Positions 1 through 64,000 of a stretch of 64,000 bases of DNA are shown here, in pieces. The notes beneath the pieces were generated by a model. It did not search any database and had not been told where the DNA came from. It worked only from the letters and a program-made list of their open reading frames with translations. Numbering within the stretch: position 1 is the first letter of the stretch; each line of letters starts with the position of its first letter. Origin of the DNA: Candidatus Accumulibacter cognatus (GTDB taxonomy: Bacteria > Pseudomonadota > Gammaproteobacteria > Burkholderiales > Rhodocyclaceae); NCBI GenBank assembly GCA_013414765.1, contig CP058708.1, positions 310,001-374,000 of the forward strand, in the 5' to 3' direction. The position numbers were made by a program, and so were the translations under genes.

Positions 1-869
1 TTCGCCAATGCCATGATCAGTGGTGCAGGCGCCATCCTCGCCACCATCTCCTGCTTGAGAACTCCACCGGCCGACAACCCGAGAAAGACGTCGGCACCCT
101 CGATCACGTCGGCCAATGTACGGGCATCGGTCCGCTTTGCGTAACGCCCCTTGATTTCGTCCATGTCTTCGACGCGGCCCTCATAGACCAGGCCCTTGAT
201 GTCGGTTACCCAGATGTTCTCGACCGGGATGCCCAGCATCACCAGCAAGTCCAGACAAGCGAGTGCGGCGGCGCCGGCCCCCGAGGTGACCAGCTTGACC
301 TGATGCAGTTCCTTGCCCTGCAGGAACAAGCCATTGAGAATGGCCGCGCCAACAACGATCGCCGTGCCGTGCTGATCGTCGTGAAAGACCGGAATCTTCA
401 TCCTTTCGCGCAATTTCTTCTCGACATGGAAGCACTCCGGTGCCTTGATGTCTTCGAGGTTGATGCCACCAAAAGTCGGCTCCAGGGACGCGATGATTTC
501 TACCAGGCGATCGGGATCGCGTTCCTCGATTTCCAGATCGAAAACGTCAATGTTGGCGAACTTTTTGAACAATACCGCCTTGCCTTCCATCACAGGTTTG
601 GCTGCCAGCGGGCCGATTGCTCCAAGGCCAAGTACTGCGGTGCCATTGGTGATGACGCCGACCAGATTGGCACGTGAGGTCAGCGTGCTCGCTTCGCCCG
701 GCAGGGCGGCAATCTCTTCGCAGGCGGCCGCTACCCCCGGAGAGTAGGCCATCGACAGGTCGTACTGGTTGGCCAGTTGCTTGGTCGGCTGTATCGATAC
801 CTTGCCCGGCTTGGGATGGCGATGGTAGTACAGGGCGGCAGTCCGTAACTGGTCTTTTTCTTTCTTCAT
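1..869 (-). CDS. maeB: NADP-dependent malic enzyme (N-terminal part, runs off left edge)
   Basis: Oxidatively decarboxylates malate to pyruvate in the cytoplasm, linking the TCA cycle to pyruvate and NADPH. The 289 complete codons visible start [19 protein letters not shown] and continue through the malic-enzyme N-terminal domain ([42 protein letters not shown]) into the NAD(P)-binding domain ([17 protein letters not shown]). MaeB-type enzymes are about 760 residues with a C-terminal phosphotransacetylase-like domain, so most of the 3' half lies outside the window. The start is the ATG at 869-867, preceded by an AGGAG ribosome site about 8 nt upstream. It is divergent from pckG across about 350 bp, so the two enzymes of the PEP-pyruvate-malate node share an intergenic region. 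Confidence 0.93.
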
Positions 870-987
870 CGTTCACTCTCCTGACGGGTATCAATGTACA
901 GCAACATCGTATGGCTGACCGACAACCCACTCGCTTTCGTCAGATCGCGGATGCCTTCCCGGTGGACCAACATCTGTCGATGGAGCG

Positions 988-1015
988 TTGGTGCAGGTCG
1001 GACCTGTGGCATAAT
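988..1015 (+). promoter_or_regulatory. Candidate sigma-70 promoter for pckG
   Basis: TTGGTG (988-993), a 16-nt spacer and CATAAT (1010-1015). It would give a leader of roughly 190 nt before the pckG ATG. It is called by eye from hexamer match and spacing only; the -35 is weak. Confidence 0.35.
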
Positions 1016-1121
1016 TACACAAACTACGACCTCCTTGTAGCACCCGTGCCTCGCATGCTGTTATCCGCCCTGCACCCGGCTTGTTTTTCACCCGCCGCGA
1101 CCGACGCGCCGCACCCAAATG

Positions 1122-1155
1122 GGCCGGAATTCCATTCCGCCTTCCGGCCGTTTTT
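1122..1155 (+). terminator. Terminator-like hairpin in the pckG leader (possible attenuator)
   Basis: GGCCGGAA (1122-1129) pairs perfectly with TTCCGGCC (1142-1149) and is followed by GTTTTT. It has the form of an intrinsic terminator on the plus strand. No plus-strand gene upstream needs terminating because maeB points the other way. It lies about 60 nt before the pckG start, so attenuation of pckG is possible; this is inference. Confidence 0.5.
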
Positions 1156-1216
1156 CCCTGCCCGCGCCGCTCCACGGTAACTTCTGCTTCTCTACCTTCC
1201 TTCGAGAGTGATCACC

Positions 1217-3055
<1,839 letters not shown>

Positions 3056-3075
3056 GCATCAGAGAACAACCAGAG

Positions 3076-3098
3076 GCCGCCTCCGGGCGGCTTTTTTT
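3076..3098 (+). terminator. Intrinsic terminator after pckG
   Basis: GCCGCC (3076-3081), a TCCG loop and GGCGGC (3086-3091), followed by seven T. It lies 21 nt past the pckG stop. Confidence 0.9.
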
Positions 3099-3154
3099 GG
3101 CCAGCTTCCTGCCTTGTGGTTAAACTGCTGGCTTTCACCAAACCGATTCCAACC

Positions 3155-4315
3155 ATGCCGACCTTTCCCGCCAGCCGCCTCGCCAACATCGCCCCCTTCC
3201 ATGTCCTGGAGTTGATGGCGCGAGCCAGGGCACTTGAAGCCGAAGGTCGCGACATCATCCACATGGAAGTCGGTGAACCCGACTTCCCAACACCGGAACC
3301 GGTCATCGCCGCGGTCCAGACAAGTCTTACGAGCGGTCGTGTGTTCTATACGCCCGCACTTGGCCTGCCCGAATTGCGCCATGCCATCGCCGACTTTTAC
3401 CAGACACGTTATGGGATCAGCATCCCCGCTGCCCGCATAGCGGTCACTGCGGGGGCCTCTGCTGCCCTGCTGCTGACCCTCGCCTGTCTAGTTGAAGTGG
3501 GCAGTGAATGGCTGCTCAGCGATCCTGGTTATCCGTGCAACCGTCACTTCATCCGGAGTTTTGAAGGTGTTCCGATCGGCATCCCGGTCGGCCCGGCGAG
3601 CAACTTTCAACCCACCCCGGCAGATTTCGAAGCGCACTGGAATGAACGCTCAGCCGGGGTACTGCTCGCTTCGCCGGCCAACCCCACCGGCACCATGCTG
3701 AGCGGCGAACAACTGGCAGCGATCGCTGAATTCGTTCGCCAACACCAGGGACAACTGATTGTCGATGAGATCTATCACGGCCTCACCTATGAGGGCGACG
3801 CTCAAACCGCGCTGCAATTCGGCGACGACATTTTTATCGTGCAGAGCTTCTCCAAGTATTTCAACATGACCGGCTGGCGACTCGGTTGGCTGGTCGTCCC
3901 CGAACGTTTCGTCCGCGACATCGAAAAGCTCGCACAGAATCTCTACATCTCGCCATCGATGCCGGCACAGCATGCCGCGCTCGCGGCCTTCGCGCCGACG
4001 ACGATCAACATCCTCGAAGCACGGCGCGCAGAGTTTCGGCGGCGGCGCGACTTCCTGGCGCCGGCGCTCGCAGACCTCGGTTTCCAGCTCACGGCCAGGC
4101 CGCAGGGTGCCTTCTATCTCTACGTCGACTGCAGCGCCCTGACCAGCAACAGCGAGCGTTTCGCGCGTGACCTGATCGAGTCGGCCGGTGTCGCGACGAC
4201 CCCTGGCCTCGACTTCGGCACGCATGCACCGAACCAGCATATGCGCTTTGCGTACACGACCACACTCGAACGTCTCGCCGAGGCGGTCGACAGAATTCGC
4301 CGCTTTTTGGGTTGA
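3155..4315 (+). CDS. Pyridoxal-phosphate aminotransferase, class I/II (AspC-like)
   Basis: Cytosolic PLP enzyme that transfers an amino group between an amino acid and a 2-oxo acid; the substrate cannot be read from sequence. It is 386 residues. Family motifs: VGEPDFPTPEPV near the start, TAGASAALLL, LASPANPTGTMLSGEQL, IVDEIYHGL, and the PLP-lysine motif SFSKYFNMTGWRLGW with the lysine near residue 234. An upstream GTG (3116) would add 13 residues; the ATG at 3155 is preferred because MPTFPASRLANIAPFHV looks like the normal family N-terminus. It lies 60 nt after the pckG terminator and is probably transcribed separately. Confidence 0.9.
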   Translation: MPTFPASRLANIAPFHVLELMARARALEAEGRDIIHMEVGEPDFPTPEPVIAAVQTSLTSGRVFYTPALGLPELRHAIADFYQTRYGISIPAARIAVTAGASAALLLTLACLVEVGSEWLLSDPGYPCNRHFIRSFEGVPIGIPVGPASNFQPTPADFEAHWNERSAGVLLASPANPTGTMLSGEQLAAIAEFVRQHQGQLIVDEIYHGLTYEGDAQTALQFGDDIFIVQSFSKYFNMTGWRLGWLVVPERFVRDIEKLAQNLYISPSMPAQHAALAAFAPTTINILEARRAEFRRRRDFLAPALADLGFQLTARPQGAFYLYVDCSALTSNSERFARDLIESAGVATTPGLDFGTHAPNQHMRFAYTTTLERLAEAVDRIRRFLG

Positions 4316-4336
4316 GCGTCGTGAGTTGACCTTTCC

Positions 4337-4359
4337 CCGGTCTGGCTTTGACCGGTTTT
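4337..4359 (+). terminator. Probable terminator after the aminotransferase
   Basis: CCGGTC (4337-4342) and GACCGG (4350-4355) form a 6-bp stem followed by TTTT. It sits in the gap between the convergent aminotransferase and ampD genes. The stem is short. Confidence 0.5.
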
Positions 4360-4381
4360 CTCGCTCGACGCGCCCTGACGC

Positions 4382-4963
4382 TCAGCGCAAGACCCCGGGA
4401 AGATCGCCGATGGCTGCCAGACGCTGCCAGTCGAAGCAGGGGCCGGGGTCGGTCTTGCGGCCTGGCGAGATGTCGCTGTGCCCGGCAACCGCTGCAATCG
4501 GGTAATGAACACACAACAGCCGCAGCAGTTGCAGTAGACGCAAGTACTGTACATCCTCGAATGGCAGCTCGTCACAGCCTTCCAGCTCAATCCCCAAGGA
4601 AAAATCATTGCACCGCGGTCGCCCCTGCCAGGAGGAGAGGCCGGCATGCCAAGCACGCTGCCGGCAGGAAACAAACTGGATCAGATCGCCATCGCGACGA
4701 ATGAGAAAATGCGCCGAGACGCGCAAATGGCTGATCTGCGCGAAGTAGGAATGGGCGGCGGCGTCGAGCTGATTGGTGAACAAGTGCACGATACCCTCAC
4801 CACCGAACTGTGCCGGTGGCAGGCTGATGGCATGGACAACAATCAGCGAAACGGCCTCGCCCAGCGGACGTTCATCACAATTGGGCGATTCGATGTGCCG
4901 CACGCCCTCAAGCCAGCCGTCAGGCCTGATTTCCGGGCCTGTCGCCCAGCACAGGGAACTCAC
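4382..4963 (-). CDS. ampD: 1,6-anhydro-N-acetylmuramyl-L-alanine amidase
   Basis: Zinc amidase of cytosolic peptidoglycan recycling: it cuts the anhydroMurNAc-L-Ala bond of imported muropeptides and so keeps the AmpR inducer level low. It is 193 residues, typical for AmpD. The N-terminal segment ESPNCDERPLGEAVSLIVVH carries the first zinc histidine. SAHFLIRRDGDLIQFV, NDFSLGIELEG and the C-terminal VAGHSDISPGRKTDPGPCF (zinc His, catalytic Lys region and Asp ligand) are all present. There is no signal peptide, as expected for AmpD. Its start overlaps the pilR stop by 4 nt (ATGA), so it is the last gene of the pilS-pilR operon. Confidence 0.93.
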   Translation of the reverse strand: MSSLCWATGPEIRPDGWLEGVRHIESPNCDERPLGEAVSLIVVHAISLPPAQFGGEGIVHLFTNQLDAAAHSYFAQISHLRVSAHFLIRRDGDLIQFVSCRQRAWHAGLSSWQGRPRCNDFSLGIELEGCDELPFEDVQYLRLLQLLRLLCVHYPIAAVAGHSDISPGRKTDPGPCFDWQRLAAIGDLPGVLR

Positions 4964-6330
4964 TCCTCGATACCGAGCCGCTCGATGCGGTAGCGCAATG
5001 AACGGAAAGTCACCCCGAGCAGTCTGGCCGCTGCGGTACGGTTGAACGCCGTCTTGGCCAGGGCATCGAGAATCGCTTGCCTCTCGACACGGTTGATGTA
5101 GTCGTCGAGCGTTTCATCTTCGCGGCCCACGCTGCCACTGGCCGCCTTTTCCGGTGCCAACTGCAGATCGTCGAGATTCACCGTAGCGTTGTTACACAGT
5201 GCGGTGGCCCGCTCGAGGATGTTTTCGAGTTCTCGCACATTACCTGGAAAACTATACGCTTGCAGGGCCGCCAGGGCTTGCGCTTCCAGTTGTGGCGGAT
5301 GTGCTCCGCAGATGCGTACCAGTAATGCCTCGACCAGGGGCTCGATATCCTCTTCGCGTTCGCGCAAAGGCGGCATTTTGAGTTCGATGACGTTCACCCG
5401 GTAATACAGATCCTGGCGGAAGGTTCCGGCATCGACACAGTCACTGAGCAAACGGTGAGTCGCCGAAATGATGCGCACATCGACCGCTTCTTCAACTGTG
5501 CTGCCCACCTTGCGTATCTTTTTTTCCTGAATGGCCCGCAACAGTTTGACCTGCATCGGCAGCGGCAAATCAGCCAATTCGTCGAGAAACAGCGTTCCCC
5601 CATGAGCAGCCTGGAAAAATCCCTCGCGATCGCTGTCCGCACCAGTGAATGCGCCCTTGCGATAACCGAAGAATTCGCTCTCCATCAGATGCTCGGGAAT
5701 CGCTCCACAATTCACTGGTACGAAGGGAGAGGCACGACGGGCACTCTGATCGTGTATCAGGCGCGCAGCCAGCTCCTTGCCGGTCCCCGACTCCCCGGAG
5801 ATATAGACCGGTGCCTGAGTGCGGGCCAATTTGTTAATCATATCACGGACATGTTCGATCGCCGCCGAGGGTCCGATCAGTTGGGCGGCCAGGTCCACCG
5901 GTTCTTCCCCGAGCACACCAGCCCGACGACGCGGCAAACTGAGCGCTGATTTGATCAAGCTGCGCAATTGCTCCAGCGCTACCGGTTTGGCCAGATAGTC
6001 AAAGGCACCTGCCTTGAGCGCGGCCACCGCGTTCTGGGTACTGCCGAAAGCCGTGATCACTGCGACGGGGGTCTCGCCGTAGCGCTCACCGATCAACCGA
6101 ACGATCTCCAGGCCCTCGCCGTCAGGGAGACGCATGTCGGTCAGACAGAGTTGATAGCGCTGCTGCCCAAGCAATACACGTGCCTCCGTCACACTCCCCG
6201 CACAGTCTGCCGAGAGCCCCATGCGCGCCAGCGTCAGATCGAGAAGCTCACGAATATCCGCTTCATCGTCGACCACCAGCACTCTCGCCAACTCGCCACG
6301 CGGACGCCGTTCAGTTTTGCCAGCTAACAC
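4960..6330 (-). CDS. pilR: Sigma-54-dependent response regulator PilR
   Basis: NtrC-type activator; PilR classically activates pilin (pilA) transcription from a sigma-54 promoter. It is 456 residues. The receiver domain spans about residues 15-130 with phosphoacceptor segment CLTDMRLPDGEG and conserved Lys in FDYLAKP. The AAA+ domain has Walker A GESGTGKELAARL, the sigma-54 contact loop GAFTGA and the Walker B region GTLFLDELADLP. The C-terminal Fis-type HTH contains FNRTAAARLLGVTFRSLRYR. Its start overlaps the end of pilS by 7 nt. The PilR name rests on domain order plus the PilS neighbour; no pilA is in the window. Confidence 0.92.
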   Translation of the reverse strand: MLAGKTERRPRGELARVLVVDDEADIRELLDLTLARMGLSADCAGSVTEARVLLGQQRYQLCLTDMRLPDGEGLEIVRLIGERYGETPVAVITAFGSTQNAVAALKAGAFDYLAKPVALEQLRSLIKSALSLPRRRAGVLGEEPVDLAAQLIGPSAAIEHVRDMINKLARTQAPVYISGESGTGKELAARLIHDQSARRASPFVPVNCGAIPEHLMESEFFGYRKGAFTGADSDREGFFQAAHGGTLFLDELADLPLPMQVKLLRAIQEKKIRKVGSTVEEAVDVRIISATHRLLSDCVDAGTFRQDLYYRVNVIELKMPPLREREEDIEPLVEALLVRICGAHPPQLEAQALAALQAYSFPGNVRELENILERATALCNNATVNLDDLQLAPEKAASGSVGREDETLDDYINRVERQAILDALAKTAFNRTAAARLLGVTFRSLRYRIERLGIEE

Positions 6331-7910
6331 CCAACCGATCTCCCCAAGAGACAGAAATCGGCACCTGGCCCCGATTTCTGGAGTTCAAGTTGCGCCCCAT
6401 TTGCTTCACACAACTCACGCGCGATGTAAAGACCCAGACCGGTACCGCGATGATGCGTGGTAAAGAACGGTTCAAAGATCTGTTCACGACAAGTATCGTC
6501 AACGCCCTGCCCATCGTCAATGACATGGAGTTCCAATTGACCATCGGCGGGGGCATCACAAACCAGCAGGCAAATACTATTCGCAGCACGCTGTGAATGC
6601 CGCAATGCATTGCCCATCAGATTCCACAATACCCGATGAAAATGCGAACGATCGAAACAAAGGGTGGCGACTCCTGATATCTCAAGACCGACCACCTCTG
6701 CCGGCAAGTTTTCCTTGACCCGATATTCCTCGATGAACGAAGGCAGAACCTCGCGCAGGTCGATCCGTTCACGATAGCTGCGGTCGCGGCGGCCAAGTTC
6801 GAGAATATCGTTGACGATACGCTCCAGACGCTGAGTATTGTCGAGAACGATGCGCAACAGGCGCTCATACAACTCTCCACGCCGCTCTTCACGGAGTAAC
6901 TCGCCGGCATGACTGATCGCCGAGAGCGGATTGCGAATCTCGTGCGCGATGTTAGCAGTCAGCCGCCCGAGAGCAGCCAGTTTGATCTGCCGTGCCTGTT
7001 CCTGCAAACGGCCGATATCCTCGAGAAAAACGAGCACATCGTTTTCAGTGCTCGCAGTGCCAACGAAGCGCGCTCGCAATTGCATGCCACTGGCTGGCAC
7101 GCTGACCAACGCATCCTCATCACCAGGGTCCCGACACCAGTCAACGAAACCCTGCATCAGTTCAGTCGAACACTCGCTGACCTCACTGCCGCCATGCAAT
7201 GCCAGCAGTTGCCTGGCGCGAGGGTTGCTTTGCCTGACCTGGCCAGTGCGGCTGAGGACCAGCACGCCATCCTGCATCTCTTCGATCACACGCTGGCTGA
7301 TCACCGTCTGGTTGTTCAGGTCAACGCCACGCTGTCTTGCTAGTACCTCGTTGGTAATCACCCGACGGGCCAGCAGGCGGGCCGATACAGCGACCGCAAA
7401 GAACCCGGCACAGAAGATCCCGGTGTGGAAGAATCCGGCAGCATCGAAGTCATTATGCAGTGTTGCCCGGTAAGACTGTTCAAAGAGAACGGCCAGTGTG
7501 GCCATCGCCGCATAGAATAATACTAGGCGTCCCTGCCCGACCAAACCGGCACCGGCCAGTGTCACCAGCAACATGGATCCGAGTCCGCTACCCAGCCCGC
7601 CGCCGACGTGAATCAGCCACGTCACCACCACCACATCAACCATGACGCTAGCAGTAAGCTGCATGCTGGCATGCTGGCGATGGCGATACGCCAGGATCAC
7701 CGTCAGTGCAGTGCTCACCAGGTAGGCACTGGCCAGCAGCAGGTGCAGCAAGCCCTGTTGCGGTGTCAGCACAAGCAGGGCGGACGGGTACAGCAACGCG
7801 GAAAAGAAAAGCAGCGAGGCCACCGCGAAGCGATAGAGGTTGAAATAGCGGAGCGATTTCCAGTGCGTCTCGGAAAAGCACTCGGCGCCGACTTCCGGCG
7901 TACTCAACAT
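6324..7910 (-). CDS. pilS: Sensor histidine kinase PilS
   Basis: Inner-membrane kinase partner of PilR. It is 528 residues. The N-terminal ~200 residues hold about six hydrophobic segments (for example FAVASLLFFSALLYPSALLV and LLVTLAGAGLVGQGRLVLFY). A PAS-like domain follows (VIEEMQDGVLVLSRTGQVRQ), then the dimerisation/phosphoacceptor motif NIAHEIRNPLSAISHAGELL, then the ATPase boxes (N: WNLMGNALRHS; G: DDGQGVDD and GTGLGLYIARELC). It starts 6 nt after the PP0621-like gene and overlaps pilR, so the operon runs PP0621-like, pilS, pilR, ampD. Confidence 0.92.
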   Translation of the reverse strand: MLSTPEVGAECFSETHWKSLRYFNLYRFAVASLLFFSALLYPSALLVLTPQQGLLHLLLASAYLVSTALTVILAYRHRQHASMQLTASVMVDVVVVTWLIHVGGGLGSGLGSMLLVTLAGAGLVGQGRLVLFYAAMATLAVLFEQSYRATLHNDFDAAGFFHTGIFCAGFFAVAVSARLLARRVITNEVLARQRGVDLNNQTVISQRVIEEMQDGVLVLSRTGQVRQSNPRARQLLALHGGSEVSECSTELMQGFVDWCRDPGDEDALVSVPASGMQLRARFVGTASTENDVLVFLEDIGRLQEQARQIKLAALGRLTANIAHEIRNPLSAISHAGELLREERRGELYERLLRIVLDNTQRLERIVNDILELGRRDRSYRERIDLREVLPSFIEEYRVKENLPAEVVGLEISGVATLCFDRSHFHRVLWNLMGNALRHSQRAANSICLLVCDAPADGQLELHVIDDGQGVDDTCREQIFEPFFTTHHRGTGLGLYIARELCEANGAQLELQKSGPGADFCLLGRSVGC

Positions 7911-7916
7911 GGCTGT

Positions 7917-8150
7917 TCAGGCGCCGTCGGACTGGGCTTCACGAAGGTGGGCAGCGCAGCAATAGTAACGGCCATTGGCCAGAACGCTCTCGCTGACGGG
8001 CTGATTGACTCCACAGTGAGCACACTGAACCATGCGCTCGGGTTCGAGTTTCTCGACAGGTTTTCGAGTACCTCGGTGTGCCGTCCACGACTTTCGCCAA
8101 ACCCACCAGACAAGCCACACCAGCCCGATTAGCAGTAGAAATTTCGTCAT
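7917..8150 (-). CDS. PP0621-family small membrane-anchored protein
   Basis: A 77-residue protein of unknown function, of the type often found next to pilS in betaproteobacteria. One N-terminal membrane segment (FLLLIGLVWLVWWVW) is followed by a basic stretch and a four-residue metal-site-like pattern: MVQCAHCGVNQP, then GRYYCCAAHLREA. The cysteine pairs suggest a small zinc-ribbon-like module on the cytoplasmic side; this is inference. It is the first gene of the pilSR operon, and the IS4 element ends only 75 bp upstream of its start codon. Confidence 0.75.
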   Translation of the reverse strand: MTKFLLLIGLVWLVWWVWRKSWTAHRGTRKPVEKLEPERMVQCAHCGVNQPVSESVLANGRYYCCAAHLREAQSDGA

Positions 8151-8224
8151 TGCCAGAGAAGTCCTGCAGAGCGCTCAAGCATAGCAGAACGGAACGGCCG
8201 CGGGCAGAGCGTATCACTGACAGC

Positions 8225-9420
8225 CTTAGCACCTATCAGTTTCAGAGATGTCTCCTGCCTTGTTGATCACACACAGGCTGAGGAGGCGTCGAATAGGGGG
8301 TCGGTGCAGATTTTAGCGAATGAGATCCGTAGAGGAATGGAGATGATGATGCCATGGTTACGGAAGACGGTACTCAAGAAGTTGCTATTGGCCGTGGCGG
8401 CAATGATTGAGGCGCGGACACCCCATACCGCAATTCTGGCGACGAAGTTGCCCCTGGAAGTAGAGCGCGAGGATATGCGACCACAGTGGTTACGACGACT
8501 GCTATCGACCGGGCAGTTGCGCAGCGATAGGGAACTGGAGCCCTTTGCTCGGGATGCTCTGCGGATGGCCAGTAGCGGCGGGCAAACGGCGGTAATCGCG
8601 ATGGATCAAACGGATCTCTCCGATCGATTTGCGATTATCATGGTCAGTGTGCGGATAGGAGAGCGGGCGTTGCCGCTGGCGTGGTGGGTGGAAGAAGGCG
8701 CTGCGAACCTGGGGTTTGAACCGCAGCGACAGCTCCTTGATAAAATTCGGGAGTGGCTCCCGACGGGCACGCCGGTATTGCTGTCGGCCGACCGGTTTTA
8801 CGGCACGGTAGAGTTGCTGCGGTATGTGCGGAGGGTGAAATGGCCATATCGAATTCGGCTCAAGAGCCATTTTTCCGTGGATACCGGCCAAGGCGAACTG
8901 ACCACCACAGGCGAATTGGCCGCAGGGTGCCGCGAACGCTACCTGCCTCAAGTCACGCTGTTTGCGGAAGGCGTACCGACCGCCATTGGCATTTTGCAGG
9001 AGCCTGGCCACCCAGAACCCTGGATCATCGCCATGGATTGTCCTCCTACGCGGGCGCGCGTCCTTGACTACGGGTTGCGCTGGGGTATTGAACCGATGTT
9101 CTCCGACCTCAAATCGCGCGGCTTCGAGTGGGCCGAAAGCCACCTGGAACAGGCGAAACGCCTCGATCAAATGATCCTGATCATGGCCCTGGCCTTGCAC
9201 TGGTGTGTCCGCGTCGGCTGGAACGATCCACTGGAGCTCCCCACCCCCTTGGAAAAGAAAGCACAGGAGCAGACCTCGGATGATCACTGGAACGTCCGGA
9301 AAATGCTCCGCAGCCGTCTCTCGTGGTTCACCCGTGGTCTGAGAAAGCTCTACCGACTCGTCGAAAATGGATTGCCGCTGCCTCCGTTTTGGGTGCCAAC
9401 TTAAACTGATAGGTGCTAAG
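8225..9420 (+). mobile_element. IS4-family insertion sequence, complete
   Basis: About 1.2 kb, bounded by a perfect 18-bp inverted repeat: CTTAGCACCTATCAGTTT at 8225-8242 and its complement at 9403-9420. It is flanked by an imperfect 9-bp duplication, CACTGACAG (8215-8223) and CACTGACCG (9421-9429). It carries a single transposase gene. It lies between tRNA-Pro and the pilSR operon. Confidence 0.9.
8304..9404 (+). CDS. IS4-family transposase
   Basis: DDE transposase of up to 366 residues, apparently intact. The first catalytic Asp is in VIAMDQTDLSDRF and the second in LLSADRFYGTVELL. The IS4 signature Y(2)R(3)E(6)K is met exactly by YGLRWGIEPMFSDLK. The start at 8304 is a GTG; an ATG at 8337 (MEMMMPWLRKTVLKK) is an equally plausible start and is 11 codons shorter. 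Confidence 0.92.
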   Translation: MQILANEIRRGMEMMMPWLRKTVLKKLLLAVAAMIEARTPHTAILATKLPLEVEREDMRPQWLRRLLSTGQLRSDRELEPFARDALRMASSGGQTAVIAMDQTDLSDRFAIIMVSVRIGERALPLAWWVEEGAANLGFEPQRQLLDKIREWLPTGTPVLLSADRFYGTVELLRYVRRVKWPYRIRLKSHFSVDTGQGELTTTGELAAGCRERYLPQVTLFAEGVPTAIGILQEPGHPEPWIIAMDCPPTRARVLDYGLRWGIEPMFSDLKSRGFEWAESHLEQAKRLDQMILIMALALHWCVRVGWNDPLELPTPLEKKAQEQTSDDHWNVRKMLRSRLSWFTRGLRKLYRLVENGLPLPPFWVPT

Positions 9421-9514
9421 CACTGACCGGATTTTGGCAATCTCCAGGGAAAGATGCAGGAGACAGATAGGGGGGCGTTGGTGCACGGTTGGGGAAAGAC
9501 CAACAGGCAACGGT

Positions 9515-9591
<77 letters not shown>

Positions 9592-9609
9592 ACCGATGCG
9601 ACGACAGTG

Positions 9610-10572
9610 CTAATAGCTTCTAGCGACTGCGAAGAGGCATAATTCTAGCAAGGAATCCTTGTATTGAGAAGGGGGGAGCCGCTTGAGCGCAAGCGCAGCG
9701 CGCTCTGACTCTGCCTTGGCCTTCTGTTTCGCGTATTCAAGTGCCCCCGTTGCGCGAATTGCCGCCAACACTTCGGGTAGGGCGTCGCGCCCGCCACCCT
9801 CGATCGCCTGCCGTACGCAAGCCGCCTGTTCCGCGGTCCCGTTCTGAAGCACGAAAATCAGTGGAAGCGTTGGCTTACCTTCAGCCAGGTCGTCACCGAG
9901 ATGCTTGCCAGTCTCCAGTTCATCGCCCGAATAGTCAAGCACGTCGTCAATCAACTGAAATGCCGTCCCCAGATGGATGCCGTAGGTCGCCATTGCCTGC
10001 TCTATGGCGACCGTGGCGCCGCCGATGATCGCACCCAGTTGCGTCGCCGCCTCGAACAATTTCGCTGTCTTGTAGCGGATGACTTGCAGGTAGCTCGCCT
10101 CATCGACGTTGGCATCGTGGCAGTTCATCAATTGCAGCACTTCGCCCTCAGCAATGAGGTTGGTTGCATCGGACAACACCCGCATGATGCGCATGTCGTT
10201 GACTGCAACCATCATCTGGAATGCTCGCGAATACAGGAAGTCACCCACCAGCACGCTGGCCGAGTTACCAAACATCGCGTTGGCGGTTTCACGGCCGCGC
10301 CGCAGATCGGAAGCGTCGACCACATCGTCATGCAGCAGGGTGGCCGTATGGATGAACTCGATCACCGCGGAAAGTTCGTGATGATGCGTACCGTGATAAC
10401 CCAGCGCACCGGCCGAAAGCAACACCAGTGCCGGACGCAGTCTCTTGCCGCCGCTCTGAACGATGTACTCGGCGACCTGCCGAACCAGTACCACGTCAGA
10501 ATGGAGTCGCTGGCGGATCACCGCGTCAACCGCTTCCAGATCAGACCTGATCAGGTTGTATAGCTGCTCCAT
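9610..10572 (-). CDS. ispB: Octaprenyl diphosphate synthase
   Basis: Trans-prenyltransferase that builds the side chain of ubiquinone/menaquinone from IPP. It is 320 residues. The first aspartate-rich motif is LLHDDVVDASDLRRGRETAN and the second is FQLIDDVLDYSGDELETGK; SGGKRLRPALVLLSA is the conserved substrate-binding Lys/Arg segment. The start is set at the ATG giving MEQLYNLIRSDLEAVD; the longer frame adds eight unlikely residues. The gene ends 18 nt before tRNA-Pro on the same strand. Confidence 0.93.
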   Translation of the reverse strand: MEQLYNLIRSDLEAVDAVIRQRLHSDVVLVRQVAEYIVQSGGKRLRPALVLLSAGALGYHGTHHHELSAVIEFIHTATLLHDDVVDASDLRRGRETANAMFGNSASVLVGDFLYSRAFQMMVAVNDMRIMRVLSDATNLIAEGEVLQLMNCHDANVDEASYLQVIRYKTAKLFEAATQLGAIIGGATVAIEQAMATYGIHLGTAFQLIDDVLDYSGDELETGKHLGDDLAEGKPTLPLIFVLQNGTAEQAACVRQAIEGGGRDALPEVLAAIRATGALEYAKQKAKAESERAALALKRLPPSQYKDSLLELCLFAVARSY

Positions 10573-10633
10573 TCTCACCACACAGCACCTTGGCACAAAA
10601 ACTTTGCGATCTTAGGCGCCGGCCTGTTCGGCG

Positions 10634-11812
10634 TCAACTGCACGAACTGTCAAGAATCGAAGAATTCGCCGTGTTGCCACGGTTGCTGCCCGCCACCATC
10701 CGGAATTCATAAAGACGACATTCCAGCGCCCCGTTGAACAGAGGTGTCTTCTTGCTGGGAGTCAGACGGACCATTTTCGGCAGACGGGTGTCGGCGCTGA
10801 TCAGATAGCAGTTCCAGCCAGCGAAGCGGCGCTTCAGCGCACTGCCGAGCAAGGGGTAAAACTGAGCCAACTGGTCACGGTCAAAGACTCGTTCGGCGTA
10901 AGGCGGATTGCTGACCATCACGCCGTGCTCGGCTGGAGCCTTGATTTCAAGCAGGTCGCCGGTGCTTAAGGTAACCAGCGGCAGCAACCCGGCGCGGTCG
11001 AGATTGGCCAGCGCGGCGCGAACGGCAGCCGGCGAGAGATCGCTGCCAAAAATTCCCGCATCGGTAGCCGCCGCCTCCCCGGCACGCGCGGCCTCGAGCA
11101 GCCGCTGCCAGACCGCCAGATCAAAATGGCGTAGCTGCTCGAAGGCAAAGGGACGCCTCGCACCAGGCGCCACACCGAGAGCGATTTGCGCTGCTTCGAG
11201 CAAAAAGGTGCCACTGCCACACATCGGATCGAGCAGAGCGACGCCCGGCTGCCAGCCGCTGAGACGCAGAATTCCGGCAGCAAGGTTTTCCTTGATCGGT
11301 GCATCGACCGTCTTCTGGCGCAATCCGCGCTGGTAGAGTGGCGCGCCCGAGGTATCGAGGTAGAGAATGCATTCGTCCTTGCTGATGAACCCGTGTACCC
11401 GCAGGTCCGGCTGACGCGTATCGACACTCGGGCGCTTGCCGGTTTCGCGGCGAAAACGATCGCAGATCGCGTCCTTGATTCGCAGGGTTACGAATTCGAG
11501 GCTTTTCAACGGGCTCTTGACGGCGTTGACGTCCACCCGAAAGGTCTGCTCGGAAACGAACCACTTCGGCCAGGGAGTGTCAAGCGCCAGGCGATAGATG
11601 TCCTCTTCGTTGCGATAAGACGCCAGCGCTACTCGCCAGAGGATGCGCGTGGCAATCCGTGAGTACAGATTTGCACGGTAGCATACCGGCCAGTCGGCCA
11701 GGAAATGCACGCCACCGAAGATTGATTTGAGATCGCGTGCACCCGCCACCCTAAGGTCTTCAAGCAGCAGTTGCTCCAAGCCGCGCGGGCAGCTTGCAAA
11801 AAACGTTTCCAC
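10634..11812 (-). CDS. THUMP-domain class I RNA methyltransferase (RlmL N-terminal-like)
   Basis: 392 residues. An N-terminal ferredoxin-like/THUMP RNA-binding region (about 1-160, METFFASCPRGLEQLLLEDL onward) is followed by a Rossmann methyltransferase domain with motif I LLDPMCGSGTFLLEAA and motif IV VSNPPYAERV. This is the YcbY/RlmL N-half architecture that makes m2G in 23S rRNA. The RlmK (I-domain) half is absent, as in many non-enteric bacteria, so the exact target base is uncertain. The C-terminal ~20 residues (SNRGNTANSSILDSSCS) are serine/asparagine-rich and unlike the rest. Confidence 0.88.
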   Translation of the reverse strand: METFFASCPRGLEQLLLEDLRVAGARDLKSIFGGVHFLADWPVCYRANLYSRIATRILWRVALASYRNEEDIYRLALDTPWPKWFVSEQTFRVDVNAVKSPLKSLEFVTLRIKDAICDRFRRETGKRPSVDTRQPDLRVHGFISKDECILYLDTSGAPLYQRGLRQKTVDAPIKENLAAGILRLSGWQPGVALLDPMCGSGTFLLEAAQIALGVAPGARRPFAFEQLRHFDLAVWQRLLEAARAGEAAATDAGIFGSDLSPAAVRAALANLDRAGLLPLVTLSTGDLLEIKAPAEHGVMVSNPPYAERVFDRDQLAQFYPLLGSALKRRFAGWNCYLISADTRLPKMVRLTPSKKTPLFNGALECRLYEFRMVAGSNRGNTANSSILDSSCS

Positions 11813-11841
11813 GATTGATTGTCTCCCGACAGGCGTACGTA

Positions 11842-12258
11842 CTAGAATGGCTTGACCACGGCCAAGTAGGTCACCGCCAGTAGCACCAGGACCGGCAGTT
11901 CATTGAACCAACGGTACCAAACGTGGCCGTGGCGGTTGCGACCGGCCCGAAAGTCGCGTAAAAGCCGATTGCAATACGCGTGATAGGCCAGCAACGCCAC
12001 CACCAAAGCCGTCTTGACGTGCAACCAGCCACCCGAGAAACCGAAACCAAACCATAGCCAGAGGCCCAGGGCAACCGCCAGAGCGGCGATCGGAGTCATG
12101 AAACGGTAGAGCTTGCCGGCCATCAGCAGCAGGCGGTCACGCTCGGCAACACTGCTCGAGGCCACCATCGCCAGATTGACAAAAATCCGTGGCAGGTAGA
12201 ACAGGCCAGCAAACCAGCTGACCACCATCCAGAGATGCAATACCTTGACGATCAGCAT
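11842..12258 (-). CDS. hemJ: HemJ-type protoporphyrinogen IX oxidase (UPF0093)
   Basis: Four-helix integral membrane protein of 138 residues. HemJ proteins oxidise protoporphyrinogen IX to protoporphyrin IX in haem synthesis when HemG and HemY are absent. The N-terminal signature VKVLHLWMVVSWFAGLFYLP contains the conserved His of the family; further helices include GWLHVKTALVVALLAYHAYC and ELPVLVLLAVTYLAVV. It overlaps the end of the epimerase gene by 7 nt. The older label 'CopD family' would also fit the hydrophobic pattern. Confidence 0.85.
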   Translation of the reverse strand: MLIVKVLHLWMVVSWFAGLFYLPRIFVNLAMVASSSVAERDRLLLMAGKLYRFMTPIAALAVALGLWLWFGFGFSGGWLHVKTALVVALLAYHAYCNRLLRDFRAGRNRHGHVWYRWFNELPVLVLLAVTYLAVVKPF

Positions 12259-13157
12259 CGGTGCTTCCTTTCCGCACGAGCCGCAGCGACACCGTCCTCG
12301 ACCCTGCTATAGCGCAGCCTGACGTGCAGTTCCTTCTTGATCCGCTGGTTGCTCAGACGGCGCGATTCGCTCATGAAAGACAACTGCAGGGGCGACAGTT
12401 GCTGCTCGGCGTCGTGACGCGAAAGACGCGGCACTCGCGGCAGATCGAAACGATCGGCAATGAGATCGAAATACTCGCCCATTCTGATTTCCGAATCGTC
12501 GCTCGCATTGTAGGTGCGGTTGCTGCGCCCATAACGCAGCGCGGCACAGGTCAGCATCACCAGATCCTCGGCATGGATGTGGTTGGTATAGACATCGTCG
12601 GTCGTGCACAGCGCCGGCGTCCTTTTTTGCAAACGCTCGATCGGCAGGCGATCCGCAGCATAGATGCCAGGAACACGCAGGATGCTGACAACGACGCCGC
12701 GCTGGCCAAAAGCGCGTAACTGGCGCTCGGCGTCAACACGGCGGCAGGCGCGTGCCGTCTTCGGCCGCAGGCTGCGCGTCTCGTCAATCCGTTCCCCCCG
12801 GCAATCGCCATAGACACCACTAGTGCTTATATACACGATGCGCTGTGGTAGACTCCTGCCGCGGGCCAACGCAGCAAGCAATGCGCTGGTACGGGTATCG
12901 CGCTGTCCGCTGAAAGGGCTTCGTCGATCGGTGTTCGGCGGCGGGGCCAGATGAACGATGACGTCAGCGAGACCGGCAATGCGTTGCAGACTGGCGGGCT
13001 GATCGAGGTCCGCCAGGATGGGTCGGGCACCCCTTGCGCGCCAGAAGGCGCACTGCCCAGGGTCGCGTAACAGCGCGAAAACGCGATAATGGCCCAGCAG
13101 GCGAGGAAGCAAGCGGCTGGCAATGTCACCGCAACCGACGATCAAGAGTTTTTGCAC
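12252..13157 (-). CDS. NAD-dependent epimerase/dehydratase family protein (YeeZ-like)
   Basis: Extended short-chain dehydrogenase fold, 301 residues. An N-terminal Rossmann glycine motif LLIVGCGDIASRLLPRLL is followed by DVIVHLAPPPN and the active-site region IVYISTSGVYGDC, where the Tyr of the catalytic pair sits in VYGD. The substrate is unknown. It is translationally coupled to hemJ by a 7-nt overlap. It is divergent from the reductase at 13197, only 39 nt away, so the two promoters must overlap. Confidence 0.85.
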   Translation of the reverse strand: MQKLLIVGCGDIASRLLPRLLGHYRVFALLRDPGQCAFWRARGARPILADLDQPASLQRIAGLADVIVHLAPPPNTDRRSPFSGQRDTRTSALLAALARGRSLPQRIVYISTSGVYGDCRGERIDETRSLRPKTARACRRVDAERQLRAFGQRGVVVSILRVPGIYAADRLPIERLQKRTPALCTTDDVYTNHIHAEDLVMLTCAALRYGRSNRTYNASDDSEIRMGEYFDLIADRFDLPRVPRLSRHDAEQQLSPLQLSFMSESRRLSNQRIKKELHVRLRYSRVEDGVAAARAERKHRC

Positions 13158-13196
13158 CGCGCAATTTTACCGGATTCAGGCATCCGTGGAGAGTCA

Positions 13197-14288
13197 ATGG
13201 GTTTTCAGGTCAGTGTTCAGCCAAGCCGGCACACCTTTCACGCCGAGCCTGACGAGACAATTCTCGACGCCGCACTGCGTCAGGGATTGAGTCTTCCGTA
13301 CGGCTGCCGGGATGGGGTTTGTGGCACCTGCCGGGGGAAAGTCCTGAGCGGCGAACTGGCGCACGGCAAAGCCCAGCTCGAGGTGCTCAGTGAGGCCGAC
13401 CGCCAGGCCGGCTTTGCCCTCTTTTGCTGCGCCATGGCGAGAAGCGACCTGTGCCTGGAGAGCCGGGAAATCCGCTCGACTGAGGATATTCCGATCAGAA
13501 CCTTGCCGGCACGTGTGCACAAGCTCACGCGCGCCGCCCCGGACGTGATCATCATCGACCTCAAACTGCCCGCCAGTGAGCGCCTGCAGTTTCTCGCCGG
13601 CCAATACGTGGACATTCTACTCAAGGAAGGCCGGCACCGCTCGTTCTCGCTGGCCAACGCACCGCATGCGGACGACTTTCTTCAACTGCATGTTCGGCAG
13701 GTACCAGGCGGCCAGTTCACCAGACACGTCTTCGAAGCCATGAAGGAACGAGACCTGCTACGCCTGCGCGGGCCACACGGCAGCTTCTTCATGCGCGAGG
13801 ACTCCCGGAAACCGATGCTGCTGGTTGCCGGCGGCACCGGCTTTGCACCGATCAAGGCGATTGTCGAACATGCCATCGCGGAAGCATGCACCAGGCCCAT
13901 GCACGTCTATTGGGGGGGGCGCTGTCGCGCCGACCTTTACCTTCTGGCCCTTGCCGAACAGTGGTCTGTGCAGCATCCCCATATTCATTTCACGCCGGTC
14001 CTGTCCGACTCGCCGTCCGCAGAACACTGGCCGGGTCGACGTGGTCTGGTGCATGCAGTGGCCATGGCCGATCACCCCTGGCTTGCTGACTACCAGGCCT
14101 ATGTCTGTGGTTCACCGGATATGGTGACCGCCGCCAGGCAAGATTTTCTGACCAATTGCCAGTTGCCGGCAGAGGAGTTCTTTGCTGACTCCTTCGACTT
14201 TGCTGCCGATACGCTGGCGGCAATGAGGGCGAATCGTGTGCTGCCTACGAGCCATCCTTCCGACACCAGGGTTGCCTCAGATGAATGA
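13197..14288 (+). CDS. 2Fe-2S ferredoxin/FAD/NAD(P)H reductase (AscD-like)
   Basis: 363-residue three-domain electron-transfer enzyme. The N-terminal plant-type ferredoxin (about 1-90) has cluster cysteines in YGCRDGVCGTCRGKVLSG and FALFCCAMA. The FAD-binding barrel has GRHRSFSLANAP, and the NAD(P)H domain has LLVAGGTGFAPIKAIVEHA. It resembles proteins annotated as CDP-6-deoxy-delta-3,4-glucoseen reductase, but the partner oxygenase or dehydratase is not in the window. The start ATG at 13197 follows GGAGAG; upstream in-frame codons are antisense to the epimerase. Its last codons overlap the start of the EAL-HDOD gene. Confidence 0.9.
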   Translation: MGFQVSVQPSRHTFHAEPDETILDAALRQGLSLPYGCRDGVCGTCRGKVLSGELAHGKAQLEVLSEADRQAGFALFCCAMARSDLCLESREIRSTEDIPIRTLPARVHKLTRAAPDVIIIDLKLPASERLQFLAGQYVDILLKEGRHRSFSLANAPHADDFLQLHVRQVPGGQFTRHVFEAMKERDLLRLRGPHGSFFMREDSRKPMLLVAGGTGFAPIKAIVEHAIAEACTRPMHVYWGGRCRADLYLLALAEQWSVQHPHIHFTPVLSDSPSAEHWPGRRGLVHAVAMADHPWLADYQAYVCGSPDMVTAARQDFLTNCQLPAEEFFADSFDFAADTLAAMRANRVLPTSHPSDTRVASDE

Positions 14289-15453
14289 AGTGTTCATGTC
14301 CCGCCAAGCGCTGGTCAATCGCCAGAGCCGAATCATCGCCACCCGTCTGACACTGCATCTGGGCAATGGCGGCAGCATGCAGGACGCAGTGAGTGCCCTC
14401 AGCGCGCTAGCCGAGGTCTGGCCACCGGGAGGAAAGCCGGTGTTCATCAGTTGCGGCAGCAGCTGTGATGCCAGCCTGCTCGACTGGACGACCCCGGAAA
14501 ACGCGACCCTCGAATTCTCTGCTGCAACCCTGCTCAGCCCGCATGGACCGGACCTGATTGCCGCGCTGGAGACCTGGCAGCCGACGGTATGCTTGCATTT
14601 TGATCCGCAAGCGGCGCAGGCCTTGACGATCGGTCTGCCATACCGCTTTATCGGTTTCGACGCACACCGCTTCACGCCATCCCAACTCAAGCTGCTCGCT
14701 GCCCGGACACGCTCGCTCGGTATTGGCATTGCTTTCAATGTCGATACCCCCGAGGATTTCCGGGCTTGCATCGATGCGGGAATGACTGCCGCTGCCGGCT
14801 GGTTTTTCACCTCGCCAAGCGGTGTATCGGCAAAGAAGCTCAGTGCCGGGCAGGCGAACATCGTACGGGTGCTCAACCTGGTTCGCAAGAATGCCGACAT
14901 TCGGGAAATCGAAGACGCGCTCAAGCTCGATGTCGCAATTTCGTACAAATTGCTGCGCTACATCAATTCAGCCGGTTTCGGCCTGTCCTGTGAAATCCAG
15001 TCGTTCCGGCACGCCGTCAGCATGCTCGGCTACGACAAGCTCAACCGCTGGTTGTCCCTGCTGTTATCGACAGCAAGCAAGGACCCGATGGCGCCCGCGC
15101 TGATGTATACCGCCCTGCTCAGAGCGCGCCTGATGGAGTTGCTCGCCAGTGGTCTGGTCGACAAGTCGGAGTACGACAATCTCTTCATCACCGGCGCTTT
15201 CTCTTTGCTCGACGCCTTGCTCGGCGTCGGCATGGAGCATGTGCTCGAAGCAATGCGCCTGCCTGAACCGATCTGTGATGCCCTGCTCGGCAGAGGCGGT
15301 CGCTATCAGCCTTTTCTCGATCTGGCGTTGGCCAGCGAGGGCAATGATGGCGAGGTGATCGCAGAGCAAGCAGCCATGCTTGGACTGACCGCCACAGATT
15401 TCAATCGCGCCCAGATACAGGCGCTGGCCTTCGCCGATGCGATGGAGTTCTAG
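14281..15453 (+). CDS. EAL-HDOD (YuxH-type) signalling protein
   Basis: 390 residues. The N-terminal ~190 residues follow the EAL fold (opening MSRQALVNRQSRIIATRLTL) but lack the EAL catalytic motif and metal-binding glutamates, so no phosphodiesterase activity is expected. The C-terminal HDOD domain is recognisable (DVAISYKLLRYINSAGFGLS, SFRHAVSMLGYDKLNRWLSL). The family is linked to c-di-GMP or regulatory protein-protein signalling. The ATG at 14281 overlaps the stop of the upstream reductase by 8 nt, so the two are co-translated. Confidence 0.85.
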   Translation: MNEVFMSRQALVNRQSRIIATRLTLHLGNGGSMQDAVSALSALAEVWPPGGKPVFISCGSSCDASLLDWTTPENATLEFSAATLLSPHGPDLIAALETWQPTVCLHFDPQAAQALTIGLPYRFIGFDAHRFTPSQLKLLAARTRSLGIGIAFNVDTPEDFRACIDAGMTAAAGWFFTSPSGVSAKKLSAGQANIVRVLNLVRKNADIREIEDALKLDVAISYKLLRYINSAGFGLSCEIQSFRHAVSMLGYDKLNRWLSLLLSTASKDPMAPALMYTALLRARLMELLASGLVDKSEYDNLFITGAFSLLDALLGVGMEHVLEAMRLPEPICDALLGRGGRYQPFLDLALASEGNDGEVIAEQAAMLGLTATDFNRAQIQALAFADAMEF

Positions 15454-15632
15454 GTCCGTTGACATTCAATCCTGATCGCAGAGCCCGGCGAAAGCGGCCG
15501 ATCCATCAACCCAAGAACTGTCGTGAAACCGGCGAGGGCCCTTCGAAAGGCCCGCCTTGCGTGCGGCTCAATGCGTACGGTCGCAGCAGTCGCGGAACCC
15601 CAGATTACCCTCACTTTCCTGGATGGGCTGTG
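15454..15632. other. Intergenic region between convergent genes
   Basis: No gene is supported. A GC-rich hairpin (GGGCC and GGCCC around a CTTCGAAA loop, near 15538-15555) could stop transcription from either side but has no T-run. Confidence 0.4.
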
Positions 15633-16577
15633 TTACTCGTGAGCCTGCGGCGGATTGCCGTTCATCCGGTACACCAGCCCGGTCTTGGTTGTTCCCAGGG
15701 ACAGCCAGTCGCGACCGGTCGTTTGCAGTGCAATGAAAAACTGACGGCAGCGTTGCATGGCCTTCTCGTGCAGTTCGTCCTGGCGAGTGAACTTGGCCTG
15801 AAATGCGAACTCACCGCAGAGCGGCTTGTGCGTACCGCGCTCGCGCCAGATCGCAATATTGGCGTCGGCGGTAACCCCGTGGCCAAAATCGAAGGTTCCG
15901 AGGTCCTGCAGGATCTCCTCGACGATCGCGCCGTTGACCAGCGCCAACTGGTCGTCGCCTGCAAGCTTCAGGGAGTCCAAAGCCGGGAACATCCGCGCCA
16001 GACCGCTCAGGAAAGCGTGTGCGCTTTCAGGTTCCTGGCTCAGGGGGAATTGCGCGTTGTGTGAGAACAGCAGGCGATACGACCCGACCTGATCTTTCAA
16101 CGGAAGCGCCTCTGCTTTGAACTTGATCCGATAGTGGCCGGCAATCTGCGGCCGCACGTCCAGGTCCGCGGCCGTCTGCATATCCGGATGGCGGAATTTG
16201 AAGACGATCTCCGGTTCCCCTGCGGGAAAACCGTCTTCGTAGGTGACGCGCTGCCGCAGGATGAACGCATTGTTATAAAGGCGGAAGTCGGCAGTGTCAA
16301 AAAACTCGACCTCCCGCACCTGTGGCTTTAGGGTCACCCCCTTGTTTGAAAAACCAATCCCGAACTCTTTCGCTGTCTGACGCGCGAGTTCTCCGTACTC
16401 GAAGAATATTTTTGCAGAGACGAAACGATCGGGTTTCAGGATCAGCTTGCACTCGAGATACTGCACCTCGTCGAGCGGATGACCGTCCGAGTACTTGCCC
16501 TGTTTGAGCTGGAGAAACCGCTTGTCACCCATGCCTTCGTCAGATTTCTGCATCGTGCCGTTTTCCTGGTTCGCCAT
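15633..16577 (-). CDS. CYTH-like (triphosphate-tunnel-fold) protein, function unknown
   Basis: 314 residues with no signal peptide. Several features suggest a CYTH/VTC-type beta-barrel. An N-terminal strand has acidic-x-basic spacing (YLECKLILKPDRF). The strand-turn-strand VEFFDTADFRLYNNAFILRQR resembles the CYTH 'yFDTpd..L...g..LR.R' core and continues into EPEIVFKFRHPD. Later come basic residues in HYRIKFKAEALP and a closing GEFAFQAKF strand. CYTH proteins bind triphosphate or polyphosphate-like ligands (adenylate cyclase CyaB, thiamine triphosphatase, inorganic triphosphatase, yeast VTC4). I infer the fold from pattern only; catalysis is not shown. It lies 67 nt downstream of the FUSC membrane protein on the same strand and is probably in an operon with it. 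Confidence 0.55.
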   Translation of the reverse strand: MANQENGTMQKSDEGMGDKRFLQLKQGKYSDGHPLDEVQYLECKLILKPDRFVSAKIFFEYGELARQTAKEFGIGFSNKGVTLKPQVREVEFFDTADFRLYNNAFILRQRVTYEDGFPAGEPEIVFKFRHPDMQTAADLDVRPQIAGHYRIKFKAEALPLKDQVGSYRLLFSHNAQFPLSQEPESAHAFLSGLARMFPALDSLKLAGDDQLALVNGAIVEEILQDLGTFDFGHGVTADANIAIWRERGTHKPLCGEFAFQAKFTRQDELHEKAMQRCRQFFIALQTTGRDWLSLGTTKTGLVYRMNGNPPQAHE

Positions 16578-16644
16578 TTCGCTTGGTCCCTTTATTGTAA
16601 AAAAACGTTACTAAACCCCCGATCGCGGGTAACTTGATGAAGCA

Positions 16645-17736
16645 TCATGGTGCTGACGCACCGCTTGCCTTGCCGGCAACGCGCACCGGCCAGATTCTCG
16701 ACATCAGCCAAGTGAAAAACAGGCCAACAATGCAACCGAGCAGGACCTCGATCACGCGCATCAAGCCGTCTTCTATGCCGACTTCCTTGGAATGATGCAT
16801 CAGCCCCGAGGCAATCACCAGCGCAGCAGTGATCGGTGCCTGACGCCACATCGCCGGTACGCGAACGACGTAGGTCGAGAGCAGGACTGTCACCGCCATG
16901 GCCAGCGGCAGCTTCCACTGGCTCGAACTGCCGATGACCAGGAACAGCAAGCCGACGGTACAGCCAAGCAAGGTATTGAAAATCCGTCCACGGAAAGTGG
17001 CCATCGCCTCGTGCATGTTCGGATCGCTCACGGCGATCATCGCGCTGATTGCCCAGATCGGATTGGTCCCGATACCCATCTGCAGCAACAACCAAAGCGT
17101 GCCACTCGCGATAAAGATGTGCGAGGCGAAACGCACGCCGACGAGATCGGCTTGCCGAAGTCGCTGTATGGCGCTCGGCAGCCGATCGAAGCCAGGCGTG
17201 TTCTGCCCGCCCGTTTCTCCTGATCGACGATGTGCAGACGACGCCAGAATCTCCTGTCGCCTCTCGCGCCGAGCCTCGATGAGTTCGAGTTGGCGATTCT
17301 GAAAACTTTGCACGATGGTGAACAGGACACCGGTGGACCAGGCAAAAGTCATCAAGCCGGCAATGGCGATCATGCCTTCAAGCAAATTCCATTCGTCAGA
17401 CAAACTGATGCTGCTGCCCAGAGTAGTGTATTCCAGGAGCGCGAAATAGAACGACGTGCCAAACTTGGGAATGGACCCTGTGATGACGAAGAAAGCTGCC
17501 CAGACGGCGATCTCGAGCAGATGCACCAGCATGATCAGCCAGCTTGCAAGAATGATGTTGCCGAGCCCCCAAAGGAAGGAATGCGTGCCATTCGCCCTGT
17601 GCTCTAGGGTACGGCTTATATCGATCGTCAGGATCATGCCGAACCCATGCACGGCCATGGTCGCGGCGACCAGCACGATGCCCCAGGTCACCTCGGTAAC
17701 AGAGGTGATGTATTCGGGAATGGGTATATCGTTCAT
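16645..17736 (-). CDS. FUSC-family membrane protein with an N-terminal two-helix channel-like domain
   Basis: 363 residues, integral inner-membrane protein. Residues about 15-145 hold helices arranged like a two-helix potassium-channel pore: FYFALLEYTTLGSSISL (about 97-112), then a helix including LMTFAWSTGVLFTIVQ. The selectivity filter expected after TTLG (GYG-D) is replaced by SS. After a basic linker (about 145-200), four to six helices of the FUSC/aromatic-acid-exporter type follow (GTLWLLLQMGIGTNPIWAIS, RIFNTLLGCTVGLLFLVIG, EVLLGCIVGLFFTWLM). Transport substrate is unknown. It is probably co-transcribed with the downstream CYTH-like gene. Confidence 0.75.
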   Translation of the reverse strand: MNDIPIPEYITSVTEVTWGIVLVAATMAVHGFGMILTIDISRTLEHRANGTHSFLWGLGNIILASWLIMLVHLLEIAVWAAFFVITGSIPKFGTSFYFALLEYTTLGSSISLSDEWNLLEGMIAIAGLMTFAWSTGVLFTIVQSFQNRQLELIEARRERRQEILASSAHRRSGETGGQNTPGFDRLPSAIQRLRQADLVGVRFASHIFIASGTLWLLLQMGIGTNPIWAISAMIAVSDPNMHEAMATFRGRIFNTLLGCTVGLLFLVIGSSSQWKLPLAMAVTVLLSTYVVRVPAMWRQAPITAALVIASGLMHHSKEVGIEDGLMRVIEVLLGCIVGLFFTWLMSRIWPVRVAGKASGASAP

Positions 17737-18264
17737 GCAGGGATGGTTTTCACGGGTTCATCCACAGGCGCTGCGCAAGGTAGCAGTGGCGGGTGTGCTG
17801 TGACAGGTTGCGACGAAATATAGTCTCCGAATGAATATACCCATTGGCAGTAGAGCCTTCCTCTGAAACGTGCTTGGCACACTCCTTGGCGTCATGGCGC
17901 GAGAGTGTAGCATGGGGATCGGCTGTGCTCCGGCCTATCCGGTTGTTAACGCTCCCTATGCATCTTCTGCACTTTCCGGGTAGAACCGGGTAGCTTCTCG
18001 GAAAGTGGTGTAAAAGCGCTCAATAAGGAAGCTGATCAGGACCTTGCATGTCAAATACGCGCGTGCCAATCCGGGCACACCTCCTAACATCGATCGCCTG
18101 TTCGCGCCGCTCGAAAAAAACCGGACACTCCGAACCTGGCATGTCTTTGCGGTATGAGATTGGGGCAGAACTCCCTGGCAGAACCGATCCACTGAGTTGA
18201 GGTTGAGTTTCCTGGCGGGTGACAGGATAATTCGCGTTTCCAGCTACCCGGTCAATGATTGCCC
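17737..18264. other. 527-bp intergenic region without a supported gene
   Basis: Short open frames exist on both strands (for example 17956-18192 minus), but none has a convincing ribosome site or recognisable protein. The region separates the divergent FUSC and cyclophilin genes and must hold both promoters; I could not pick them confidently. Confidence 0.5.
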
Positions 18265-19140
18265 ATGAACACCATTCTGCGTCTGCTGCGTCCAGGCCTG
18301 TTGGCCATCGTCAGCCTTGCCCTGGCGACCACTGTGTGGGCTCAATCCACGATGGTCCGATTGCACACCACGCAGGGCGCGATCGACATCCAACTCTACG
18401 ACACCGCTGCACCGAAGACGGTGGCCAACTTCCTCAGCTATGTACGCAGCGGCGCCTACACGGACAACTTCATCCACCGCAGCATACCCGGTTTCGTCGT
18501 GCAGTTGGGCGGGTATGCGTGGCCCGCCAGCGGCTATGCCGGCCACATCACCACCTTTCCTCCGGTGGTCAACGAATTCAGCGTCGCACGCTCAAATGTG
18601 CGCGGCACGGTGGCGATGGCCAAGCTCGGTGGTGACCCTAACAGTGCCACCAGCGAGTTTTTCTTCAATCTGGTCAACAACGCGGCCAACCTGGACACCC
18701 AGAATGGCGGTTTCACGGTGTTTGGCCGGGTGACCACGCCAGGCATGGCCGTTGTGGACAGGATAGCGGCACTGGGCACGGTCAATGCCGGTGGCGCTTT
18801 TACCAATCTGCCGGTGGTCAACTTCAGCGGCAGCACCATCCTGCGCGAGCATGTGCTTCACCTGACCGATGTGACTGAGTTCCCACCCCTCTTTGCTCAG
18901 AGCGATTCGGATCGCATCTTCAACTATCTCGAGGCAGCGTATCCGCAGTATCTTTCGCCTTCGCACGGCCAGGCCGGCGTGGCATCTGGCTATACCTTCC
19001 GCTACTACGCCGGCTCCAACGCCTACGTGGCCACCGCCAATGACAAGGTCTGGTATCTGCTGCCGTCGATCTCTCCCGACATTGGCCTGCTGGGGGACAA
19101 GGCGTTCTGGCTGAGTATCGCGGTGCAGGCCGGCTACTGA
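18265..19140 (+). CDS. Secreted cyclophilin-type peptidyl-prolyl isomerase with extra C-terminal domain
   Basis: 291 residues. The signal peptide is RPGLLAIVSLALATTVWA, with cleavage likely after AQS, so it acts in the periplasm or outside. The cyclophilin domain (about 30-195) includes FIHRSIPGFVVQLGGYA, NSATSEFFFNLVNNA and GFTVFGRVTTPGM. The C-terminal ~90 residues form a second module (SDRIFNYLEAAYPQYLSPSH, SGYTFRYYAGSNAYVA) resembling a small aromatic-rich domain found at the end of many betaproteobacterial secreted proteins. The start is the ATG at 18265; a TTG six bases upstream is less likely. Confidence 0.88.
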   Translation: MNTILRLLRPGLLAIVSLALATTVWAQSTMVRLHTTQGAIDIQLYDTAAPKTVANFLSYVRSGAYTDNFIHRSIPGFVVQLGGYAWPASGYAGHITTFPPVVNEFSVARSNVRGTVAMAKLGGDPNSATSEFFFNLVNNAANLDTQNGGFTVFGRVTTPGMAVVDRIAALGTVNAGGAFTNLPVVNFSGSTILREHVLHLTDVTEFPPLFAQSDSDRIFNYLEAAYPQYLSPSHGQAGVASGYTFRYYAGSNAYVATANDKVWYLLPSISPDIGLLGDKAFWLSIAVQAGY

Positions 19141-19156
19141 TGATGACCGACCACCG

Positions 19157-19972
19157 TTAGAGCAGACAGGCAGCAGCAATCGCACGTAGCGCTGCCAGGC
19201 CACCAGCGGCAATCGACACGCCTTTGCCGTCCGGTAGCTGCGGCTCGGTCGGATTGATACGGATCAACTGGCCTTTGACCCGCTCGCTCATTCGGCGTGC
19301 GGTCGGGATGCGGGTGCCGGCGCCAATCTCGATGACCAACGGATGCCCGACCTGTCGAAGCCAGGCGCGCAGACCTGCTTCCTGAACGTCGCTACGTTCG
19401 CTGCGCCATCCCCAGTCACCGAACATCAGAATGTTTGGCCGGGCAATTCCCCGGCAGCGCGGGCAGCGCGGAAATTCTGAAATCAGCAGACACTGCTCTT
19501 CGTCAATTTCGGGGTCGAACTCCCTTGCCGGCCAGATGCCGTCATGGCAGCCGTCGAGGCACTGCAGGTGGTGGATCGATCCGTGGCATTCGCTGACGCG
19601 ATCTTCAGCAAAACCGGCTTTCTGGAACTGTCCGTCGACGTTGCTGGTAAATACGTGGGCGCCATGCGGCAGGCACTCACCGATCCGGCGCAGGATCTGG
19701 AAACCTTCGTGCGGAACCGTGCGACGGTAGAGCTGCAGTCGATGTCCGTAGAAACCCCAGGCCAGGCGAGGCTGCGATGCGAAGGCCGCTGGATTGGCGA
19801 TTTCCTCAAAGGCGATGCGGGCTCGTCCGAGCGCCGGATAAGCTCCCCAGAAACCCTGCGGACCACGAAAATCGGGCATGCCCGAATCCACGCCGATACC
19901 GGCACCGGCGGTGATCAGGAGGCCGTCGGCCTGCCGGATCAGTTCGGCGCAGCGTTGGTAATCGGTCGCCAT
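19157..19972 (-). CDS. Sir2-family NAD-dependent protein deacylase
   Basis: 271 residues. The NAD-binding segment is TAGAGIGVDSGMPDFRGPQG, followed by TSNVDGQFQKAG. The catalytic His is in ECHGSIHHLQC. Two cysteine pairs of a structural zinc are present (LQCLDGCHDG and FPRCPRCRG), and a C-terminal cofactor-binding segment is IEIGAGTRIPT. Sirtuins remove acyl groups from lysine using NAD. It starts 3 nt after the radical SAM gene stop, so the pair is co-transcribed. It is convergent with the cyclophilin gene. Confidence 0.88.
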   Translation of the reverse strand: MATDYQRCAELIRQADGLLITAGAGIGVDSGMPDFRGPQGFWGAYPALGRARIAFEEIANPAAFASQPRLAWGFYGHRLQLYRRTVPHEGFQILRRIGECLPHGAHVFTSNVDGQFQKAGFAEDRVSECHGSIHHLQCLDGCHDGIWPAREFDPEIDEEQCLLISEFPRCPRCRGIARPNILMFGDWGWRSERSDVQEAGLRAWLRQVGHPLVIEIGAGTRIPTARRMSERVKGQLIRINPTEPQLPDGKGVSIAAGGLAALRAIAAACLL

Positions 19973-19975
19973 CTA

Positions 19976-20875
19976 CTACAGCCCTCGTGCCCATGCTGGA
20001 CGCAGTGCTGCGGCCTGCGGGTTGGCGATGGCGTCGCGCACCTGCCGCAGCAGGCGATCCTTGTCGGCGCCAAGCGTTCCCTTGAGAACCAGCCAGTTCG
20101 AAGCGTGGTCGCTGCGAAACACCGTCCGTTCGAGTTCCAGCCCGGCAAGAAAATGCTCCATTTCGACAAACAGTTCGTGCTGGCTGAGTGCCCGCCAGTC
20201 CGGAAAGCCACCACGAAAGCGCTCCTCACCGAGCGGAAAGCTGACGACCAGCGTCGCCAGATACTCGGGCTGCGTGGCATTGACCAGACGTGCCGAATGG
20301 TCGGCGTGCCGCAGTGAGAGATCCGGGCCGGCAAGGCCGTTGAGAATCATCACTGAGCGCTGGATGCCGGCCGCCCTGAGTTTGTTCAGCGCATCGAGAG
20401 TCGAGCCATGGGTCTCGCCCTTGTCGACTCGTTCCAGTACCTCGTCGTCGCCCGACTCGGCGCCGACATAGGCGATTGTCAGGCCGGCTGCAGCGAGTTC
20501 GCCCAGTTCCTCAACCGACTTCTTCCGCAAGTTGCGCGGCAGGCAGTAGCTCGATACCCGCCGAACAGCCGGCAGGTGTTTGCGGATGGCGTTGAGGACC
20601 TTGAGCAGGCGGCGCGTCGGCAGCACCAGTGCGTCGCCGTCGGCGAGAAAAACGCGCCGGATTGCGCTGCCAAAACGTTCGCCGGTACGCTCGATGCTCT
20701 CCAGTACTTCGGCTTCGTCACGCGCTCGAAAATGCTTCTGCGGCGCGGTGTACATCTCGCAGAAGGTACAGCGATTCCACGAGCAGCCGTCGGTTAACGG
20801 CAGGATCAGCGATTCGGCTTCACTCGGTGGCCGGTAGACGGGTTCGACGTAACGGATCGGGAGCACGGGAAACAT
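19976..20875 (-). CDS. Radical SAM protein
   Basis: 299 residues. The [4Fe-4S]/SAM motif is the variant C-x4-C-x2-C in TDGCSWNRCTFCEMY, typical of a family of B12-independent radical SAM proteins of unknown reaction. It is followed by the SAM-binding region AIRRVFLADGDALVLPT and LTIAYVGAESGDDEVL. It is the first gene of a tight two-gene operon with a Sir2 deacylase, 3 nt apart. No substrate can be named from the sequence. Confidence 0.85.
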   Translation of the reverse strand: MFPVLPIRYVEPVYRPPSEAESLILPLTDGCSWNRCTFCEMYTAPQKHFRARDEAEVLESIERTGERFGSAIRRVFLADGDALVLPTRRLLKVLNAIRKHLPAVRRVSSYCLPRNLRKKSVEELGELAAAGLTIAYVGAESGDDEVLERVDKGETHGSTLDALNKLRAAGIQRSVMILNGLAGPDLSLRHADHSARLVNATQPEYLATLVVSFPLGEERFRGGFPDWRALSQHELFVEMEHFLAGLELERTVFRSDHASNWLVLKGTLGADKDRLLRQVRDAIANPQAAALRPAWARGL

Positions 20876-20944
20876 GGCGTGTAGTTTCTCGGGGCAGGTT
20901 GATTGGCCAATATTAGCGCGCTTTGCTCCTTTCTGGAGAGCTGG

Positions 20945-22657
20945 CTACTCCTCGCTCTCACGCACCAGTGCATAATCGGCATCGCGCACACCGCGCAGCA
21001 GCAGGGCGGTATCGTCGGTGGAGGTGCCGAGGGCCTCCAGGGCCTCCGCGGCCAGACGCAGGCTGGCCTCCAGAAGTTCGGGATAGGCCTTGTTGACACC
21101 GGCTCGCAGTAGGGCCTCGCAGCTTGCCAGGTCACGGGCGCGCGCGACGATGGTGACTTCCGGCGCGTGCGAGCGGATCATTGCCGCTGCACGAACAGCA
21201 GCGTGCTGGTCGTCGATGGTCAGGACCACCAGATCGACTCCCTGTATTGGCGAGGTGGCGAGCAATTCCGGGTCACCGATGTCACCATAGAATACCGGAT
21301 GACCTTCGCTGTGCCATTTAGCGACCAATACCGCGTCGGTGTCGAAAGCAATGCAGGAGATACCGCTACTGGCCAGGATGGTACCCACCGTGTGGCCGAC
21401 GCGACCATACCCACCGATCACCACCCGGGCACCGGATTCCTTTCCTTGCGCGGCATGGCGGAAGCGGTCGTGAATTTCTGCCGGCGCATCCTCCACGCGT
21501 CGTGCCAGCCAGTTCCCGAGCTTGACCAGCAGCGGGGTGAAGAGCATGGTGACGGAAATGATCGCCACGGCCATCACGAATATCAAATCGTCGATCACGC
21601 CCAAGGCCTTGGCGGAACCGAACAGCACAAAGCCGAACTCACCTCCCTGCGCGAGCAGAAAAGCGACCCGCAACGCGGTGCTGCGGCCGGAGCCGAAGCA
21701 CCGACACAATACGAAGAGCACCACCGCCTTGAGGGTGATGATTGCGAGAACATGCAGGGCAAACTCGAATGGATGCTGCGTCAGCGCACCGACGTCCACC
21801 GACATTCCGACGGCCACGAAGAACAGGCTCATCAGCAGACCCTTGTGAGGTTCCATGCTGGCCTCGATCTGAATGCTGTAGCGTGAAGTCAAGAGCATCA
21901 TCCCGATCAGGAATGCCCCCAGAGCCATCGACATGCCAGCATGTTCCATGGCCATCGCGGCGATGAACACCGAGGCCATGGCCGTCAGCAGGAAAGCCTC
22001 ACGGTTGTTGGTACGGGCCAGATGATCGAGAACACGAGGGAGCAGGTAGCGCCCACCGATGAGCACCATTGCCACCATCGCGACTGCCAGACCAATCTGC
22101 CTCCACAAGGGAATTTCCGTCGCCAGCGCGCTGCTTTCGGCGAGGATCGGAACCAATGCCAGCAGCGGGACCACCGCGATATCCTGCATCAGCAGCACGG
22201 CGAATGCGGTCTGGCCGTGCCGGCTGGCGATGTCGCCCTGATCCCTGAGCATCTGCACCACAAACGCGGTCGAGGACAGCGCGAAGCTGCTACCGATCAG
22301 GAGTGCGGTCGACCAGTTCGCTTGAAAGAGTTTGAAATAGGCGGCGATGGCCAGCGCCGAGACGATGATCTGCAGCGAACCGAGCCCGAACAGCGTGCGC
22401 CGCAGCTCCCACAAGCGGCGAGGCTTCATCTCCAGGCCGATCAGGAACATCAGCAGCACGACGCCGAGTTCGGTGAAATGCCGCACACCTTCGACCTCGG
22501 TGGTGATGAAAGGCCCTGGCGTATGCGGTCCAACGATGACGCCGGTAACCAGCAAGCCGAGGATCGAGCCGAGACCGAAATGCCGAAACACCGCGACGGC
22601 AACTGCCGCGACGACCAGCAACAATACGGCAGAGTCAACGAAAGATTTGGGGTCCAT
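20945..22657 (-). CDS. CPA2-family monovalent cation:proton antiporter (KefB/KefC-like)
   Basis: 570 residues. The N-terminal ~385 residues hold about 12 membrane helices of the Na+/H+ exchanger fold (for example LLVVAAVAVAVFRHFGLGSI; EHAGMSMALGAFLIGMMLL). The cytosolic RCK/TrkA-N domain starts at VVIGGYGRVGHTVGTILASS and carries the dinucleotide-binding acidic residue in IAFDTDAVLV. The family exports K+ or Na+ in exchange for H+. The Kef-type glutathione site is not obvious, so regulation may differ. A repeat copy lies directly upstream of its start. Confidence 0.9.
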   Translation of the reverse strand: MDPKSFVDSAVLLLVVAAVAVAVFRHFGLGSILGLLVTGVIVGPHTPGPFITTEVEGVRHFTELGVVLLMFLIGLEMKPRRLWELRRTLFGLGSLQIIVSALAIAAYFKLFQANWSTALLIGSSFALSSTAFVVQMLRDQGDIASRHGQTAFAVLLMQDIAVVPLLALVPILAESSALATEIPLWRQIGLAVAMVAMVLIGGRYLLPRVLDHLARTNNREAFLLTAMASVFIAAMAMEHAGMSMALGAFLIGMMLLTSRYSIQIEASMEPHKGLLMSLFFVAVGMSVDVGALTQHPFEFALHVLAIITLKAVVLFVLCRCFGSGRSTALRVAFLLAQGGEFGFVLFGSAKALGVIDDLIFVMAVAIISVTMLFTPLLVKLGNWLARRVEDAPAEIHDRFRHAAQGKESGARVVIGGYGRVGHTVGTILASSGISCIAFDTDAVLVAKWHSEGHPVFYGDIGDPELLATSPIQGVDLVVLTIDDQHAAVRAAAMIRSHAPEVTIVARARDLASCEALLRAGVNKAYPELLEASLRLAAEALEALGTSTDDTALLLRGVRDADYALVRESEE

Positions 22658-22676
22658 GCGAGTGGTGAGCGCTTCC

Positions 22677-22871
22677 TTAATGTCAAAGTCGCGTCAGCGA
22701 CTCACGACCCCCCCTCCCCACTTGCGGGGGGCGAAGGCGGGGTTTCGTGGAGCACTGCTCCGCGCCGCCGTAGCCGGCCCGCGATGCAGCGCGGGCCGGG
22801 AGGGGTCGGGGGAGAGGGAAACGGTCATGACGTTCATGATCTGGAATGCCTGGAAAAGTCATCACCGTTAG
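22677..22871 (+). repeat. Interspersed repeat, copy A (full length)
   Basis: The left end TTAATGTCAAAGTCGCGTCA contains the AGTCGC-GTCA-GCGACT hairpin. The middle carries a perfect 10-bp stem CCGGCCCGCG/CGCGGGCCGG around ATGCAG (22774-22799). The right end is AACGGTCATGAC followed by CACCGTTAG. The NlpC/P60 gene stop codon (TAA) lies inside its right terminus. Confidence 0.85.
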
Positions 22872-23365
22872 TCGAAGTAGCTGCGCGCAGTCTCGAAGCG
22901 CTGCGCGAAGTAGCGTGCGCCGAGCTGGTCGATGCGCACTCGACCGTTGCTCGACGGCGCGTGGATGAAACGGTCGTCACCGATGTACACTCCGACATGC
23001 GAGAAAGCGGCGTTACGGGTGTTGAAGAAGACCAAGTCGCCGGGGCGCAGGCCCGCACGCTCGACCGGACGACCCCGGCGGGCGATGTCGGCGGCGCTGC
23101 CACTGACCCGAAGCCCCGCCGCGCGTCCGTAGATGTACGACACCATACCGCTGCAGTCCAGACCCGCTTCCGGGTTCTTGCCGCCGAAACGGTAGCCGGT
23201 GTCAAGCAGACTGAGCGCAAAGAGCACCACGTCGTTGCCTTTGGGGCTGCTCGCAGGGGGGCGCTCGGCAGGTTGATGCGCCGGCGCCTGTGGCGCAGGC
23301 GGCTTGCTGGCACAGGCTGCCATCAGCAGAGAGAAGAAGCCGGCGATGAGCAGGTGGACACGCAT
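22868..23365 (-). CDS. NlpC/P60 (C40) peptidase, lipoprotein
   Basis: 165 residues. The lipobox signal LIAGFFSLLMAACAS is lipidated at Cys18 and anchors the protein in the envelope. A Pro/Ala-rich linker is followed by the NlpC/P60 domain: catalytic Cys in AGLDCSGMVSYIYG and catalytic His in FSHVGVYIGDDRFIHAPSS. The family cleaves peptide stems of peptidoglycan. The last codon and stop abut or lie in repeat copy A. Confidence 0.9.
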   Translation of the reverse strand: MRVHLLIAGFFSLLMAACASKPPAPQAPAHQPAERPPASSPKGNDVVLFALSLLDTGYRFGGKNPEAGLDCSGMVSYIYGRAAGLRVSGSAADIARRGRPVERAGLRPGDLVFFNTRNAAFSHVGVYIGDDRFIHAPSSNGRVRIDQLGARYFAQRFETARSYFD

Positions 23366-23413
23366 GCTGCACAGTATAAACTACAGCCCTCAAGATTATT
23401 ACCGGGGAAAGAC

Positions 23414-24865
23414 ATGCACCTGACCGATCCGCGCCTGCTGCGCTCGAACTGCTATGTCGATGGTCGCTGGGAAGCCGCCGACGACGGCCGCACTTTTACC
23501 GTCCGGGACCCGGCAAGTGGCGAAACGCTGGGTGAAGTACCCTGGATGACGGCCACCGAGACTGCGCGCGCGATCGCCGCCGCGGCCGCGGCGCTGCCGG
23601 CCTGGCAGGCGAAGACTGCGAAGCAGCGGGCGACCGTCCTGCGCCACTGGTATGAACTGATCGTCGCTAATGCCGAGGATCTTGCGCAGCTGATGACCGC
23701 CGAGTGCGGCAAACCGATTGCCGAGGCGCGCGGCGAGGTCGCTTACGGCGCCGCCTTCGTCGAATGGTTTGCCGAGGAAGGCAAGCGCGCCTACGGCGAA
23801 TCGATCCCGAGTCCAGCCAATGATCGGCGCTTGCTGACCATTCGCCAGCCGGTCGGGGTCTGTGCGGCGATCACACCCTGGAACTTTCCGCTGGCGATGA
23901 TCACCCGCAAGGTCGCGCCGGCGCTTGCCGCCGGTTGCACGGTGGTGGTCAAACCCGCCGAGCAGACGCCGCTGACGGCCCTGGCGCTGGCGCGTCTGGC
24001 GCATGACGCGGCGCTGCCGGCAGGGGTGTTCAATGTACTGACCGGCGACCCGGCGGCGATCGGCGGCACGCTGACGGCCAGCCCGGTGGTCCGCAAGCTC
24101 TCGTTCACCGGTTCGACCGAGGTTGGTCGACTGTTGATGGCACAATGCGCGCCAACGATCAAGAAACTCTCGCTTGAACTTGGCGGCAATGCGCCGTTCA
24201 TCGTTTTCGACGACGCCGATGTCACCGCTGCGGTCGCAGGAGCGATCGTCGCCAAATATCGCAACACTGGTCAGACCTGCGTCTGCGCCAACCGGCTGCT
24301 GGTCCAGGACGGGATCTACGATCGCTTCGTTGAAGAGCTGAGCAGGCGCGTGCAGTCGCTCAAAGTCGGACCGGGCTGTGAAGAAAGCACTCTGCAGGGA
24401 CCGCTGATCGATGCCGCAGCGCTGGCCAAGGTCGAGGAACATATCGCCGATGCCGTCGCCGGCGGCGCGCGCGTGCTCACCGGTGGTAGCCGGCACGCGC
24501 TCGGTGGCCATTTTTTCACACCAACGGTGCTGGCCGACGTAACGCCAGCAATGCGTATCGCACGCGAAGAGACCTTTGGTCCGGTGGCGCCTGTGTTCAG
24601 GTTCTCGAACGAGGCACAGGCGATCAATATGGCCAACGATACCGAGTTTGGTCTCGCCGCCTATTTCTATACCCGCGACGTGGCGCGCTGCCTGCGCGTG
24701 GGCGAAGCGCTCGAATACGGCATGATCGGCATCAACACCGGTCTGATCTCGAATGAGGTGGCCCCTTTCGGCGGTGTCAAACAGTCCGGCGTCGGCCGCG
24801 AGGGATCAAAGCATGGGCTCGACGAATACCTCGAGATCAAATATCTCTGCTTCAGCACGGTCTGA
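23414..24865 (+). CDS. gabD: NAD(P)-dependent succinate-semialdehyde dehydrogenase
   Basis: Oxidises succinic semialdehyde to succinate. It is 483 residues, the normal aldehyde dehydrogenase length. Motifs: ITPWNFPLAMITRKVAPALA, VVVKPAEQTPLTAL, the nucleotide-site FTGSTEVGRLLM, the catalytic Glu in LSLELGGNAPF, the catalytic Cys in NTGQTCVCANR (Cys pair as in GabD) and REETFGPVAPV. The start is the ATG at 23414 after GGGGAAAG. The same frame stays open for another 491 codons upstream, but that stretch is antisense to the antiporter and NlpC genes. gabD is the usual symbol; other short-chain semialdehydes are possible substrates. Confidence 0.92.
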   Translation: MHLTDPRLLRSNCYVDGRWEAADDGRTFTVRDPASGETLGEVPWMTATETARAIAAAAAALPAWQAKTAKQRATVLRHWYELIVANAEDLAQLMTAECGKPIAEARGEVAYGAAFVEWFAEEGKRAYGESIPSPANDRRLLTIRQPVGVCAAITPWNFPLAMITRKVAPALAAGCTVVVKPAEQTPLTALALARLAHDAALPAGVFNVLTGDPAAIGGTLTASPVVRKLSFTGSTEVGRLLMAQCAPTIKKLSLELGGNAPFIVFDDADVTAAVAGAIVAKYRNTGQTCVCANRLLVQDGIYDRFVEELSRRVQSLKVGPGCEESTLQGPLIDAAALAKVEEHIADAVAGGARVLTGGSRHALGGHFFTPTVLADVTPAMRIAREETFGPVAPVFRFSNEAQAINMANDTEFGLAAYFYTRDVARCLRVGEALEYGMIGINTGLISNEVAPFGGVKQSGVGREGSKHGLDEYLEIKYLCFSTV

Positions 24866-24886
24866 AGCCGTGAACCAGGCGAGAAA

Positions 24887-25069
24887 ATGAAACTCGTCAT
24901 CATCCCGTTGCTGAGCAGCCTGATCCTTGCCACGATCTTTGGGTGGCGGGTGCTGTTCAGGCAGCGGGCTGTGTTCATTGTTGATGGGGTTCGGGACTTC
25001 CCCCCGAACGATGCGGGGAGCCGTTGGGTTTCCCATACTTCGCCATTCTGCCTGGAGCTACGCCGATGA
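24887..25069 (+). CDS. Possible small membrane protein upstream of the SulP permease
   Basis: 60 codons. One N-terminal hydrophobic segment (VIIPLLSSLILATIFGW) is followed by a polar tail. A GGCGAGAAA stretch precedes the ATG, and the stop TGA overlaps the permease start ATG (ATGA at 25066-25069), suggesting translational coupling. I recognise no family, and a chance open frame is possible. Confidence 0.35.
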   Translation: MKLVIIPLLSSLILATIFGWRVLFRQRAVFIVDGVRDFPPNDAGSRWVSHTSPFCLELRR

Positions 25070-26814
25070 ATCCTGCGCATTTTCTCAAGTACCTGCTGTC
25101 TGGTCTGCCACTGCTCTCGACCCTGAAAGAGTATCGACTAGCCTGGCTCAGCAAGGATGCGATCGCCGGGCTTTCGGCCTGTATCGTGTCGATTCCGTCG
25201 GTCATCGCTTATGCCGAACTGGTCCACCTGCCCCCGATTACGGGACTGTACGCGGCACTCGCGGCGGCCATCGGCTATGCCCTGTTTTCCAGTTCACGTC
25301 ACGTCATCGCCGGACCGGATGCCGCCATCGGACTGCTAGCCGGTTCGGCGATCCTGCCGCTGGCGGCAGGCGATCCGGCGCGTATCGTCTCCCTCGCAGC
25401 CGTCCTCGGCATACTTTCAGGGGGGGTATTGCTGCTCGCCGCACGCCTCAAGCTGGGCGTCATTGCCGACCTGTTGTCGCGTCCGGTGTTGATAGGTTAC
25501 CTCAACGGTGCCTCGCTGGTCCTGATCGCCACCCAACTTGGCAAGATGTTCCGTATCAAGACCGAGGGTGAGGAATTCTTCGAGTTGGTCTTTACGATCA
25601 TTGCGCAATTGGCGCAGACGCATCTGCCGACCTTTGTGTTCGGCGTCTTGCTGGTTGGCTTGCTGATCGGACTTGCGCGCTGGTTTCCTCGCGTCCCCGG
25701 CGCACTGGCAGTCTGCGCGGTAGCGATCGCCGTCTCCTTCGCCTTCGACCTCGGCAGCTACGGGGTGGCGCTGGTCGGCAGCGTGCCTTCGGGTATTCCC
25801 AGCCTGACGATCCCAACGTTTCATTGGTCGGATATCTCGGCGCTTGCCCCGGCCGCGGTCGCGATTGCCTTTCTGGCCTTTTCGGACGGGATTCTCCTGG
25901 CACAGACCTTCGCCGAAAAAAATGGCTATGAAGTTCGCCCGAATCGCGAACTGGTGGCACTTGGTTCGGCAAACATCCTGGCCGGCTTGTGGCAAGGTTT
26001 TCCAGTATCCGCCAGCCAGTCCCGGACCTCGATCGTCGATTCGGCTGGTGGCAAGTCGCAGGTGGCACAGTTGCTGGTCGCGGTGGGCTTGCTGCTGTTC
26101 CTGTTCTTTCTGACCGGCTTGATTGCCTTGTTGCCGAAGGTGGCGCTTGGCGCGATTCTGATCGTGACCGCTTTCGGGATGCTGGAAGTGGCGCCGCTCA
26201 CAGGCCTGTACAAGATTGATCGGGTCGAGTTCGGCATTGCCATGGGTGTGACCCTGGCAATCCTGATCGCGGGGGTGGTCCCGGGGATCATTCTCGGTTT
26301 GCTGCTATCGCTGATTTCGGTGCTCGTAGAAGTCTCACGTCCCGACGATGCCGTTCTTCGCCGCCTGGTCAGCGACGGCAAGTTCCACCACTGCATGGGT
26401 GACGAAGAGGCAGAAAGCGTCCCTGGCCTGCTGGTCTATAGGCTTTACGCACCGTTGATCTTTGCCAATGCTCGGCATGTGATGACACGCATCCGGACAC
26501 TGGTCGACGAGGCCGATCATCCGGTCAAGTGGCTGGTGATCGACGCACAGGCGATTCACGACATGGACGTCACCGCTGCTCAACGCTTTGCCGAATTGCA
26601 CCGGGAACTGGCCGAGGACGGAGTTGACATCAAGATTGCCGATGCGCCACGGCCATTCCTAGAAGAACTTGCCAAGGTTGGACTTTCCGAGGAAATCGGC
26701 CGTGGGGATTTCTTCGGGTCGGTAAAAAAAGCGGCCGAGGCCTTCGAACTGACGTATGGTCCCAAGGGGCCGCGAGCCAACAACATGGATCAAACAGCAG
26801 GTCAGCACCGTTGA
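25066..26814 (+). CDS. SulP-family anion permease with C-terminal STAS domain
   Basis: 582 residues, inner membrane. The SulP signature appears early (AGLSACIVSIPSVIAYAELV, PPITGLYAALAAAIGYALF, SRHVIAGPDAA). About 10-12 hydrophobic segments span to about residue 420. The STAS domain (about 440-560) includes KWLVIDAQAIHDMDVTAAQR. SulP proteins carry sulfate, bicarbonate or other anions; which one is not determinable here. The ATG at 25066 gives MNPAHFLKYLL; the upstream in-frame ATG at 25024 would add an unlikely N-terminus. Confidence 0.9.
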   Translation: MNPAHFLKYLLSGLPLLSTLKEYRLAWLSKDAIAGLSACIVSIPSVIAYAELVHLPPITGLYAALAAAIGYALFSSSRHVIAGPDAAIGLLAGSAILPLAAGDPARIVSLAAVLGILSGGVLLLAARLKLGVIADLLSRPVLIGYLNGASLVLIATQLGKMFRIKTEGEEFFELVFTIIAQLAQTHLPTFVFGVLLVGLLIGLARWFPRVPGALAVCAVAIAVSFAFDLGSYGVALVGSVPSGIPSLTIPTFHWSDISALAPAAVAIAFLAFSDGILLAQTFAEKNGYEVRPNRELVALGSANILAGLWQGFPVSASQSRTSIVDSAGGKSQVAQLLVAVGLLLFLFFLTGLIALLPKVALGAILIVTAFGMLEVAPLTGLYKIDRVEFGIAMGVTLAILIAGVVPGIILGLLLSLISVLVEVSRPDDAVLRRLVSDGKFHHCMGDEEAESVPGLLVYRLYAPLIFANARHVMTRIRTLVDEADHPVKWLVIDAQAIHDMDVTAAQRFAELHRELAEDGVDIKIADAPRPFLEELAKVGLSEEIGRGDFFGSVKKAAEAFELTYGPKGPRANNMDQTAGQHR

Positions 26815-27177
26815 GGGTGAGCACCCTCACCGCCTCTCTGACGCTTGCGTCGGCTTTCTCCAGCAGGACATTGCGCAGATATTCGCCGCCATCTGCCCAG
26901 GTCGTGCAGCCATCCATAGAGATGGGCGTGCCACCGCGACCTCCGCCAACGCTCGCTGATCATGACACGCTTAAGCTTGCAGGCGTGGATGGGAAGCCAA
27001 CGCCTTGGGACCTTGCCTGGGCCACGCAGAGACCCAGGTCAGCGGAGTAGCAAAACACATCCTCCCATTGTTTACCGAATTTACCGAAATTTAATAGCCA
27101 GCCCCCCGGTTTTTCAGAATCTTGAACTCTGCTTGCCTATCATTCCTGATGTCAAAGACATCCAAATGGAGGCAAAT
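26815..27177 (+). promoter_or_regulatory. Region upstream of the kdp operon with a tandem 9-bp repeat
   Basis: 363 bp with no supported gene. TTTACCGAA occurs twice in direct tandem (27072-27080 and 27081-27089), about 90 bp before the first kdp reading frame in an AT-rich patch. This is the likely place for KdpE-responsive control, but no KdpE consensus was verified. Confidence 0.4.
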
Positions 27178-27270
27178 ATGGATCTCATTTATCTTGCAGG
27201 GGTTCTTCTGTTCTTCTTCCTGACGGCAGCGTTTGGCGTCGGTTGCGCCCGGCTTGGAGGGACGATATGA
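27178..27270 (+). CDS. Small hydrophobic peptide preceding kdpF
   Basis: 30 codons: [20 protein letters not shown] then [10 protein letters not shown]. It is one membrane helix ending in a short basic tail. AGGC is 6 nt upstream of the ATG, and its TGA overlaps the kdpF ATG (ATGA at 27267-27270). Short peptides starting MD-(L/M)-(I/V)-Y precede kdpF in other proteobacterial kdp operons; the function is not known. Confidence 0.6.
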
Positions 27271-27359
27271 GCATTTCCCAGTTCATCAGCGCCGTCGTCG
27301 CGGTCGCGCTGCTCGTTTACCTGATCGCGGCGCTCCTCCATCCGGAGGACTTCTCATGA
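27267..27359 (+). CDS. kdpF: Potassium-transporting ATPase small subunit KdpF
   Basis: 30 residues with a single helix ([19 protein letters not shown]) and a C-terminal HPEDFS, matching KdpF peptides. KdpF stabilises the KdpFABC complex in the inner membrane. It overlaps the preceding peptide and kdpA by 4 nt on each side. GGCTTGGAGGG upstream supplies the ribosome site. Confidence 0.9.
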
Positions 27360-29143
27360 GCCACCATGCCTGGCTTCTCCTGGGGCTTTATGTGGCCATT
27401 CTCATGGCAGTGGTCAAACCTCTCGGCAGTTACATAGCCGATGTGATGGAAGGCCGCAGCCTGGCGTTGCGGCTTGGCGGCTGCATCGAGTCCGTGCTTT
27501 ACCGCCTATGTGGTGTCGACCAGGAAGAGGAAATGGGTTGGCTCAAGTACGCCCTCGCCCTGCTGCTCTTCAATGTCCTCGGCGCCCTGGGCGTCTATGG
27601 CCTGCAACGCTTACAGGTCTGGCTGCCGCTCAATCCGCAGGCAATGGCCAACGTCAGTCCGGATTCGTCCTTCAACACGGCCATCAGTTTCGCCACCAAT
27701 ACCAATTGGCAAGGCTATGCCGGCGAGTCCACCATGAGCTACCTTACCCAGATGCTGGGTCTCACGGTGCAGAATTTTTTCTCGGCCGCTACCGGCATGG
27801 TCGTCGCCATTGCCTTGATCCGCGGCTTCGCGCGCCACGCCACCAAGACCCTGGGCAACGCCTGGGTGGATCTGACGCGCATCACGCTCTACGTGTTGCT
27901 GCCGCTGGCATTCGTCTTCGCCATCTTTCTGGTCAGTCAGGGCGCGATCCAGAACTTTGACCCTTACCAGGACATCACGGCTCTCGAAGTCACGAAGTAC
28001 GACAACCCCAGGACCGGTCCCGACGGTCGACCACTGAAGGACGACCAGGGCAATGCACTGACCGAACCTGCCGAGACGCAGACGCAGACCCTGCCCATGG
28101 GTCCGGTCGCCTCGCAAGAAGCGATCAAGATGCTCGGCACCAATGGCGGCGGCTTCTTCAACGCCAACTCGGCGCATCCGTACGAGAATCCGACGCCGCT
28201 GTCCAACTTCGTGCAGATGCTGTCGATTTTCCTGATTCCCGGCGCCCTCTGCCTGACCTTCGGCCGCATGGTCGGCGACACGCGCCAGGGCTGGGCAGTG
28301 CTCGCGGCGATGACGCTGATGTTCTTGGTCATGGCCGTCATCGCCATGCACTACGAGCAAGAGGGCAATCCGCTGCTCGGCAGGCTCGGCGTCGATATCG
28401 GCGCCGGCAATATGGAAGGCAAGGAAACGCGCTTCGGTATCGCCGACTCCGGGCTGTTCGCCACTCTCACGACACTGGCGTCCTGCGGTGCGGTCAATGC
28501 CATGCATGATTCCTTCACGCCCATGGGCGGCTTCGTGCCTCTGTGGAACATGATGCTCGGCGAAGTGGTGTTCGGCGGGGTCGGTTCCGGTCTCTACGGC
28601 ATGTTGCTGTTTGCCGTCATGGCGGTGTTTATTGCTGGCCTGATGATCGGCCGCACGCCGGAATACCTGGGCAAGAAGATCGAGGCCTACGAGATGAAGA
28701 TGGTGTCCATCGCCATCCTCATTACACCCTTCCTGGCATTGGTCGGCACGGCCGCCGCTGTGCTGACGGCGGGCGGCCTGGCCGGCATCGCCAATCCGGG
28801 AGCACACGGCTTTTCGGAGATCCTTTACGCTTTCACCTCGACAGCCAACAACAACGGTAGCGCTTTCGCCGGGCTTTCCGCCAACACGCCGTTCTATAAC
28901 GTCATGACGGCCATCGCCATGTGGTTTGGCCGCTTTGGCGTCATCGTGCCGGTGCTGGCGCTGGCCGGCGCGCTGGCGGCGAAAAAGCGCATTGCCGCAT
29001 CGGCTGGCACCATGCCCACCCATGGTCCGCTATTCGTCGTGTTGCTGATCGGCACCGTGGTGCTGGTCGGCGCCCTCAACTACGTCCCCGCTTTGGCGCT
29101 GGGGCCGGTGATCGAGCATCTGACGCTGTTCGCCGTCTACTGA
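27356..29143 (+). CDS. kdpA: K+-transporting ATPase, channel-like subunit KdpA
   Basis: 595 residues, the K+-binding and conducting subunit. Repeated pore-loop segments are visible: [54 protein letters not shown] and [20 protein letters not shown]. Ten helices are expected. The start overlaps kdpF (ATGA) and is preceded by GGAGG. Second structural gene of an intact high-affinity K+ uptake operon. Confidence 0.97.
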
Positions 29144-29160
29144 GCGCAAGGAGAAACCTC

Positions 29161-31227
29161 ATGTCCCACAAGAGCCTCGCCATGTTCGATCCGGCCTTGG
29201 TCAAACCGGCGATCGTCGATTCCTTCTGCAAGCTCAATCCTGCCGTGCAGTGGCGAAATCCGGTGATGTTCGTCGTCTATGTCGGCAGCCTTCTGACCAC
29301 TGCGCTGTGGGTTCAGGCCCTGGGAGGTGCTGCTGATGCTCCGGCCGGATTCATCCTCGCCATCGCCCTGTGGCTATGGTTCACGGTACTGTTCGCCAAC
29401 TTCGCCGAGGCGCTGGCCGAAGGCCGCAGCAAGGCGCAGGCGGCCAGCCTGCGCGGTCTCAAGAAGGAGACCTGGGCGAAGAAGCTCAAGGGTTCGTACG
29501 CCACCGCAGAGTGGACCACCGTTTCGGCCACCGATCTGCACAAGGGTGACTTCGTTCTGGTACATGCCGGTGAAATCATTCCGGCCGACGGCGAGGTCAT
29601 CGAAGGCGTTGCCTCGGTGGACGAGTCGGCCATCACCGGCGAGTCCGCGCCAGTGATCCGCGAATCCGGCGGCGACTTCTCGGCCGTCACCGGCGGCACG
29701 CGCGTGCTGTCGGACTGGATCGTGGTGCGTGTGACGGTGAACCCCGGCGAGACCTTCGTCGACCGCATGATCGCCATGGTCGAGAACGCCAAGCGTCAGA
29801 AAACTCCGAACGAAATTGCCCTGACCATCCTGCTGGTGGCGCTGACGATCGTGTTTCTCGTCGTCACGGTGACCTTGCTGCCCTACTCGATGTTCAGCGT
29901 CGATGTTTCGCAAGCGGGTACGCCGATCAGCATCACCGTCCTGATCGCCCTGCTGGTCTGTCTGATTCCGACCACCATCGCCGGTCTGCTCTCGGCCATC
30001 GGTGTCGCCGGCATGAGCCGCATGATGCAGGCCAATGTAATCGCCACTTCCGGCCGGGCCGTCGAAGCGGCTGGCGACGTCGATGTGCTGTTGCTCGACA
30101 AGACGGGCACCATCACCCTGGGGAATCGTCAGGCGTCCGCCTTCCTGATGGCCGAACGAGTCAGCGAAGCCGAACTGGCCGATGCCGCCCAGCTGGCCTC
30201 CCTGGCGGACGAAACCCCAGAAGGCCGCAGCATCGTCGTGCTCGCCAAGCAGAAGTTCAATCTGCGTGAACGCGACATCCACGCGCTCAATGCCAGCTTC
30301 GTCCATTTCTCAGCCCATACCCGCATGAGCGGCGTCGATCTCGGCGACCGGCAGATTCGCAAGGGCGCGGCCGGAGCCATCTCCAGCCACGTCGAATCGC
30401 TGGGCGGCAGCTTTCCAGCGTTGGTGACGACCCTCGTCGACGAGGTGGCCCGGCGGGGCAGCACCCCGCTGGTGGTGGCCGACGGTGCAAGAGTGCTCGG
30501 GGTTGTCGAGCTCAAGGATGTCGTCAAGGGCGGCATCAAGGAGCGTTTCGCCGAACTGCGCCGCATGGGCATCAAGACGGTGATGATCACCGGCGACAAC
30601 CGCCTCACGGCGGCCGCGATCGCCGCCGAGGCCGGAGTCGACGATTTTCTCGCCGAAGCCACCCCGGAGAACAAACTGGCGCTGATCCGTCAGCATCAGT
30701 CGGAGGGCCGCCTGGTGGCCATGACCGGCGATGGCACCAACGATGTGCCGGCGCTGGCCCAGGCCGATGTGGCGGTGGCCATGAATACCGGCACGCAGGC
30801 GGCCAAGGAGGCTGGCAACATGGTCGATCTCGATTCCAACCCGACCAAGCTGATCGAAATCGTCGAGACGGGCAAGCAAATGCTGATGACGCGTGGTTCG
30901 CTCACCACCTTCAGCATCGCCAACGACGTTGCCAAGTATTTCGCGATCATTCCGGCGGCCTTCATCACCACCTATCCGCAGCTCGCGGCACTGAACATCA
31001 TGCACCTCGCGAGCCCGGCCTCGGCCATTCTCTCGGCGGTGGTCTTCAATGCGCTGATCATCATGTTCCTGATCCCGCTGGCGCTGAAGGGCGTCAGGTA
31101 TCGGCCGCTCGGTGCCAGGGTGCTGCTTCGCCGCAACCTGCTCGTCTATGGTCTGGGTGGCCTCGTCACTCCGTTCGTCGGGATCAAGCTGATCGACCTG
31201 ATCATCGCGGGCACCGGACTGGCATGA
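29161..31227 (+). CDS. kdpB: K+-transporting ATPase, catalytic subunit KdpB
   Basis: 688-residue P-type ATPase that drives K+ uptake. The actuator domain has the TGE loop in [12 protein letters not shown]. The phosphorylated Asp is in [13 protein letters not shown]. The nucleotide domain includes KKGAAG-type residues in [13 protein letters not shown], and the hinge [17 protein letters not shown] is intact. The ATG at 29161 follows an AGGAG ribosome site; the longer frame upstream is antisense to or overlaps kdpA. Confidence 0.97.
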
Positions 31228-31241
31228 GGAAGGAGAACACC

Positions 31242-31823
31242 ATGAACGATCTCTTGCGTCCCGCCGCCAGCCTGTTCGTACTGCTGTCCGCGCTGACCGG
31301 CATTGCCTACCCGATGGTGCTGACTGGCATCGCCCAAGCACTGTTTCCCGACGCCGCCAGTGGCAGCGTGCTCTTCAGGAACGGTACCCCGGTCGGTTCA
31401 CGTTTGATCGGCCAGAACTTCTCCTCGCCGGAATACTTCTGGGGCCGGCCATCGGCAAGCGCCCCGCAGCCTTACAATGGCACTGCATCGGGTGGCTCGA
31501 ACCAGGGCCCGCTCAATCCGGCGCTGGTCGAAGCAGTCACGACCCACATCTCCGCCCTCAAGGTAGCCGACCCGGACAATCCACAAGCGATTCCGGTCGA
31601 CCTGGTCACCGCCTCGGCCAGCGGCCTCGATCCCCACATCAGTCCTGCCGCCGCCCGCTACCAGGCCAGACGTGTGGCCAGGGCACGCGATCTGTCCATG
31701 GAGCGCCTAACGGCCATCATCGAGGCGCATACCGAAGACCGGCAATGGGGTGTTTTCGGAGAGCCACGCGTCAACGTGCTCAAACTCAACCTCGCACTCG
31801 ATGCGGAACACCAACGGCCATGA
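31242..31823 (+). CDS. kdpC: K+-transporting ATPase subunit KdpC
   Basis: 193 residues. One N-terminal helix ([19 protein letters not shown]) is followed by a periplasmic domain with the family motif [17 protein letters not shown] and [12 protein letters not shown]. KdpC helps assemble the complex and bind ATP with KdpB. The start is the ATG at 31242 after GGAGA, not the in-frame ATG at 31224, which overlaps the end of kdpB. Its stop codon TGA is formed by the terminus of repeat copy B. Confidence 0.94.
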
Positions 31824-31902
31824 CCGTTTCCTTCTCCCATGACCCCTCCCACGCCAGTGGGGAGGGGAAATTCGTGCGTCGCTGACACGGCCCTCACATT
31901 AA
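31819..31902 (-). repeat. Interspersed repeat, copy B (short, inverted)
   Basis: Reading on the minus strand: TTAATGTGAGGGCCGTGTCA, then CCCCTCCCCACTGGCGTGGG, ending GGAAACGGTCATG. The distal half of the terminal hairpin is missing. It fills almost the whole gap between kdpC and kdpD. Confidence 0.75.
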
Positions 31903-31907
31903 GACCG

Positions 31908-34631
31908 ATGACCGACCAACGCCCCGATCCGGACGAACTTCTCTCCCGCATCAAGGAAGAGGAAACCCGGGCTGCTCGCGGCAAGCTCAAGATCTTCTTT
32001 GGCGCCTCGGCCGGTGTCGGCAAGACCTACGGGATGCTGTGGGCGGCGCAACAACAGGCCCAGCAGGGTACGGACGTCGTCATCGGCGTGGTCGAAACCC
32101 ATGGCAGAAAGGAAACGGAAGCGCTGGTCGCTGGCCTCGAAAGCATCCTGCGCAAGGAAGTCCCTCATCACGGAACGATGTTGAAGGAGTTCGATATCGA
32201 TGCTGCCCTGGCGCGCAAGCCGGCGTTGATCCTGGTTGACGAACTGGCGCATTCGAACGTCGCCGGCTCGCGTCACCCCAAGCGCTGGCAGGACGTGGAG
32301 GAACTGCTCTGCGCAGGGATCGATGTCTATTCCACTATCAACGTCCAGCACCTCGAAACACTCAGCGACGTGGTCGGCAGCATCGCTGGCATCCGCGTCT
32401 GGGAGACCGTGCCGGACCACGTCTTCGACGCCGCCGACGAAGTCGTCCTCGTTGACCTACCGCCCGACGAACTGTTGCAGCGGCTCAAGGAGGGCAAGGT
32501 CTATCTGCCGCTCCAGGCTGAACGGGCGATCCGGAACTTCTTCCGTAAAGGCAACCTGATCGCCCTGCGCGAACTCGCTCTGCGTCGCACCGCCGACCGT
32601 GTCGACAGCCAGATGATCAGGTACCGGCGCGACAATTCGGTTGCGCCGGTTTGGCAGACTCGCGAGTCGCTGCTTGCCTGCATCGGCCCGGGCGACCACA
32701 ACGACCGCATCATTCGCAGTGCGGCTCGTATCGCGACGAAACTGGACGTTCCCTGGCATGTCATCTACGTCGAGACGCCCGAACTTCGGCATCTTTCCGG
32801 GAATCAGCGCGAGCGCATCCTCAAGAACCTGAAACTCGCGCAGGATGCGGGGGCCGACACCGCCAGCCTTTCGGGTCGCGGTGCGGTCGATACGATCATC
32901 GACTATGCACGAGACCATAATCTGGCCAAGATCATCGTTGGACGTGACCATGCGCGTATCTGGCAGCCCTGGTATCGATCGTTCGCCGAACGTATCGGCC
33001 GGCGTGCGCCCGATCTCGACGTCATCCAGGTGGCGCGTGAAGAAGGTCACTCCGACCAGCGCAGGGAAGAATCGACTGACGAGTCGCTGCTCGACCGCCT
33101 GAAGGCGCCGTGGCAATCGTTCGCCATGAGCGCGCTCTTCTGCGCGCTGGCGACGCTGATCGCCATGCCGCTGCATACGCTGTTTGACCTCGCCAATATC
33201 GCCATGCTGTTCCTGCTGGCCGTCGTGCTGGCGGCCGTGCGCTACGGTCTCGGCCCCGCGGTCGCCGCATCATTTCTGAACGTCGCTGCTTTCGATTTCT
33301 TCTTCGTACCTCCGCGCTTTTCATTCGCGGTGAGCGACGTACAGTATTTGATGGTCTTTTCGGTCATGCTCGCCGTCGGCCTCGTCACCGCCAAGCTGAC
33401 AGCGGGCCTCAAGTTCCAGGCGCGCGTCGCCGGCCACCGCGAGCAGCGCGTACGGGCGCTCTACGAGATGTCACGTGACCTTTCCGGAGCGCTGATGCCG
33501 GAGCAGATTGCGGAAATCTGCGAGCGTTTCGCGGCGACGGGTTTTGGCGCACGTGCCGCCATCGTGCTGGCCGATGACGATAATCGCCTACACGATCCCA
33601 TCGCTGTTTCCGGCGGCGTATTGACCGTCGACCCGGGCATCTGCCAATGGGTCTTCGACCATGGAGCCGAGGCCGGTTGCGGCACCGACACCCTGGCCGG
33701 AAGCCCGCTGCTGTATCTGCCGCTCAAGGCGCCGATGCGCACGCGCGGGGTGCTGGCCCTGGCACCGCGCCATCCGGGCCGTCTCATGGCGCCCGAGCAA
33801 CGGCGCCTGCTCGATACCTTTGCCCGGCTGCTGGCCATCGCGCTTGAGCGTCTGCATTACGTGACCGTGGCACAGACGACCACGGTGCAGATGGAATCGG
33901 AGCGCTTGCGCAACTCGCTGCTGTCGGCGATCTCCCACGACCTGCGTACGCCGCTTTCGGCCCTGGTCGGACTCGCTGATGCCATGTTCCTGACGCAGCC
34001 GCCGCCCACGCCGGAACAGGCCGATATTGCCGCGTCGATGCGCGAAGAGGTGCTGCGCATGCATTCCCAGGTCAACAACCTGCTCGACATGGCGCGTCTG
34101 CAAGCCGGCGCGGTCAGGCTCAACCGGCAATGGCAGCCATTGGAAGAAGTCGTTGGCAGTGCGCTCAAGGCGGCTGGCGCTGTTCTCGCGCAGCATCGCG
34201 TGTCCGTGCACCTGCCCGATGACCTGCCGATGCTGGAGCTGGATGCCGTGCTGATCGAACGGGTGTTGGCGAACCTGCTCGACAATGCAGCGAAATACAC
34301 GTCGCCCGGCTGCGTCATCGAAATCGGCGCGGCGCCCGGCGAGAGTGGCAACATTGACATCTGGGTGGCAGACAATGGCCCTGGTCTACCGACAGGAAGA
34401 GAAGAAGAGATCTTCAAGAAATTCGAGCGCGGAAAAAAGGAAAGCGCCATACCGGGCGTCGGCCTTGGACTGGCCATCTGCCGCGCCATTATCGAGGTGC
34501 ATGGTGGCAACATCCATGCCGAAAACCGTCGCGATGGAGGCGCGCGCCTGGTATTCTCGTTGCCGCGCGGGCATCCCCCGCTCGTGGAAATTGACGAGGA
34601 TGGCGCAATGGCCGGTGAAGTTCAGCGATGA
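31908..34631 (+). CDS. kdpD: Osmosensitive K+ channel histidine kinase KdpD
   Basis: 907 residues, inner-membrane sensor of K+ limitation. The N-terminal KdpD domain has Walker A FGASAGVGKTYGML and VELVDELAHSN-like LILVDELAHSN. A universal-stress-protein-like domain (about 250-370) follows, then four helices (about 400-500), a GAF-like region and the kinase core (H-box LSAISHDLRTPLSALVGLAD; N-box LANLLDNAAKYTSPG; G-box GVGLGLAICRAIIEVHGG). The start is set at the ATG at 31908. A longer in-frame start at 31839 would translate repeat copy B. The upstream region has no good ribosome site because it is repeat sequence. Confidence 0.94.
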   Translation: MTDQRPDPDELLSRIKEEETRAARGKLKIFFGASAGVGKTYGMLWAAQQQAQQGTDVVIGVVETHGRKETEALVAGLESILRKEVPHHGTMLKEFDIDAALARKPALILVDELAHSNVAGSRHPKRWQDVEELLCAGIDVYSTINVQHLETLSDVVGSIAGIRVWETVPDHVFDAADEVVLVDLPPDELLQRLKEGKVYLPLQAERAIRNFFRKGNLIALRELALRRTADRVDSQMIRYRRDNSVAPVWQTRESLLACIGPGDHNDRIIRSAARIATKLDVPWHVIYVETPELRHLSGNQRERILKNLKLAQDAGADTASLSGRGAVDTIIDYARDHNLAKIIVGRDHARIWQPWYRSFAERIGRRAPDLDVIQVAREEGHSDQRREESTDESLLDRLKAPWQSFAMSALFCALATLIAMPLHTLFDLANIAMLFLLAVVLAAVRYGLGPAVAASFLNVAAFDFFFVPPRFSFAVSDVQYLMVFSVMLAVGLVTAKLTAGLKFQARVAGHREQRVRALYEMSRDLSGALMPEQIAEICERFAATGFGARAAIVLADDDNRLHDPIAVSGGVLTVDPGICQWVFDHGAEAGCGTDTLAGSPLLYLPLKAPMRTRGVLALAPRHPGRLMAPEQRRLLDTFARLLAIALERLHYVTVAQTTTVQMESERLRNSLLSAISHDLRTPLSALVGLADAMFLTQPPPTPEQADIAASMREEVLRMHSQVNNLLDMARLQAGAVRLNRQWQPLEEVVGSALKAAGAVLAQHRVSVHLPDDLPMLELDAVLIERVLANLLDNAAKYTSPGCVIEIGAAPGESGNIDIWVADNGPGLPTGREEEIFKKFERGKKESAIPGVGLGLAICRAIIEVHGGNIHAENRRDGGARLVFSLPRGHPPLVEIDEDGAMAGEVQR

Positions 34632-35320
34632 CCGAACCAATCCCAGTGGTCATTGTGGTCGAGGATGAAGCGAAGATTCGCCGCTTCGTCAGAATGTCGC
34701 TGGAGTCAGCGGGCTGTCAGGTATTCGAGGCGGACTCCGTCCAGCGCGGCCTCATCGAAACCGGTACACGCAAGCCGGACATGATGGTACTTGACCTGGG
34801 TCTGCCGGATGGTGATGGTCTGGAGCTCATCCGAGATTTGCGAACCTGGTCGGACATTCCGGTCATCGTTCTTTCCGCACGTACTGCGGAAGCCGACAAG
34901 GTCGAAGCACTCGACGCAGGGGCCGATGATTACCTCATCAAGCCCTTCGGCACAGCCGAATTGCTGGCGCGCGTTCGCGCACAATTGCGACGCCGTACGC
35001 GCGTTCCTGGTTCCAGCAAGAGCGTCATCGAGTTCGGCAAGATCCGGATTGATTTCAGCCGCCGTGTGGTCGAGCGTGCAGGTGCACCGCTGCACCTGAC
35101 TCCGGTCGAGTACCGATTGCTGGCATACCTCACGAGCAACGCCGATTGTGTGCTGACACATCGGCAATTGCTGAAGAACGTCTGGGGGCCGGCACACGCT
35201 GAAGACAGTCACTATGTGCGGGTTTATATGGCGCACTTGCGCAAGAAGATAGAAGACGATCCCTCGCAGCCAAAACACATTCTCACCGAGGCAGGCGTTG
35301 GGTATCGCTTCGTCGTCTAG
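34628..35320 (+). CDS. kdpE: Response regulator KdpE
   Basis: 230-residue OmpR/PhoB-type regulator that activates kdpFABC. The receiver has acidic pocket VVEDEAKIRRFVR, phosphoacceptor MMVLDLGLPDGDG and Lys in DDYLIKPFGTAE. The winged-helix C-terminal part contains LTPVEYRLLAYLTSN and HYVRVYMAHLRKKIEDDPSQ. It overlaps the kdpD stop by 4 nt. Confidence 0.96.
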   Translation: MTEPIPVVIVVEDEAKIRRFVRMSLESAGCQVFEADSVQRGLIETGTRKPDMMVLDLGLPDGDGLELIRDLRTWSDIPVIVLSARTAEADKVEALDAGADDYLIKPFGTAELLARVRAQLRRRTRVPGSSKSVIEFGKIRIDFSRRVVERAGAPLHLTPVEYRLLAYLTSNADCVLTHRQLLKNVWGPAHAEDSHYVRVYMAHLRKKIEDDPSQPKHILTEAGVGYRFVV

Positions 35321-35402
35321 TAGCACGGCCAACGCCATTTCGGCGATGTTCAGCCAACGGACATGCCTCGGGGTGAAGTTACGAAAAAATCTATAATTGG
35401 AC

Positions 35403-36452
35403 ATGGGAAAATTGCTGCTGGCACCAATGGAGGGTCTGGTCGACGACATTCTGCGCGACGTTCTGACGCGTGCCGGCACTTACGATCTGGCGGTGAGCGA
35501 GTTCATCCGCGTGTCGGGCAGCCTGTTGCCGATTCGGGCTTTCCGCCGCATCTGCCCCGAACTTTCGCATGCCAGCCGCACTCGAGCGGGTACCCCAGTG
35601 GTCGTACAGCTGCTGGGGAGCGACCCGGCCTGTCTGGCCGAGAACGCGGCGCAACTGGTCGAGCTGTCACCGGCAGGAATTGATCTCAACTTTGGTTGCC
35701 CGGCGCCAACGGTCAACCGTCACGGCGGCGGCGCTTCCTTGCTCGCCAATCCTGATCAGATGTTCCGCATCGCTGCCGCTGTCAGGCGTGCGATCCCGCC
35801 GGCCATCCCATTCAGCGCCAAGATGCGGCTCGGAATCAGCGACACGGCGAGGACGCTGGATTGCGCACGGGCGCTGGCGGCGGGCGGCATTGTATCGCTG
35901 GTGGTGCATGCACGCACAAAAACCGAGGCTTATCGACCGCCAGCACACTGGGAATGGGTGGCGCGCATCAGCGAGGTCGTACAGCTGCCGGTAGTTGCCA
36001 ACGGTGAGGTCTGGACAACCGATGACCATTGCCGCTGCTGTGCGGTGAGTACCCGCCAGGATGTGATGATCGGACGTGGTGCGGTCGCCGATCCCTTTCT
36101 CGCCGAGCGCATTCGTGCGCTGTCGGTAGGTATGGTGATCGCCACCGATCGTTCGCACGACTGGTGCCGACTGCTGCCGCTGCTGGCTTCATTCTGGCAG
36201 CAGGTCTGTGCCAAAGTCTCGGCACGCCATGCGCCAGGTCGCCTCAAGCTCTGGCTGGGGGCGCTGCGGCGGAATTTCGTCCAGGCCGAGACGCTGTTCA
36301 TTGCGGTTCGGTCGCTACGCAGCGTTGCTGAAGTCACGCGCGAGCTGCTGCGACATGGCGTGCCGGTGCTGCCAGCGATCGATTATTGTGAAAGTCGCGT
36401 CAGCGACTCACGACCCCTCCCTCTCCACTTGCGGGAGAGGGAACGGGGGTGA
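35403..36452 (+). CDS. dusC: tRNA-dihydrouridine synthase (DusC-like)
   Basis: FMN enzyme that reduces uridines in the tRNA D-loop (U16 for DusC). It is 349 residues. The TIM-barrel start is [20 protein letters not shown]; the catalytic Cys segment is [20 protein letters not shown]; also [26 protein letters not shown] and [12 protein letters not shown]. The start is the ATG at 35403 (a TTG two codons upstream is possible). The last ~23 codons (from about 36383) lie in repeat copy C, so the natural C-terminus has been replaced or extended by repeat-derived sequence rich in Arg. Confidence 0.9.
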
Positions 36453-36505
36453 GAAACGGTCATGGCGTTCATCATCCGCTGTGTCTCGATTTGCGATGAC
36501 CGTTA
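36383..36505 (+). repeat. Interspersed repeat, copy C (short form)
   Basis: TTATTGTGAAAGTCGCGTCA, then GCGACTCACGACCCCTCC, CTCTCCACTTGCGGGAGAGG and AACGGTCATGGC, ending GATGACCGTTAG. The variable central stem-loop is absent. Its left 70 bp are translated as the end of the dihydrouridine synthase. Confidence 0.85.
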
Positions 36506-36515
36506 GGGCCACTCG

Positions 36516-37196
36516 ATGTACGGCAACTCCCGCATTCCTGCAAGCACCCAGACCGACATTCACCCGCATCTGTCGATGCTGCTCGCTCGTCATGCCAGCA
36601 CCTCTTTTCTCAAACCGTACGCCGACTACAATCGCGCCGCATTCACGGCGAGCCTGGAACGTTACCAGCGTGTGGCAGCAGGGAGGCCGTTGATCCTCGA
36701 TTCGTGCTGCGGGGTTGGAGAGAGCAGCCGGATTCTTGCCAGGGCATTTCCGGACCATTACGTGATCGGAGTGGACCAGTCGGCAGTGCGGTTGGCACGC
36801 GGACAACGCTGCCAGCAGGAGGGTTTCGGGTGGCCGGCCAATCTCGATCTGGTGCGTGCCGACGTCGTCGATTACTGGCGTTTGCTACACGCGGCGGGTA
36901 TTCGGCTCAATCGTCACTACCTTCTTTATCCCAATCCCTGGCCGAAGATCACCCAACTGCGCCGACGTTGGCATGGCCATCCGGTTTTTCCGGCGCTGCT
37001 CGGGCTTGGCGGGGTGCTTGAGTGCCGGAGCAACTGGCCGGTCTATTTGTCGGAATTCTGCTTTGCGTTGCAGCAGATGACACAACACGCGGCGGTGTTC
37101 GAGCCGTACCTTCCGGATCCGCCGATGACCCCGTTCGAACGCAAATACTTGGCTTCCGGCCATCGCCTGTACCGTACCCGCATCGATCTGGTTTGA
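36516..37196 (+). CDS. TrmB-like SAM-dependent methyltransferase
   Basis: 226 residues. Motif I is ILDSCCGVGESSRILARAFP, with VIGVDQSAVRLARGQ after it. The segment HYLLYPNPWPKITQLRRRWH corresponds to the 'DPWPK.rH.krR' signature of tRNA (guanine-46-N7) methyltransferases, so a tRNA or related RNA substrate is likely. It is divergent from canonical TrmB in the N-terminus and may be a paralogue. It starts 10 nt after repeat copy C and probably depends on the dus promoter. Confidence 0.75.
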   Translation: MYGNSRIPASTQTDIHPHLSMLLARHASTSFLKPYADYNRAAFTASLERYQRVAAGRPLILDSCCGVGESSRILARAFPDHYVIGVDQSAVRLARGQRCQQEGFGWPANLDLVRADVVDYWRLLHAAGIRLNRHYLLYPNPWPKITQLRRRWHGHPVFPALLGLGGVLECRSNWPVYLSEFCFALQQMTQHAAVFEPYLPDPPMTPFERKYLASGHRLYRTRIDLV

Positions 37197-37240
37197 GACC
37201 GTTTGTGCAGACCGCGGTCCGAAATCGCCTGATCGCCGCA

Positions 37241-37270
37241 TTGTGGAGACGAGCACAACCATCGTAGAAT
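37241..37270 (+). promoter_or_regulatory. Candidate promoter of tRNA-Gly
   Basis: TTGTGG (37241-37246), an 18-nt spacer and TAGAAT (37265-37270), 10 nt before the mature tRNA 5' end. Confidence 0.45.
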
Positions 37271-37280
37271 AGAGGCCTTG

Positions 37281-37354
37281 GCGGGCGTCGTATAATGGTA
37301 ATACCCTAGCTTCCCAAGCTAGAGCCGAGGGTTCGATTCCCTTCGCCCGCTCCA
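37281..37354 (+). tRNA. tRNA-Gly (anticodon CCC)
   Basis: 74-nt cloverleaf with encoded CCA. The acceptor stem is GCGGGCG/CGCCCGC. The anticodon stem CTAGC/GCTAG encloses TTCCCAA, giving CCC. The T-arm contains GGTTCGATTCC. Confidence 0.97.
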
Positions 37355-37535
37355 CTCGTTTCAAGAGCTTCCACTTAAATCCAATGGATATGGCTTCTCT
37401 GGAAGTGGTGGAACTTTTTCGTTGCAAGTTGGCGATAAATATCCCGATATACTGAAATAGGTAACAAACGACTTTAACTGTCTGGTGTAATGGGCTGTAG
37501 AATTCGAGCATTGCTTTCTGTAGGGACAGGCTGCG

Positions 37536-38057
37536 ATGCTGAGACTGACCTTTACCCCGGCGGAGGCGGACGCCTTAGAGCACGAGCGATTTCACCATCC
37601 GCATCCCCACGTGCGACGCAAGATGGAAGCGCTGTGGCTGAAAAGCCAGGGGCTTGCGCATCAAGATATCGCGCGGCTCGCGGGCGTGAGCGGCAAGACG
37701 CTTCGCACCTACCTCCAGCAGTATGTGGAGGGCGGCGTCGCCGGGGTGAAGGAACTGCATTTCCGTCGGCCGCAGAGCGAACTGGTGGCGCATCAGGAGA
37801 CGATCGGGGCTTATTTTCTCACCCATCCGCCGGCTTCGATCCATGAGGCCGTGGATGCGATCAGAAAGCTCACGGGTTTGAGCCGCTCGCCGACTCAGGT
37901 GCGGCTTTTCCTGCGAGAGAAGTGCGGGATGAGACGCCTGAAGACCGGCACCCTGCCGGCCAAGGCGGATCCCGAGGTCCAGGAAGCCTTTAAAAAAAAG
38001 AACTTGAACCGCGTTTGGCAGAAGCCCAAGCGGGCCAACGTGCCGTGTTCTTCGTAG
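37536..38057 (+). CDS. IS630 transposase, first frame (HTH domain)
   Basis: 173 codons. The N-terminal helix-turn-helix region is GLAHQDIARLAGVSGKTLRT, followed by a second HTH-like segment (LSRSPTQVRLFLREKCGMRR). The frame passes through EAFKKK at a run of eight A (37992-37999) and then enters a nonsense tail. The A-AAA-AAG heptamer at 37994-38000 allows a -1 shift into the second frame, giving ...EAFKKKELEPRLAEAQAG and a full-length protein of about 345 residues. Confidence 0.85.
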   Translation: MLRLTFTPAEADALEHERFHHPHPHVRRKMEALWLKSQGLAHQDIARLAGVSGKTLRTYLQQYVEGGVAGVKELHFRRPQSELVAHQETIGAYFLTHPPASIHEAVDAIRKLTGLSRSPTQVRLFLREKCGMRRLKTGTLPAKADPEVQEAFKKKNLNRVWQKPKRANVPCSS

Positions 38058-38572
38058 ACGCGGCACACTTTGTCTTGGGCGCCTTCCTGTCGGTGGTGTG
38101 GTGCCTTGCTCGGGTCTGGATCAAGGCGCCCTCGGGCCGGCAGCGCTTCAACGTACTGGGTGCGCTCGACGCCGTCACCAAAGAGGTCGTCACCGTCGTC
38201 AATTCCACCTACATCAATTCGCTCAGCGTCTGTGCTTTGCTGGAGAAACTGGTTACCCTACGGCCCACGCTGCCTATGACGGTCGTCCTGGACAACGCCC
38301 GCTATCAGCGTTGTGCGTTGGTGAAAACCTGCGCCGAGAAACTGAAGATCGAGTTGCTCTTTTTACCCACCTACTCCCCAAATTTGAACCTCATCGAGCG
38401 TTTGTGGAAGTTCGTCAAAAAGCAGTGCCTCTACGCCAAGTACTACCCCGACTTCCATTCCTTCACGACGGCCATCGAGCGCTGCTTGCAAGATACCCAC
38501 ACCATCCACGCCAAGGCACTACAGTCCCTATTGACCCTGAACTTCCAAACCTTCAAGAAGATTCAATCGTGA
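38015..38572 (+). CDS. IS630 transposase, second frame (DDE catalytic domain)
   Basis: 185 codons from the first possible start; the frame is open from 37994. The catalytic triad is complete: Asp in VFFVDAAHFVLG, Asp in MTVVLDNARYQ, and Glu in YSPNLNLIERLWKFVKK. The product is probably made as a fusion with the upstream frame by -1 frameshifting. Confidence 0.87.
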   Translation: MAEAQAGQRAVFFVDAAHFVLGAFLSVVWCLARVWIKAPSGRQRFNVLGALDAVTKEVVTVVNSTYINSLSVCALLEKLVTLRPTLPMTVVLDNARYQRCALVKTCAEKLKIELLFLPTYSPNLNLIERLWKFVKKQCLYAKYYPDFHSFTTAIERCLQDTHTIHAKALQSLLTLNFQTFKKIQS

Positions 38573-38728
38573 CCGCGCACGGTATAACTATCCCTTAGTT
38601 CGGTGTACGTACGCGTATCGGTCAACGAAAAACGGGCTATCCCCCGCGACAGCATGGATGGCCCGTGTGCTTGCCGGAATGATCAGGAACGGTCGGCGTT
38701 CCTCGGCAGAACATCCGGCTCCCGAAGC

Positions 38729-40609
38729 CTACTTCCAGTCACCCCGCAGGCCGGCAACAATCTCCTGCAGATGCTCGGGGGTTGCCGCCGCTGGGGCGAC
38801 CGCCGTACCGACGACCAGCGCGATCTTCGAGAACAGGCCGCGGCGCAGAGGCTTGCTCATCGCTGGCCCGTCCTTGCGGCTGAAAAAGCTGCCCCACAGA
38901 CCCTGCAGAGCCATCGGAATGATCGGCACCGGCGTACGTCCGACGATGCGCTGCACGCCTGGGCGAAATGGATAAAGATCGCCACTGTCGGTGATCCTGC
39001 CTTCCGGGAAAATCGCCACCAGTTCGCCTGCCGCGAGGGCACTCGCCACCTCTTCGAAAGCTGCTTCCATCATGACCGCATCGTCCCTGGCCGGGGCAAT
39101 CGGGATGGCGCGCATATGGCGGAAGATCAGGCTGATCACCGGCATGCGGTAAATGCGGTAATCCATGACGAAACGGATCGGCCGCCGGCTTGCCGCCGCG
39201 ATGACGATCGGGTCAACAAAGCTGACGTGGTTGCACACCAGCACCGCCGCCCCCTCCTCCGGGATGTTCTGCAGCCCGCGCTGCTGCAGGCGGTACACCG
39301 AGTGCACCAGCAGCCAGGCAATGAAGCGCAGCATGAACTCGGGTACCAGGCTGTAGATATAGACCGCCACCACAGCATTGCACAGCGCGGCAACGCCGAA
39401 CAGCGCAGGAATCGAAAGTCCATCGCCGAGCAGTCCGGCGGCGGCCAGTGCGCCGCAGACCATGAACAGCGCGTTCAGGATGTTGTTCGCGGCGATGATC
39501 CGTGCCCGCTGCTCAGGTGCGCTGCGCAACTGGATCAGGGCATACAGCGGCACGATGAAAAAACCGCCGAACAGACCGAGTGCAAACAGGTCGAAGAGTA
39601 CCCGCCAGGTGTGGTGCAGGGCGAGCAGGTTGGCGAGCGACAACGGCGCCCCGATCGGCAGCAGTGCCGGTGAAGCGAAGGCCAGGTCGATGCCGAAGAG
39701 CGTCAGACCGATCGAACCAAAAGGCACCAGACCGATTTCAACGTGCCCGGCAGACAAGCGCTCGCAGAGCAGTGACCCGAAACCGATGCCGATCGTGAAG
39801 ATCGCCAGCAACAAGGTCACCGAGGTCTCGCTGCCCCCGAGCACGTTCTTCGCATAGGCTGGAAACTGCGCGAGGAACAGTGCGCCGTATAGCCAGAACC
39901 AGGAAATCCCGAGAATCGACAGAAAGACCGTCCGGTTCTGACGGGCAAAGCCGATGTTGCGCCAAGTCTCGGATAACGGATTGAGGCTGACGACCAGTTC
40001 CGGGACCGGTGCCGGCGCTGCCGGGATGCCACGGCTGCACAGATAACCCAAGACCGCGATCACCAGCCCCGCGATGGCCACCCATCCGGGATGCCCGGCC
40101 ACGCCGGCAAGCAGGCCGCCGGCCAGGGTGCCGATCAGGATGGCCACGAAAGTGCCGGCCTCGACCAGCGCGTTACCTCCGACGAGTTCATCTTCGCGCA
40201 GGTGCTGCGGCAGGATCGCGTATTTGACAGGCCCGAACAGCGATGAATGCAGGCCAAGCAGAAACAATGCGCTCAATAGTACCGCCAGGCTGTGCGTCGA
40301 AAAGCCGAACAGAGCAACGCCCATGATGACAATTTCAAGCAGCTTCACCAGCCGCGCCAGCTTCGCCTTGTCGTACTTGTCGGCAAGTTGCCCGGCAGTG
40401 GCCGAAAACAGGAAAAACGGCAGGATGAAGATGCCGGCGGCAAGATTGGTCAACACCTCCGGCGCCAGCGTCGTCCAGTTCACCGCCTGAAAGGTGAGCA
40501 ACACGATCAGCGCATTCTTGAACAGATTGTCGTTGAATGCCCCAAGAAACTGTGTAGCAAAAAAAGGGGCAAAGCGGCGAGTGTTGAGCAGAGCAAACTG
40601 GGAACTCAT
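38729..40609 (-). CDS. Lysophospholipid transporter-acyltransferase fusion (LplT-PlsC)
   Basis: 626 residues. Residues about 1-410 form an MFS transporter of the LplT type (RFAPFFATQFLGAFNDNLFK, GLHSSLFGPVKYAILPQHL, VGGNALVEAGTFVAILIGT). Residues about 430-620 form a PlsC-type 1-acylglycerol-phosphate acyltransferase with HxxxxD in VCNHVSFVDPIV and the substrate motif VAIFPEGRITDSG. The expected role is flipping lysophospholipids inward and re-acylating them. In related bacteria a third AMP-ligase domain (Aas) is fused on; here a separate ligase gene lies 146 nt upstream. Confidence 0.9.
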   Translation of the reverse strand: MSSQFALLNTRRFAPFFATQFLGAFNDNLFKNALIVLLTFQAVNWTTLAPEVLTNLAAGIFILPFFLFSATAGQLADKYDKAKLARLVKLLEIVIMGVALFGFSTHSLAVLLSALFLLGLHSSLFGPVKYAILPQHLREDELVGGNALVEAGTFVAILIGTLAGGLLAGVAGHPGWVAIAGLVIAVLGYLCSRGIPAAPAPVPELVVSLNPLSETWRNIGFARQNRTVFLSILGISWFWLYGALFLAQFPAYAKNVLGGSETSVTLLLAIFTIGIGFGSLLCERLSAGHVEIGLVPFGSIGLTLFGIDLAFASPALLPIGAPLSLANLLALHHTWRVLFDLFALGLFGGFFIVPLYALIQLRSAPEQRARIIAANNILNALFMVCGALAAAGLLGDGLSIPALFGVAALCNAVVAVYIYSLVPEFMLRFIAWLLVHSVYRLQQRGLQNIPEEGAAVLVCNHVSFVDPIVIAAASRRPIRFVMDYRIYRMPVISLIFRHMRAIPIAPARDDAVMMEAAFEEVASALAAGELVAIFPEGRITDSGDLYPFRPGVQRIVGRTPVPIIPMALQGLWGSFFSRKDGPAMSKPLRRGLFSKIALVVGTAVAPAAATPEHLQEIVAGLRGDWK

Positions 40610-40755
40610 GCAGTCTTCCTAAAATGGGTGACCAGACAGGCCGCACACGGCCGACAGCTTGGCGGCCCGCAACCAAACCCCGAAACATCCTCCCGTCTCA
40701 GTCCTTCGTTTGAGCCGACGCGACGGGGATTCCCCCATGCGGACAGCCAATAGTT

Positions 40756-42318
40756 TTACCGCCGCCACCAGGCCAGATCGCGGCGCCGGACCTTGCCATT
40801 GGCGGTGCGCGGCAGACCGTCGGTGAAGATGACCTCGCGTGGACATTTGTAGGCCGCCAGATGTTCGTGGGCGTAAGCCAGCAGCGGTGCGGCGTCGAGC
40901 CCGTCGGGCTCGTCGGGATCGCGCGGCACCACGAAGGCGGCGATCACGCTGACCCCCTCGCGCACCCTAAGCTCGGTCACCGCCACTTCGGCCACCGCCG
41001 GGTGCTTGCTCAGGCAATGCTCCACCTCCAATGGCGACACCCGGTAGCCCATGGCGTTCATCATGTCGTCATTGCGACCATGATAGATCAGGTAGCCGTC
41101 AGCGTCGAAATGTACCAGGTCGCCACCGATGAACCACTCTCCCCGATAGACCAGTTCCTCCTCGTCCGGTCGCTTCCAGTAGCCGAGCATCAGGCCGGGA
41201 TCGCTGCGATGCACCGCCAGCAGCCCGGTCTCACCCGGCGACAAGGGTTCTTCCCCCTCCTCGACCGGCAGCACCACCACGCAACGGCCCTGCTGGGGCT
41301 TGCCCGAGCTGCCCGGCCGTACCCCTACGCTGGGCGACGAGGAAATGTAGGTCGAGCATTCGCTCATCCCCAAAGCCTCGTACAGTTCCTTGCCGGTCGT
41401 CGTCCGCCACTGTTCGAGCAAAGCGCTGCCCAGTGCCTCGCCGGCGGTCAAGCCATGGCGCAAGCTCGACAGATCGAATGCGCGCAGATCGTTGTACTTC
41501 AGAATCTGCCGATACAGCCCTGGCACAGCCGCAAACAGGGTAGCCTGGAATTTCTCCATGAGCATCGGCCAGACCGTGATATCGCGAGGCCCGTTGTAGA
41601 GCACCGCGGTCGCGCCGTTGGCCCACGGATCGGTCAGACCGACCCCCAGCGTATAGGTCCAGTTGAACGCCCCGGTGTGCAGGACCACATCATCTTGGCG
41701 GATATCATACCAGCCTTGGTACATCGGTCGTCGTCCCCAGGCCGAGCGCTGGGCGTGCAACACGCCTTTGGGCTGGCCGGTGGTGCCGGAGGTGTAAATC
41801 AGAAAGGCCGGGTCGGCGGCGGCGGTATCGGCGTAATCGACGGCATCGTGGTGGGTTCGCAAGCGCGCAATGTCGGCGGGAGTCAACACGCGCACGTCCG
41901 GCGGTGGATGGATGGCCAACTCTTCCGACATGGCGACCATCTCGGCACCGGCATCTGCCAGCAGAAAATCCGCCTCCTCCTCGGTCAGTTGCGCTGAGGA
42001 CGGCAACGGCACGCAACCGGCAGCAATCGCGCCGAAGAACAGCAGGGCGTAATCGCTGGTATTGCCCATGCGGATCATCAGCCGCGCTCCCGGGTCAAGG
42101 CCCCATGCACGCAGCCCAGCCGCCACTTGCCGGACGGTCTCGTCCAGTTGCCTGTAAGTCCAGCATTCGGCCCGTTCGGGCAGAGCCTTGGCGTCTGACA
42201 CCACGACCAGTGCCACCTTATCCGGGGTATCGCGCGCGGCTGCCGCCAGACAGTAGCGCGCCATGTTGAAGCGTGTCGGCGGCAACTGGCCTGTGTAATG
42301 CCACCTATTTCTCACCAT
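40756..42318 (-). CDS. AMP-dependent acyl-CoA/acyl-acid ligase
   Basis: 520-residue ANL-superfamily enzyme that activates a carboxylic acid with ATP. Motifs: the P-loop-like FLIYTSGTTGQPKGVLHAQR, the substrate pocket region GAFNWTYTLGVGL, EALGMSECSTYISSSPS, the hinge VHFDADGYLIYHGRNDDMMN and the C-terminal catalytic Lys in LPRTANGKVRRRDL. It resembles benzoate-CoA ligases and medium-chain acyl-CoA synthetases; the acid is unknown. Its position before the LplT-PlsC gene suggests it supplies activated acyl groups (inference). Confidence 0.87.
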   Translation of the reverse strand: MVRNRWHYTGQLPPTRFNMARYCLAAAARDTPDKVALVVVSDAKALPERAECWTYRQLDETVRQVAAGLRAWGLDPGARLMIRMGNTSDYALLFFGAIAAGCVPLPSSAQLTEEEADFLLADAGAEMVAMSEELAIHPPPDVRVLTPADIARLRTHHDAVDYADTAAADPAFLIYTSGTTGQPKGVLHAQRSAWGRRPMYQGWYDIRQDDVVLHTGAFNWTYTLGVGLTDPWANGATAVLYNGPRDITVWPMLMEKFQATLFAAVPGLYRQILKYNDLRAFDLSSLRHGLTAGEALGSALLEQWRTTTGKELYEALGMSECSTYISSSPSVGVRPGSSGKPQQGRCVVVLPVEEGEEPLSPGETGLLAVHRSDPGLMLGYWKRPDEEELVYRGEWFIGGDLVHFDADGYLIYHGRNDDMMNAMGYRVSPLEVEHCLSKHPAVAEVAVTELRVREGVSVIAAFVVPRDPDEPDGLDAAPLLAYAHEHLAAYKCPREVIFTDGLPRTANGKVRRRDLAWWRR

Positions 42319-42684
42319 TCACCTTTACTTCCAGAAATCCGGCAGGAACAGCTACGGAGGGAGATTGCAAAGCACATCGTCAGCCCCCTCCGGGCATGGA
42401 TGGCCAAGCCAGCATGGCCACAGCGCCGATCAGCGCGCAGGGAAAGCGCTGCAGGTGAACCGTATACTATCCAATAATCAATGATGATGGCAGTATCTAT
42501 GCGACACCGGGATCAGCACTCCGGGGGAAACGGGGTCCATGGGAAGTCCGTTCTAGCGCGGGAGAACGGGGCCAGTTCCCGGTTGCGGCTTGACAATGGC
42601 GTGTAACTGGTCGGCACCTGACGACTTGAAACCGGATGTGTGATCAGCGAACTCAACCATCCGCTTGAGAACTGGACATGAACA
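42319..42684. other. 366-bp intergenic region
   Basis: Lies between the ends of pyk (3') and the ligase (5') on the minus strand. No supported gene, no repeat copy and no clear terminator were seen. An AT-rich patch at 42460-42490 could carry the ligase promoter. Confidence 0.4.
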
Positions 42685-44100
42685 TCACACCCGAACGATA
42701 CGCACGCTGTCGGTGCTGCCGGCACGCGGCCCGGCCGAGCCGAATACCAGTGCCACGAGATCGCCGTCACGGACGATGCCGGCAGCGCGCGCAGCGGCAA
42801 TCGAGAGTCGCAGTTGCTCGCCACGGTCGGCATTCTCGGCGATCAGCAGTGGCTGCACACCCCATACCAGCGAGAGGCCACCCAGTACCGGCATGCCGTG
42901 TGAAATGCCGGCAATCGGGACCGTCGGTCGGAATGCCGCGACGCGATGGGCGGTATCCCCGCTGCGCGTTGGGCAAAGGATCGCGGCAACGCCGAGGTCT
43001 TCCGCTGCTTGCACCGCAGCGTGCGCCACCGCCCAAGCGACGCGGTCGGAGTCGGCGCCAACACTGGCGGCGGGATCGACACGCTGGCGCGGCCAGCCCT
43101 CGGCCGATTCGGCGACTTCACTCATCATGCGCACGGCTTCGTTCGGAAACAGGCCGACGGCGGTTTCTTCCGAGAGCATCAAGGCGTCGGTGCCATCGAG
43201 TACCGCGTTGGCCACGTCGTTCACTTCGGCACGCGTCGGTAACGGTGAGCGGGTCATCGACTCGAGCATCTGGGTGGCGGTGATCACCGGTTTGCCCGCC
43301 AAGTTGCAGAGACGGATGATCTCCTTCTGGAGCAAGGGCACTCGTCGTGCCGGCATCTGGATGCCGAGGTCGCCACGCGCGACCATGACCGCATCGGCAG
43401 CGTTGATGATGCCAGCAAGGTTGTCAACCGCCATTGCCGTCTCGATCTTGGGCACCAATGCCGGCCGCAGGCCACGCTTTGGAAGCTTGCTGCGCACCCT
43501 CTCGACGTCTTCTGCCCTGCGCACGAACGAGAGTCCGACAAAGTCCACCTTGGCGGCAATCGCCATCTCGAGTGCACGTGCATCGCGCGCTGTAAACGGC
43601 TCGACGTGACCTTCGGCACGCGGCAGGTGCATTCCTTTGCGCGAGCGCAGCATGCCACCGCGAACGACTTCGGTGCGCACGTCGTTGCCGACCGATTCTA
43701 GCACGCGCAGAACGATCTCACCGTCGGCGAGGTAGATGTCATCACCGTGACGCGCCCAATGCGCCAGGTCGGGCAAGGTCGTAGCGACATGTAAGGCATC
43801 CCCCTTGCCGTCGTCGCGGTCAGTGAGCATGAATTCCTGACCGGTCGCGAGTTCTACCGCATCGCCGAGCACCACACCGCTACGAATTTTCGGGCCAGGT
43901 AAGTCAACCAGCACCCCGACGGTGCGCCCGAGAAGCTGCGCCAGTTCACGCACCTGACGAGCATTATTGCTATGCGTTTGCATGTCGGCGTGAGCAGCGT
44001 TGAGCCGCACCACGTCGGTGCCAGCTGCGAGTAGCTGCCGCATGGACTCCGGCGAAGTGGTGGCTGGGCCAACCGTCGCCACAATCTTGGTTCGACGCAT
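42685..44100 (-). CDS. pyk: Pyruvate kinase
   Basis: Converts PEP plus ADP to pyruvate and ATP. It is 471 residues. The N-terminal MRRTKIVATVGPAT, the B-domain, the substrate loop MVARGDLGIQMPARRVP and the signature PVITATQMLESMTRSPLPTR are present, as is the Mg/K site region VAKVDFVGLSFVRRAEDV-like (AAKVDFVGLSFVRRAED). It has the C-terminal allosteric domain of a type I/II enzyme. With pckG and maeB it completes the PEP-pyruvate node in this window. Confidence 0.95.
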   Translation of the reverse strand: MRRTKIVATVGPATTSPESMRQLLAAGTDVVRLNAAHADMQTHSNNARQVRELAQLLGRTVGVLVDLPGPKIRSGVVLGDAVELATGQEFMLTDRDDGKGDALHVATTLPDLAHWARHGDDIYLADGEIVLRVLESVGNDVRTEVVRGGMLRSRKGMHLPRAEGHVEPFTARDARALEMAIAAKVDFVGLSFVRRAEDVERVRSKLPKRGLRPALVPKIETAMAVDNLAGIINAADAVMVARGDLGIQMPARRVPLLQKEIIRLCNLAGKPVITATQMLESMTRSPLPTRAEVNDVANAVLDGTDALMLSEETAVGLFPNEAVRMMSEVAESAEGWPRQRVDPAASVGADSDRVAWAVAHAAVQAAEDLGVAAILCPTRSGDTAHRVAAFRPTVPIAGISHGMPVLGGLSLVWGVQPLLIAENADRGEQLRLSIAAARAAGIVRDGDLVALVFGSAGPRAGSTDSVRIVRV

Positions 44101-44343
44101 CAGGTCTCCTCAATCCTTTGAAAGGAGCGATTCTTCCGCATACCAACGCTTGAGATTTTGATCCAGCGCAAGTTTCGCCGCGATCCCGGGGGAAACACCC
44201 CAGCCGGCTTGGCGATGCCTGAAACCTTTGTCGTGCGTGCGTAGGTCGGGAAGTGGGAGTTCATCGGACTCAAGGGAATATCACTGCAGGAGGGAAATTG
44301 GCGACAAATTCGAGAACTCACCAAGCATCCTCTATGCCCATCG

Positions 44344-44442
44344 GGCGCATTCCGGCGTGCACGCCGGAATGCGCCGGACCAAGGAGGGAAAACGGTCATG
44401 ACTTGCATGATCCGGGGTGTTTGATGATGTCATGACCGTTAG
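44344..44442 (+). repeat. Interspersed repeat, copy D (right half only)
   Basis: Begins with a perfect 32-bp palindrome (44344-44375; half-arm GGCGCATTCCGGCGTG) in place of the central stem-loop. It continues with GGAGGGAAAACGGTCATGAC and ends at GTCATGACCGTTAG (12-bp terminal stem). The TTAATGTG left end is missing. Confidence 0.8.
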
Positions 44443-44486
44443 GTACGACTCCACTCTGAAGTGGTACGCTGCTCCGGCAAGGCCAT

Positions 44487-44900
<414 letters not shown>

Positions 44901-44927
44901 TCACGCGACCGATAAACTCCGAGCATA

Positions 44928-44956
44928 GTAATACGCGCAAAGAAAAGGCCAGTCAA
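44928..44956 (-). promoter_or_regulatory. Sigma-70-like promoter of the collagen-like gene
   Basis: On the minus strand: TTGACT (44956-44951), a 17-nt spacer and TATTAC (44933-44928), about 60 nt before the start codon. Confidence 0.6.
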
Positions 44957-45010
44957 TGGGCATATGAGTTGGTATAGCTCCGTGATATCGTGAAAACTGC
45001 CGGAAGGCCT

Positions 45011-45218
45011 CTAACGGTCATGACTTTTTCAGCCCCCCCGATCATGAAAGTCATGATCGTTTCCCTCCCTCTTGCCGGGCGGATTCAGGCTGGCACACCT
45101 GAATATCGCTTTCTGGGTACGGCGCATGCGGCGTGGAGCAGTGCTTTGCGAAACCCCGCCTTCGCCCACGCGAGGGAGAGAGGAGATTCGTGAGTCGCTG
45201 ACGCGGCTTTCACATTAA
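45011..45218 (-). repeat. Interspersed repeat, copy E (full length, inverted)
   Basis: Minus-strand reading: TTAATGTGAAAGCCGCGTCA, GCGACTCACGAATCTCCTCT, GGCGAAGGCGGGGTTTCG, a central stem ATTCAGG/CCTGAAT, then AACGATCATGAC and finally GTCATGACCGTTAG. The mshN stop codon TAA lies inside the TTAATGTG end. Confidence 0.85.
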
Positions 45219-46354
45219 CGCAATTTCTGATCCACCCATCCTGTCAGCTCCGCGCTCAAGGTCCCGGCGGCCTTTGCCATGTGCAGGGCATCACGCGCCT
45301 CGGTTGAATGTCCCTCGGCCTCCAGCGCCAAAGCCAGACCCAGCCACCAGCGGCCATCTCCGGGTGCCAACCGGGTTGCCACCCCATAATGTTCGGCCGC
45401 TTCCTTGTGGCGCCCGAGCCGTTGCAGGACATGTGCCGTGACTCCCTGATAATCGGCGTTATTTCCTGCAGCCGGAAGCGAATGATGAAGTGTTTGCCAG
45501 GCGCTGGCGAGATCCCCTCGATCGATCTGCAAACGTGCCAGAGTCATTGCCCAGCCGACCTGCTCCGGCTGCACGAGCAATCCTTCCTGCAATACCTGAA
45601 CCGCTTCATCAGGCCGTGTGGCTTCAAGCAGGAGCCTGACCAGCACCTGTCGGGATGCTGAATGAGAACCGTCCAGTCGCAGCACCTTATGCAAACCCTC
45701 CATGGCTTCAGCAAGCGCTCCCTGATTGAGTAAGGCTATGGCCTTGCGGTACTCGGTCTCGGAACGGTCAGGTGACGAAACAAAGGGATCGGTTTTCTCG
45801 ATGATCGGAATTCTGGCTGATCTGGCCCCCCCCTGCGGCGATAGCCACGAAAATGCAGGCAAAGCTTGCTCGATTGCGGCAACCTTGCTGCGGTCAGCAG
45901 CGAATCCAGTCTCTGGCACAATAGAAGCTGCAGGAGGTTTCGCTTCGCTCTGCTGCGCTGGCAGCCATTCCGAGAAGTAGGCGCTCCTCTGCGGACTGCC
46001 ATTCATTGCCGCCAATCCTGTCGGGACCGCCGGACCAGCTTCAGGATTTTTCGGAGGTTCGTCCACAAGCGGTACAAGCGGTGGCGGAGAAGCCGCCGTC
46101 ACCGCTGCCGGTGCGGGCACAAACGGCGGTACCCCTGACGAGGGGAACGGCGCTGCCTGCCGCACCTCCCAGAAATGAAAGGCCAGCCCGCCAGCCAGAA
46201 AAGCCAGCAAAAGCATTCCCAGGAGCAGCGGCAGACGTGAAGACTGTGACCTAGGCAGAGGACGCACGGCATTCGGCAGGATGCCGTCCACGCCCTGGGC
46301 TGCTCTGCGCTCATCAAGATCCTGCAGCATCTGGTTGAGCAGACTCATTGACAT
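45215..46354 (-). CDS. mshN: MSHA biogenesis protein MshN (TPR protein)
   Basis: 379 residues. The MshN N-terminus SLLNQMLQDLDERRA is cytoplasmic. One helix (LPLLLGMLLLAFLAGGLAFHFW) and a Pro/Ala-rich linker follow, then tetratricopeptide-like repeats from about residue 200 (EYRKAIALLNQGALAEAMEG, LLLEATRPDEAVQVLQEG, LQRLGRHKEAAEHYGVATRL). It is thought to help assemble the pilus machine at the inner membrane. Last gene of the msh operon here; its stop is supplied by repeat copy E. Confidence 0.85.
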   Translation of the reverse strand: MSMSLLNQMLQDLDERRAAQGVDGILPNAVRPLPRSQSSRLPLLLGMLLLAFLAGGLAFHFWEVRQAAPFPSSGVPPFVPAPAAVTAASPPPLVPLVDEPPKNPEAGPAVPTGLAAMNGSPQRSAYFSEWLPAQQSEAKPPAASIVPETGFAADRSKVAAIEQALPAFSWLSPQGGARSARIPIIEKTDPFVSSPDRSETEYRKAIALLNQGALAEAMEGLHKVLRLDGSHSASRQVLVRLLLEATRPDEAVQVLQEGLLVQPEQVGWAMTLARLQIDRGDLASAWQTLHHSLPAAGNNADYQGVTAHVLQRLGRHKEAAEHYGVATRLAPGDGRWWLGLALALEAEGHSTEARDALHMAKAAGTLSAELTGWVDQKLR

Positions 46355-46367
46355 CCCATCGACATGA

Positions 46368-47264
46368 TTATCCCCAAAACCATCCGAGGCGGCGCGCGCC
46401 CTCGGTATCCCTGCGTGCTATCCTGATGTGGCGCACCTTGACCAACTGGCGACCCTCGCCAAAAACCGACAGCAGTGACTTATGTGCCAGAATGTTGATC
46501 AGCCGTGGCGTTCCTCCACTGGCCCGATACAGTGCTCGTATTGCCGCGAGGGTGAACAGACCCTCGCCCCGGTAACCGGCGACCCGCAGGCGGTGCGCCA
46601 GATAGTTCCCGATCTCGCTGTTTTTCAGCCCTCCCAGGCGGTAGTGAAAAGCAATCCGCTGGAGCAGTTGTCGTACTTCCGGACGGTGCAGCTTGTCATC
46701 CAGTTCCGGTTGACCGAAGAGGGCGATCTGCAACAGCTTGCATTTCTCGGTTTCTAGGTTCGACAACAGGCGCAAGGCTTCCAGCGATTCAAGCGGCATC
46801 GCCTGCGCTTCGTCGATACAGACGACAACGCGTTTATTCATTTGCGCATGCGCGAGCAGCAGATGGTTGATCCGCCGTATCAGATGATACTGATCCAGGC
46901 CACCGGCGTCATCGATGCCCAACTCCTCGGCCAGCGCCAGAAACAGGGTATTCGGCGCCAGATTGGGATTGGGCAGATACGCACTCACCCAGCTTTGGTC
47001 GAGCGTCTGCAACAGCCGACGACAGAGCAATGTCTTCCCGGTCCCGACTTCGCCGGTGATCTTGACGAACCCCTCTCCCGCGTTCAGTGCCAACAGCAGG
47101 GTGTTGAGCGCTTCCTGATGATGCTGGACCGAATAGGCAAAGCCGGTATCCGGGGTGATCCCGAAGGGCAGCTCGGTGAAGCCGAAATGATTCAGATACA
47201 ACGCCGGATCCGGGGTGACGACATCATTACTGGCCGGCTTGTGGTCGGGCAAGGCGCGGATCAA
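46368..47264 (-). CDS. mshM: MSHA biogenesis protein MshM (ExeA-type AAA ATPase)
   Basis: 298 residues. The family opening LYLNHFGFTELPFGITPDTG, Walker A KITGEVGTGKTLLCRRLLQT, Walker B VVVCIDEAQAMPLESLEALR and sensor segment LLQIALFGQPELDDKLHRP are present. The C-terminal part matches ExeA/MshM winged-helix arms. It overlaps the end of mshL by 38 nt; a shorter start near LYLNHFGF would remove the overlap. It probably helps secretin assembly or remodelling. Confidence 0.88.
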   Translation of the reverse strand: MIRALPDHKPASNDVVTPDPALYLNHFGFTELPFGITPDTGFAYSVQHHQEALNTLLLALNAGEGFVKITGEVGTGKTLLCRRLLQTLDQSWVSAYLPNPNLAPNTLFLALAEELGIDDAGGLDQYHLIRRINHLLLAHAQMNKRVVVCIDEAQAMPLESLEALRLLSNLETEKCKLLQIALFGQPELDDKLHRPEVRQLLQRIAFHYRLGGLKNSEIGNYLAHRLRVAGYRGEGLFTLAAIRALYRASGGTPRLINILAHKSLLSVFGEGRQLVKVRHIRIARRDTEGARRLGWFWG

Positions 47265-49005
47265 GTTGCTGAATTCGACCCTGGGTCTCGATCAAGTCAT
47301 CCTTCCAGCCTGAGTCATTGCGGATGATTGTGGGCTTGATGAGAATGACCAGTTCGCGTTTCCTCAGATGGCTGTCACGCGTTCCGAACAATAATCCCCA
47401 GGTCGATGAAGTGGTCGTACCGGGAAAGCCGTTGGCGTCTGACACCTGTTCCTGCTTCATCAAGCCGCCGATGGCGACGATGTTTCCGTCCTGCACCCGC
47501 ACCACGCTATCGGTTTCATTGACCGCACTATTGGCCAACGGCAGCGTAAACACGCCCAGTGTGCCGAGGTCGATGACTTTCTGCTTCTCCTTCACCAGGC
47601 TGATCGATGGGTGAATATGCAGGACGATATTGTTCTCGCCATCGATCTGAGGTGTGACGTCCAGGGCAATGCCCGAGAAGAAAGGCTGCAGGGTAATGTT
47701 CGGCGTGGTCACGTTACTGTTTCCGGTCGAAGTGACCGTAGAACTCACATTGGTGACAAAGAATTCGTCGATGCCGACCTTGAGCACCGCTTTCTGATTG
47801 TTGATGCTGGCAATTCGCGGGCTCGACAACACCTGAACATTGCCCTGGGTTTCCAGAAAATTCAGCAGCGCCGCAAAGTTGGCGCTCTGAAAGGCCAGTC
47901 CGAAAAAACCGTTTCCCAGTCTGGTCGTGGCAGCAATCCCGCCAGCCCCGGGCAGAATACCCACGCCATTGCCGAAGATGGCCCCCACTCCGTTTTGCAC
48001 TACATTCGACGCATCGAATCCTGCCCTGTTGGGGGTGTTCAGCACCGTTCCCGGCTGAACCGCCCCATAAGCAAAACGGTTGTTGCTGCCACCAAAATGG
48101 TTCCAGTTAACACCGGATTGGAACTCTTGGTTCAGTTCCACCTCGATGATCTTGGCTTCCAGCATCACCTGCCGCTCGACGATCAGTTGGGTAATGCGCA
48201 AGAAGTTCTCGACCGATCGAATTTCAGCCGGAAAAGCCTTGACCAGAACCACCCCGGAACCGGGGCTGACAATCACTGCACGTCCGTCCTGGGAACCGAC
48301 CATGCTGGTCAGCGCATTGGTCAGATCATGCCAGAAGTCGCTGGTCTGTGTCGTCGAGATGTGGCTGCTCGGAGGCGTCGAGCCTGATCCCGTTGCTGAT
48401 GTCCCTGCCGGCACGACAGGAGCGGGGCTTGCGGTGGTCGGATAGGAGGAGCCTGTGTTCTGTGGCTGATTGGTGGCCACCGAGCTCGAGATCACCCGCA
48501 GGTCGGACTGTCCCTGACGTTTCCCGGCAAGATAGTTGATCCGGAAGATACGCGTCTGGATCGTGTTGGGCTGAATATAGATGCGCGTTCCCTGGAACTT
48601 GAACTCGTAACCATACAGCTCCCGCAGCGTTTCCAGTGCTTCGCGCACCGTCACGTTTTTCAGGCGTACCGTCACGTTGCCGCTCACCTCTGGTGATACC
48701 AGCATGCTGTAAGGCGTGTTGCTGACCAGAGCCATGAATACCTGACTGGCAGGCGCGTTGACCAGGGCCAGATCAAAACGCGGCTCAACATTTTTCGCCG
48801 AATCAGGAAGGTCCAGCTGCAATGGCGGCAACATCGCCTGACTCAGCGCTTCGTCCATCCCCTTCGATCGGGCGCCCACGGCGCTCTGCATTTCCTGGCC
48901 GATCCGGTCAAAGGTGCTGCTGGCTCCAGGCGCTTTCTGGTTGATGGCGCAGCCGGCAAGCAGCAGTGCGACTGGCATGGCTAGCAGAATCAATCTGGAG
49001 TTCAC
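47227..49005 (-). CDS. mshL: MSHA outer-membrane secretin MshL
   Basis: 592-residue lipoprotein (lipobox in PVALLLAGCAINQ) that forms the outer-membrane pore of the pilus. The STN/secretin N domain is PASQVFMALVSNTPYSMLVS. The N1 region, a Gly/Ser/Thr-rich linker (about 205-250) and the secretin core (VQVLSSPRIASINNQKAVLK, VVRVQDGNIVAIGGLMKQEQ, RELVILIKPTIIRN) follow. The start is the GTG at 49005, overlapping the mshK stop (GTGA). A longer frame to 49122 is possible but lacks the signal peptide at its N-terminus. Confidence 0.92.
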   Translation of the reverse strand: MNSRLILLAMPVALLLAGCAINQKAPGASSTFDRIGQEMQSAVGARSKGMDEALSQAMLPPLQLDLPDSAKNVEPRFDLALVNAPASQVFMALVSNTPYSMLVSPEVSGNVTVRLKNVTVREALETLRELYGYEFKFQGTRIYIQPNTIQTRIFRINYLAGKRQGQSDLRVISSSVATNQPQNTGSSYPTTASPAPVVPAGTSATGSGSTPPSSHISTTQTSDFWHDLTNALTSMVGSQDGRAVIVSPGSGVVLVKAFPAEIRSVENFLRITQLIVERQVMLEAKIIEVELNQEFQSGVNWNHFGGSNNRFAYGAVQPGTVLNTPNRAGFDASNVVQNGVGAIFGNGVGILPGAGGIAATTRLGNGFFGLAFQSANFAALLNFLETQGNVQVLSSPRIASINNQKAVLKVGIDEFFVTNVSSTVTSTGNSNVTTPNITLQPFFSGIALDVTPQIDGENNIVLHIHPSISLVKEKQKVIDLGTLGVFTLPLANSAVNETDSVVRVQDGNIVAIGGLMKQEQVSDANGFPGTTTSSTWGLLFGTRDSHLRKRELVILIKPTIIRNDSGWKDDLIETQGRIQQLDPRLARPQAGQ

Positions 49006-49370
49006 GGCTTTTTCCCACTGGGTGCACCCTTGGCAGCAGGCGCGGTGACTGTCATCTTTTCGATGCCCGGCGTCAGCAACAAACGTTCGATACCGGCAGG
49101 CCCCTCGAGAACGGCTTCCCATTCGGTCAGTCTGATCAGGCGACGCTCGCCGTACCGCTGGCCGAGCCTGACCTGCTGCCCCCCGATCAGGGCAGTCGGT
49201 TTGCCCTGCTTCGGGATCATGACCGACTGCAACACCGGGCTGGTCACCTCCCCAGCCTCCGGCGTGTCCGCAGAGAGCCCAGGTGGCGGACGTGTCGGGT
49301 CCGACAGCGCCTGTGCCAGCGCAGGAAAAACTGCCAGAAGCGATGTCAACAGGACGACCAGGCGATTCAT
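49002..49370 (-). CDS. mshK: MSHA biogenesis protein MshK (PilP-like)
   Basis: 122 residues. The signal peptide is NRLVVLLTSLLAVFPALAQA. The mature start LSDPTRPPPGL is characteristic of MshK. A PilP-like beta region follows (LQSVMIPKQGKPTALIGGQQ, VRLGQRYGERRLIRL). It is predicted to be periplasmic and to link the inner-membrane complex to MshL. The ATG at 49370 overlaps the mshJ stop by 4 nt (ATGA). Confidence 0.82.
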   Translation of the reverse strand: MNRLVVLLTSLLAVFPALAQALSDPTRPPPGLSADTPEAGEVTSPVLQSVMIPKQGKPTALIGGQQVRLGQRYGERRLIRLTEWEAVLEGPAGIERLLLTPGIEKMTVTAPAAKGAPSGKKP

Positions 49371-50050
49371 ACGATCAGCCATGCCCGATCCAGACTGAGG
49401 GTGAATACGGTCAGCGTCAGCACCAGCCGGGGGTGCCGTTCGGCAGCCAGGATGGCGCTGCTCCACAGCAATTTCCGCCTGACCTGCTCCAGCCGCTCAA
49501 GATACGCTGCCAACTGCAGATAGCTGCCTTCCAGTTTGATTTCGACGCCATGCTTGAAGAGAACGGCATGCTTCGGCTTCCCTGCCGACTTTGCCGCTTC
49601 GTTTTCCTCGGCCCTGTCCGTCTTGTCCAGCAATGGGGCAACCGGCAGAGTTTTCAGACTGAGCAGACGCAAGCCGGTGTTGCGCCCGAGCATGTCTTCG
49701 AGTAATCCGGGCATGCGCTGCGCCGGCACCAGCGAACTTTCCATGATTTCAAGGCGACCGGCCATTTCTTCCAGTTGTCTTCTCAGATCGTCGACTTCGG
49801 CACGGGCGATGGCATCCGGGTCCTGTGCGGACGATTGCAATGCCGCCATCTGCGCCTGCAGGCCGGATATCTGTGCGCGCTGTTCGGCGATATGGCGATC
49901 TGCCCATTGCGAACGCTGCAGCGCCGGCTCGATGACCAGACTGTAGGCAAGCAGCACCATGCCACCGAGCACGGCAACCGCAATCAGCCAACGCTCGCGC
50001 CATTGCAGCGCATCATAGCGGGCAGCCAGTTTGAGCCATGGTTCCTTCAT
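49367..50050 (-). CDS. mshJ: MSHA biogenesis protein MshJ (PilO-like)
   Basis: 227 residues. A short cytoplasmic start (WLKLAARYDALQWRERW) precedes one helix (LIAVAVLGGMVLLAYSLVI), a coiled coil (about 55-105) and a PilO-type periplasmic domain (GVEIKLEGSYLQLAAYLERL). It is an inner-membrane alignment-complex subunit. It lies 4 nt after the PilN-like gene. Confidence 0.85.
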   Translation of the reverse strand: MKEPWLKLAARYDALQWRERWLIAVAVLGGMVLLAYSLVIEPALQRSQWADRHIAEQRAQISGLQAQMAALQSSAQDPDAIARAEVDDLRRQLEEMAGRLEIMESSLVPAQRMPGLLEDMLGRNTGLRLLSLKTLPVAPLLDKTDRAEENEAAKSAGKPKHAVLFKHGVEIKLEGSYLQLAAYLERLEQVRRKLLWSSAILAAERHPRLVLTLTVFTLSLDRAWLIV

Positions 50051-50054
50051 CGAT

Positions 50055-50762
50055 TCACCGTTTCATACCCGCCTCGGCATTGCCGACATTTGCCGAGCGA
50101 AGAACGAACTCGACCAAATGGGGCAATTTTGGAACCGACCTGGGCTGAACTTCCGCACGCAGGGATTTTTCAGACAAACGGGACTCGCCAGCCTGCTCCG
50201 GTGCCGGTTGCTCCGGATCAAGCTCCCGCATTTCTAGTGCCGCGAAATGACGCCCCTGAAATACAGGCTCGCGACTCAGGCGCTGTACATAAACCGGTAA
50301 CTTCGCCGGATCAAGCAGGCGTCCCTGAATTTCGATTTCCCCGTTTCCCGTCACCCGAAATCCCGTGAGCCATAAATCGGTTTGCGATTGCCGCGCGAAT
50401 CCGGTCATCAAACCGGAAAATCCATCGGTTTTGCCCAGCTTGCCCGAATCCAGGACCTCGATGACTTCCCTGGAAGCGGCCAGCATGGCTTTCGTGCTTT
50501 CCCGTTCGGCGATCAGTCCCGCCGAGACCTGTCGCTGCGCAAACAGCTTGATGGATGCCTTCAATCGCTCCTGTTCCTCGGTCAACTGCTGCTGTGCGGC
50601 CAGGGCAGCAGCCGATTTGCGGTTGGCTTCCGAGCGGACCCATAGCGACAGCGCCGTCATCAGCACCAGCAAGGCCAGGACGCAAATCCCGAGATTACGC
50701 CCTGTGGCCAGTTCGTGACGGGGTCGCAAGCGTGCTTCGTAGAGGTTGATCTGCTGATTCAC
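50055..50762 (-). CDS. PilN-like MSHA assembly protein (MshI2)
   Basis: 235 residues. The PilN start QINLYEARLRPRHE contains the cytoplasmic INLY-type motif that binds PilM/MshI. One helix (NLGICVLALLVLMTALSLWV), a coiled coil and a PilN periplasmic domain (DLWLTGFRVTGNGEIEIQGR) follow. The GTG start overlaps the mshI stop by 4 nt. Pairs with MshJ in the inner-membrane platform. Confidence 0.85.
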   Translation of the reverse strand: MNQQINLYEARLRPRHELATGRNLGICVLALLVLMTALSLWVRSEANRKSAAALAAQQQLTEEQERLKASIKLFAQRQVSAGLIAERESTKAMLAASREVIEVLDSGKLGKTDGFSGLMTGFARQSQTDLWLTGFRVTGNGEIEIQGRLLDPAKLPVYVQRLSREPVFQGRHFAALEMRELDPEQPAPEQAGESRLSEKSLRAEVQPRSVPKLPHLVEFVLRSANVGNAEAGMKR

Positions 50763-51718
50763 GCCGATCCCTCTCCGGTACGCAATGCGGCACCAATCGC
50801 CAGGAGATGCCTTGCCTGATACTGGAGGTCGTTTAGTTCCGGCATCGCCGGGAAATCGAGGACCGACGAGAGATCCATCTCCTTGAGCGGTACATAGATG
50901 TTTTCTCCCAGTTCGCTGACAAGATTCCCGACCTGTGGATGGCTCGCCAAAATCACCTTGGAAATGGGAATCTGGCTGTACTGCCGATCAAAATTGTCGA
51001 GGCTGCGCTGTAACTCAAGTACCAAACGTTCCTGCACAAGCGCCCGTTGATCCGCATCACGCCCGTTCAATTGCCCCGAATTGATCTCGCCGCGCCGCAC
51101 GGCAACCAGCTCGCCCTGAAAGGTCAGCGTCAGCATCATGCCGGTCTCGTCGATACGGAGAAACGCCAGACCCCGATTCTCGTCTTCCAGCAGGGCCGCC
51201 ACATTACGTTGTGCCAACTCGGGAATGTCCAGCGCCTCCAGCGGTATCCTGGCTTCCTCAAATGCCCTGACTCGTGCGCGCACTGCCTGCTCTGCGGCGG
51301 AGACCACCAGAACGCTCGCCGCCCGCCCTGGTGGCAAGCCCGCTCTTGGAATATCGAGCACGTCGATGCAGGCACTATCAACCTGATAGCTCACAATTTC
51401 CTTGAGCACCCAGCGCAAGGCCTCCTTGCGCTCCTCTGCGGGTACCGGCGGTGCCTCAAGCTGCGAAACGGTGTACTCGCCTTCACCCATCAAAGTCGTA
51501 CAAACATAGGATTTGAGTTGCCGTGTCACACGCAGACGCTGCAAAGCTTCGTGGATGCCATTCTCAAGGGCGAAAGAGTCGAGCAGCCTGACTTCCGGAC
51601 GTGAATTCGGTTCGCGCACCACATGCACAAGCGTCACCTCGCCACCCTGCGGAATGATGGCCAACCAGCCTGACTTGCGGCGTGTGAAGGGAAACGGAAT
51701 AATTTTCTTGCCCTGCAA
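50759..51718 (-). CDS. mshI: MSHA biogenesis protein MshI (PilM-like)
   Basis: About 319 residues from the proposed TTG start. It is an actin-like ATPase-fold cytoplasmic protein of the PilM type: KSGWLAIIPQGGEVTLVHVV, LRVTRQLKSYVCTTLMGEGE, VLKEIVSYQVDSACIDVLDI, GLAFLRIDETGMMLTLTFQG and LQYQARHLLAIGAALR. The open frame extends to 51958, but a strong promoter at 51731-51759 places the transcript start inside that extension, so I favour TTG 51718. First gene of the msh operon mshI to mshN, in which all genes overlap or nearly touch. Confidence 0.8.
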   Translation of the reverse strand: MQGKKIIPFPFTRRKSGWLAIIPQGGEVTLVHVVREPNSRPEVRLLDSFALENGIHEALQRLRVTRQLKSYVCTTLMGEGEYTVSQLEAPPVPAEERKEALRWVLKEIVSYQVDSACIDVLDIPRAGLPPGRAASVLVVSAAEQAVRARVRAFEEARIPLEALDIPELAQRNVAALLEDENRGLAFLRIDETGMMLTLTFQGELVAVRRGEINSGQLNGRDADQRALVQERLVLELQRSLDNFDRQYSQIPISKVILASHPQVGNLVSELGENIYVPLKEMDLSSVLDFPAMPELNDLQYQARHLLAIGAALRTGEGSA

Positions 51719-51730
51719 TCGTTTCGTTGA

Positions 51731-51759
51731 AATATACCGACTAAGCCGTTCAATGACAA
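51731..51759 (-). promoter_or_regulatory. Sigma-70-like promoter of the msh operon
   Basis: Minus strand TTGTCA (51759-51754), a 17-nt spacer and TATATT (51736-51731). Each hexamer has five of six consensus bases. It predicts a very short leader before the proposed mshI start. Confidence 0.6.
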
Positions 51760-51914
51760 GGCGCCACACTATGATATTTGCATATCTTGGGGGGCTTATA
51801 TTCCGTATGGTCATATTCCAGGTTGTCGGCAAGAACTCCGCCCATTCCCCCTCCTGACTCATCTGGGAGGCACAATTTAACCTTCCCGGAAAGATGGCGG
51901 TAAGCCCGGATAGG

Positions 51915-52060
51915 TCAATGTGTTGATGATCGCGGCCCCTGAAGGGCGTCGGTCGCAATACCGGCGTCCATCACCACCAGTGCTCCCGCAGGCGTCCCCA
52001 GTTCAGCCAGCATGACAGCCAGCGCGCCGGGCTCTGCGAAGTTGCCGGCTAAGAGAGGTG
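51915..52060 (-). pseudogene. Remnant of an IS1634-type transposase
   Basis: A ~45-residue piece (LLAGNFAEPGALAVMLAELG followed by GTPAGALVVMDAGIATDAL) matches the 'AGNvsEPgTL..ML..LG....LVVMDaGIAtE' core of IS1634/IS4-type DDE transposases, including the catalytic Asp in VMDAGIA. The reading frame on both sides does not continue the family, and no terminal repeats were found, so it is a degraded fragment. Confidence 0.55.
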
Positions 52061-52721
52061 GCCCCGTTTGGCTGGACAGAAAATCTTCTTTGATAAGTGG
52101 ATCTCTGCCGGTTATGGTCAGGAAACCGGTGTTACGCTTGGTTTTGACTTCCCGGGATCTTATGCGAAACCAATAGAGCTTGGTGGAGCTTGTGGGCGAA
52201 GGGACGCGCGAAGGCCCAGTGACACCAGCAACATCCGTTCCCCCACACTGGACATCTGCAGTTCTCGTGCGTACTGGCACTGACGATGGGACTCGAGAAC
52301 CTCATCCGATCCAGTTCGCAGGCAACGCCTGCTCCAGCGCTCCTCACGCCATCACGCATACCAACGCCTTACGCTCAAACCGATCCAACACTTCTTTCCA
52401 CCTCTTCGTCCCTCCCAAGTCTTCTGCCCAGACGGGAGATTACCGGAGATCCACCAAGACCTTTATAATCCAGGGTCAAACAGAAGGTCCCCAGCGGCTT
52501 CCGGACCAAGAAGGGGCCGATACCTACTGCATCATTGATTCGTATCTCGCTACCAGGCACCAGCCTCTTCCTCGCCCTGATCCTCACTTTCCAGGCCAGC
52601 CTCTCCTCAGACTCTCCCCGCTTGAGCTTCGTCCTGAACGCCTTGAGTAGTGATCGCCGTGCATGGATTAACGACCGCTTGCGCACTTCGTCGGCGACGA
52701 CGCCAAGAAAAATTTCCTCGG
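52061..52721. other. Region of decayed or non-coding sequence
   Basis: An open frame on the minus strand (52375-52720, including KRGESEERLAWKVRIRARKR) matches no family I recognise and has no supported start. Together with the IS1634 remnant the region looks like leftovers of earlier insertions between the msh operon and the calcium-motif protein gene. Confidence 0.4.
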
Positions 52722-53792
52722 TCAGACGCTGAGGTCCACCTGCTGTAGACTGCCGACCCCGCCATTTTCCTGCAGGAAGACGCCACTGCTGCGGATCTGC
52801 CCAAGGGTTTCGTTGCTGCCGTTACGTAGATCGAAAGGTGTCGCGACGCGGGCCAGGCTGAGTGCGCCGACATCGGCCTCCTTGAGGCTTAGCACCTTGC
52901 CACCACCACCTGCATCGGGCGTCCACACCCCGAGCTGGGCATAGGCCGCGTCGTTTTCGTCGATCCAGCCGTTACCATCTCCGTCAAGTGCCGCGAGGTC
53001 AGCAAAGCCATCGCCGCTCCTGGTCCCGAAAAGCTCGCTACCGTTGTTGATCTGCCCGTCGTGGTTGCGATCGAGGGTCAGGAAACCGCTACCGGAGGCG
53101 AGACGACTGATACTCTCGGCGGTCCCGTTAGCATCGAGATCGAACTTGAAAAGCTGGTCGCTGAGTTGGGCGGCATTGCCCGCAAAATTGATCACCAGGG
53201 GATCTTTCTTCTGGCGCGTAGCGTCGCCGAGGAGCACTCTGACATCGCTCTCTTCGTGGTAGCTGCGCGACATCTGAAGCTCCAGGTCAAAGCGGATCTC
53301 CTGGCCGTCGGCGGTCTTGATCACCCCGCTGGCAGCGAACGAGGTTTGCTCGAATTCGCTGTGCGACGCGTGGTAGTCGTATTCGACGCCGTAACCTGCT
53401 GGCCTTTGCGCTACAGCAACGTGTTCACCCTGGGCAACGCTGGCAACTGGCGCCGCCTCGGCCGGCACCTGCGCCGCAGCCGGTGCATGCAACTCGGCGA
53501 CATCGAAGACGCGGACGTCTTCCCCGGTCAGCATGCGAACGAGGGCTCGCATCAGCAGCATGCGTGGATCACTCTCGGTCTCGTCGGTACTACCTTCCAT
53601 TGCATCCGCCTGTGCTGCCGCCCTGCCGGCATCGGAAAGAGTGACCTGATCTGCGGGAGCACGCGCATCGCCGCGACCCTCGAAGTCCGGCCGCTGAGCA
53701 CCGACCCACACGCGCATCGATTCGCGGACTTCGGTTTTTTGTGCTGCGACATGCGACGAGAGCAGTTGCATCTCGGAACTGGTGATTTTCAT
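52722..53792 (-). CDS. Hypothetical protein with EF-hand-like calcium motifs
   Basis: 356 residues with no signal peptide. The N-terminal ~130 residues are low complexity, Ala-rich. Residues about 140-215 form a beta-rich segment (IKTADGQEIRFDLELQMSRS). Residues about 235-310 contain Asp-rich loops LTLDRNHDGQINNGSELFG and AALDGDGNGWIDENDAAYAQ. These resemble the D-x-N-x-D-G-x-I calcium loops seen in RTX-type and large secreted proteins, where 'ElFG...dG' is a recurring motif. It may be a type I-secreted or calcium-dependent protein; the function is unknown. Confidence 0.75.
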   Translation of the reverse strand: MKITSSEMQLLSSHVAAQKTEVRESMRVWVGAQRPDFEGRGDARAPADQVTLSDAGRAAAQADAMEGSTDETESDPRMLLMRALVRMLTGEDVRVFDVAELHAPAAAQVPAEAAPVASVAQGEHVAVAQRPAGYGVEYDYHASHSEFEQTSFAASGVIKTADGQEIRFDLELQMSRSYHEESDVRVLLGDATRQKKDPLVINFAGNAAQLSDQLFKFDLDANGTAESISRLASGSGFLTLDRNHDGQINNGSELFGTRSGDGFADLAALDGDGNGWIDENDAAYAQLGVWTPDAGGGGKVLSLKEADVGALSLARVATPFDLRNGSNETLGQIRSSGVFLQENGGVGSLQQVDLSV

Positions 53793-53849
53793 GGTGGCTG
53801 CCTGAGTGGATGGAGGTAAACGCTACAACGGCAGACGGGAGGTTATTCT

Positions 53850-53884
53850 TTAATGTGAAAATCGTGTCAGCGACTCACCAATCT
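53850..53884 (+). repeat. Interspersed repeat, copy F, left fragment
   Basis: TTAATGTGAAAATCGTGTCA then GCGACTCACCAATCT. It is cut by the ISKra4-type element; the rest of the copy resumes at 58628 (the 9-bp CACCAATCT is duplicated). Confidence 0.85.
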
Positions 53885-53899
53885 GGGTGTGATTCAAAG

Positions 53900-55671
53900 G
53901 TATGCGTTTAGCCCCCACCGATTGCGAGCCCCCCAATCAGGCGGCGGCCGGTAGCGGGGGTGCTGAGTTGCCTTTGCGCCGCTCGGTGATCACCTTCGCC
54001 AGGTAGGGCCAGGGCAGGATGTGGCGACGGCGGCAGGTGTCGATGACACTGGCCAGCAGAGCAAAGGCACGGGTGCCCTGCCCGGTACGAGTCCCCTGGC
54101 TGAGGAGCCGGGCAATCACCCAGTGCCGCAAGGCACGTTCCGCTTCGTTATGGGTCAGCGGCAGATGGGGATGGACGACGACGATCCAGAAGGCTTCCCA
54201 GTCATTGAGAAGTTCGCGCGCCAGTGCGCGGGTCTTTTCATGGACCGAATCCTGGTGCTTTTCGCAAAGCTCACGGAAGGACTCCAAGCGCTCGTGGAAG
54301 CGGGGAGTGAGATCCACCGGCGGACCTTCCCGCGCTTCATAAATCGCGATCATCAGCTCGTTGAGGAGGTCGTGGGTGGCCTGTCCAAAGGCCCGCGCCT
54401 CGGTGCTCAGGCTTTCTTTGAGTCCCTCGGCCTTGCGCAACAGGTGCGCCCAACAGCGCAGCCGCTTCTGGAACCGGCGATAGACTGGGTAGCCATCGCT
54501 CATCAGCCAGCCGACAAACCCTTCGCCCAGGACGTTCTCCAGGATCTCCTTGCTGCGGTAGCCAATAAAGTACAGGCAGATCGTCGGCGTGACGAGCACC
54601 CACAGCCACAGTAACTGGCCCCATTCCTTCCACGGCGTTTCATCGGCATGGGTCAACGCTTCCTGCTGCAGTTCTTCGACCAACTGCTCTTCAATCGGCT
54701 CGACCGCCCGACCGGCTTCGTGGATACACTGGTTAATCGTGCTGGTGGAGAGCGCGACGCCCAGCCAGTCTCGCAGAAATTCCTGCGTCCGCCGACGCGA
54801 CAGGTGCATGCGGTGGGAGAAACACACCAGCAGGCTGACCAGCATCGGCCCGACCAGGTGCCATTCGCTCAGGCCGACGCTCCACCCGGGCTCGGCTTGG
54901 CAGCGGCCGGGCTCGCTGCGATTGACATGCCCACATTGGCCACAGAAAATTTCCCCGTAGAGATGTTTGTCATGGCACATCCGCAAGCCGGGGAGCTCCG
55001 CATTCAGGTCGGTCTCGAGATCCAGGACGTACCGCCCGCCGTGCGCGACAAACCCGGCCGCATCCAAAGCCTCACCGCAGCGCACGCAGGATTCCGGAGC
55101 GTGGATCACGGTGTCGTTGATCGGCAAGGTCACCGGCCGGCTATGGCCCGCGGCCCCGGGCTGTCGCCCCGCTTTCTTGGTCGGGGCTGCCGCCGCGCCG
55201 CCCGGCAGGTCTGCCTCCGCCGGGGTGGCAAGGCCCTTCGGCTCGGTATTCTTCACCGCGCTTGCCGCACGATCCTCGTCTGCATCGGGATCCTCTGGAT
55301 TATCTGCGTTCCCAGAGGCTTCCGAGTCTGCCTCCCGGGAGACTGCTCCGTGCCACGGGGGGTCACTGCGCGGCGGCCGAGAACTGGTCTGCGAGTTCGC
55401 TTTGAGCCGTTCCCGCGCCTCTTTCAAATCCCACAGCAACTTCACCAGCAAGCTATCTTTCTGCTTCGCTGCTAACTCCTTCAGCTTCTGCTCATCCAGT
55501 TGCTGAAGATCAAAGTCGCTCAGGTACACTTATTGGCTCCACGGGATACGATCACACCCTCACTGCCGCTATAAGATACCCAGACCGTCCTGCGCTGGCA
55601 AGCGCTGTGCTCAATTGCTCAACTCCGCGCCAACCTGCTGGGTAGGTGTCGTAGGGGGGCTAAACGCTTAC
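53900..55671 (-). mobile_element. IS66-family insertion sequence (transposase only)
   Basis: Ends GTATGCGTTTAGCCCCC (from 53900) and, inverted, GTAAGCGTTTAGCCCCCC (up to 55671). The 8-bp target duplication is exact: ATTCAAAG at 53892-53899 and 55672-55679. Only one gene is present (no TnpA/TnpB), as in the single-gene IS66 subgroup. Confidence 0.92.
53937..55529 (-). CDS. IS66-family transposase
   Basis: 530 residues, intact. The N-terminal leucine-rich coiled coil is QLDEQKLKELAAKQKDSLLV. The zinc-finger region has ESCVRCGEALDAAG and IFCGQCGHVNRSEP. The DDE domain has the first Asp in ALTHADETPWKEWGQLLWLW, the second in VGWLMSDGYPVYRRF and Glu in LPLTHNEAERALRHWVI. Confidence 0.93.
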   Translation of the reverse strand: MYLSDFDLQQLDEQKLKELAAKQKDSLLVKLLWDLKEARERLKANSQTSSRPPRSDPPWHGAVSREADSEASGNADNPEDPDADEDRAASAVKNTEPKGLATPAEADLPGGAAAAPTKKAGRQPGAAGHSRPVTLPINDTVIHAPESCVRCGEALDAAGFVAHGGRYVLDLETDLNAELPGLRMCHDKHLYGEIFCGQCGHVNRSEPGRCQAEPGWSVGLSEWHLVGPMLVSLLVCFSHRMHLSRRRTQEFLRDWLGVALSTSTINQCIHEAGRAVEPIEEQLVEELQQEALTHADETPWKEWGQLLWLWVLVTPTICLYFIGYRSKEILENVLGEGFVGWLMSDGYPVYRRFQKRLRCWAHLLRKAEGLKESLSTEARAFGQATHDLLNELMIAIYEAREGPPVDLTPRFHERLESFRELCEKHQDSVHEKTRALARELLNDWEAFWIVVVHPHLPLTHNEAERALRHWVIARLLSQGTRTGQGTRAFALLASVIDTCRRRHILPWPYLAKVITERRKGNSAPPLPAAA

Positions 55672-55728
55672 ATTCAAAGTGATGCAAGCCCCATAATTTC
55701 AGCATTTGCCACCAGAGGGAACAGCCAT

Positions 55729-57283
55729 GCTAGCAGCCTGTCGGACTTGGAGCCCGGGAAACCGACAAATTTTACTTTTCGGCATGAAAAAGGCCGGAAT
55801 TTGTCGATTTTCCGGCCTTTTTGAGGTTTTTTCCTCGTTTTTCTCTACTGCGGGCGCAACTTGGCCATGCGCTTCAAATTCCACGCCAGGCAGACCAGCG
55901 TCCATTCCCCGGTGACCTTCTGCCAACCCCGCAAGGAAAACTGGCGAAAGCCCATGACCGACTTGATGATGCCGAAGACCGGCTCGACGGTCTGCTTGCG
56001 CAACGCATAGAGCGCTCGCCCCGCTCTGGTCTTCAAACGATGCGACATGGCCTGCACGGGTGTCGCATGCTCCGGTAGCGCGGCCGGTTCGCTATGCCGC
56101 TCCCGCCAGTCAGGATGGTGCTCGTCGCGCGCCACCGCGATCAAGGGGACGATGCCGGCCGCCTCGCACGCCTTGATGTTCTTCTCGCTGTAGAAGCCCG
56201 TGTCGGCGATCATCCCGTGCACGGAACCCAGCCCATCGGCCTGCGCCTGGAGCGTCGCCAGCATCGGCTCGACCTGCTCCTTGTCGTTGGGGGCTTGCGT
56301 CACGCCGACCGCCACCACCAGCAGGGTCGCGGGATCAACCGCCGCCTGGGCGTTGTACGCCTGCTCGAAGCCGCCACCGGCCACCGGCATGATGCGCGAT
56401 TCTTCGTCGGTCAGATTGATCTGGTCACTGTCCCGTACGCCGGGCTCGGGGGCTTTGGGCACGCTGCCCCCCCACTTCCTGCCGGTCTCTTCTTCTTTCG
56501 CCTTGCGCCGCGCCCTCTTCTCGTCGTACTGCGCCTTCTCTCGCTGATCGCGCTCCTCGGCCCGCGCCGCAATCTTCGCCTTGGCCGCCGCCATCGCCAC
56601 CAGCCGATCTTCGCGGCGCTTGATTTCTTCCGGCAGGCTGACGCCGTCCGGAACCTCCGCCTGATCCGCCTGTTCGGCCAGCGCGAACAGTTCCTGCACC
56701 TCCGCCTTGAGTTGCGCTTCCAGCTTTTCGATGTGGCCGTGCGAAAGCGCACGGTGGCGGGAGGCGTTGGCCTGAATCTTCGTGCCGTCAAGACAGACAT
56801 TGCCCAGTTTGAGCAGCTTCATCTCCCGGGCCATCTCCAGAACCTGCACGAACAAGTCGCTCAGTTCCTCCAGAAAACGCCGGCGGAACGTCGCCAGGCT
56901 GTCGTGATCGGGATGGCTGCCGGCGGCAATGTAGCGAAAGGCGACCGAATCGTAGGTCGCCTGCTCCAGCCTGCGGCTGGAGAAAATACCCGTCGCGTAG
57001 CCATAGACCAGAATGGCCAGCAGCGTCGCCGGATGGTACGCCTTCGATCCCCGTCCAGCGTACTGCCGCGTCAGCTTCGACAAATCAAGCGAGTCGATCA
57101 CCTCCACAATGAATCGCGCCAAATGATCCTCGTTCAACCAATCGTCGAGTGACGGCGGCAGCAGGTAGTCGGTCTTGCGATCGGTGACGATGAAATGGGA
57201 CATGCCGGACCTCCGTTCCTGGAACGGCTATGATTGTAGCATATTCAGCGGGCGGCAAGGGTAAAGTCCGACAGGCTGCTAGC
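55729..57283 (-). mobile_element. IS1182-type insertion sequence
   Basis: Perfect 20-bp terminal inverted repeats GCTAGCAGCCTGTCGGACTT at 55729-55748 and, inverted, at 57264-57283. It is inserted in the 5' part of the ISKra4 transposase gene. No clear target duplication. A hairpin with TTTTT near 55795-55840 lies downstream of the transposase gene. Confidence 0.9.
55845..57203 (-). CDS. IS1182/IS5-type transposase
   Basis: 452 residues, intact. The N-terminal DUF772-type domain includes YLLPPSLDDWLNEDHLARFI and AYHPATLLAILVYGYATGIF. The first catalytic Asp is in VCLDGTKIQANAS, a charged coiled insertion spans about 165-245, the second Asp is in GMIADTGFYSEKN, and Glu is in KQTVEPVFGIIKSVMGFRQF. 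Confidence 0.92.
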   Translation of the reverse strand: MSHFIVTDRKTDYLLPPSLDDWLNEDHLARFIVEVIDSLDLSKLTRQYAGRGSKAYHPATLLAILVYGYATGIFSSRRLEQATYDSVAFRYIAAGSHPDHDSLATFRRRFLEELSDLFVQVLEMAREMKLLKLGNVCLDGTKIQANASRHRALSHGHIEKLEAQLKAEVQELFALAEQADQAEVPDGVSLPEEIKRREDRLVAMAAAKAKIAARAEERDQREKAQYDEKRARRKAKEEETGRKWGGSVPKAPEPGVRDSDQINLTDEESRIMPVAGGGFEQAYNAQAAVDPATLLVVAVGVTQAPNDKEQVEPMLATLQAQADGLGSVHGMIADTGFYSEKNIKACEAAGIVPLIAVARDEHHPDWRERHSEPAALPEHATPVQAMSHRLKTRAGRALYALRKQTVEPVFGIIKSVMGFRQFSLRGWQKVTGEWTLVCLAWNLKRMAKLRPQ

Positions 57284-57299
57284 CACTGACCGCGACCAG

Positions 57300-57578
57300 A
57301 TGTTGTTGGAGCGTCTGAATCGTCATCCTACGTTGCGTGCCCGTATGGAAAGCTTGCTGGGCGTGGTGGAAGACGCTGCCGGAGACTTGGAGAAGGCGGA
57401 TGCAGCGGAACGTCGAGTGATCGAAGAACTCCGCCAGATGGGCAACGAAGCTCTGGCCGCCTGGGCGGAACGTGGAGTGGAGAAGAGTGTGGCAGTGGCA
57501 CGAGTGGAGCCTGATTTACGTTTGGCGGGTAAAAAAAACTCTATTGGCACACGACCTTCGGTAAAGTCGATGTGGTAG
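57300..57578 (+). CDS. ISKra4 transposase, N-terminal frame
   Basis: 92 codons (MLLERLNRHPTLRARMESLL onward, with AERRVIEELRQMGNEALAAW typical of ISKra4 proteins). Reading back across the IS1182 insertion, the frame continues a few codons to a possible TTG start at about 55709, so the insertion removed only the very start. The frame meets eight A at 57531-57538. The heptamer A-AAA-AAC (57533-57539) would shift ribosomes -1 into the second frame. Confidence 0.8.
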   Translation: MLLERLNRHPTLRARMESLLGVVEDAAGDLEKADAAERRVIEELRQMGNEALAAWAERGVEKSVAVARVEPDLRLAGKKNSIGTRPSVKSMW

Positions 57579-58579
57579 AGCCTCTGTGGCGGAATGGCAC
57601 ACGGATCGAGCGGCGTTTCAGCACCCGAGCGGGGATCAGTTGCCGGGGCAGTTCGCAGCCGTTGCAACGGGTGATGAGTGATTTTGGGGCAGATGCGGCT
57701 TTTGGGCGGGTGCCGGAAAAGCTGAAGGAACACTATGGGATCGAGATGCCGGTAAGCACGATTCAACGGATCACCGAACATCACGCGCCAATCATTTGCG
57801 AGCAAGAGGCCAAGCGGGAGATTGTGGCCGGGACGATGGCCGGAGTCACCTTTATCGGCGAGATGGATGGTTCGATGGTCCCGGTGGTGGAAATTTCTTC
57901 GGATGCCGAAGACAAACGCAAAGGGAAGCGTTTGGCCTGGAAAGAAGTTCGCCTGAGTCTCGTGCATCCGAAAGGCAGCGTCACCCCGATATTTGGTGGA
58001 AATTTTGCCGGTGGGGTCGAGGAAAGCGGGCGACAGTGGTGGCGTTGTGCGGCCAAAGCGGGGTTTGGCCCGGGGAGTTACCTGCATGCGGTGGGCGATG
58101 GCGCGTCGTGGATTGCCACGCAGGAGGAGATCCAATTCGGTGCGCAAGGAGCCTATTTGGTGGATTTCTTCCATCTCTGCGAGTACCTCGGCGAAGCGTC
58201 CAAGGTCTGCGCCGCCAATGATCCCCGAGCCTGGTTGGAAGAACAAAAAAGTCGGCTCAAGGCGAACCAATCCGGTGCTGTGCTGGAAGCGTTGGCACCG
58301 TTCGTAGAGACCAATAGCGACGACCCCGCCACCGCCTGTGACCGCTATATTCGTAACCGCCGGGATCAACTGGACTACCAAGGCGCGATCAAGCAGGGGC
58401 TACCCATTGGGTCGGGGGAAATCGAGAGCGCCCACCGCTACGTTATCCAGGAGCGGATCAAGCTTCCCGGTGCTTGGTGGTCACCAGATCATATCGAGAC
58501 CATGTTAGCCCTACGGCTTAACCGGGCCAACCGGGAATGGGACGCCTATTGGCGGGGTGTCGAAAAAGAAGCCGCATAA
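57572..58579 (+). CDS. ISKra4 transposase, catalytic frame
   Basis: 335 codons from the first start; the frame is open from 57533. DDE-type core: FIGEMDGSMVPVVE with the first Asp, LHAVGDGASWI with the second, and GLPIGSGEIESAHRYVIQER with the Glu. It would be joined to the upstream frame by -1 frameshifting as ...GKKLYWHTTFGKVDVVEP. Confidence 0.85.
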   Translation: MVEPLWRNGTRIERRFSTRAGISCRGSSQPLQRVMSDFGADAAFGRVPEKLKEHYGIEMPVSTIQRITEHHAPIICEQEAKREIVAGTMAGVTFIGEMDGSMVPVVEISSDAEDKRKGKRLAWKEVRLSLVHPKGSVTPIFGGNFAGGVEESGRQWWRCAAKAGFGPGSYLHAVGDGASWIATQEEIQFGAQGAYLVDFFHLCEYLGEASKVCAANDPRAWLEEQKSRLKANQSGAVLEALAPFVETNSDDPATACDRYIRNRRDQLDYQGAIKQGLPIGSGEIESAHRYVIQERIKLPGAWWSPDHIETMLALRLNRANREWDAYWRGVEKEAA

Positions 58580-58627
58580 AGGGGTCATCTCAACGACGCA
58601 TCACTTTGAATCACACCCCACCAATCT

Positions 58628-58922
58628 CCTCTCTCCCTCGCTGGGGGGAAGACGCATAGCCTTATACACAACTCATTCAGCATGAGCAAAAAAGCGATCT
58701 AAATCGTTGATTTTTAGATGAAACATGCTCAAACGAGCAGGTTTTTATGCAATTCGGTAACTTATTGTTTCATATCGATATTTATGATGTCAGATGAGTT
58801 GTGTATAAGGCTATGGGGAAGACGGGGTTTCCGAGCATCGCTCCCGTCGCTGCAGCCGGCCCGCGATGCAGGGCAAGCCGTGGAAGGGATCGGGGAAAGG
58901 GCAAAGTCATGATGACCGTTAC
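58628..58922 (+). repeat. Interspersed repeat, copy F, right fragment (split by a MITE)
   Basis: CCTCTCTCCCTCGCTGGGG, then after the MITE GGGGTTTCCGAGCATCGCTC, the decayed central stem CCGGCCCGCG/GGCAAGCCGTGG, and the right end GTCATGATGACCGTTA. Removing the ISKra4 element and the MITE restores one full-length copy that aligns with copy A. Confidence 0.8.
58655..58815. mobile_element. MITE, 161 bp
   Basis: Perfect 22-bp terminal inverted repeats starting CATAGCCTTATACACAACTC (58655-58676 and, inverted, 58794-58815). The target duplication GGGAAGACG is exact (58646-58654 and 58816-58824). The interior is AT-rich with no coding capacity. Confidence 0.92.
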
Positions 58923-58986
58923 CGTGAAAGCCCGCTTTCATCATCGGAGGCGATCGGATTACCCATCATGATGGCTTAGTCGTTTT

Positions 58987-59376
58987 TCAGTTCAGGTCGA
59001 CCGCATGGCGTTTGAGATCATCAAGGCCGACGATCAGCAGTGCAGCTTCGTTGGTGGCGTTAAGAACGACGCGCGGCGCCCTGCCGGCATGAAGGGCTTC
59101 ACGCCAGCGGGCGGCACAGAGGCACCAACGATCGCCGGGGCGCAGGCCGGGAAAGCCAAATTCGGGGCGTGGCGTCGACAGGTCATTGCCATGCGCTTTC
59201 GAGAATTCGAGGAATTCGGCAGTCAGCAGCACGCAAACGGTGTGACTGCCGAAATCTTCGTCGCTGGTGTTGCAGCAGCCATCCCGAAAAAATCCGGTCA
59301 TCGGCTTTTCGCTGCAGGACCCCAGTGGTCCACCGAGAACGTTGCGCTGGCCTCCGCCCATATCGCCGGGTTTCAT
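58987..59376 (-). CDS. DUF2237 family protein
   Basis: 129 residues, cytoplasmic, function unknown. The conserved family core is seen: RNVLGGPLGSCSEKPMTGFF, RDGCCNTSDEDFGSHTVCV, EFLEFSKAHGNDLSTP, FGFPGLRPGDRWCLCAARW. Several conserved Cys suggest metal or Fe-S interaction, but this is only inference. Its start overlaps the iscX stop by 4 nt, so it sits at the end of the isc operon. Confidence 0.85.
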   Translation of the reverse strand: MKPGDMGGGQRNVLGGPLGSCSEKPMTGFFRDGCCNTSDEDFGSHTVCVLLTAEFLEFSKAHGNDLSTPRPEFGFPGLRPGDRWCLCAARWREALHAGRAPRVVLNATNEAALLIVGLDDLKRHAVDLN

Positions 59377-59567
59377 GTCAACTCGTCGATCCAGGCTTGC
59401 TGGATCGCCTCGAGAATTTTCTCGCCACAGTGTCTGGAATCTTCGTCAAAACCGGGCAGGGCGAGCACCCAGTTCATCAGGTCGACGAAGTTGATCTTCA
59501 GTGGGTCGACCTCAGGATGCGCTTCCACGAGTTCGACAGCGATATCGTTGATGTCAGTCCATTTCAT
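59373..59567 (-). CDS. iscX: Fe-S cluster assembly regulator IscX
   Basis: 64 residues, acidic: [38 protein letters not shown]. IscX binds IscS and iron and modulates cluster formation. The start overlaps the fdx stop (ATGA). Confidence 0.95.
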   Translation of the reverse strand: MKWTDINDIAVELVEAHPEVDPLKINFVDLMNWVLALPGFDEDSRHCGEKILEAIQQAWIDELT

Positions 59568-59905
59568 CGATGCCCCTCCTTGGTCATGTTGATCGAGTAA
59601 CGCGGGATCTCAATCACCAGCAACGCTGTATTGACGATCACCTGACACGACAGGCGGGAATTCGGTTCGAGACCCCAAGCCTTGTCGAGCAAGTCGTCCT
59701 CGACCTCGTCGGAAGGGTCGAGGTCGGCGAAGCCTTCACGCACGATGACATGGCAGGTGGTGCAGGCACACGACATCTCACAGGCGTGCTCGATGGCAAT
59801 GCCGTTTTCGAGCAGGTTTTGGCAGAGCGACTCGCCCTGCCTAGCGTCGATCACTGCTCCGTCTGGACAGAGTTCGATGTGTGGTAGAACGATGACCTGG
59901 GTCAT
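59564..59905 (-). CDS. fdx: ISC-type 2Fe-2S ferredoxin
   Basis: 113 residues. Cluster ligands C-x5-C-x2-C in [16 protein letters not shown] and the fourth Cys in [10 protein letters not shown]. It donates electrons during Fe-S assembly. It overlaps hscA by 4 nt upstream and iscX by 4 nt downstream. Confidence 0.96.
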
Positions 59906-61803
59906 ACGGTCTCCCCCGTACTTGCCCCGCCGGACCCACCATCCAGATCGTTGATGTTGCGGCCGGTGAAAGCCTGCCGGATCGATTTGTCCATGCGTCT
60001 CGCAGCGAAATTCTGAGTATCGGCTTCGAGTTCGTCGATCGCCAGCATGATCTGACGTCGCTTGTCACCGCGTACCGCCGCCTGCAACCTAGCGATGTCG
60101 AGGTCGATGCGAGCCCGTTCGTCGGCGCTCAGCAGATCCCCGTCGCGAGCCAGCGCCGAGCTGACTGCCTGGACCAATCGTTCGGCATCGACCTGCGTTT
60201 CCTTGAGCGCACGTTGCAGCGCGTCGTCTCTGACGTGCACCAGAGAGTCCTTGAGCATGCCGGCAATTTCGTCGTCGGACAGTCCGTACGAGGGCTTGAC
60301 GACGATGCTCGCAGCAACGCCAGAAGTCTTTTCACGGGCGGTCACCGCCAGCAGGCCATCAGCGTCGACCTGAAAAGTGACGCGGATGCGGGCAGCGCCA
60401 GCGACCATCGGAGGAATGCCACGCAACTCGAAGCGCGCCAGCGAACGGCAATCGCTGACCAACTCGCGCTCGCCCTGTACGACATGCAGGGCGAGCGCCG
60501 TCTGGCCGTCGCGAAAGGTTGTGAATTCCTGCGCGCGCGCCGTCGGAATCGTCGAATTACGGGGAACGATCTTCTCGACCAGACCGCCCATGGTTTCGAG
60601 ACCCAGCGACAAGGGGATCACATCGAGCAGCAGCCAGTCATCGCCGGCCAGGCCGTTGCCAGCCAGCAGGTTGGCCTGTTTGGCCGCTCCGATGGCGACG
60701 ACCTTGTCGGGATCGAGATTGTTCAGCGGATCCTGACGGAAAAAGTCACCAACGGCGCGCTGCACCTGCGGCATGCGCGTGGCGCCACCGACCATCACCA
60801 CGCCCTTGACTTCGGCAACCGACAGACCGGCATCGCGTAACGCCTTCTTCACTGGTTGCATGGTCTTGGCTACCAGTGTCTGGGTGATTTCGGCAAAGAT
60901 TTCGGTGGTCAGTGTCAGGTCGATCTGCTCACCACTGTTCAGATGCGCGTTGATCTGGGCAACGCCGTGAAAGGTCAGGTATTCCTTGGCCTCGCGAGCG
61001 CGTGTCAGGAGCATCCGGGCATCTTCGACCGACAGGGGTCTGAGCCCGGCGGTTTCGAGGATCCAGCAGAAGATGCGATGGTCGAAATCATCACCACCCA
61101 GTGCCGAGTCGCCACCGGTTGCCAGCACCTCGAAGATGCCGCGCGACAGTCTGAGGATCGAGATATCGAAAGTGCCACCGCCGAGGTCATAGACGGCATA
61201 GACGCCTTCGGCAGCGTTGTCGAGACCGTAGGCAATCGCTGCTGCGGTCGGCTCGTTGAGCAGGCGCAGCACCGGGAGTTCTGCCAGCCTAGCAGCATCC
61301 TTGGTGGCCTGTCGCTGCGCATCGTCGAAGTAGGCGGGAACGGTGATCACCGCACCGAGCAGTACGCCCCCCAGCGATGCTTCGGCACGCCGACGCAGGG
61401 TGCGCAGGATCTCGGCCGAGACTTCGACCGGGCTTTTCAGCCCGGCAGCGGTGTGCAATCGCAACATTCCAGGAGCATCGTCAAACAGGTAGGGCATGCC
61501 TTCGCGGTTGGCAATGTCCTGCAAGCCGCGGCCCATGAAGCGTTTGACCGAGACGATGGTGTTGCGCGGATCAAGGGCCTGTTTCGCTTGCGCTTCGTAA
61601 CCGACCTCGCTATGTCCGTCGGGCAGGTAGCGTACCACCGAGGGCAGCAGGGGACGCCCCAGTTCGTCGCCGAGAACGGCCGCCAGGCCACTGCGGACCG
61701 TTGCGACCAGTGAGTTGGTCGTGCCGAGGTCGATGCCGATCACCAGCCGGTGCTGGTGCGGCGCCGTGGACTCGCCTGGTTCTGCAATCTGTAACAATGC
61801 CAT
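59902..61803 (-). CDS. hscA: Fe-S assembly chaperone HscA (Hsp70)
   Basis: 633 residues. The ATPase domain has [56 protein letters not shown] and [16 protein letters not shown]. The substrate-binding domain has [20 protein letters not shown]. It releases the cluster from IscU to acceptors together with HscB. It lies 51 nt after hscB. Confidence 0.97.
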
Positions 61804-61854
61804 GAAGAAGTTCCTGGTACTTGTGGCGGGTAGTTCGGCGCAGTGGATTGGTTG

Positions 61855-62382
61855 CTATTCTTCGCAGGCCGCCATCGCTTCGTCGATCTCGGCGAGCAGC
61901 TTCTCCAGGAACATCAGTCGCCGCACACGGTCTGCGGTCTGTTCCAGGTCATGCCGATCGTCGAGCAGGACAGCGATTTCCTCGTAGCGTTCGCGCATGT
62001 CACGCTGCAGACGATGGTACAAATGCTCAAGTTCGTGGTATTCGCCAGCGGCACGCGCTTCGGCAGCTGCCTCGCGCCATTCCATCTGCTCGATCAGGAA
62101 ATCTGCCGGCATCAGGGTATTGTTGTCGCTGCCGATATCGTGCGCAGCCAGATGCAGCAAATATTTCGCCCGTGTCAGGGGTTTCTTGAGCGTCTGGTAG
62201 GCTTCATTGATCCGCGTCGCCCACTGCAGCGAAAGCCGTCGTTCAGCCTCGCCGGCACTTGCAAAGCGGTCGGGATGCAACTTGGACTGGATTTCTCGGT
62301 AGCGATGGTCGAGCAGCGCTGCGTTCAGCCGAAAGGCGACCGGCAACTCGAAGAGGGTGAAGTGATCGGCGTTGAATTCCAT
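61855..62382 (-). CDS. hscB: Fe-S assembly co-chaperone HscB
   Basis: 175 residues. The J-domain (DHRYREIQSKLHPDRFASAG contains the HPD triad) is followed by a C-terminal IscU-binding helical domain. The ATG giving MEFNADHFTLFELPVAFRLN is chosen; an in-frame GTG eight codons upstream is possible. Confidence 0.95.
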   Translation of the reverse strand: MEFNADHFTLFELPVAFRLNAALLDHRYREIQSKLHPDRFASAGEAERRLSLQWATRINEAYQTLKKPLTRAKYLLHLAAHDIGSDNNTLMPADFLIEQMEWREAAAEARAAGEYHELEHLYHRLQRDMRERYEEIAVLLDDRHDLEQTADRVRRLMFLEKLLAEIDEAMAACEE

Positions 62383-62481
62383 TTGTTCCCAGCAGCACAG
62401 CTTCACTCAGCTCGGAGTGGTATACGCGACTTTCGCCTGCACCAACCTGCCTGTCGCTCCCCCTCCCATCTTATCTGCGAA

Positions 62482-62805
62482 TTACACGTTGAAACTTTCG
62501 CCGCAGCCGCAAGCGTCCTTGACGTTCGGGTTGTTGAAGCGGAATCCTTCGTTCAGGCCCTCTCGCGCGTAGTCGAGTTCGGTCCCGTCAAGATAGGGAA
62601 GGCTTTTTGGGTCGATCAGAACCTTGACGCCGTACGATTCAAACTCGATGTCATCCGGTCGCGCGTTATCAGCGAATTCGAGCTTATAGGCCATCCCGGA
62701 GCAGCCGCTGGTGCGCACGCCGAGGCGCAGCCCGATGCCTTTGCCGCGCTTGACCATGAAATTAGCAACGTGGCGGGCGGCCCTTTCAGAAAGCGTCACT
62801 GCCAT
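62482..62805 (-). CDS. iscA: Iron-sulfur carrier IscA
   Basis: 107 residues, A-type carrier. The three cluster Cys are in [15 protein letters not shown] and the C-terminal [12 protein letters not shown] 27-nt gap to iscU and a 99-nt gap to hscB. Confidence 0.96.
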
Positions 62806-62832
62806 GCAAAAACCTCCTGCTGTACTGGTCTG

Positions 62833-63228
62833 TTAAGCCGGGAACTGCTCGCCATGCTTTTTCTTGTAATCAGCCACCGCCGCCTTGATCGCATCCTCTG
62901 CAAGTATCGAGCAGTGGATCTTGACCGGTGGCAGAGCCAGTTCGTCGGCAATCTGAGTGTTCTTGATGTCCAGTGCCTGATCGATGGTCTTGCCCTTGAC
63001 CCATTCGGTCACCAGCGAAGAAGAAGCAATCGCCGAACCGCAGCCGTAAGTCTTGAACTTGGCGTCTTCGATGACACCGCCCTTGCCAACCTTGATCTGC
63101 AGCTTCATCACGTCACCGCAGGCGGGCGCACCGACCATGCCGGTGGCCACGCCCTCCTCTTCCTTGCCGAACGATCCGACGTTACGCGGATTTTCGTAGT
63201 GATCCAGAACCTTGACACTATACGACAT
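62833..63228 (-). CDS. iscU: Iron-sulfur scaffold IscU
   Basis: 131 residues. The three ligand Cys are in VGAPACGDVMKLQ, KTYGCGSAIASSS and ALPPVKIHCSILAEDA (the LPPVK motif is bound by HscA). It lies 28 nt after iscS. Confidence 0.97.
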   Translation of the reverse strand: MSYSVKVLDHYENPRNVGSFGKEEEGVATGMVGAPACGDVMKLQIKVGKGGVIEDAKFKTYGCGSAIASSSLVTEWVKGKTIDQALDIKNTQIADELALPPVKIHCSILAEDAIKAAVADYKKKHGEQFPA

Positions 63229-63256
63229 GCTGTTTCTCCTTCAATACATTCATTCA

Positions 63257-64000
63257 TCAATGAGCGGCCCACTGGACCGTACTGAGGTCGACTCCGTCCT
63301 GAACCATTTCCCACAGTGGCGAGAGTTCGCGCAATCTGCCGATCTTCTCGTGCAGGAGCTTGATCGCGTAGTCGACGTCCTCCTCGCTGGTGAAACGGCC
63401 AAGCGTGAACCGGATCGAACTGTGCGCGAGTTCGTCATCGCGACCGAGCGCTCGCAGGACATATGACGGTTCGAGAGAGGCAGAAGTACATGCCGACCCG
63501 GACGACACGGCGAGATCCTTGATCGCCATCAGCAACGATTCGCCTTCGACGTAGGCGAAGCTGATGTTCAGGTTGTGCGGCACCCGGCGCTCCATGTCGC
63601 CATTGACATAGACATGCTCAATGTCCGACAGACCTTTGAGCAGGCGATCACGCAGCATACGGATGCGCTCGTTCTCTGCACCCATCTCCAGGCGTGCCAG
63701 GCGAAAAGCCTCACCCATGCCGACGATCTGATGCGTTGCCAGGGTCCCGGAGCGGAAACCACGCTCGTGGCCACCGCCATGCATCTGCGCGTTCAAGCGA
63801 ACGCGCGGTTTGCGCCGCACGTACAAGGCGCCGATCCCTTTCGGGCCGTAGGTCTTGTGCGCCGAGAAGCTCATCAGATCGACCTTGAGCGCCGCGAGAT
63901 CGATTGCCACTTTGCCGGTCGCCTGCGCCGCATCGACATGCAAGATGATTCCCCTGCTGCGGCAGATCTCGCCAATCTCGCTGATCGGCTGGATGACGCC
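63257..64000 (-). CDS. iscS: Cysteine desulfurase IscS (C-terminal 248 codons; 5' end off right edge)
   Basis: PLP enzyme that supplies sulfur to IscU. In frame to the window edge: [23 protein letters not shown]-lysine motif [19 protein letters not shown], the catalytic-loop Cys in [20 protein letters not shown], and [20 protein letters not shown]. iscR and the operon promoter lie outside the window. Confidence 0.96.

What the first reader, a model, noticed from the sequence alone, without database searches (positions are those of the whole stretch)
22677..58922. A six-copy interspersed repeat family with a hairpin at each end and a variable middle
Copies at 22677 (A), 31819 (B, inverted), 36383 (C), 44344 (D, right half), 45011 (E, inverted) and 53850+58628 (F, split) share a left end TTAATGTGAAAGTCGCGTCA with an AGTCGC-GTCA-GCGACT hairpin and a right end AACGGTCATGAC...GTCATGACCGTT. 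Lengths vary from about 85 to 210 bp, and all lie between genes. I find no coding sequence in them. Their density (six in 64 kb) implies hundreds per genome, so they are either an active non-autonomous element or a structured regulatory/REP-like family.
Basis: seen in the sequence. Interest (0 to 1): 0.78.

Follow-up and report, generated by a model that had tools for sequence, protein, structure and literature searches.

The report
Hairpin-ended mobile DNA element family
A bacterium of the Accumulibacter group carries well over a hundred copies of a small gene-free piece of mobile DNA that inserts next to a four-letter word, quite often exactly at the stop signal of a gene, and that probably moves by borrowing an enzyme from other mobile elements.

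Summary
The repeat family is real. The own genome (5.17 Mb) has 143 covariance-model matches (138 after merging; a lower bound). The unit is about 123 bp: TTAATGTGAA, hairpin, GC-rich middle with optional modules, long hairpin, GACCG. Its right flank is TTAG or a close variant. Empty orthologous sites in congeners show that it is mobile: 6 of 9 elements queried have an unbroken site in G026 holding a single tetranucleotide. There are no terminal inverted repeats and no target duplication beyond a possible 2-3 bp. Head-to-tail tandems join as GACCG|TTAATG. The hairpins are kept by compensatory changes within the genus and in other genera of the order. I found no autonomous copy, and Y1/RAYT counts do not track copy number. 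The layout resembles IS91-type rolling-circle elements: the left word resembles the right-flank word, and three of four IS91-like groups of the genus share a 10-nt leader ending in AA before a GC hairpin. Best reading: a non-autonomous ssDNA/HUH-type element, most likely IS91-like, mobilised in trans. Mobility is shown; the enzyme is inferred. In 16 of 87 two-ended copies the right junction is the stop codon of an antisense gene.

The parts
22677..22867 (+). Copy A, full length with one middle module (191 bp); right flank TTAG at 22868-22871, which by my reading is the TAA stop of a minus-strand gene
   Evidence: boundary rule
31815..31902 (-). Copy B, short, right hairpin internally deleted; flank CCAA (rc TTGG) at 31811-31814
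   Evidence: absent in 4 of 4 congeners read, which are 70-81% identical in the flanks
36383..36502 (+). Copy C, canonical length; right flank TTAG at 36503-36506; present in G026, near-clean empty site in G019; by my reading inserted at the stop codon of the upstream plus-strand gene
44340..44438 (+). Copy D, right part only (middle module plus right hairpin; left limit approximate); right flank TTAG 44439-44442; present in G026, absent in G019
45015..45218 (-). Copy E, full length with middle module; flank CTAA at 45011-45014; absent in G026 (which keeps CATTAA), only a left-hairpin remnant in G019
53850..53884 (+). Copy F, left end and left hairpin, up to and including the 9-bp direct repeat CACCAATCT (53876-53884)
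53885..58618 (.). Insertion-sequence stack interrupting copy F (ends GGGTGTGATTCAAAG ... CTTTGAATCACACCC; ORFs of 530, 452 and 335 aa); not part of the family
58619..58918 (+). Copy F, right part: second direct repeat 58619-58627, module and shortened right hairpin ending CCG at 58918; itself interrupted by a 162-bp AT-rich insert at 58654-58815; read by eye, not found by the model

Best explanation
It is a non-autonomous mobile element of about 123 bp (shorter deleted and longer module-bearing forms exist) with two different hairpin ends. Shown: the unit is TTAATG...GACCG; it sits immediately 5' of a TTAG-like tetranucleotide (3' of CTAA on the other strand); it leaves no target duplication longer than a possible 2-3 bp; it forms head-to-tail tandems with an exact junction; its hairpins are kept by compensatory change. 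Inferred: it moves as single-stranded or circular DNA through an HUH transposase acting in trans, most likely an IS91-like (Y2, rolling-circle) enzyme. The long right hairpin abutting the target would be the origin end, and the left end (TTAA + 6 nt ending AA + GC hairpin) the terminator end. Insertion next to CTAA often preserves a gene's stop codon, which helps explain why such copies are tolerated.
For: Ends: 109 left and 111 right ends give sharp boundaries with almost no information in the flanks beyond TTAATG and beyond TTRG. Empty sites: nine G000 elements were queried by joined flanks; in G026 six align without a break, each with one 4-nt word at the site (TTAG, TTAG, TTAG, TTCG, GTAG, TTCG), identical to the filled right flank in 4 and one base off in 2; the other three gave no usable match across the site. 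Further empty or nearly empty sites. At 5107069 the target TTCG reappears only at the filled right flank while the left end is TTAA, so the left word belongs to the element. Tandems: 17 neighbouring left ends under 300 bp apart in the loci from L231 on, 10 at exactly 123 bp; the 15 listed (110-135 bp) all join as CCGTTAATG (loci may overlap, so a site can be counted twice). Covariation: 19 of 28 pairs changed on both sides, shuffle mean 5.6; with nine sequences of other genera 97.3% of cells paired, 13 of 28 pairs changed on both sides, shuffle mean 5.7. IS91-like layout: the left layout (4 nt + 4 nt + AA + GC hairpin) is shared by 3 of 4 IS91-like groups of the genus and this element, against 10 of 9,279 background sites; their copies show GTTG at the left and GTT at the right junction. 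IS91-family traits (no proper terminal repeats, left tetranucleotide like the target, action in trans) from passages of PMC3189936.
Against: No autonomous copy with these ends was found. Y2 number correlates with element number (rho 0.48, p 0.0097, n 28), but the partial correlation falls to 0.33 when genome size is allowed for, and G005, G016 and G018 have 16-24 elements and no Y2 hit (completeness 99, 90 and 83%). The right hairpin is flush with the cut, whereas about 11 nt separate hairpin and end in the best-resolved IS91-like group. The IS91-like comparison was made after the fact; I chose where their ends begin (GTTG, GTTC), looked at no empty sites for them, and one of seven copies of the 439-aa group lacks GTT on the right. 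Solo left ends, which one-ended IS91 transposition would not make, are frequent (18 read, 2-3 of them internally deleted copies), as are right ends without a recognisable left end (21 of 138 held matches by regex, some with a diverged left end). Four copies of one left-end subfamily (TTACTA...GAGC) all have TTTG on the right, so the right word may partly belong to, or be chosen by, the subfamily. A 2-3 bp duplication cannot be excluded (left/right triplet identity 35 of 87, shuffles 30.2, p 0.056).
Confidence: 0.5

Rival explanations
1. IS200/IS605-type or TnpA-REP (RAYT) element: a Y1 HUH enzyme moves the strand that reads CTAA|CGG...ATTAA, inserting 3' of CTAA by peel-and-paste.
For: No inverted repeats, no duplication, insertion 3' of a tetranucleotide and hairpins at both ends, the family traits in PMC7290912 (passages). 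Four Y1 hits in the own genome.
Against: In IS200/IS605 the guide lies 5' of each palindrome (PMC8266576 passages); here the palindrome starts at the cut, leaving no room on that strand. Y1 counts do not follow copy number (rho 0.19, p 0.34; G011, 88% complete, has 38 elements and no Y1). No orientation bias with replication (67 of 138), although PMC7290912 reports none for its IS605 set either (10 of 22 on the leading strand). The REP beside one RAYT looks like a different GTAG-type REP (my reading).
Confidence: 0.22
2. DDE-transposase MITE with a very short (2-3 bp, TT or TTA) target duplication, ERIC-like.
For: TT or TTA stands at both ends of most copies; left/right triplet identity is slightly above shuffles (35 of 87 against 30.2, p 0.056).
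Against: No terminal inverted repeats; left word TTAA and right word TTAG differ systematically; the TTCG target at 5107069 is seen only on the right.
Confidence: 0.15
3. Site-specific recombinase substrate, attC-like: the right hairpin (AAC...G|TT) is exchanged by a tyrosine recombinase acting on folded single strands.
For: G|TTAG junction, folded end, exact tandem junctions, no duplication.
Against: Hardly any G preference before the left junction (41 of 109); wide dispersal rather than one array; no covariation between the internal AA and the target TT. Recombinase genes were not searched. attC features are from memory.
Confidence: 0.08
4. Chiefly a structured regulatory RNA/REP-like family kept for mRNA stabilisation or termination, spread by recombination.
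For: Strong folding of one canonical copy (RNA z -5.9, DNA z -6.4), covariation, position right after stop codons, orientation bias among co-directional flanks 34 against 16 (p 0.015; genes within 1 kb).
Against: Turnover at orthologous sites with near-exact insertion boundaries requires mobility; 3 of 28 genomes of the genus have no match. A secondary host role is not excluded.
Confidence: 0.05

Closest known systems
IS91/IS801/ISCR family and its miniature derivatives
   Same: No proper terminal repeats; left-end tetranucleotide resembles the target; stem-loop near the left end; transposase can act in trans (PMC3189936 passages); no target duplication (PMC5876387 passages); GTT at the right junction in IS91-type elements of this genus
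   Different: Word is TTAG/CTAA instead of GTT or GAAC; right hairpin flush with the end; no coding copy known; far higher copy number
IS200/IS605 PATEs
   Same: Hairpin ends, tetranucleotide target, no duplication
   Different: No tnpA relative with these ends found; palindrome starts at the cut; no lagging-strand bias
GTAG- and CGTC-tagged REPs, BIMEs, REPINs
   Same: More than 100 mostly intergenic palindromic copies per genome
   Different: Three different hairpins in a fixed order, sharp boundaries and target word; the ends are neither two inverted REPs nor GTAG-tagged; no flanked RAYT found
ERIC and other small bacterial MITEs
   Same: About 125 bp, mostly intergenic, module insertions, strong copy-number differences between relatives (ERIC size and target from memory; copy-number passage of PMC10969869)
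   Different: No terminal inverted repeats; tetranucleotide target kept once

Membership tests
IS91-type (Y2, rolling circle) non-autonomous element | No terminal inverted repeats and no target duplication | tested here: met
   (a 2-3 bp TT/TTA overlap cannot be resolved)
IS91-type (Y2, rolling circle) non-autonomous element | Left-end tetranucleotide resembles the target word at the right flank | tested here: met
   TTAA against TTAG; IS91-type elements in the genus: GTTG against GTT, cut point assumed
IS91-type (Y2, rolling circle) non-autonomous element | Ends shared with a Y2-encoding element | tested here: not met
   not found in the Y2 loci examined (4, 21, two read closely), a part of all Y2 hits; so it is not filed as a member
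IS91-type (Y2, rolling circle) non-autonomous element | Mobilised by a Y2 transposase | not testable with these tools
   only correlation: rho 0.48, partial 0.33
IS200/IS605 / PATE | Insertion 3' of a tetra- or pentanucleotide without duplication | tested here: met
   CTAA on the complementary strand
IS200/IS605 / PATE | Guide sequence 5' of each palindrome, inside the element | tested here: not met
   palindrome begins at the cut on the CTAA strand (definition)
IS200/IS605 / PATE | Lagging-strand orientation bias | tested here: inconclusive
   67 of 138; bias is not universal in the family
REP/RAYT system | RAYT gene flanked by two inverted copies of the repeat | tested here: not met
   (33 Y1 loci); definition from PMC2817692 passages
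REP/RAYT system | GTAG or CGTC tag at one end | tested here: not met
   ends are TTAATG and GACCG; CGTC occurs only inside the left hairpin
MITE (DDE) | Terminal inverted repeats | tested here: not met
   only a weak YTAAYG likeness of the two ends
Rfam family | Match to a curated covariance model | tested here: not met
   (only two tRNAs in the window; one sub-threshold hit elsewhere in L440)

The most novel reading that the evidence does not exclude
A previously undescribed, order-wide class of tiny rolling-circle elements with the anatomy of IS91 but the size and number of REPs. It is driven in trans by Y2 enzymes, recognises TTAG/CTAA and thereby lands on stop codons, so it spreads through operons without breaking genes.
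Probability: 0.3. Interest if true: 0.75.

Novelty: new variant of a known kind. Interest (0 to 1): 0.55.

Why it matters
Many high-copy bacterial repeats have no known mover. Here the exact unit, its target word, empty sites, tandems and species with many or no copies are all at hand, so the mover can be sought by a direct test. If the mover is an IS91-like enzyme, the family would link the IS91/ISCR group to REP-scale repeats, and would help explain how a family can fill operon gaps by using stop codons as landing sites. It is also a possible marker for typing Accumulibacter lineages.

Tried and rejected
Autonomous copy: looked for left and right ends on one strand 0.35-8 kb apart in the loci from L231 on; 14 pairs were listed and 11 inspected: ordinary genes, masked sequence or unrelated ends. 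18 left ends of G000 without a model match were read 4-5 kb inward: no enclosed gene; L442 and L447 are internally deleted copies, L455 keeps a right-arm fragment, and the right end in L456 belongs to the next copy. The list behind these 18 was hand-picked from the first 100 or so of 118 places shown and, so it is not complete. Y2 neighbourhoods: 22 further loci (21 Y2, 1 Y1) gave three full copies in two loci. In L472 two copies in the same orientation flank a Y2 gene about 1.2 and 1.1 kb away, and the first is followed by 12 nt of a further left end (TTAATGTGAAAC); the Y2 gene is followed by a right end of its own type before the second copy, so I read it as chance neighbourhood, not an autonomous copy. 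Phage/plasmid vector: no match for the G000 element in plasmids or phages, 0 in viral contigs for two patterns, and only middle-module matches of one distant member in two plasmid records; two other distant members gave none. Guide pairing between internal AA and target: no covariation. Replication-strand bias: none. Literature: searches for Accumulibacter with REP, MITE or repeat terms and for four sequence words (top 30 of 288 seen as a list) gave no description of this family; in PMC12306157 Accumulibacter is not named, and PMC9012009 only names it beside general remarks on mobile elements. CGTC-tagged REPs were rejected on tag and structure (PMC3733652 passages). One search was a mistaken use of the search for related loci on non-coding DNA and found nothing.
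Full report
OBSERVATION. The six copies are in the window at essentially the places given, far above chance. In the whole genome (G000, one contig of 5,169,514 bases) the left end with up to 3 mismatches occurs 118 times and the reversed-pattern control 0 times. A covariance model built from 19 copies gives 143 matches at E up to 0.1 with only 150 candidates scored, or 138 after merging. Eighteen further left ends, hand-picked from the listed places, have no model match within 400 bp (less one mistyped coordinate; read).

ANATOMY. The canonical unit is TTAATGTGAA - AGTCGC-GTCA-GCGACT - CACGAATC - CCCCTCCCC...GGGAGGGG - TCGGGGGAGAGGGAAACGGTCATGAC...GTCATGACCG. Of 87 two-ended copies in G000, 66 are 100-135 bp, 14 are 171-215 bp (an extra hairpin module in the middle), 1 is 147 bp and 6 are under 100 bp; two-module copies of about 265 bp also exist. 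Boundaries are sharp at both ends. Right-flank words in the 87 copies: TTAG 42, TTGG 12, TTAA 5, TCAG 5, TTTG 5, TTCG 3, others 15. Four copies with left end TTACTA...GAGC all have TTTG on the right (1088579, 2999786, 4449397, 4533848), so ends may travel together or the subfamily may choose its own word.

MOBILITY. G026 (about 94% identical in shared stretches) and G019 (about 90%) were compared. Nine G000 elements were queried by joined flanks in both. In G026 six align without a break, each with one four-base word at the site: 198494, 1417606 and 530473 have TTAG; 5107069 has TTCG; 3205307 has GTAG; 3040900 has TTCG. The filled right flank is identical in four and one base different in two. 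The other three gave no match across the site in G026. In G019, 1625305 and 5107069 look filled (the two flank matches lie 128 bp apart), 1417606 is empty with TTAG, and the remaining alignments are less clean (at 530473 the site even reads like a right-end remnant). Window copy C is present in G026, near-cleanly absent in G019 and absent in the 12 other congener loci where both flanks aligned (these flanks are 68-79% identical); D is present in G026 and absent in G019; E is absent in G026 and a left-hairpin remnant in G019; B is absent in 4 of 4. One search adds absences in G026 for 1367754, 2885161 and 3672805, a converse case (a G026 copy absent in G000), a right-end remnant at 98717, and one site where G026 holds a different partial copy. 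Several of these empty sites differ from the expected string by a few bases, as expected at this divergence or after decay.

TANDEMS. In the loci from L231 on, 17 neighbouring left ends lie under 300 bp apart, 10 at exactly 123 bp; the 15 listed all join as CCG|TTAATG (some loci may overlap). Eight exact pairs are 0.84-0.98 identical (mean 0.91), against a mean of 0.85 for 300 random pairs drawn across genomes. Most are thus not fresh duplications, but the control does not correct for pairs sharing a genome.

STRUCTURE. The CTAA-side strand of one canonical copy folds far better than its shuffles as DNA (z -6.4) and as RNA (z -5.9). On 68 sequences 93.8% of cells pair and 19 of 28 pairs have changes on both sides (shuffle mean 5.6). 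On 19 sequences that include nine from other genera 97.3% pair and 13 of 28 have changes on both sides (shuffle mean 5.7). These alignments were fitted to the model, which favours it; the slid controls reach at most 54% and 46% paired. The left stem changes in concert between genera (AGTCGC/GCGACT, CGTCGC/GCGACG, CATCGC/GCGATG).

DISTRIBUTION. In 300 genomes of the order 33 match, in 19 of 135 genera, at 11 candidates per genome and with strict filters; the order is Burkholderiales from memory of GTDB. Nine distant copies read keep the left leader in recognisable form and mostly CCG|TTAG-like right ends (L433 departs on the right, L437 on both).

GENE CONTEXT (crude home-made gene finder). Of 87 copies 2 are inside genes. 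With genes required within 1 kb on both sides, flanks in element orientation are (-,-) 34, (+,+) 16, (-,+) 16, (+,-) 11, and 8 copies drop out; co-directional flanks are biased 34 to 16 (p 0.015; the first count, 37 to 17, let some flanks reach beyond the held stretches). In 16 of 87 copies the right junction is exactly the stop codon of the antisense gene, against 109 of 3,812 non-coding TYRG sites; for TTAG alone it is 10 of 42 against 15 of 188 (p 0.006). Selection against breaking genes may account for part of this.

MECHANISM. No copy encloses a transposase gene in what I could examine. Y1 (PF01797) counts do not track copy number (rho 0.19). IS91-like elements of the same genus show GTTG at the left, and GTT at the right junction in 12 of 13 copies of the 439- and 403-aa groups. 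I set their starts by eye and tested no empty sites for them. Three of 4 groups share with this element a left leader of ten bases ending in AA followed by a GC hairpin (10 of 9,279 background sites, which include this family's own copies). The layout therefore points to an IS91-like rolling-circle process; the enzyme is not shown. IS200/IS605-type movement is the main rival: it shares the lack of repeats and duplication, but the cut lies at the palindrome itself, where that family keeps a guide sequence. There is no bias with replication (67 of 138; replichores estimated from about 19% of the genome).

VERDICT. A real, mobile, non-autonomous element family, undescribed as far as searches can tell. 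Mobility, unit and target are shown; the HUH/IS91-like mover is inferred; any host function is open.

Noticed in passing
window 53885-58618: Insertion-sequence stack with ends GGGTGTGATTCAAAG and 9-bp direct repeats CACCAATCT; it holds ORFs of 530, 452 and 335 aa that look like transposases of IS66, IS1182 and ISKra4 type (names from memory).
   Followed up: partly
window 58654-58815: 162-bp AT-rich insert with about 22-bp inverted ends (CATAGCCTTATACACAACTCAT) and 8-bp direct repeats GGGAAGAC, a different MITE-like element; its end word was found nowhere else in the 0.96 Mb of G000 searched.
   Followed up: partly
window 58919-58940: TTACCGTGAAAGCCCGC right after copy F looks like the left end of a second, truncated copy in tandem.
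   Followed up: no
L472 386-4140 (G014:C27): A Y2 transposase gene lies between two full copies of the family in the same orientation, with 12 nt of a further left end at one copy's junction; probably chance, but the best place to look for a link.
   Followed up: partly
L049 about 1660-2180, minus strand: A RAYT-like gene that looks frameshifted, lying in a caspase-like gene and preceded by what looks like a GTAG-type REP unrelated to this family.
   Followed up: no
window 44500-44870: Stretch between copies D and E that looks like a minus-strand gene rich in Gly-Pro-X repeats, collagen-like (my reading).
   Followed up: no
L461-L466 (G010): An IS91-type element of about 2.43 kb in six fetched copies 98-100% identical (one truncated on the left), with ends GTTGGACGAAGC...CTTATTC|GTT.
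   Followed up: partly
window about 37446-38586 (query 7447-8587): A 1.14-kb sequence with nine further listed copies at 99-100% identity in G000, likely an active insertion sequence.
   Followed up: no
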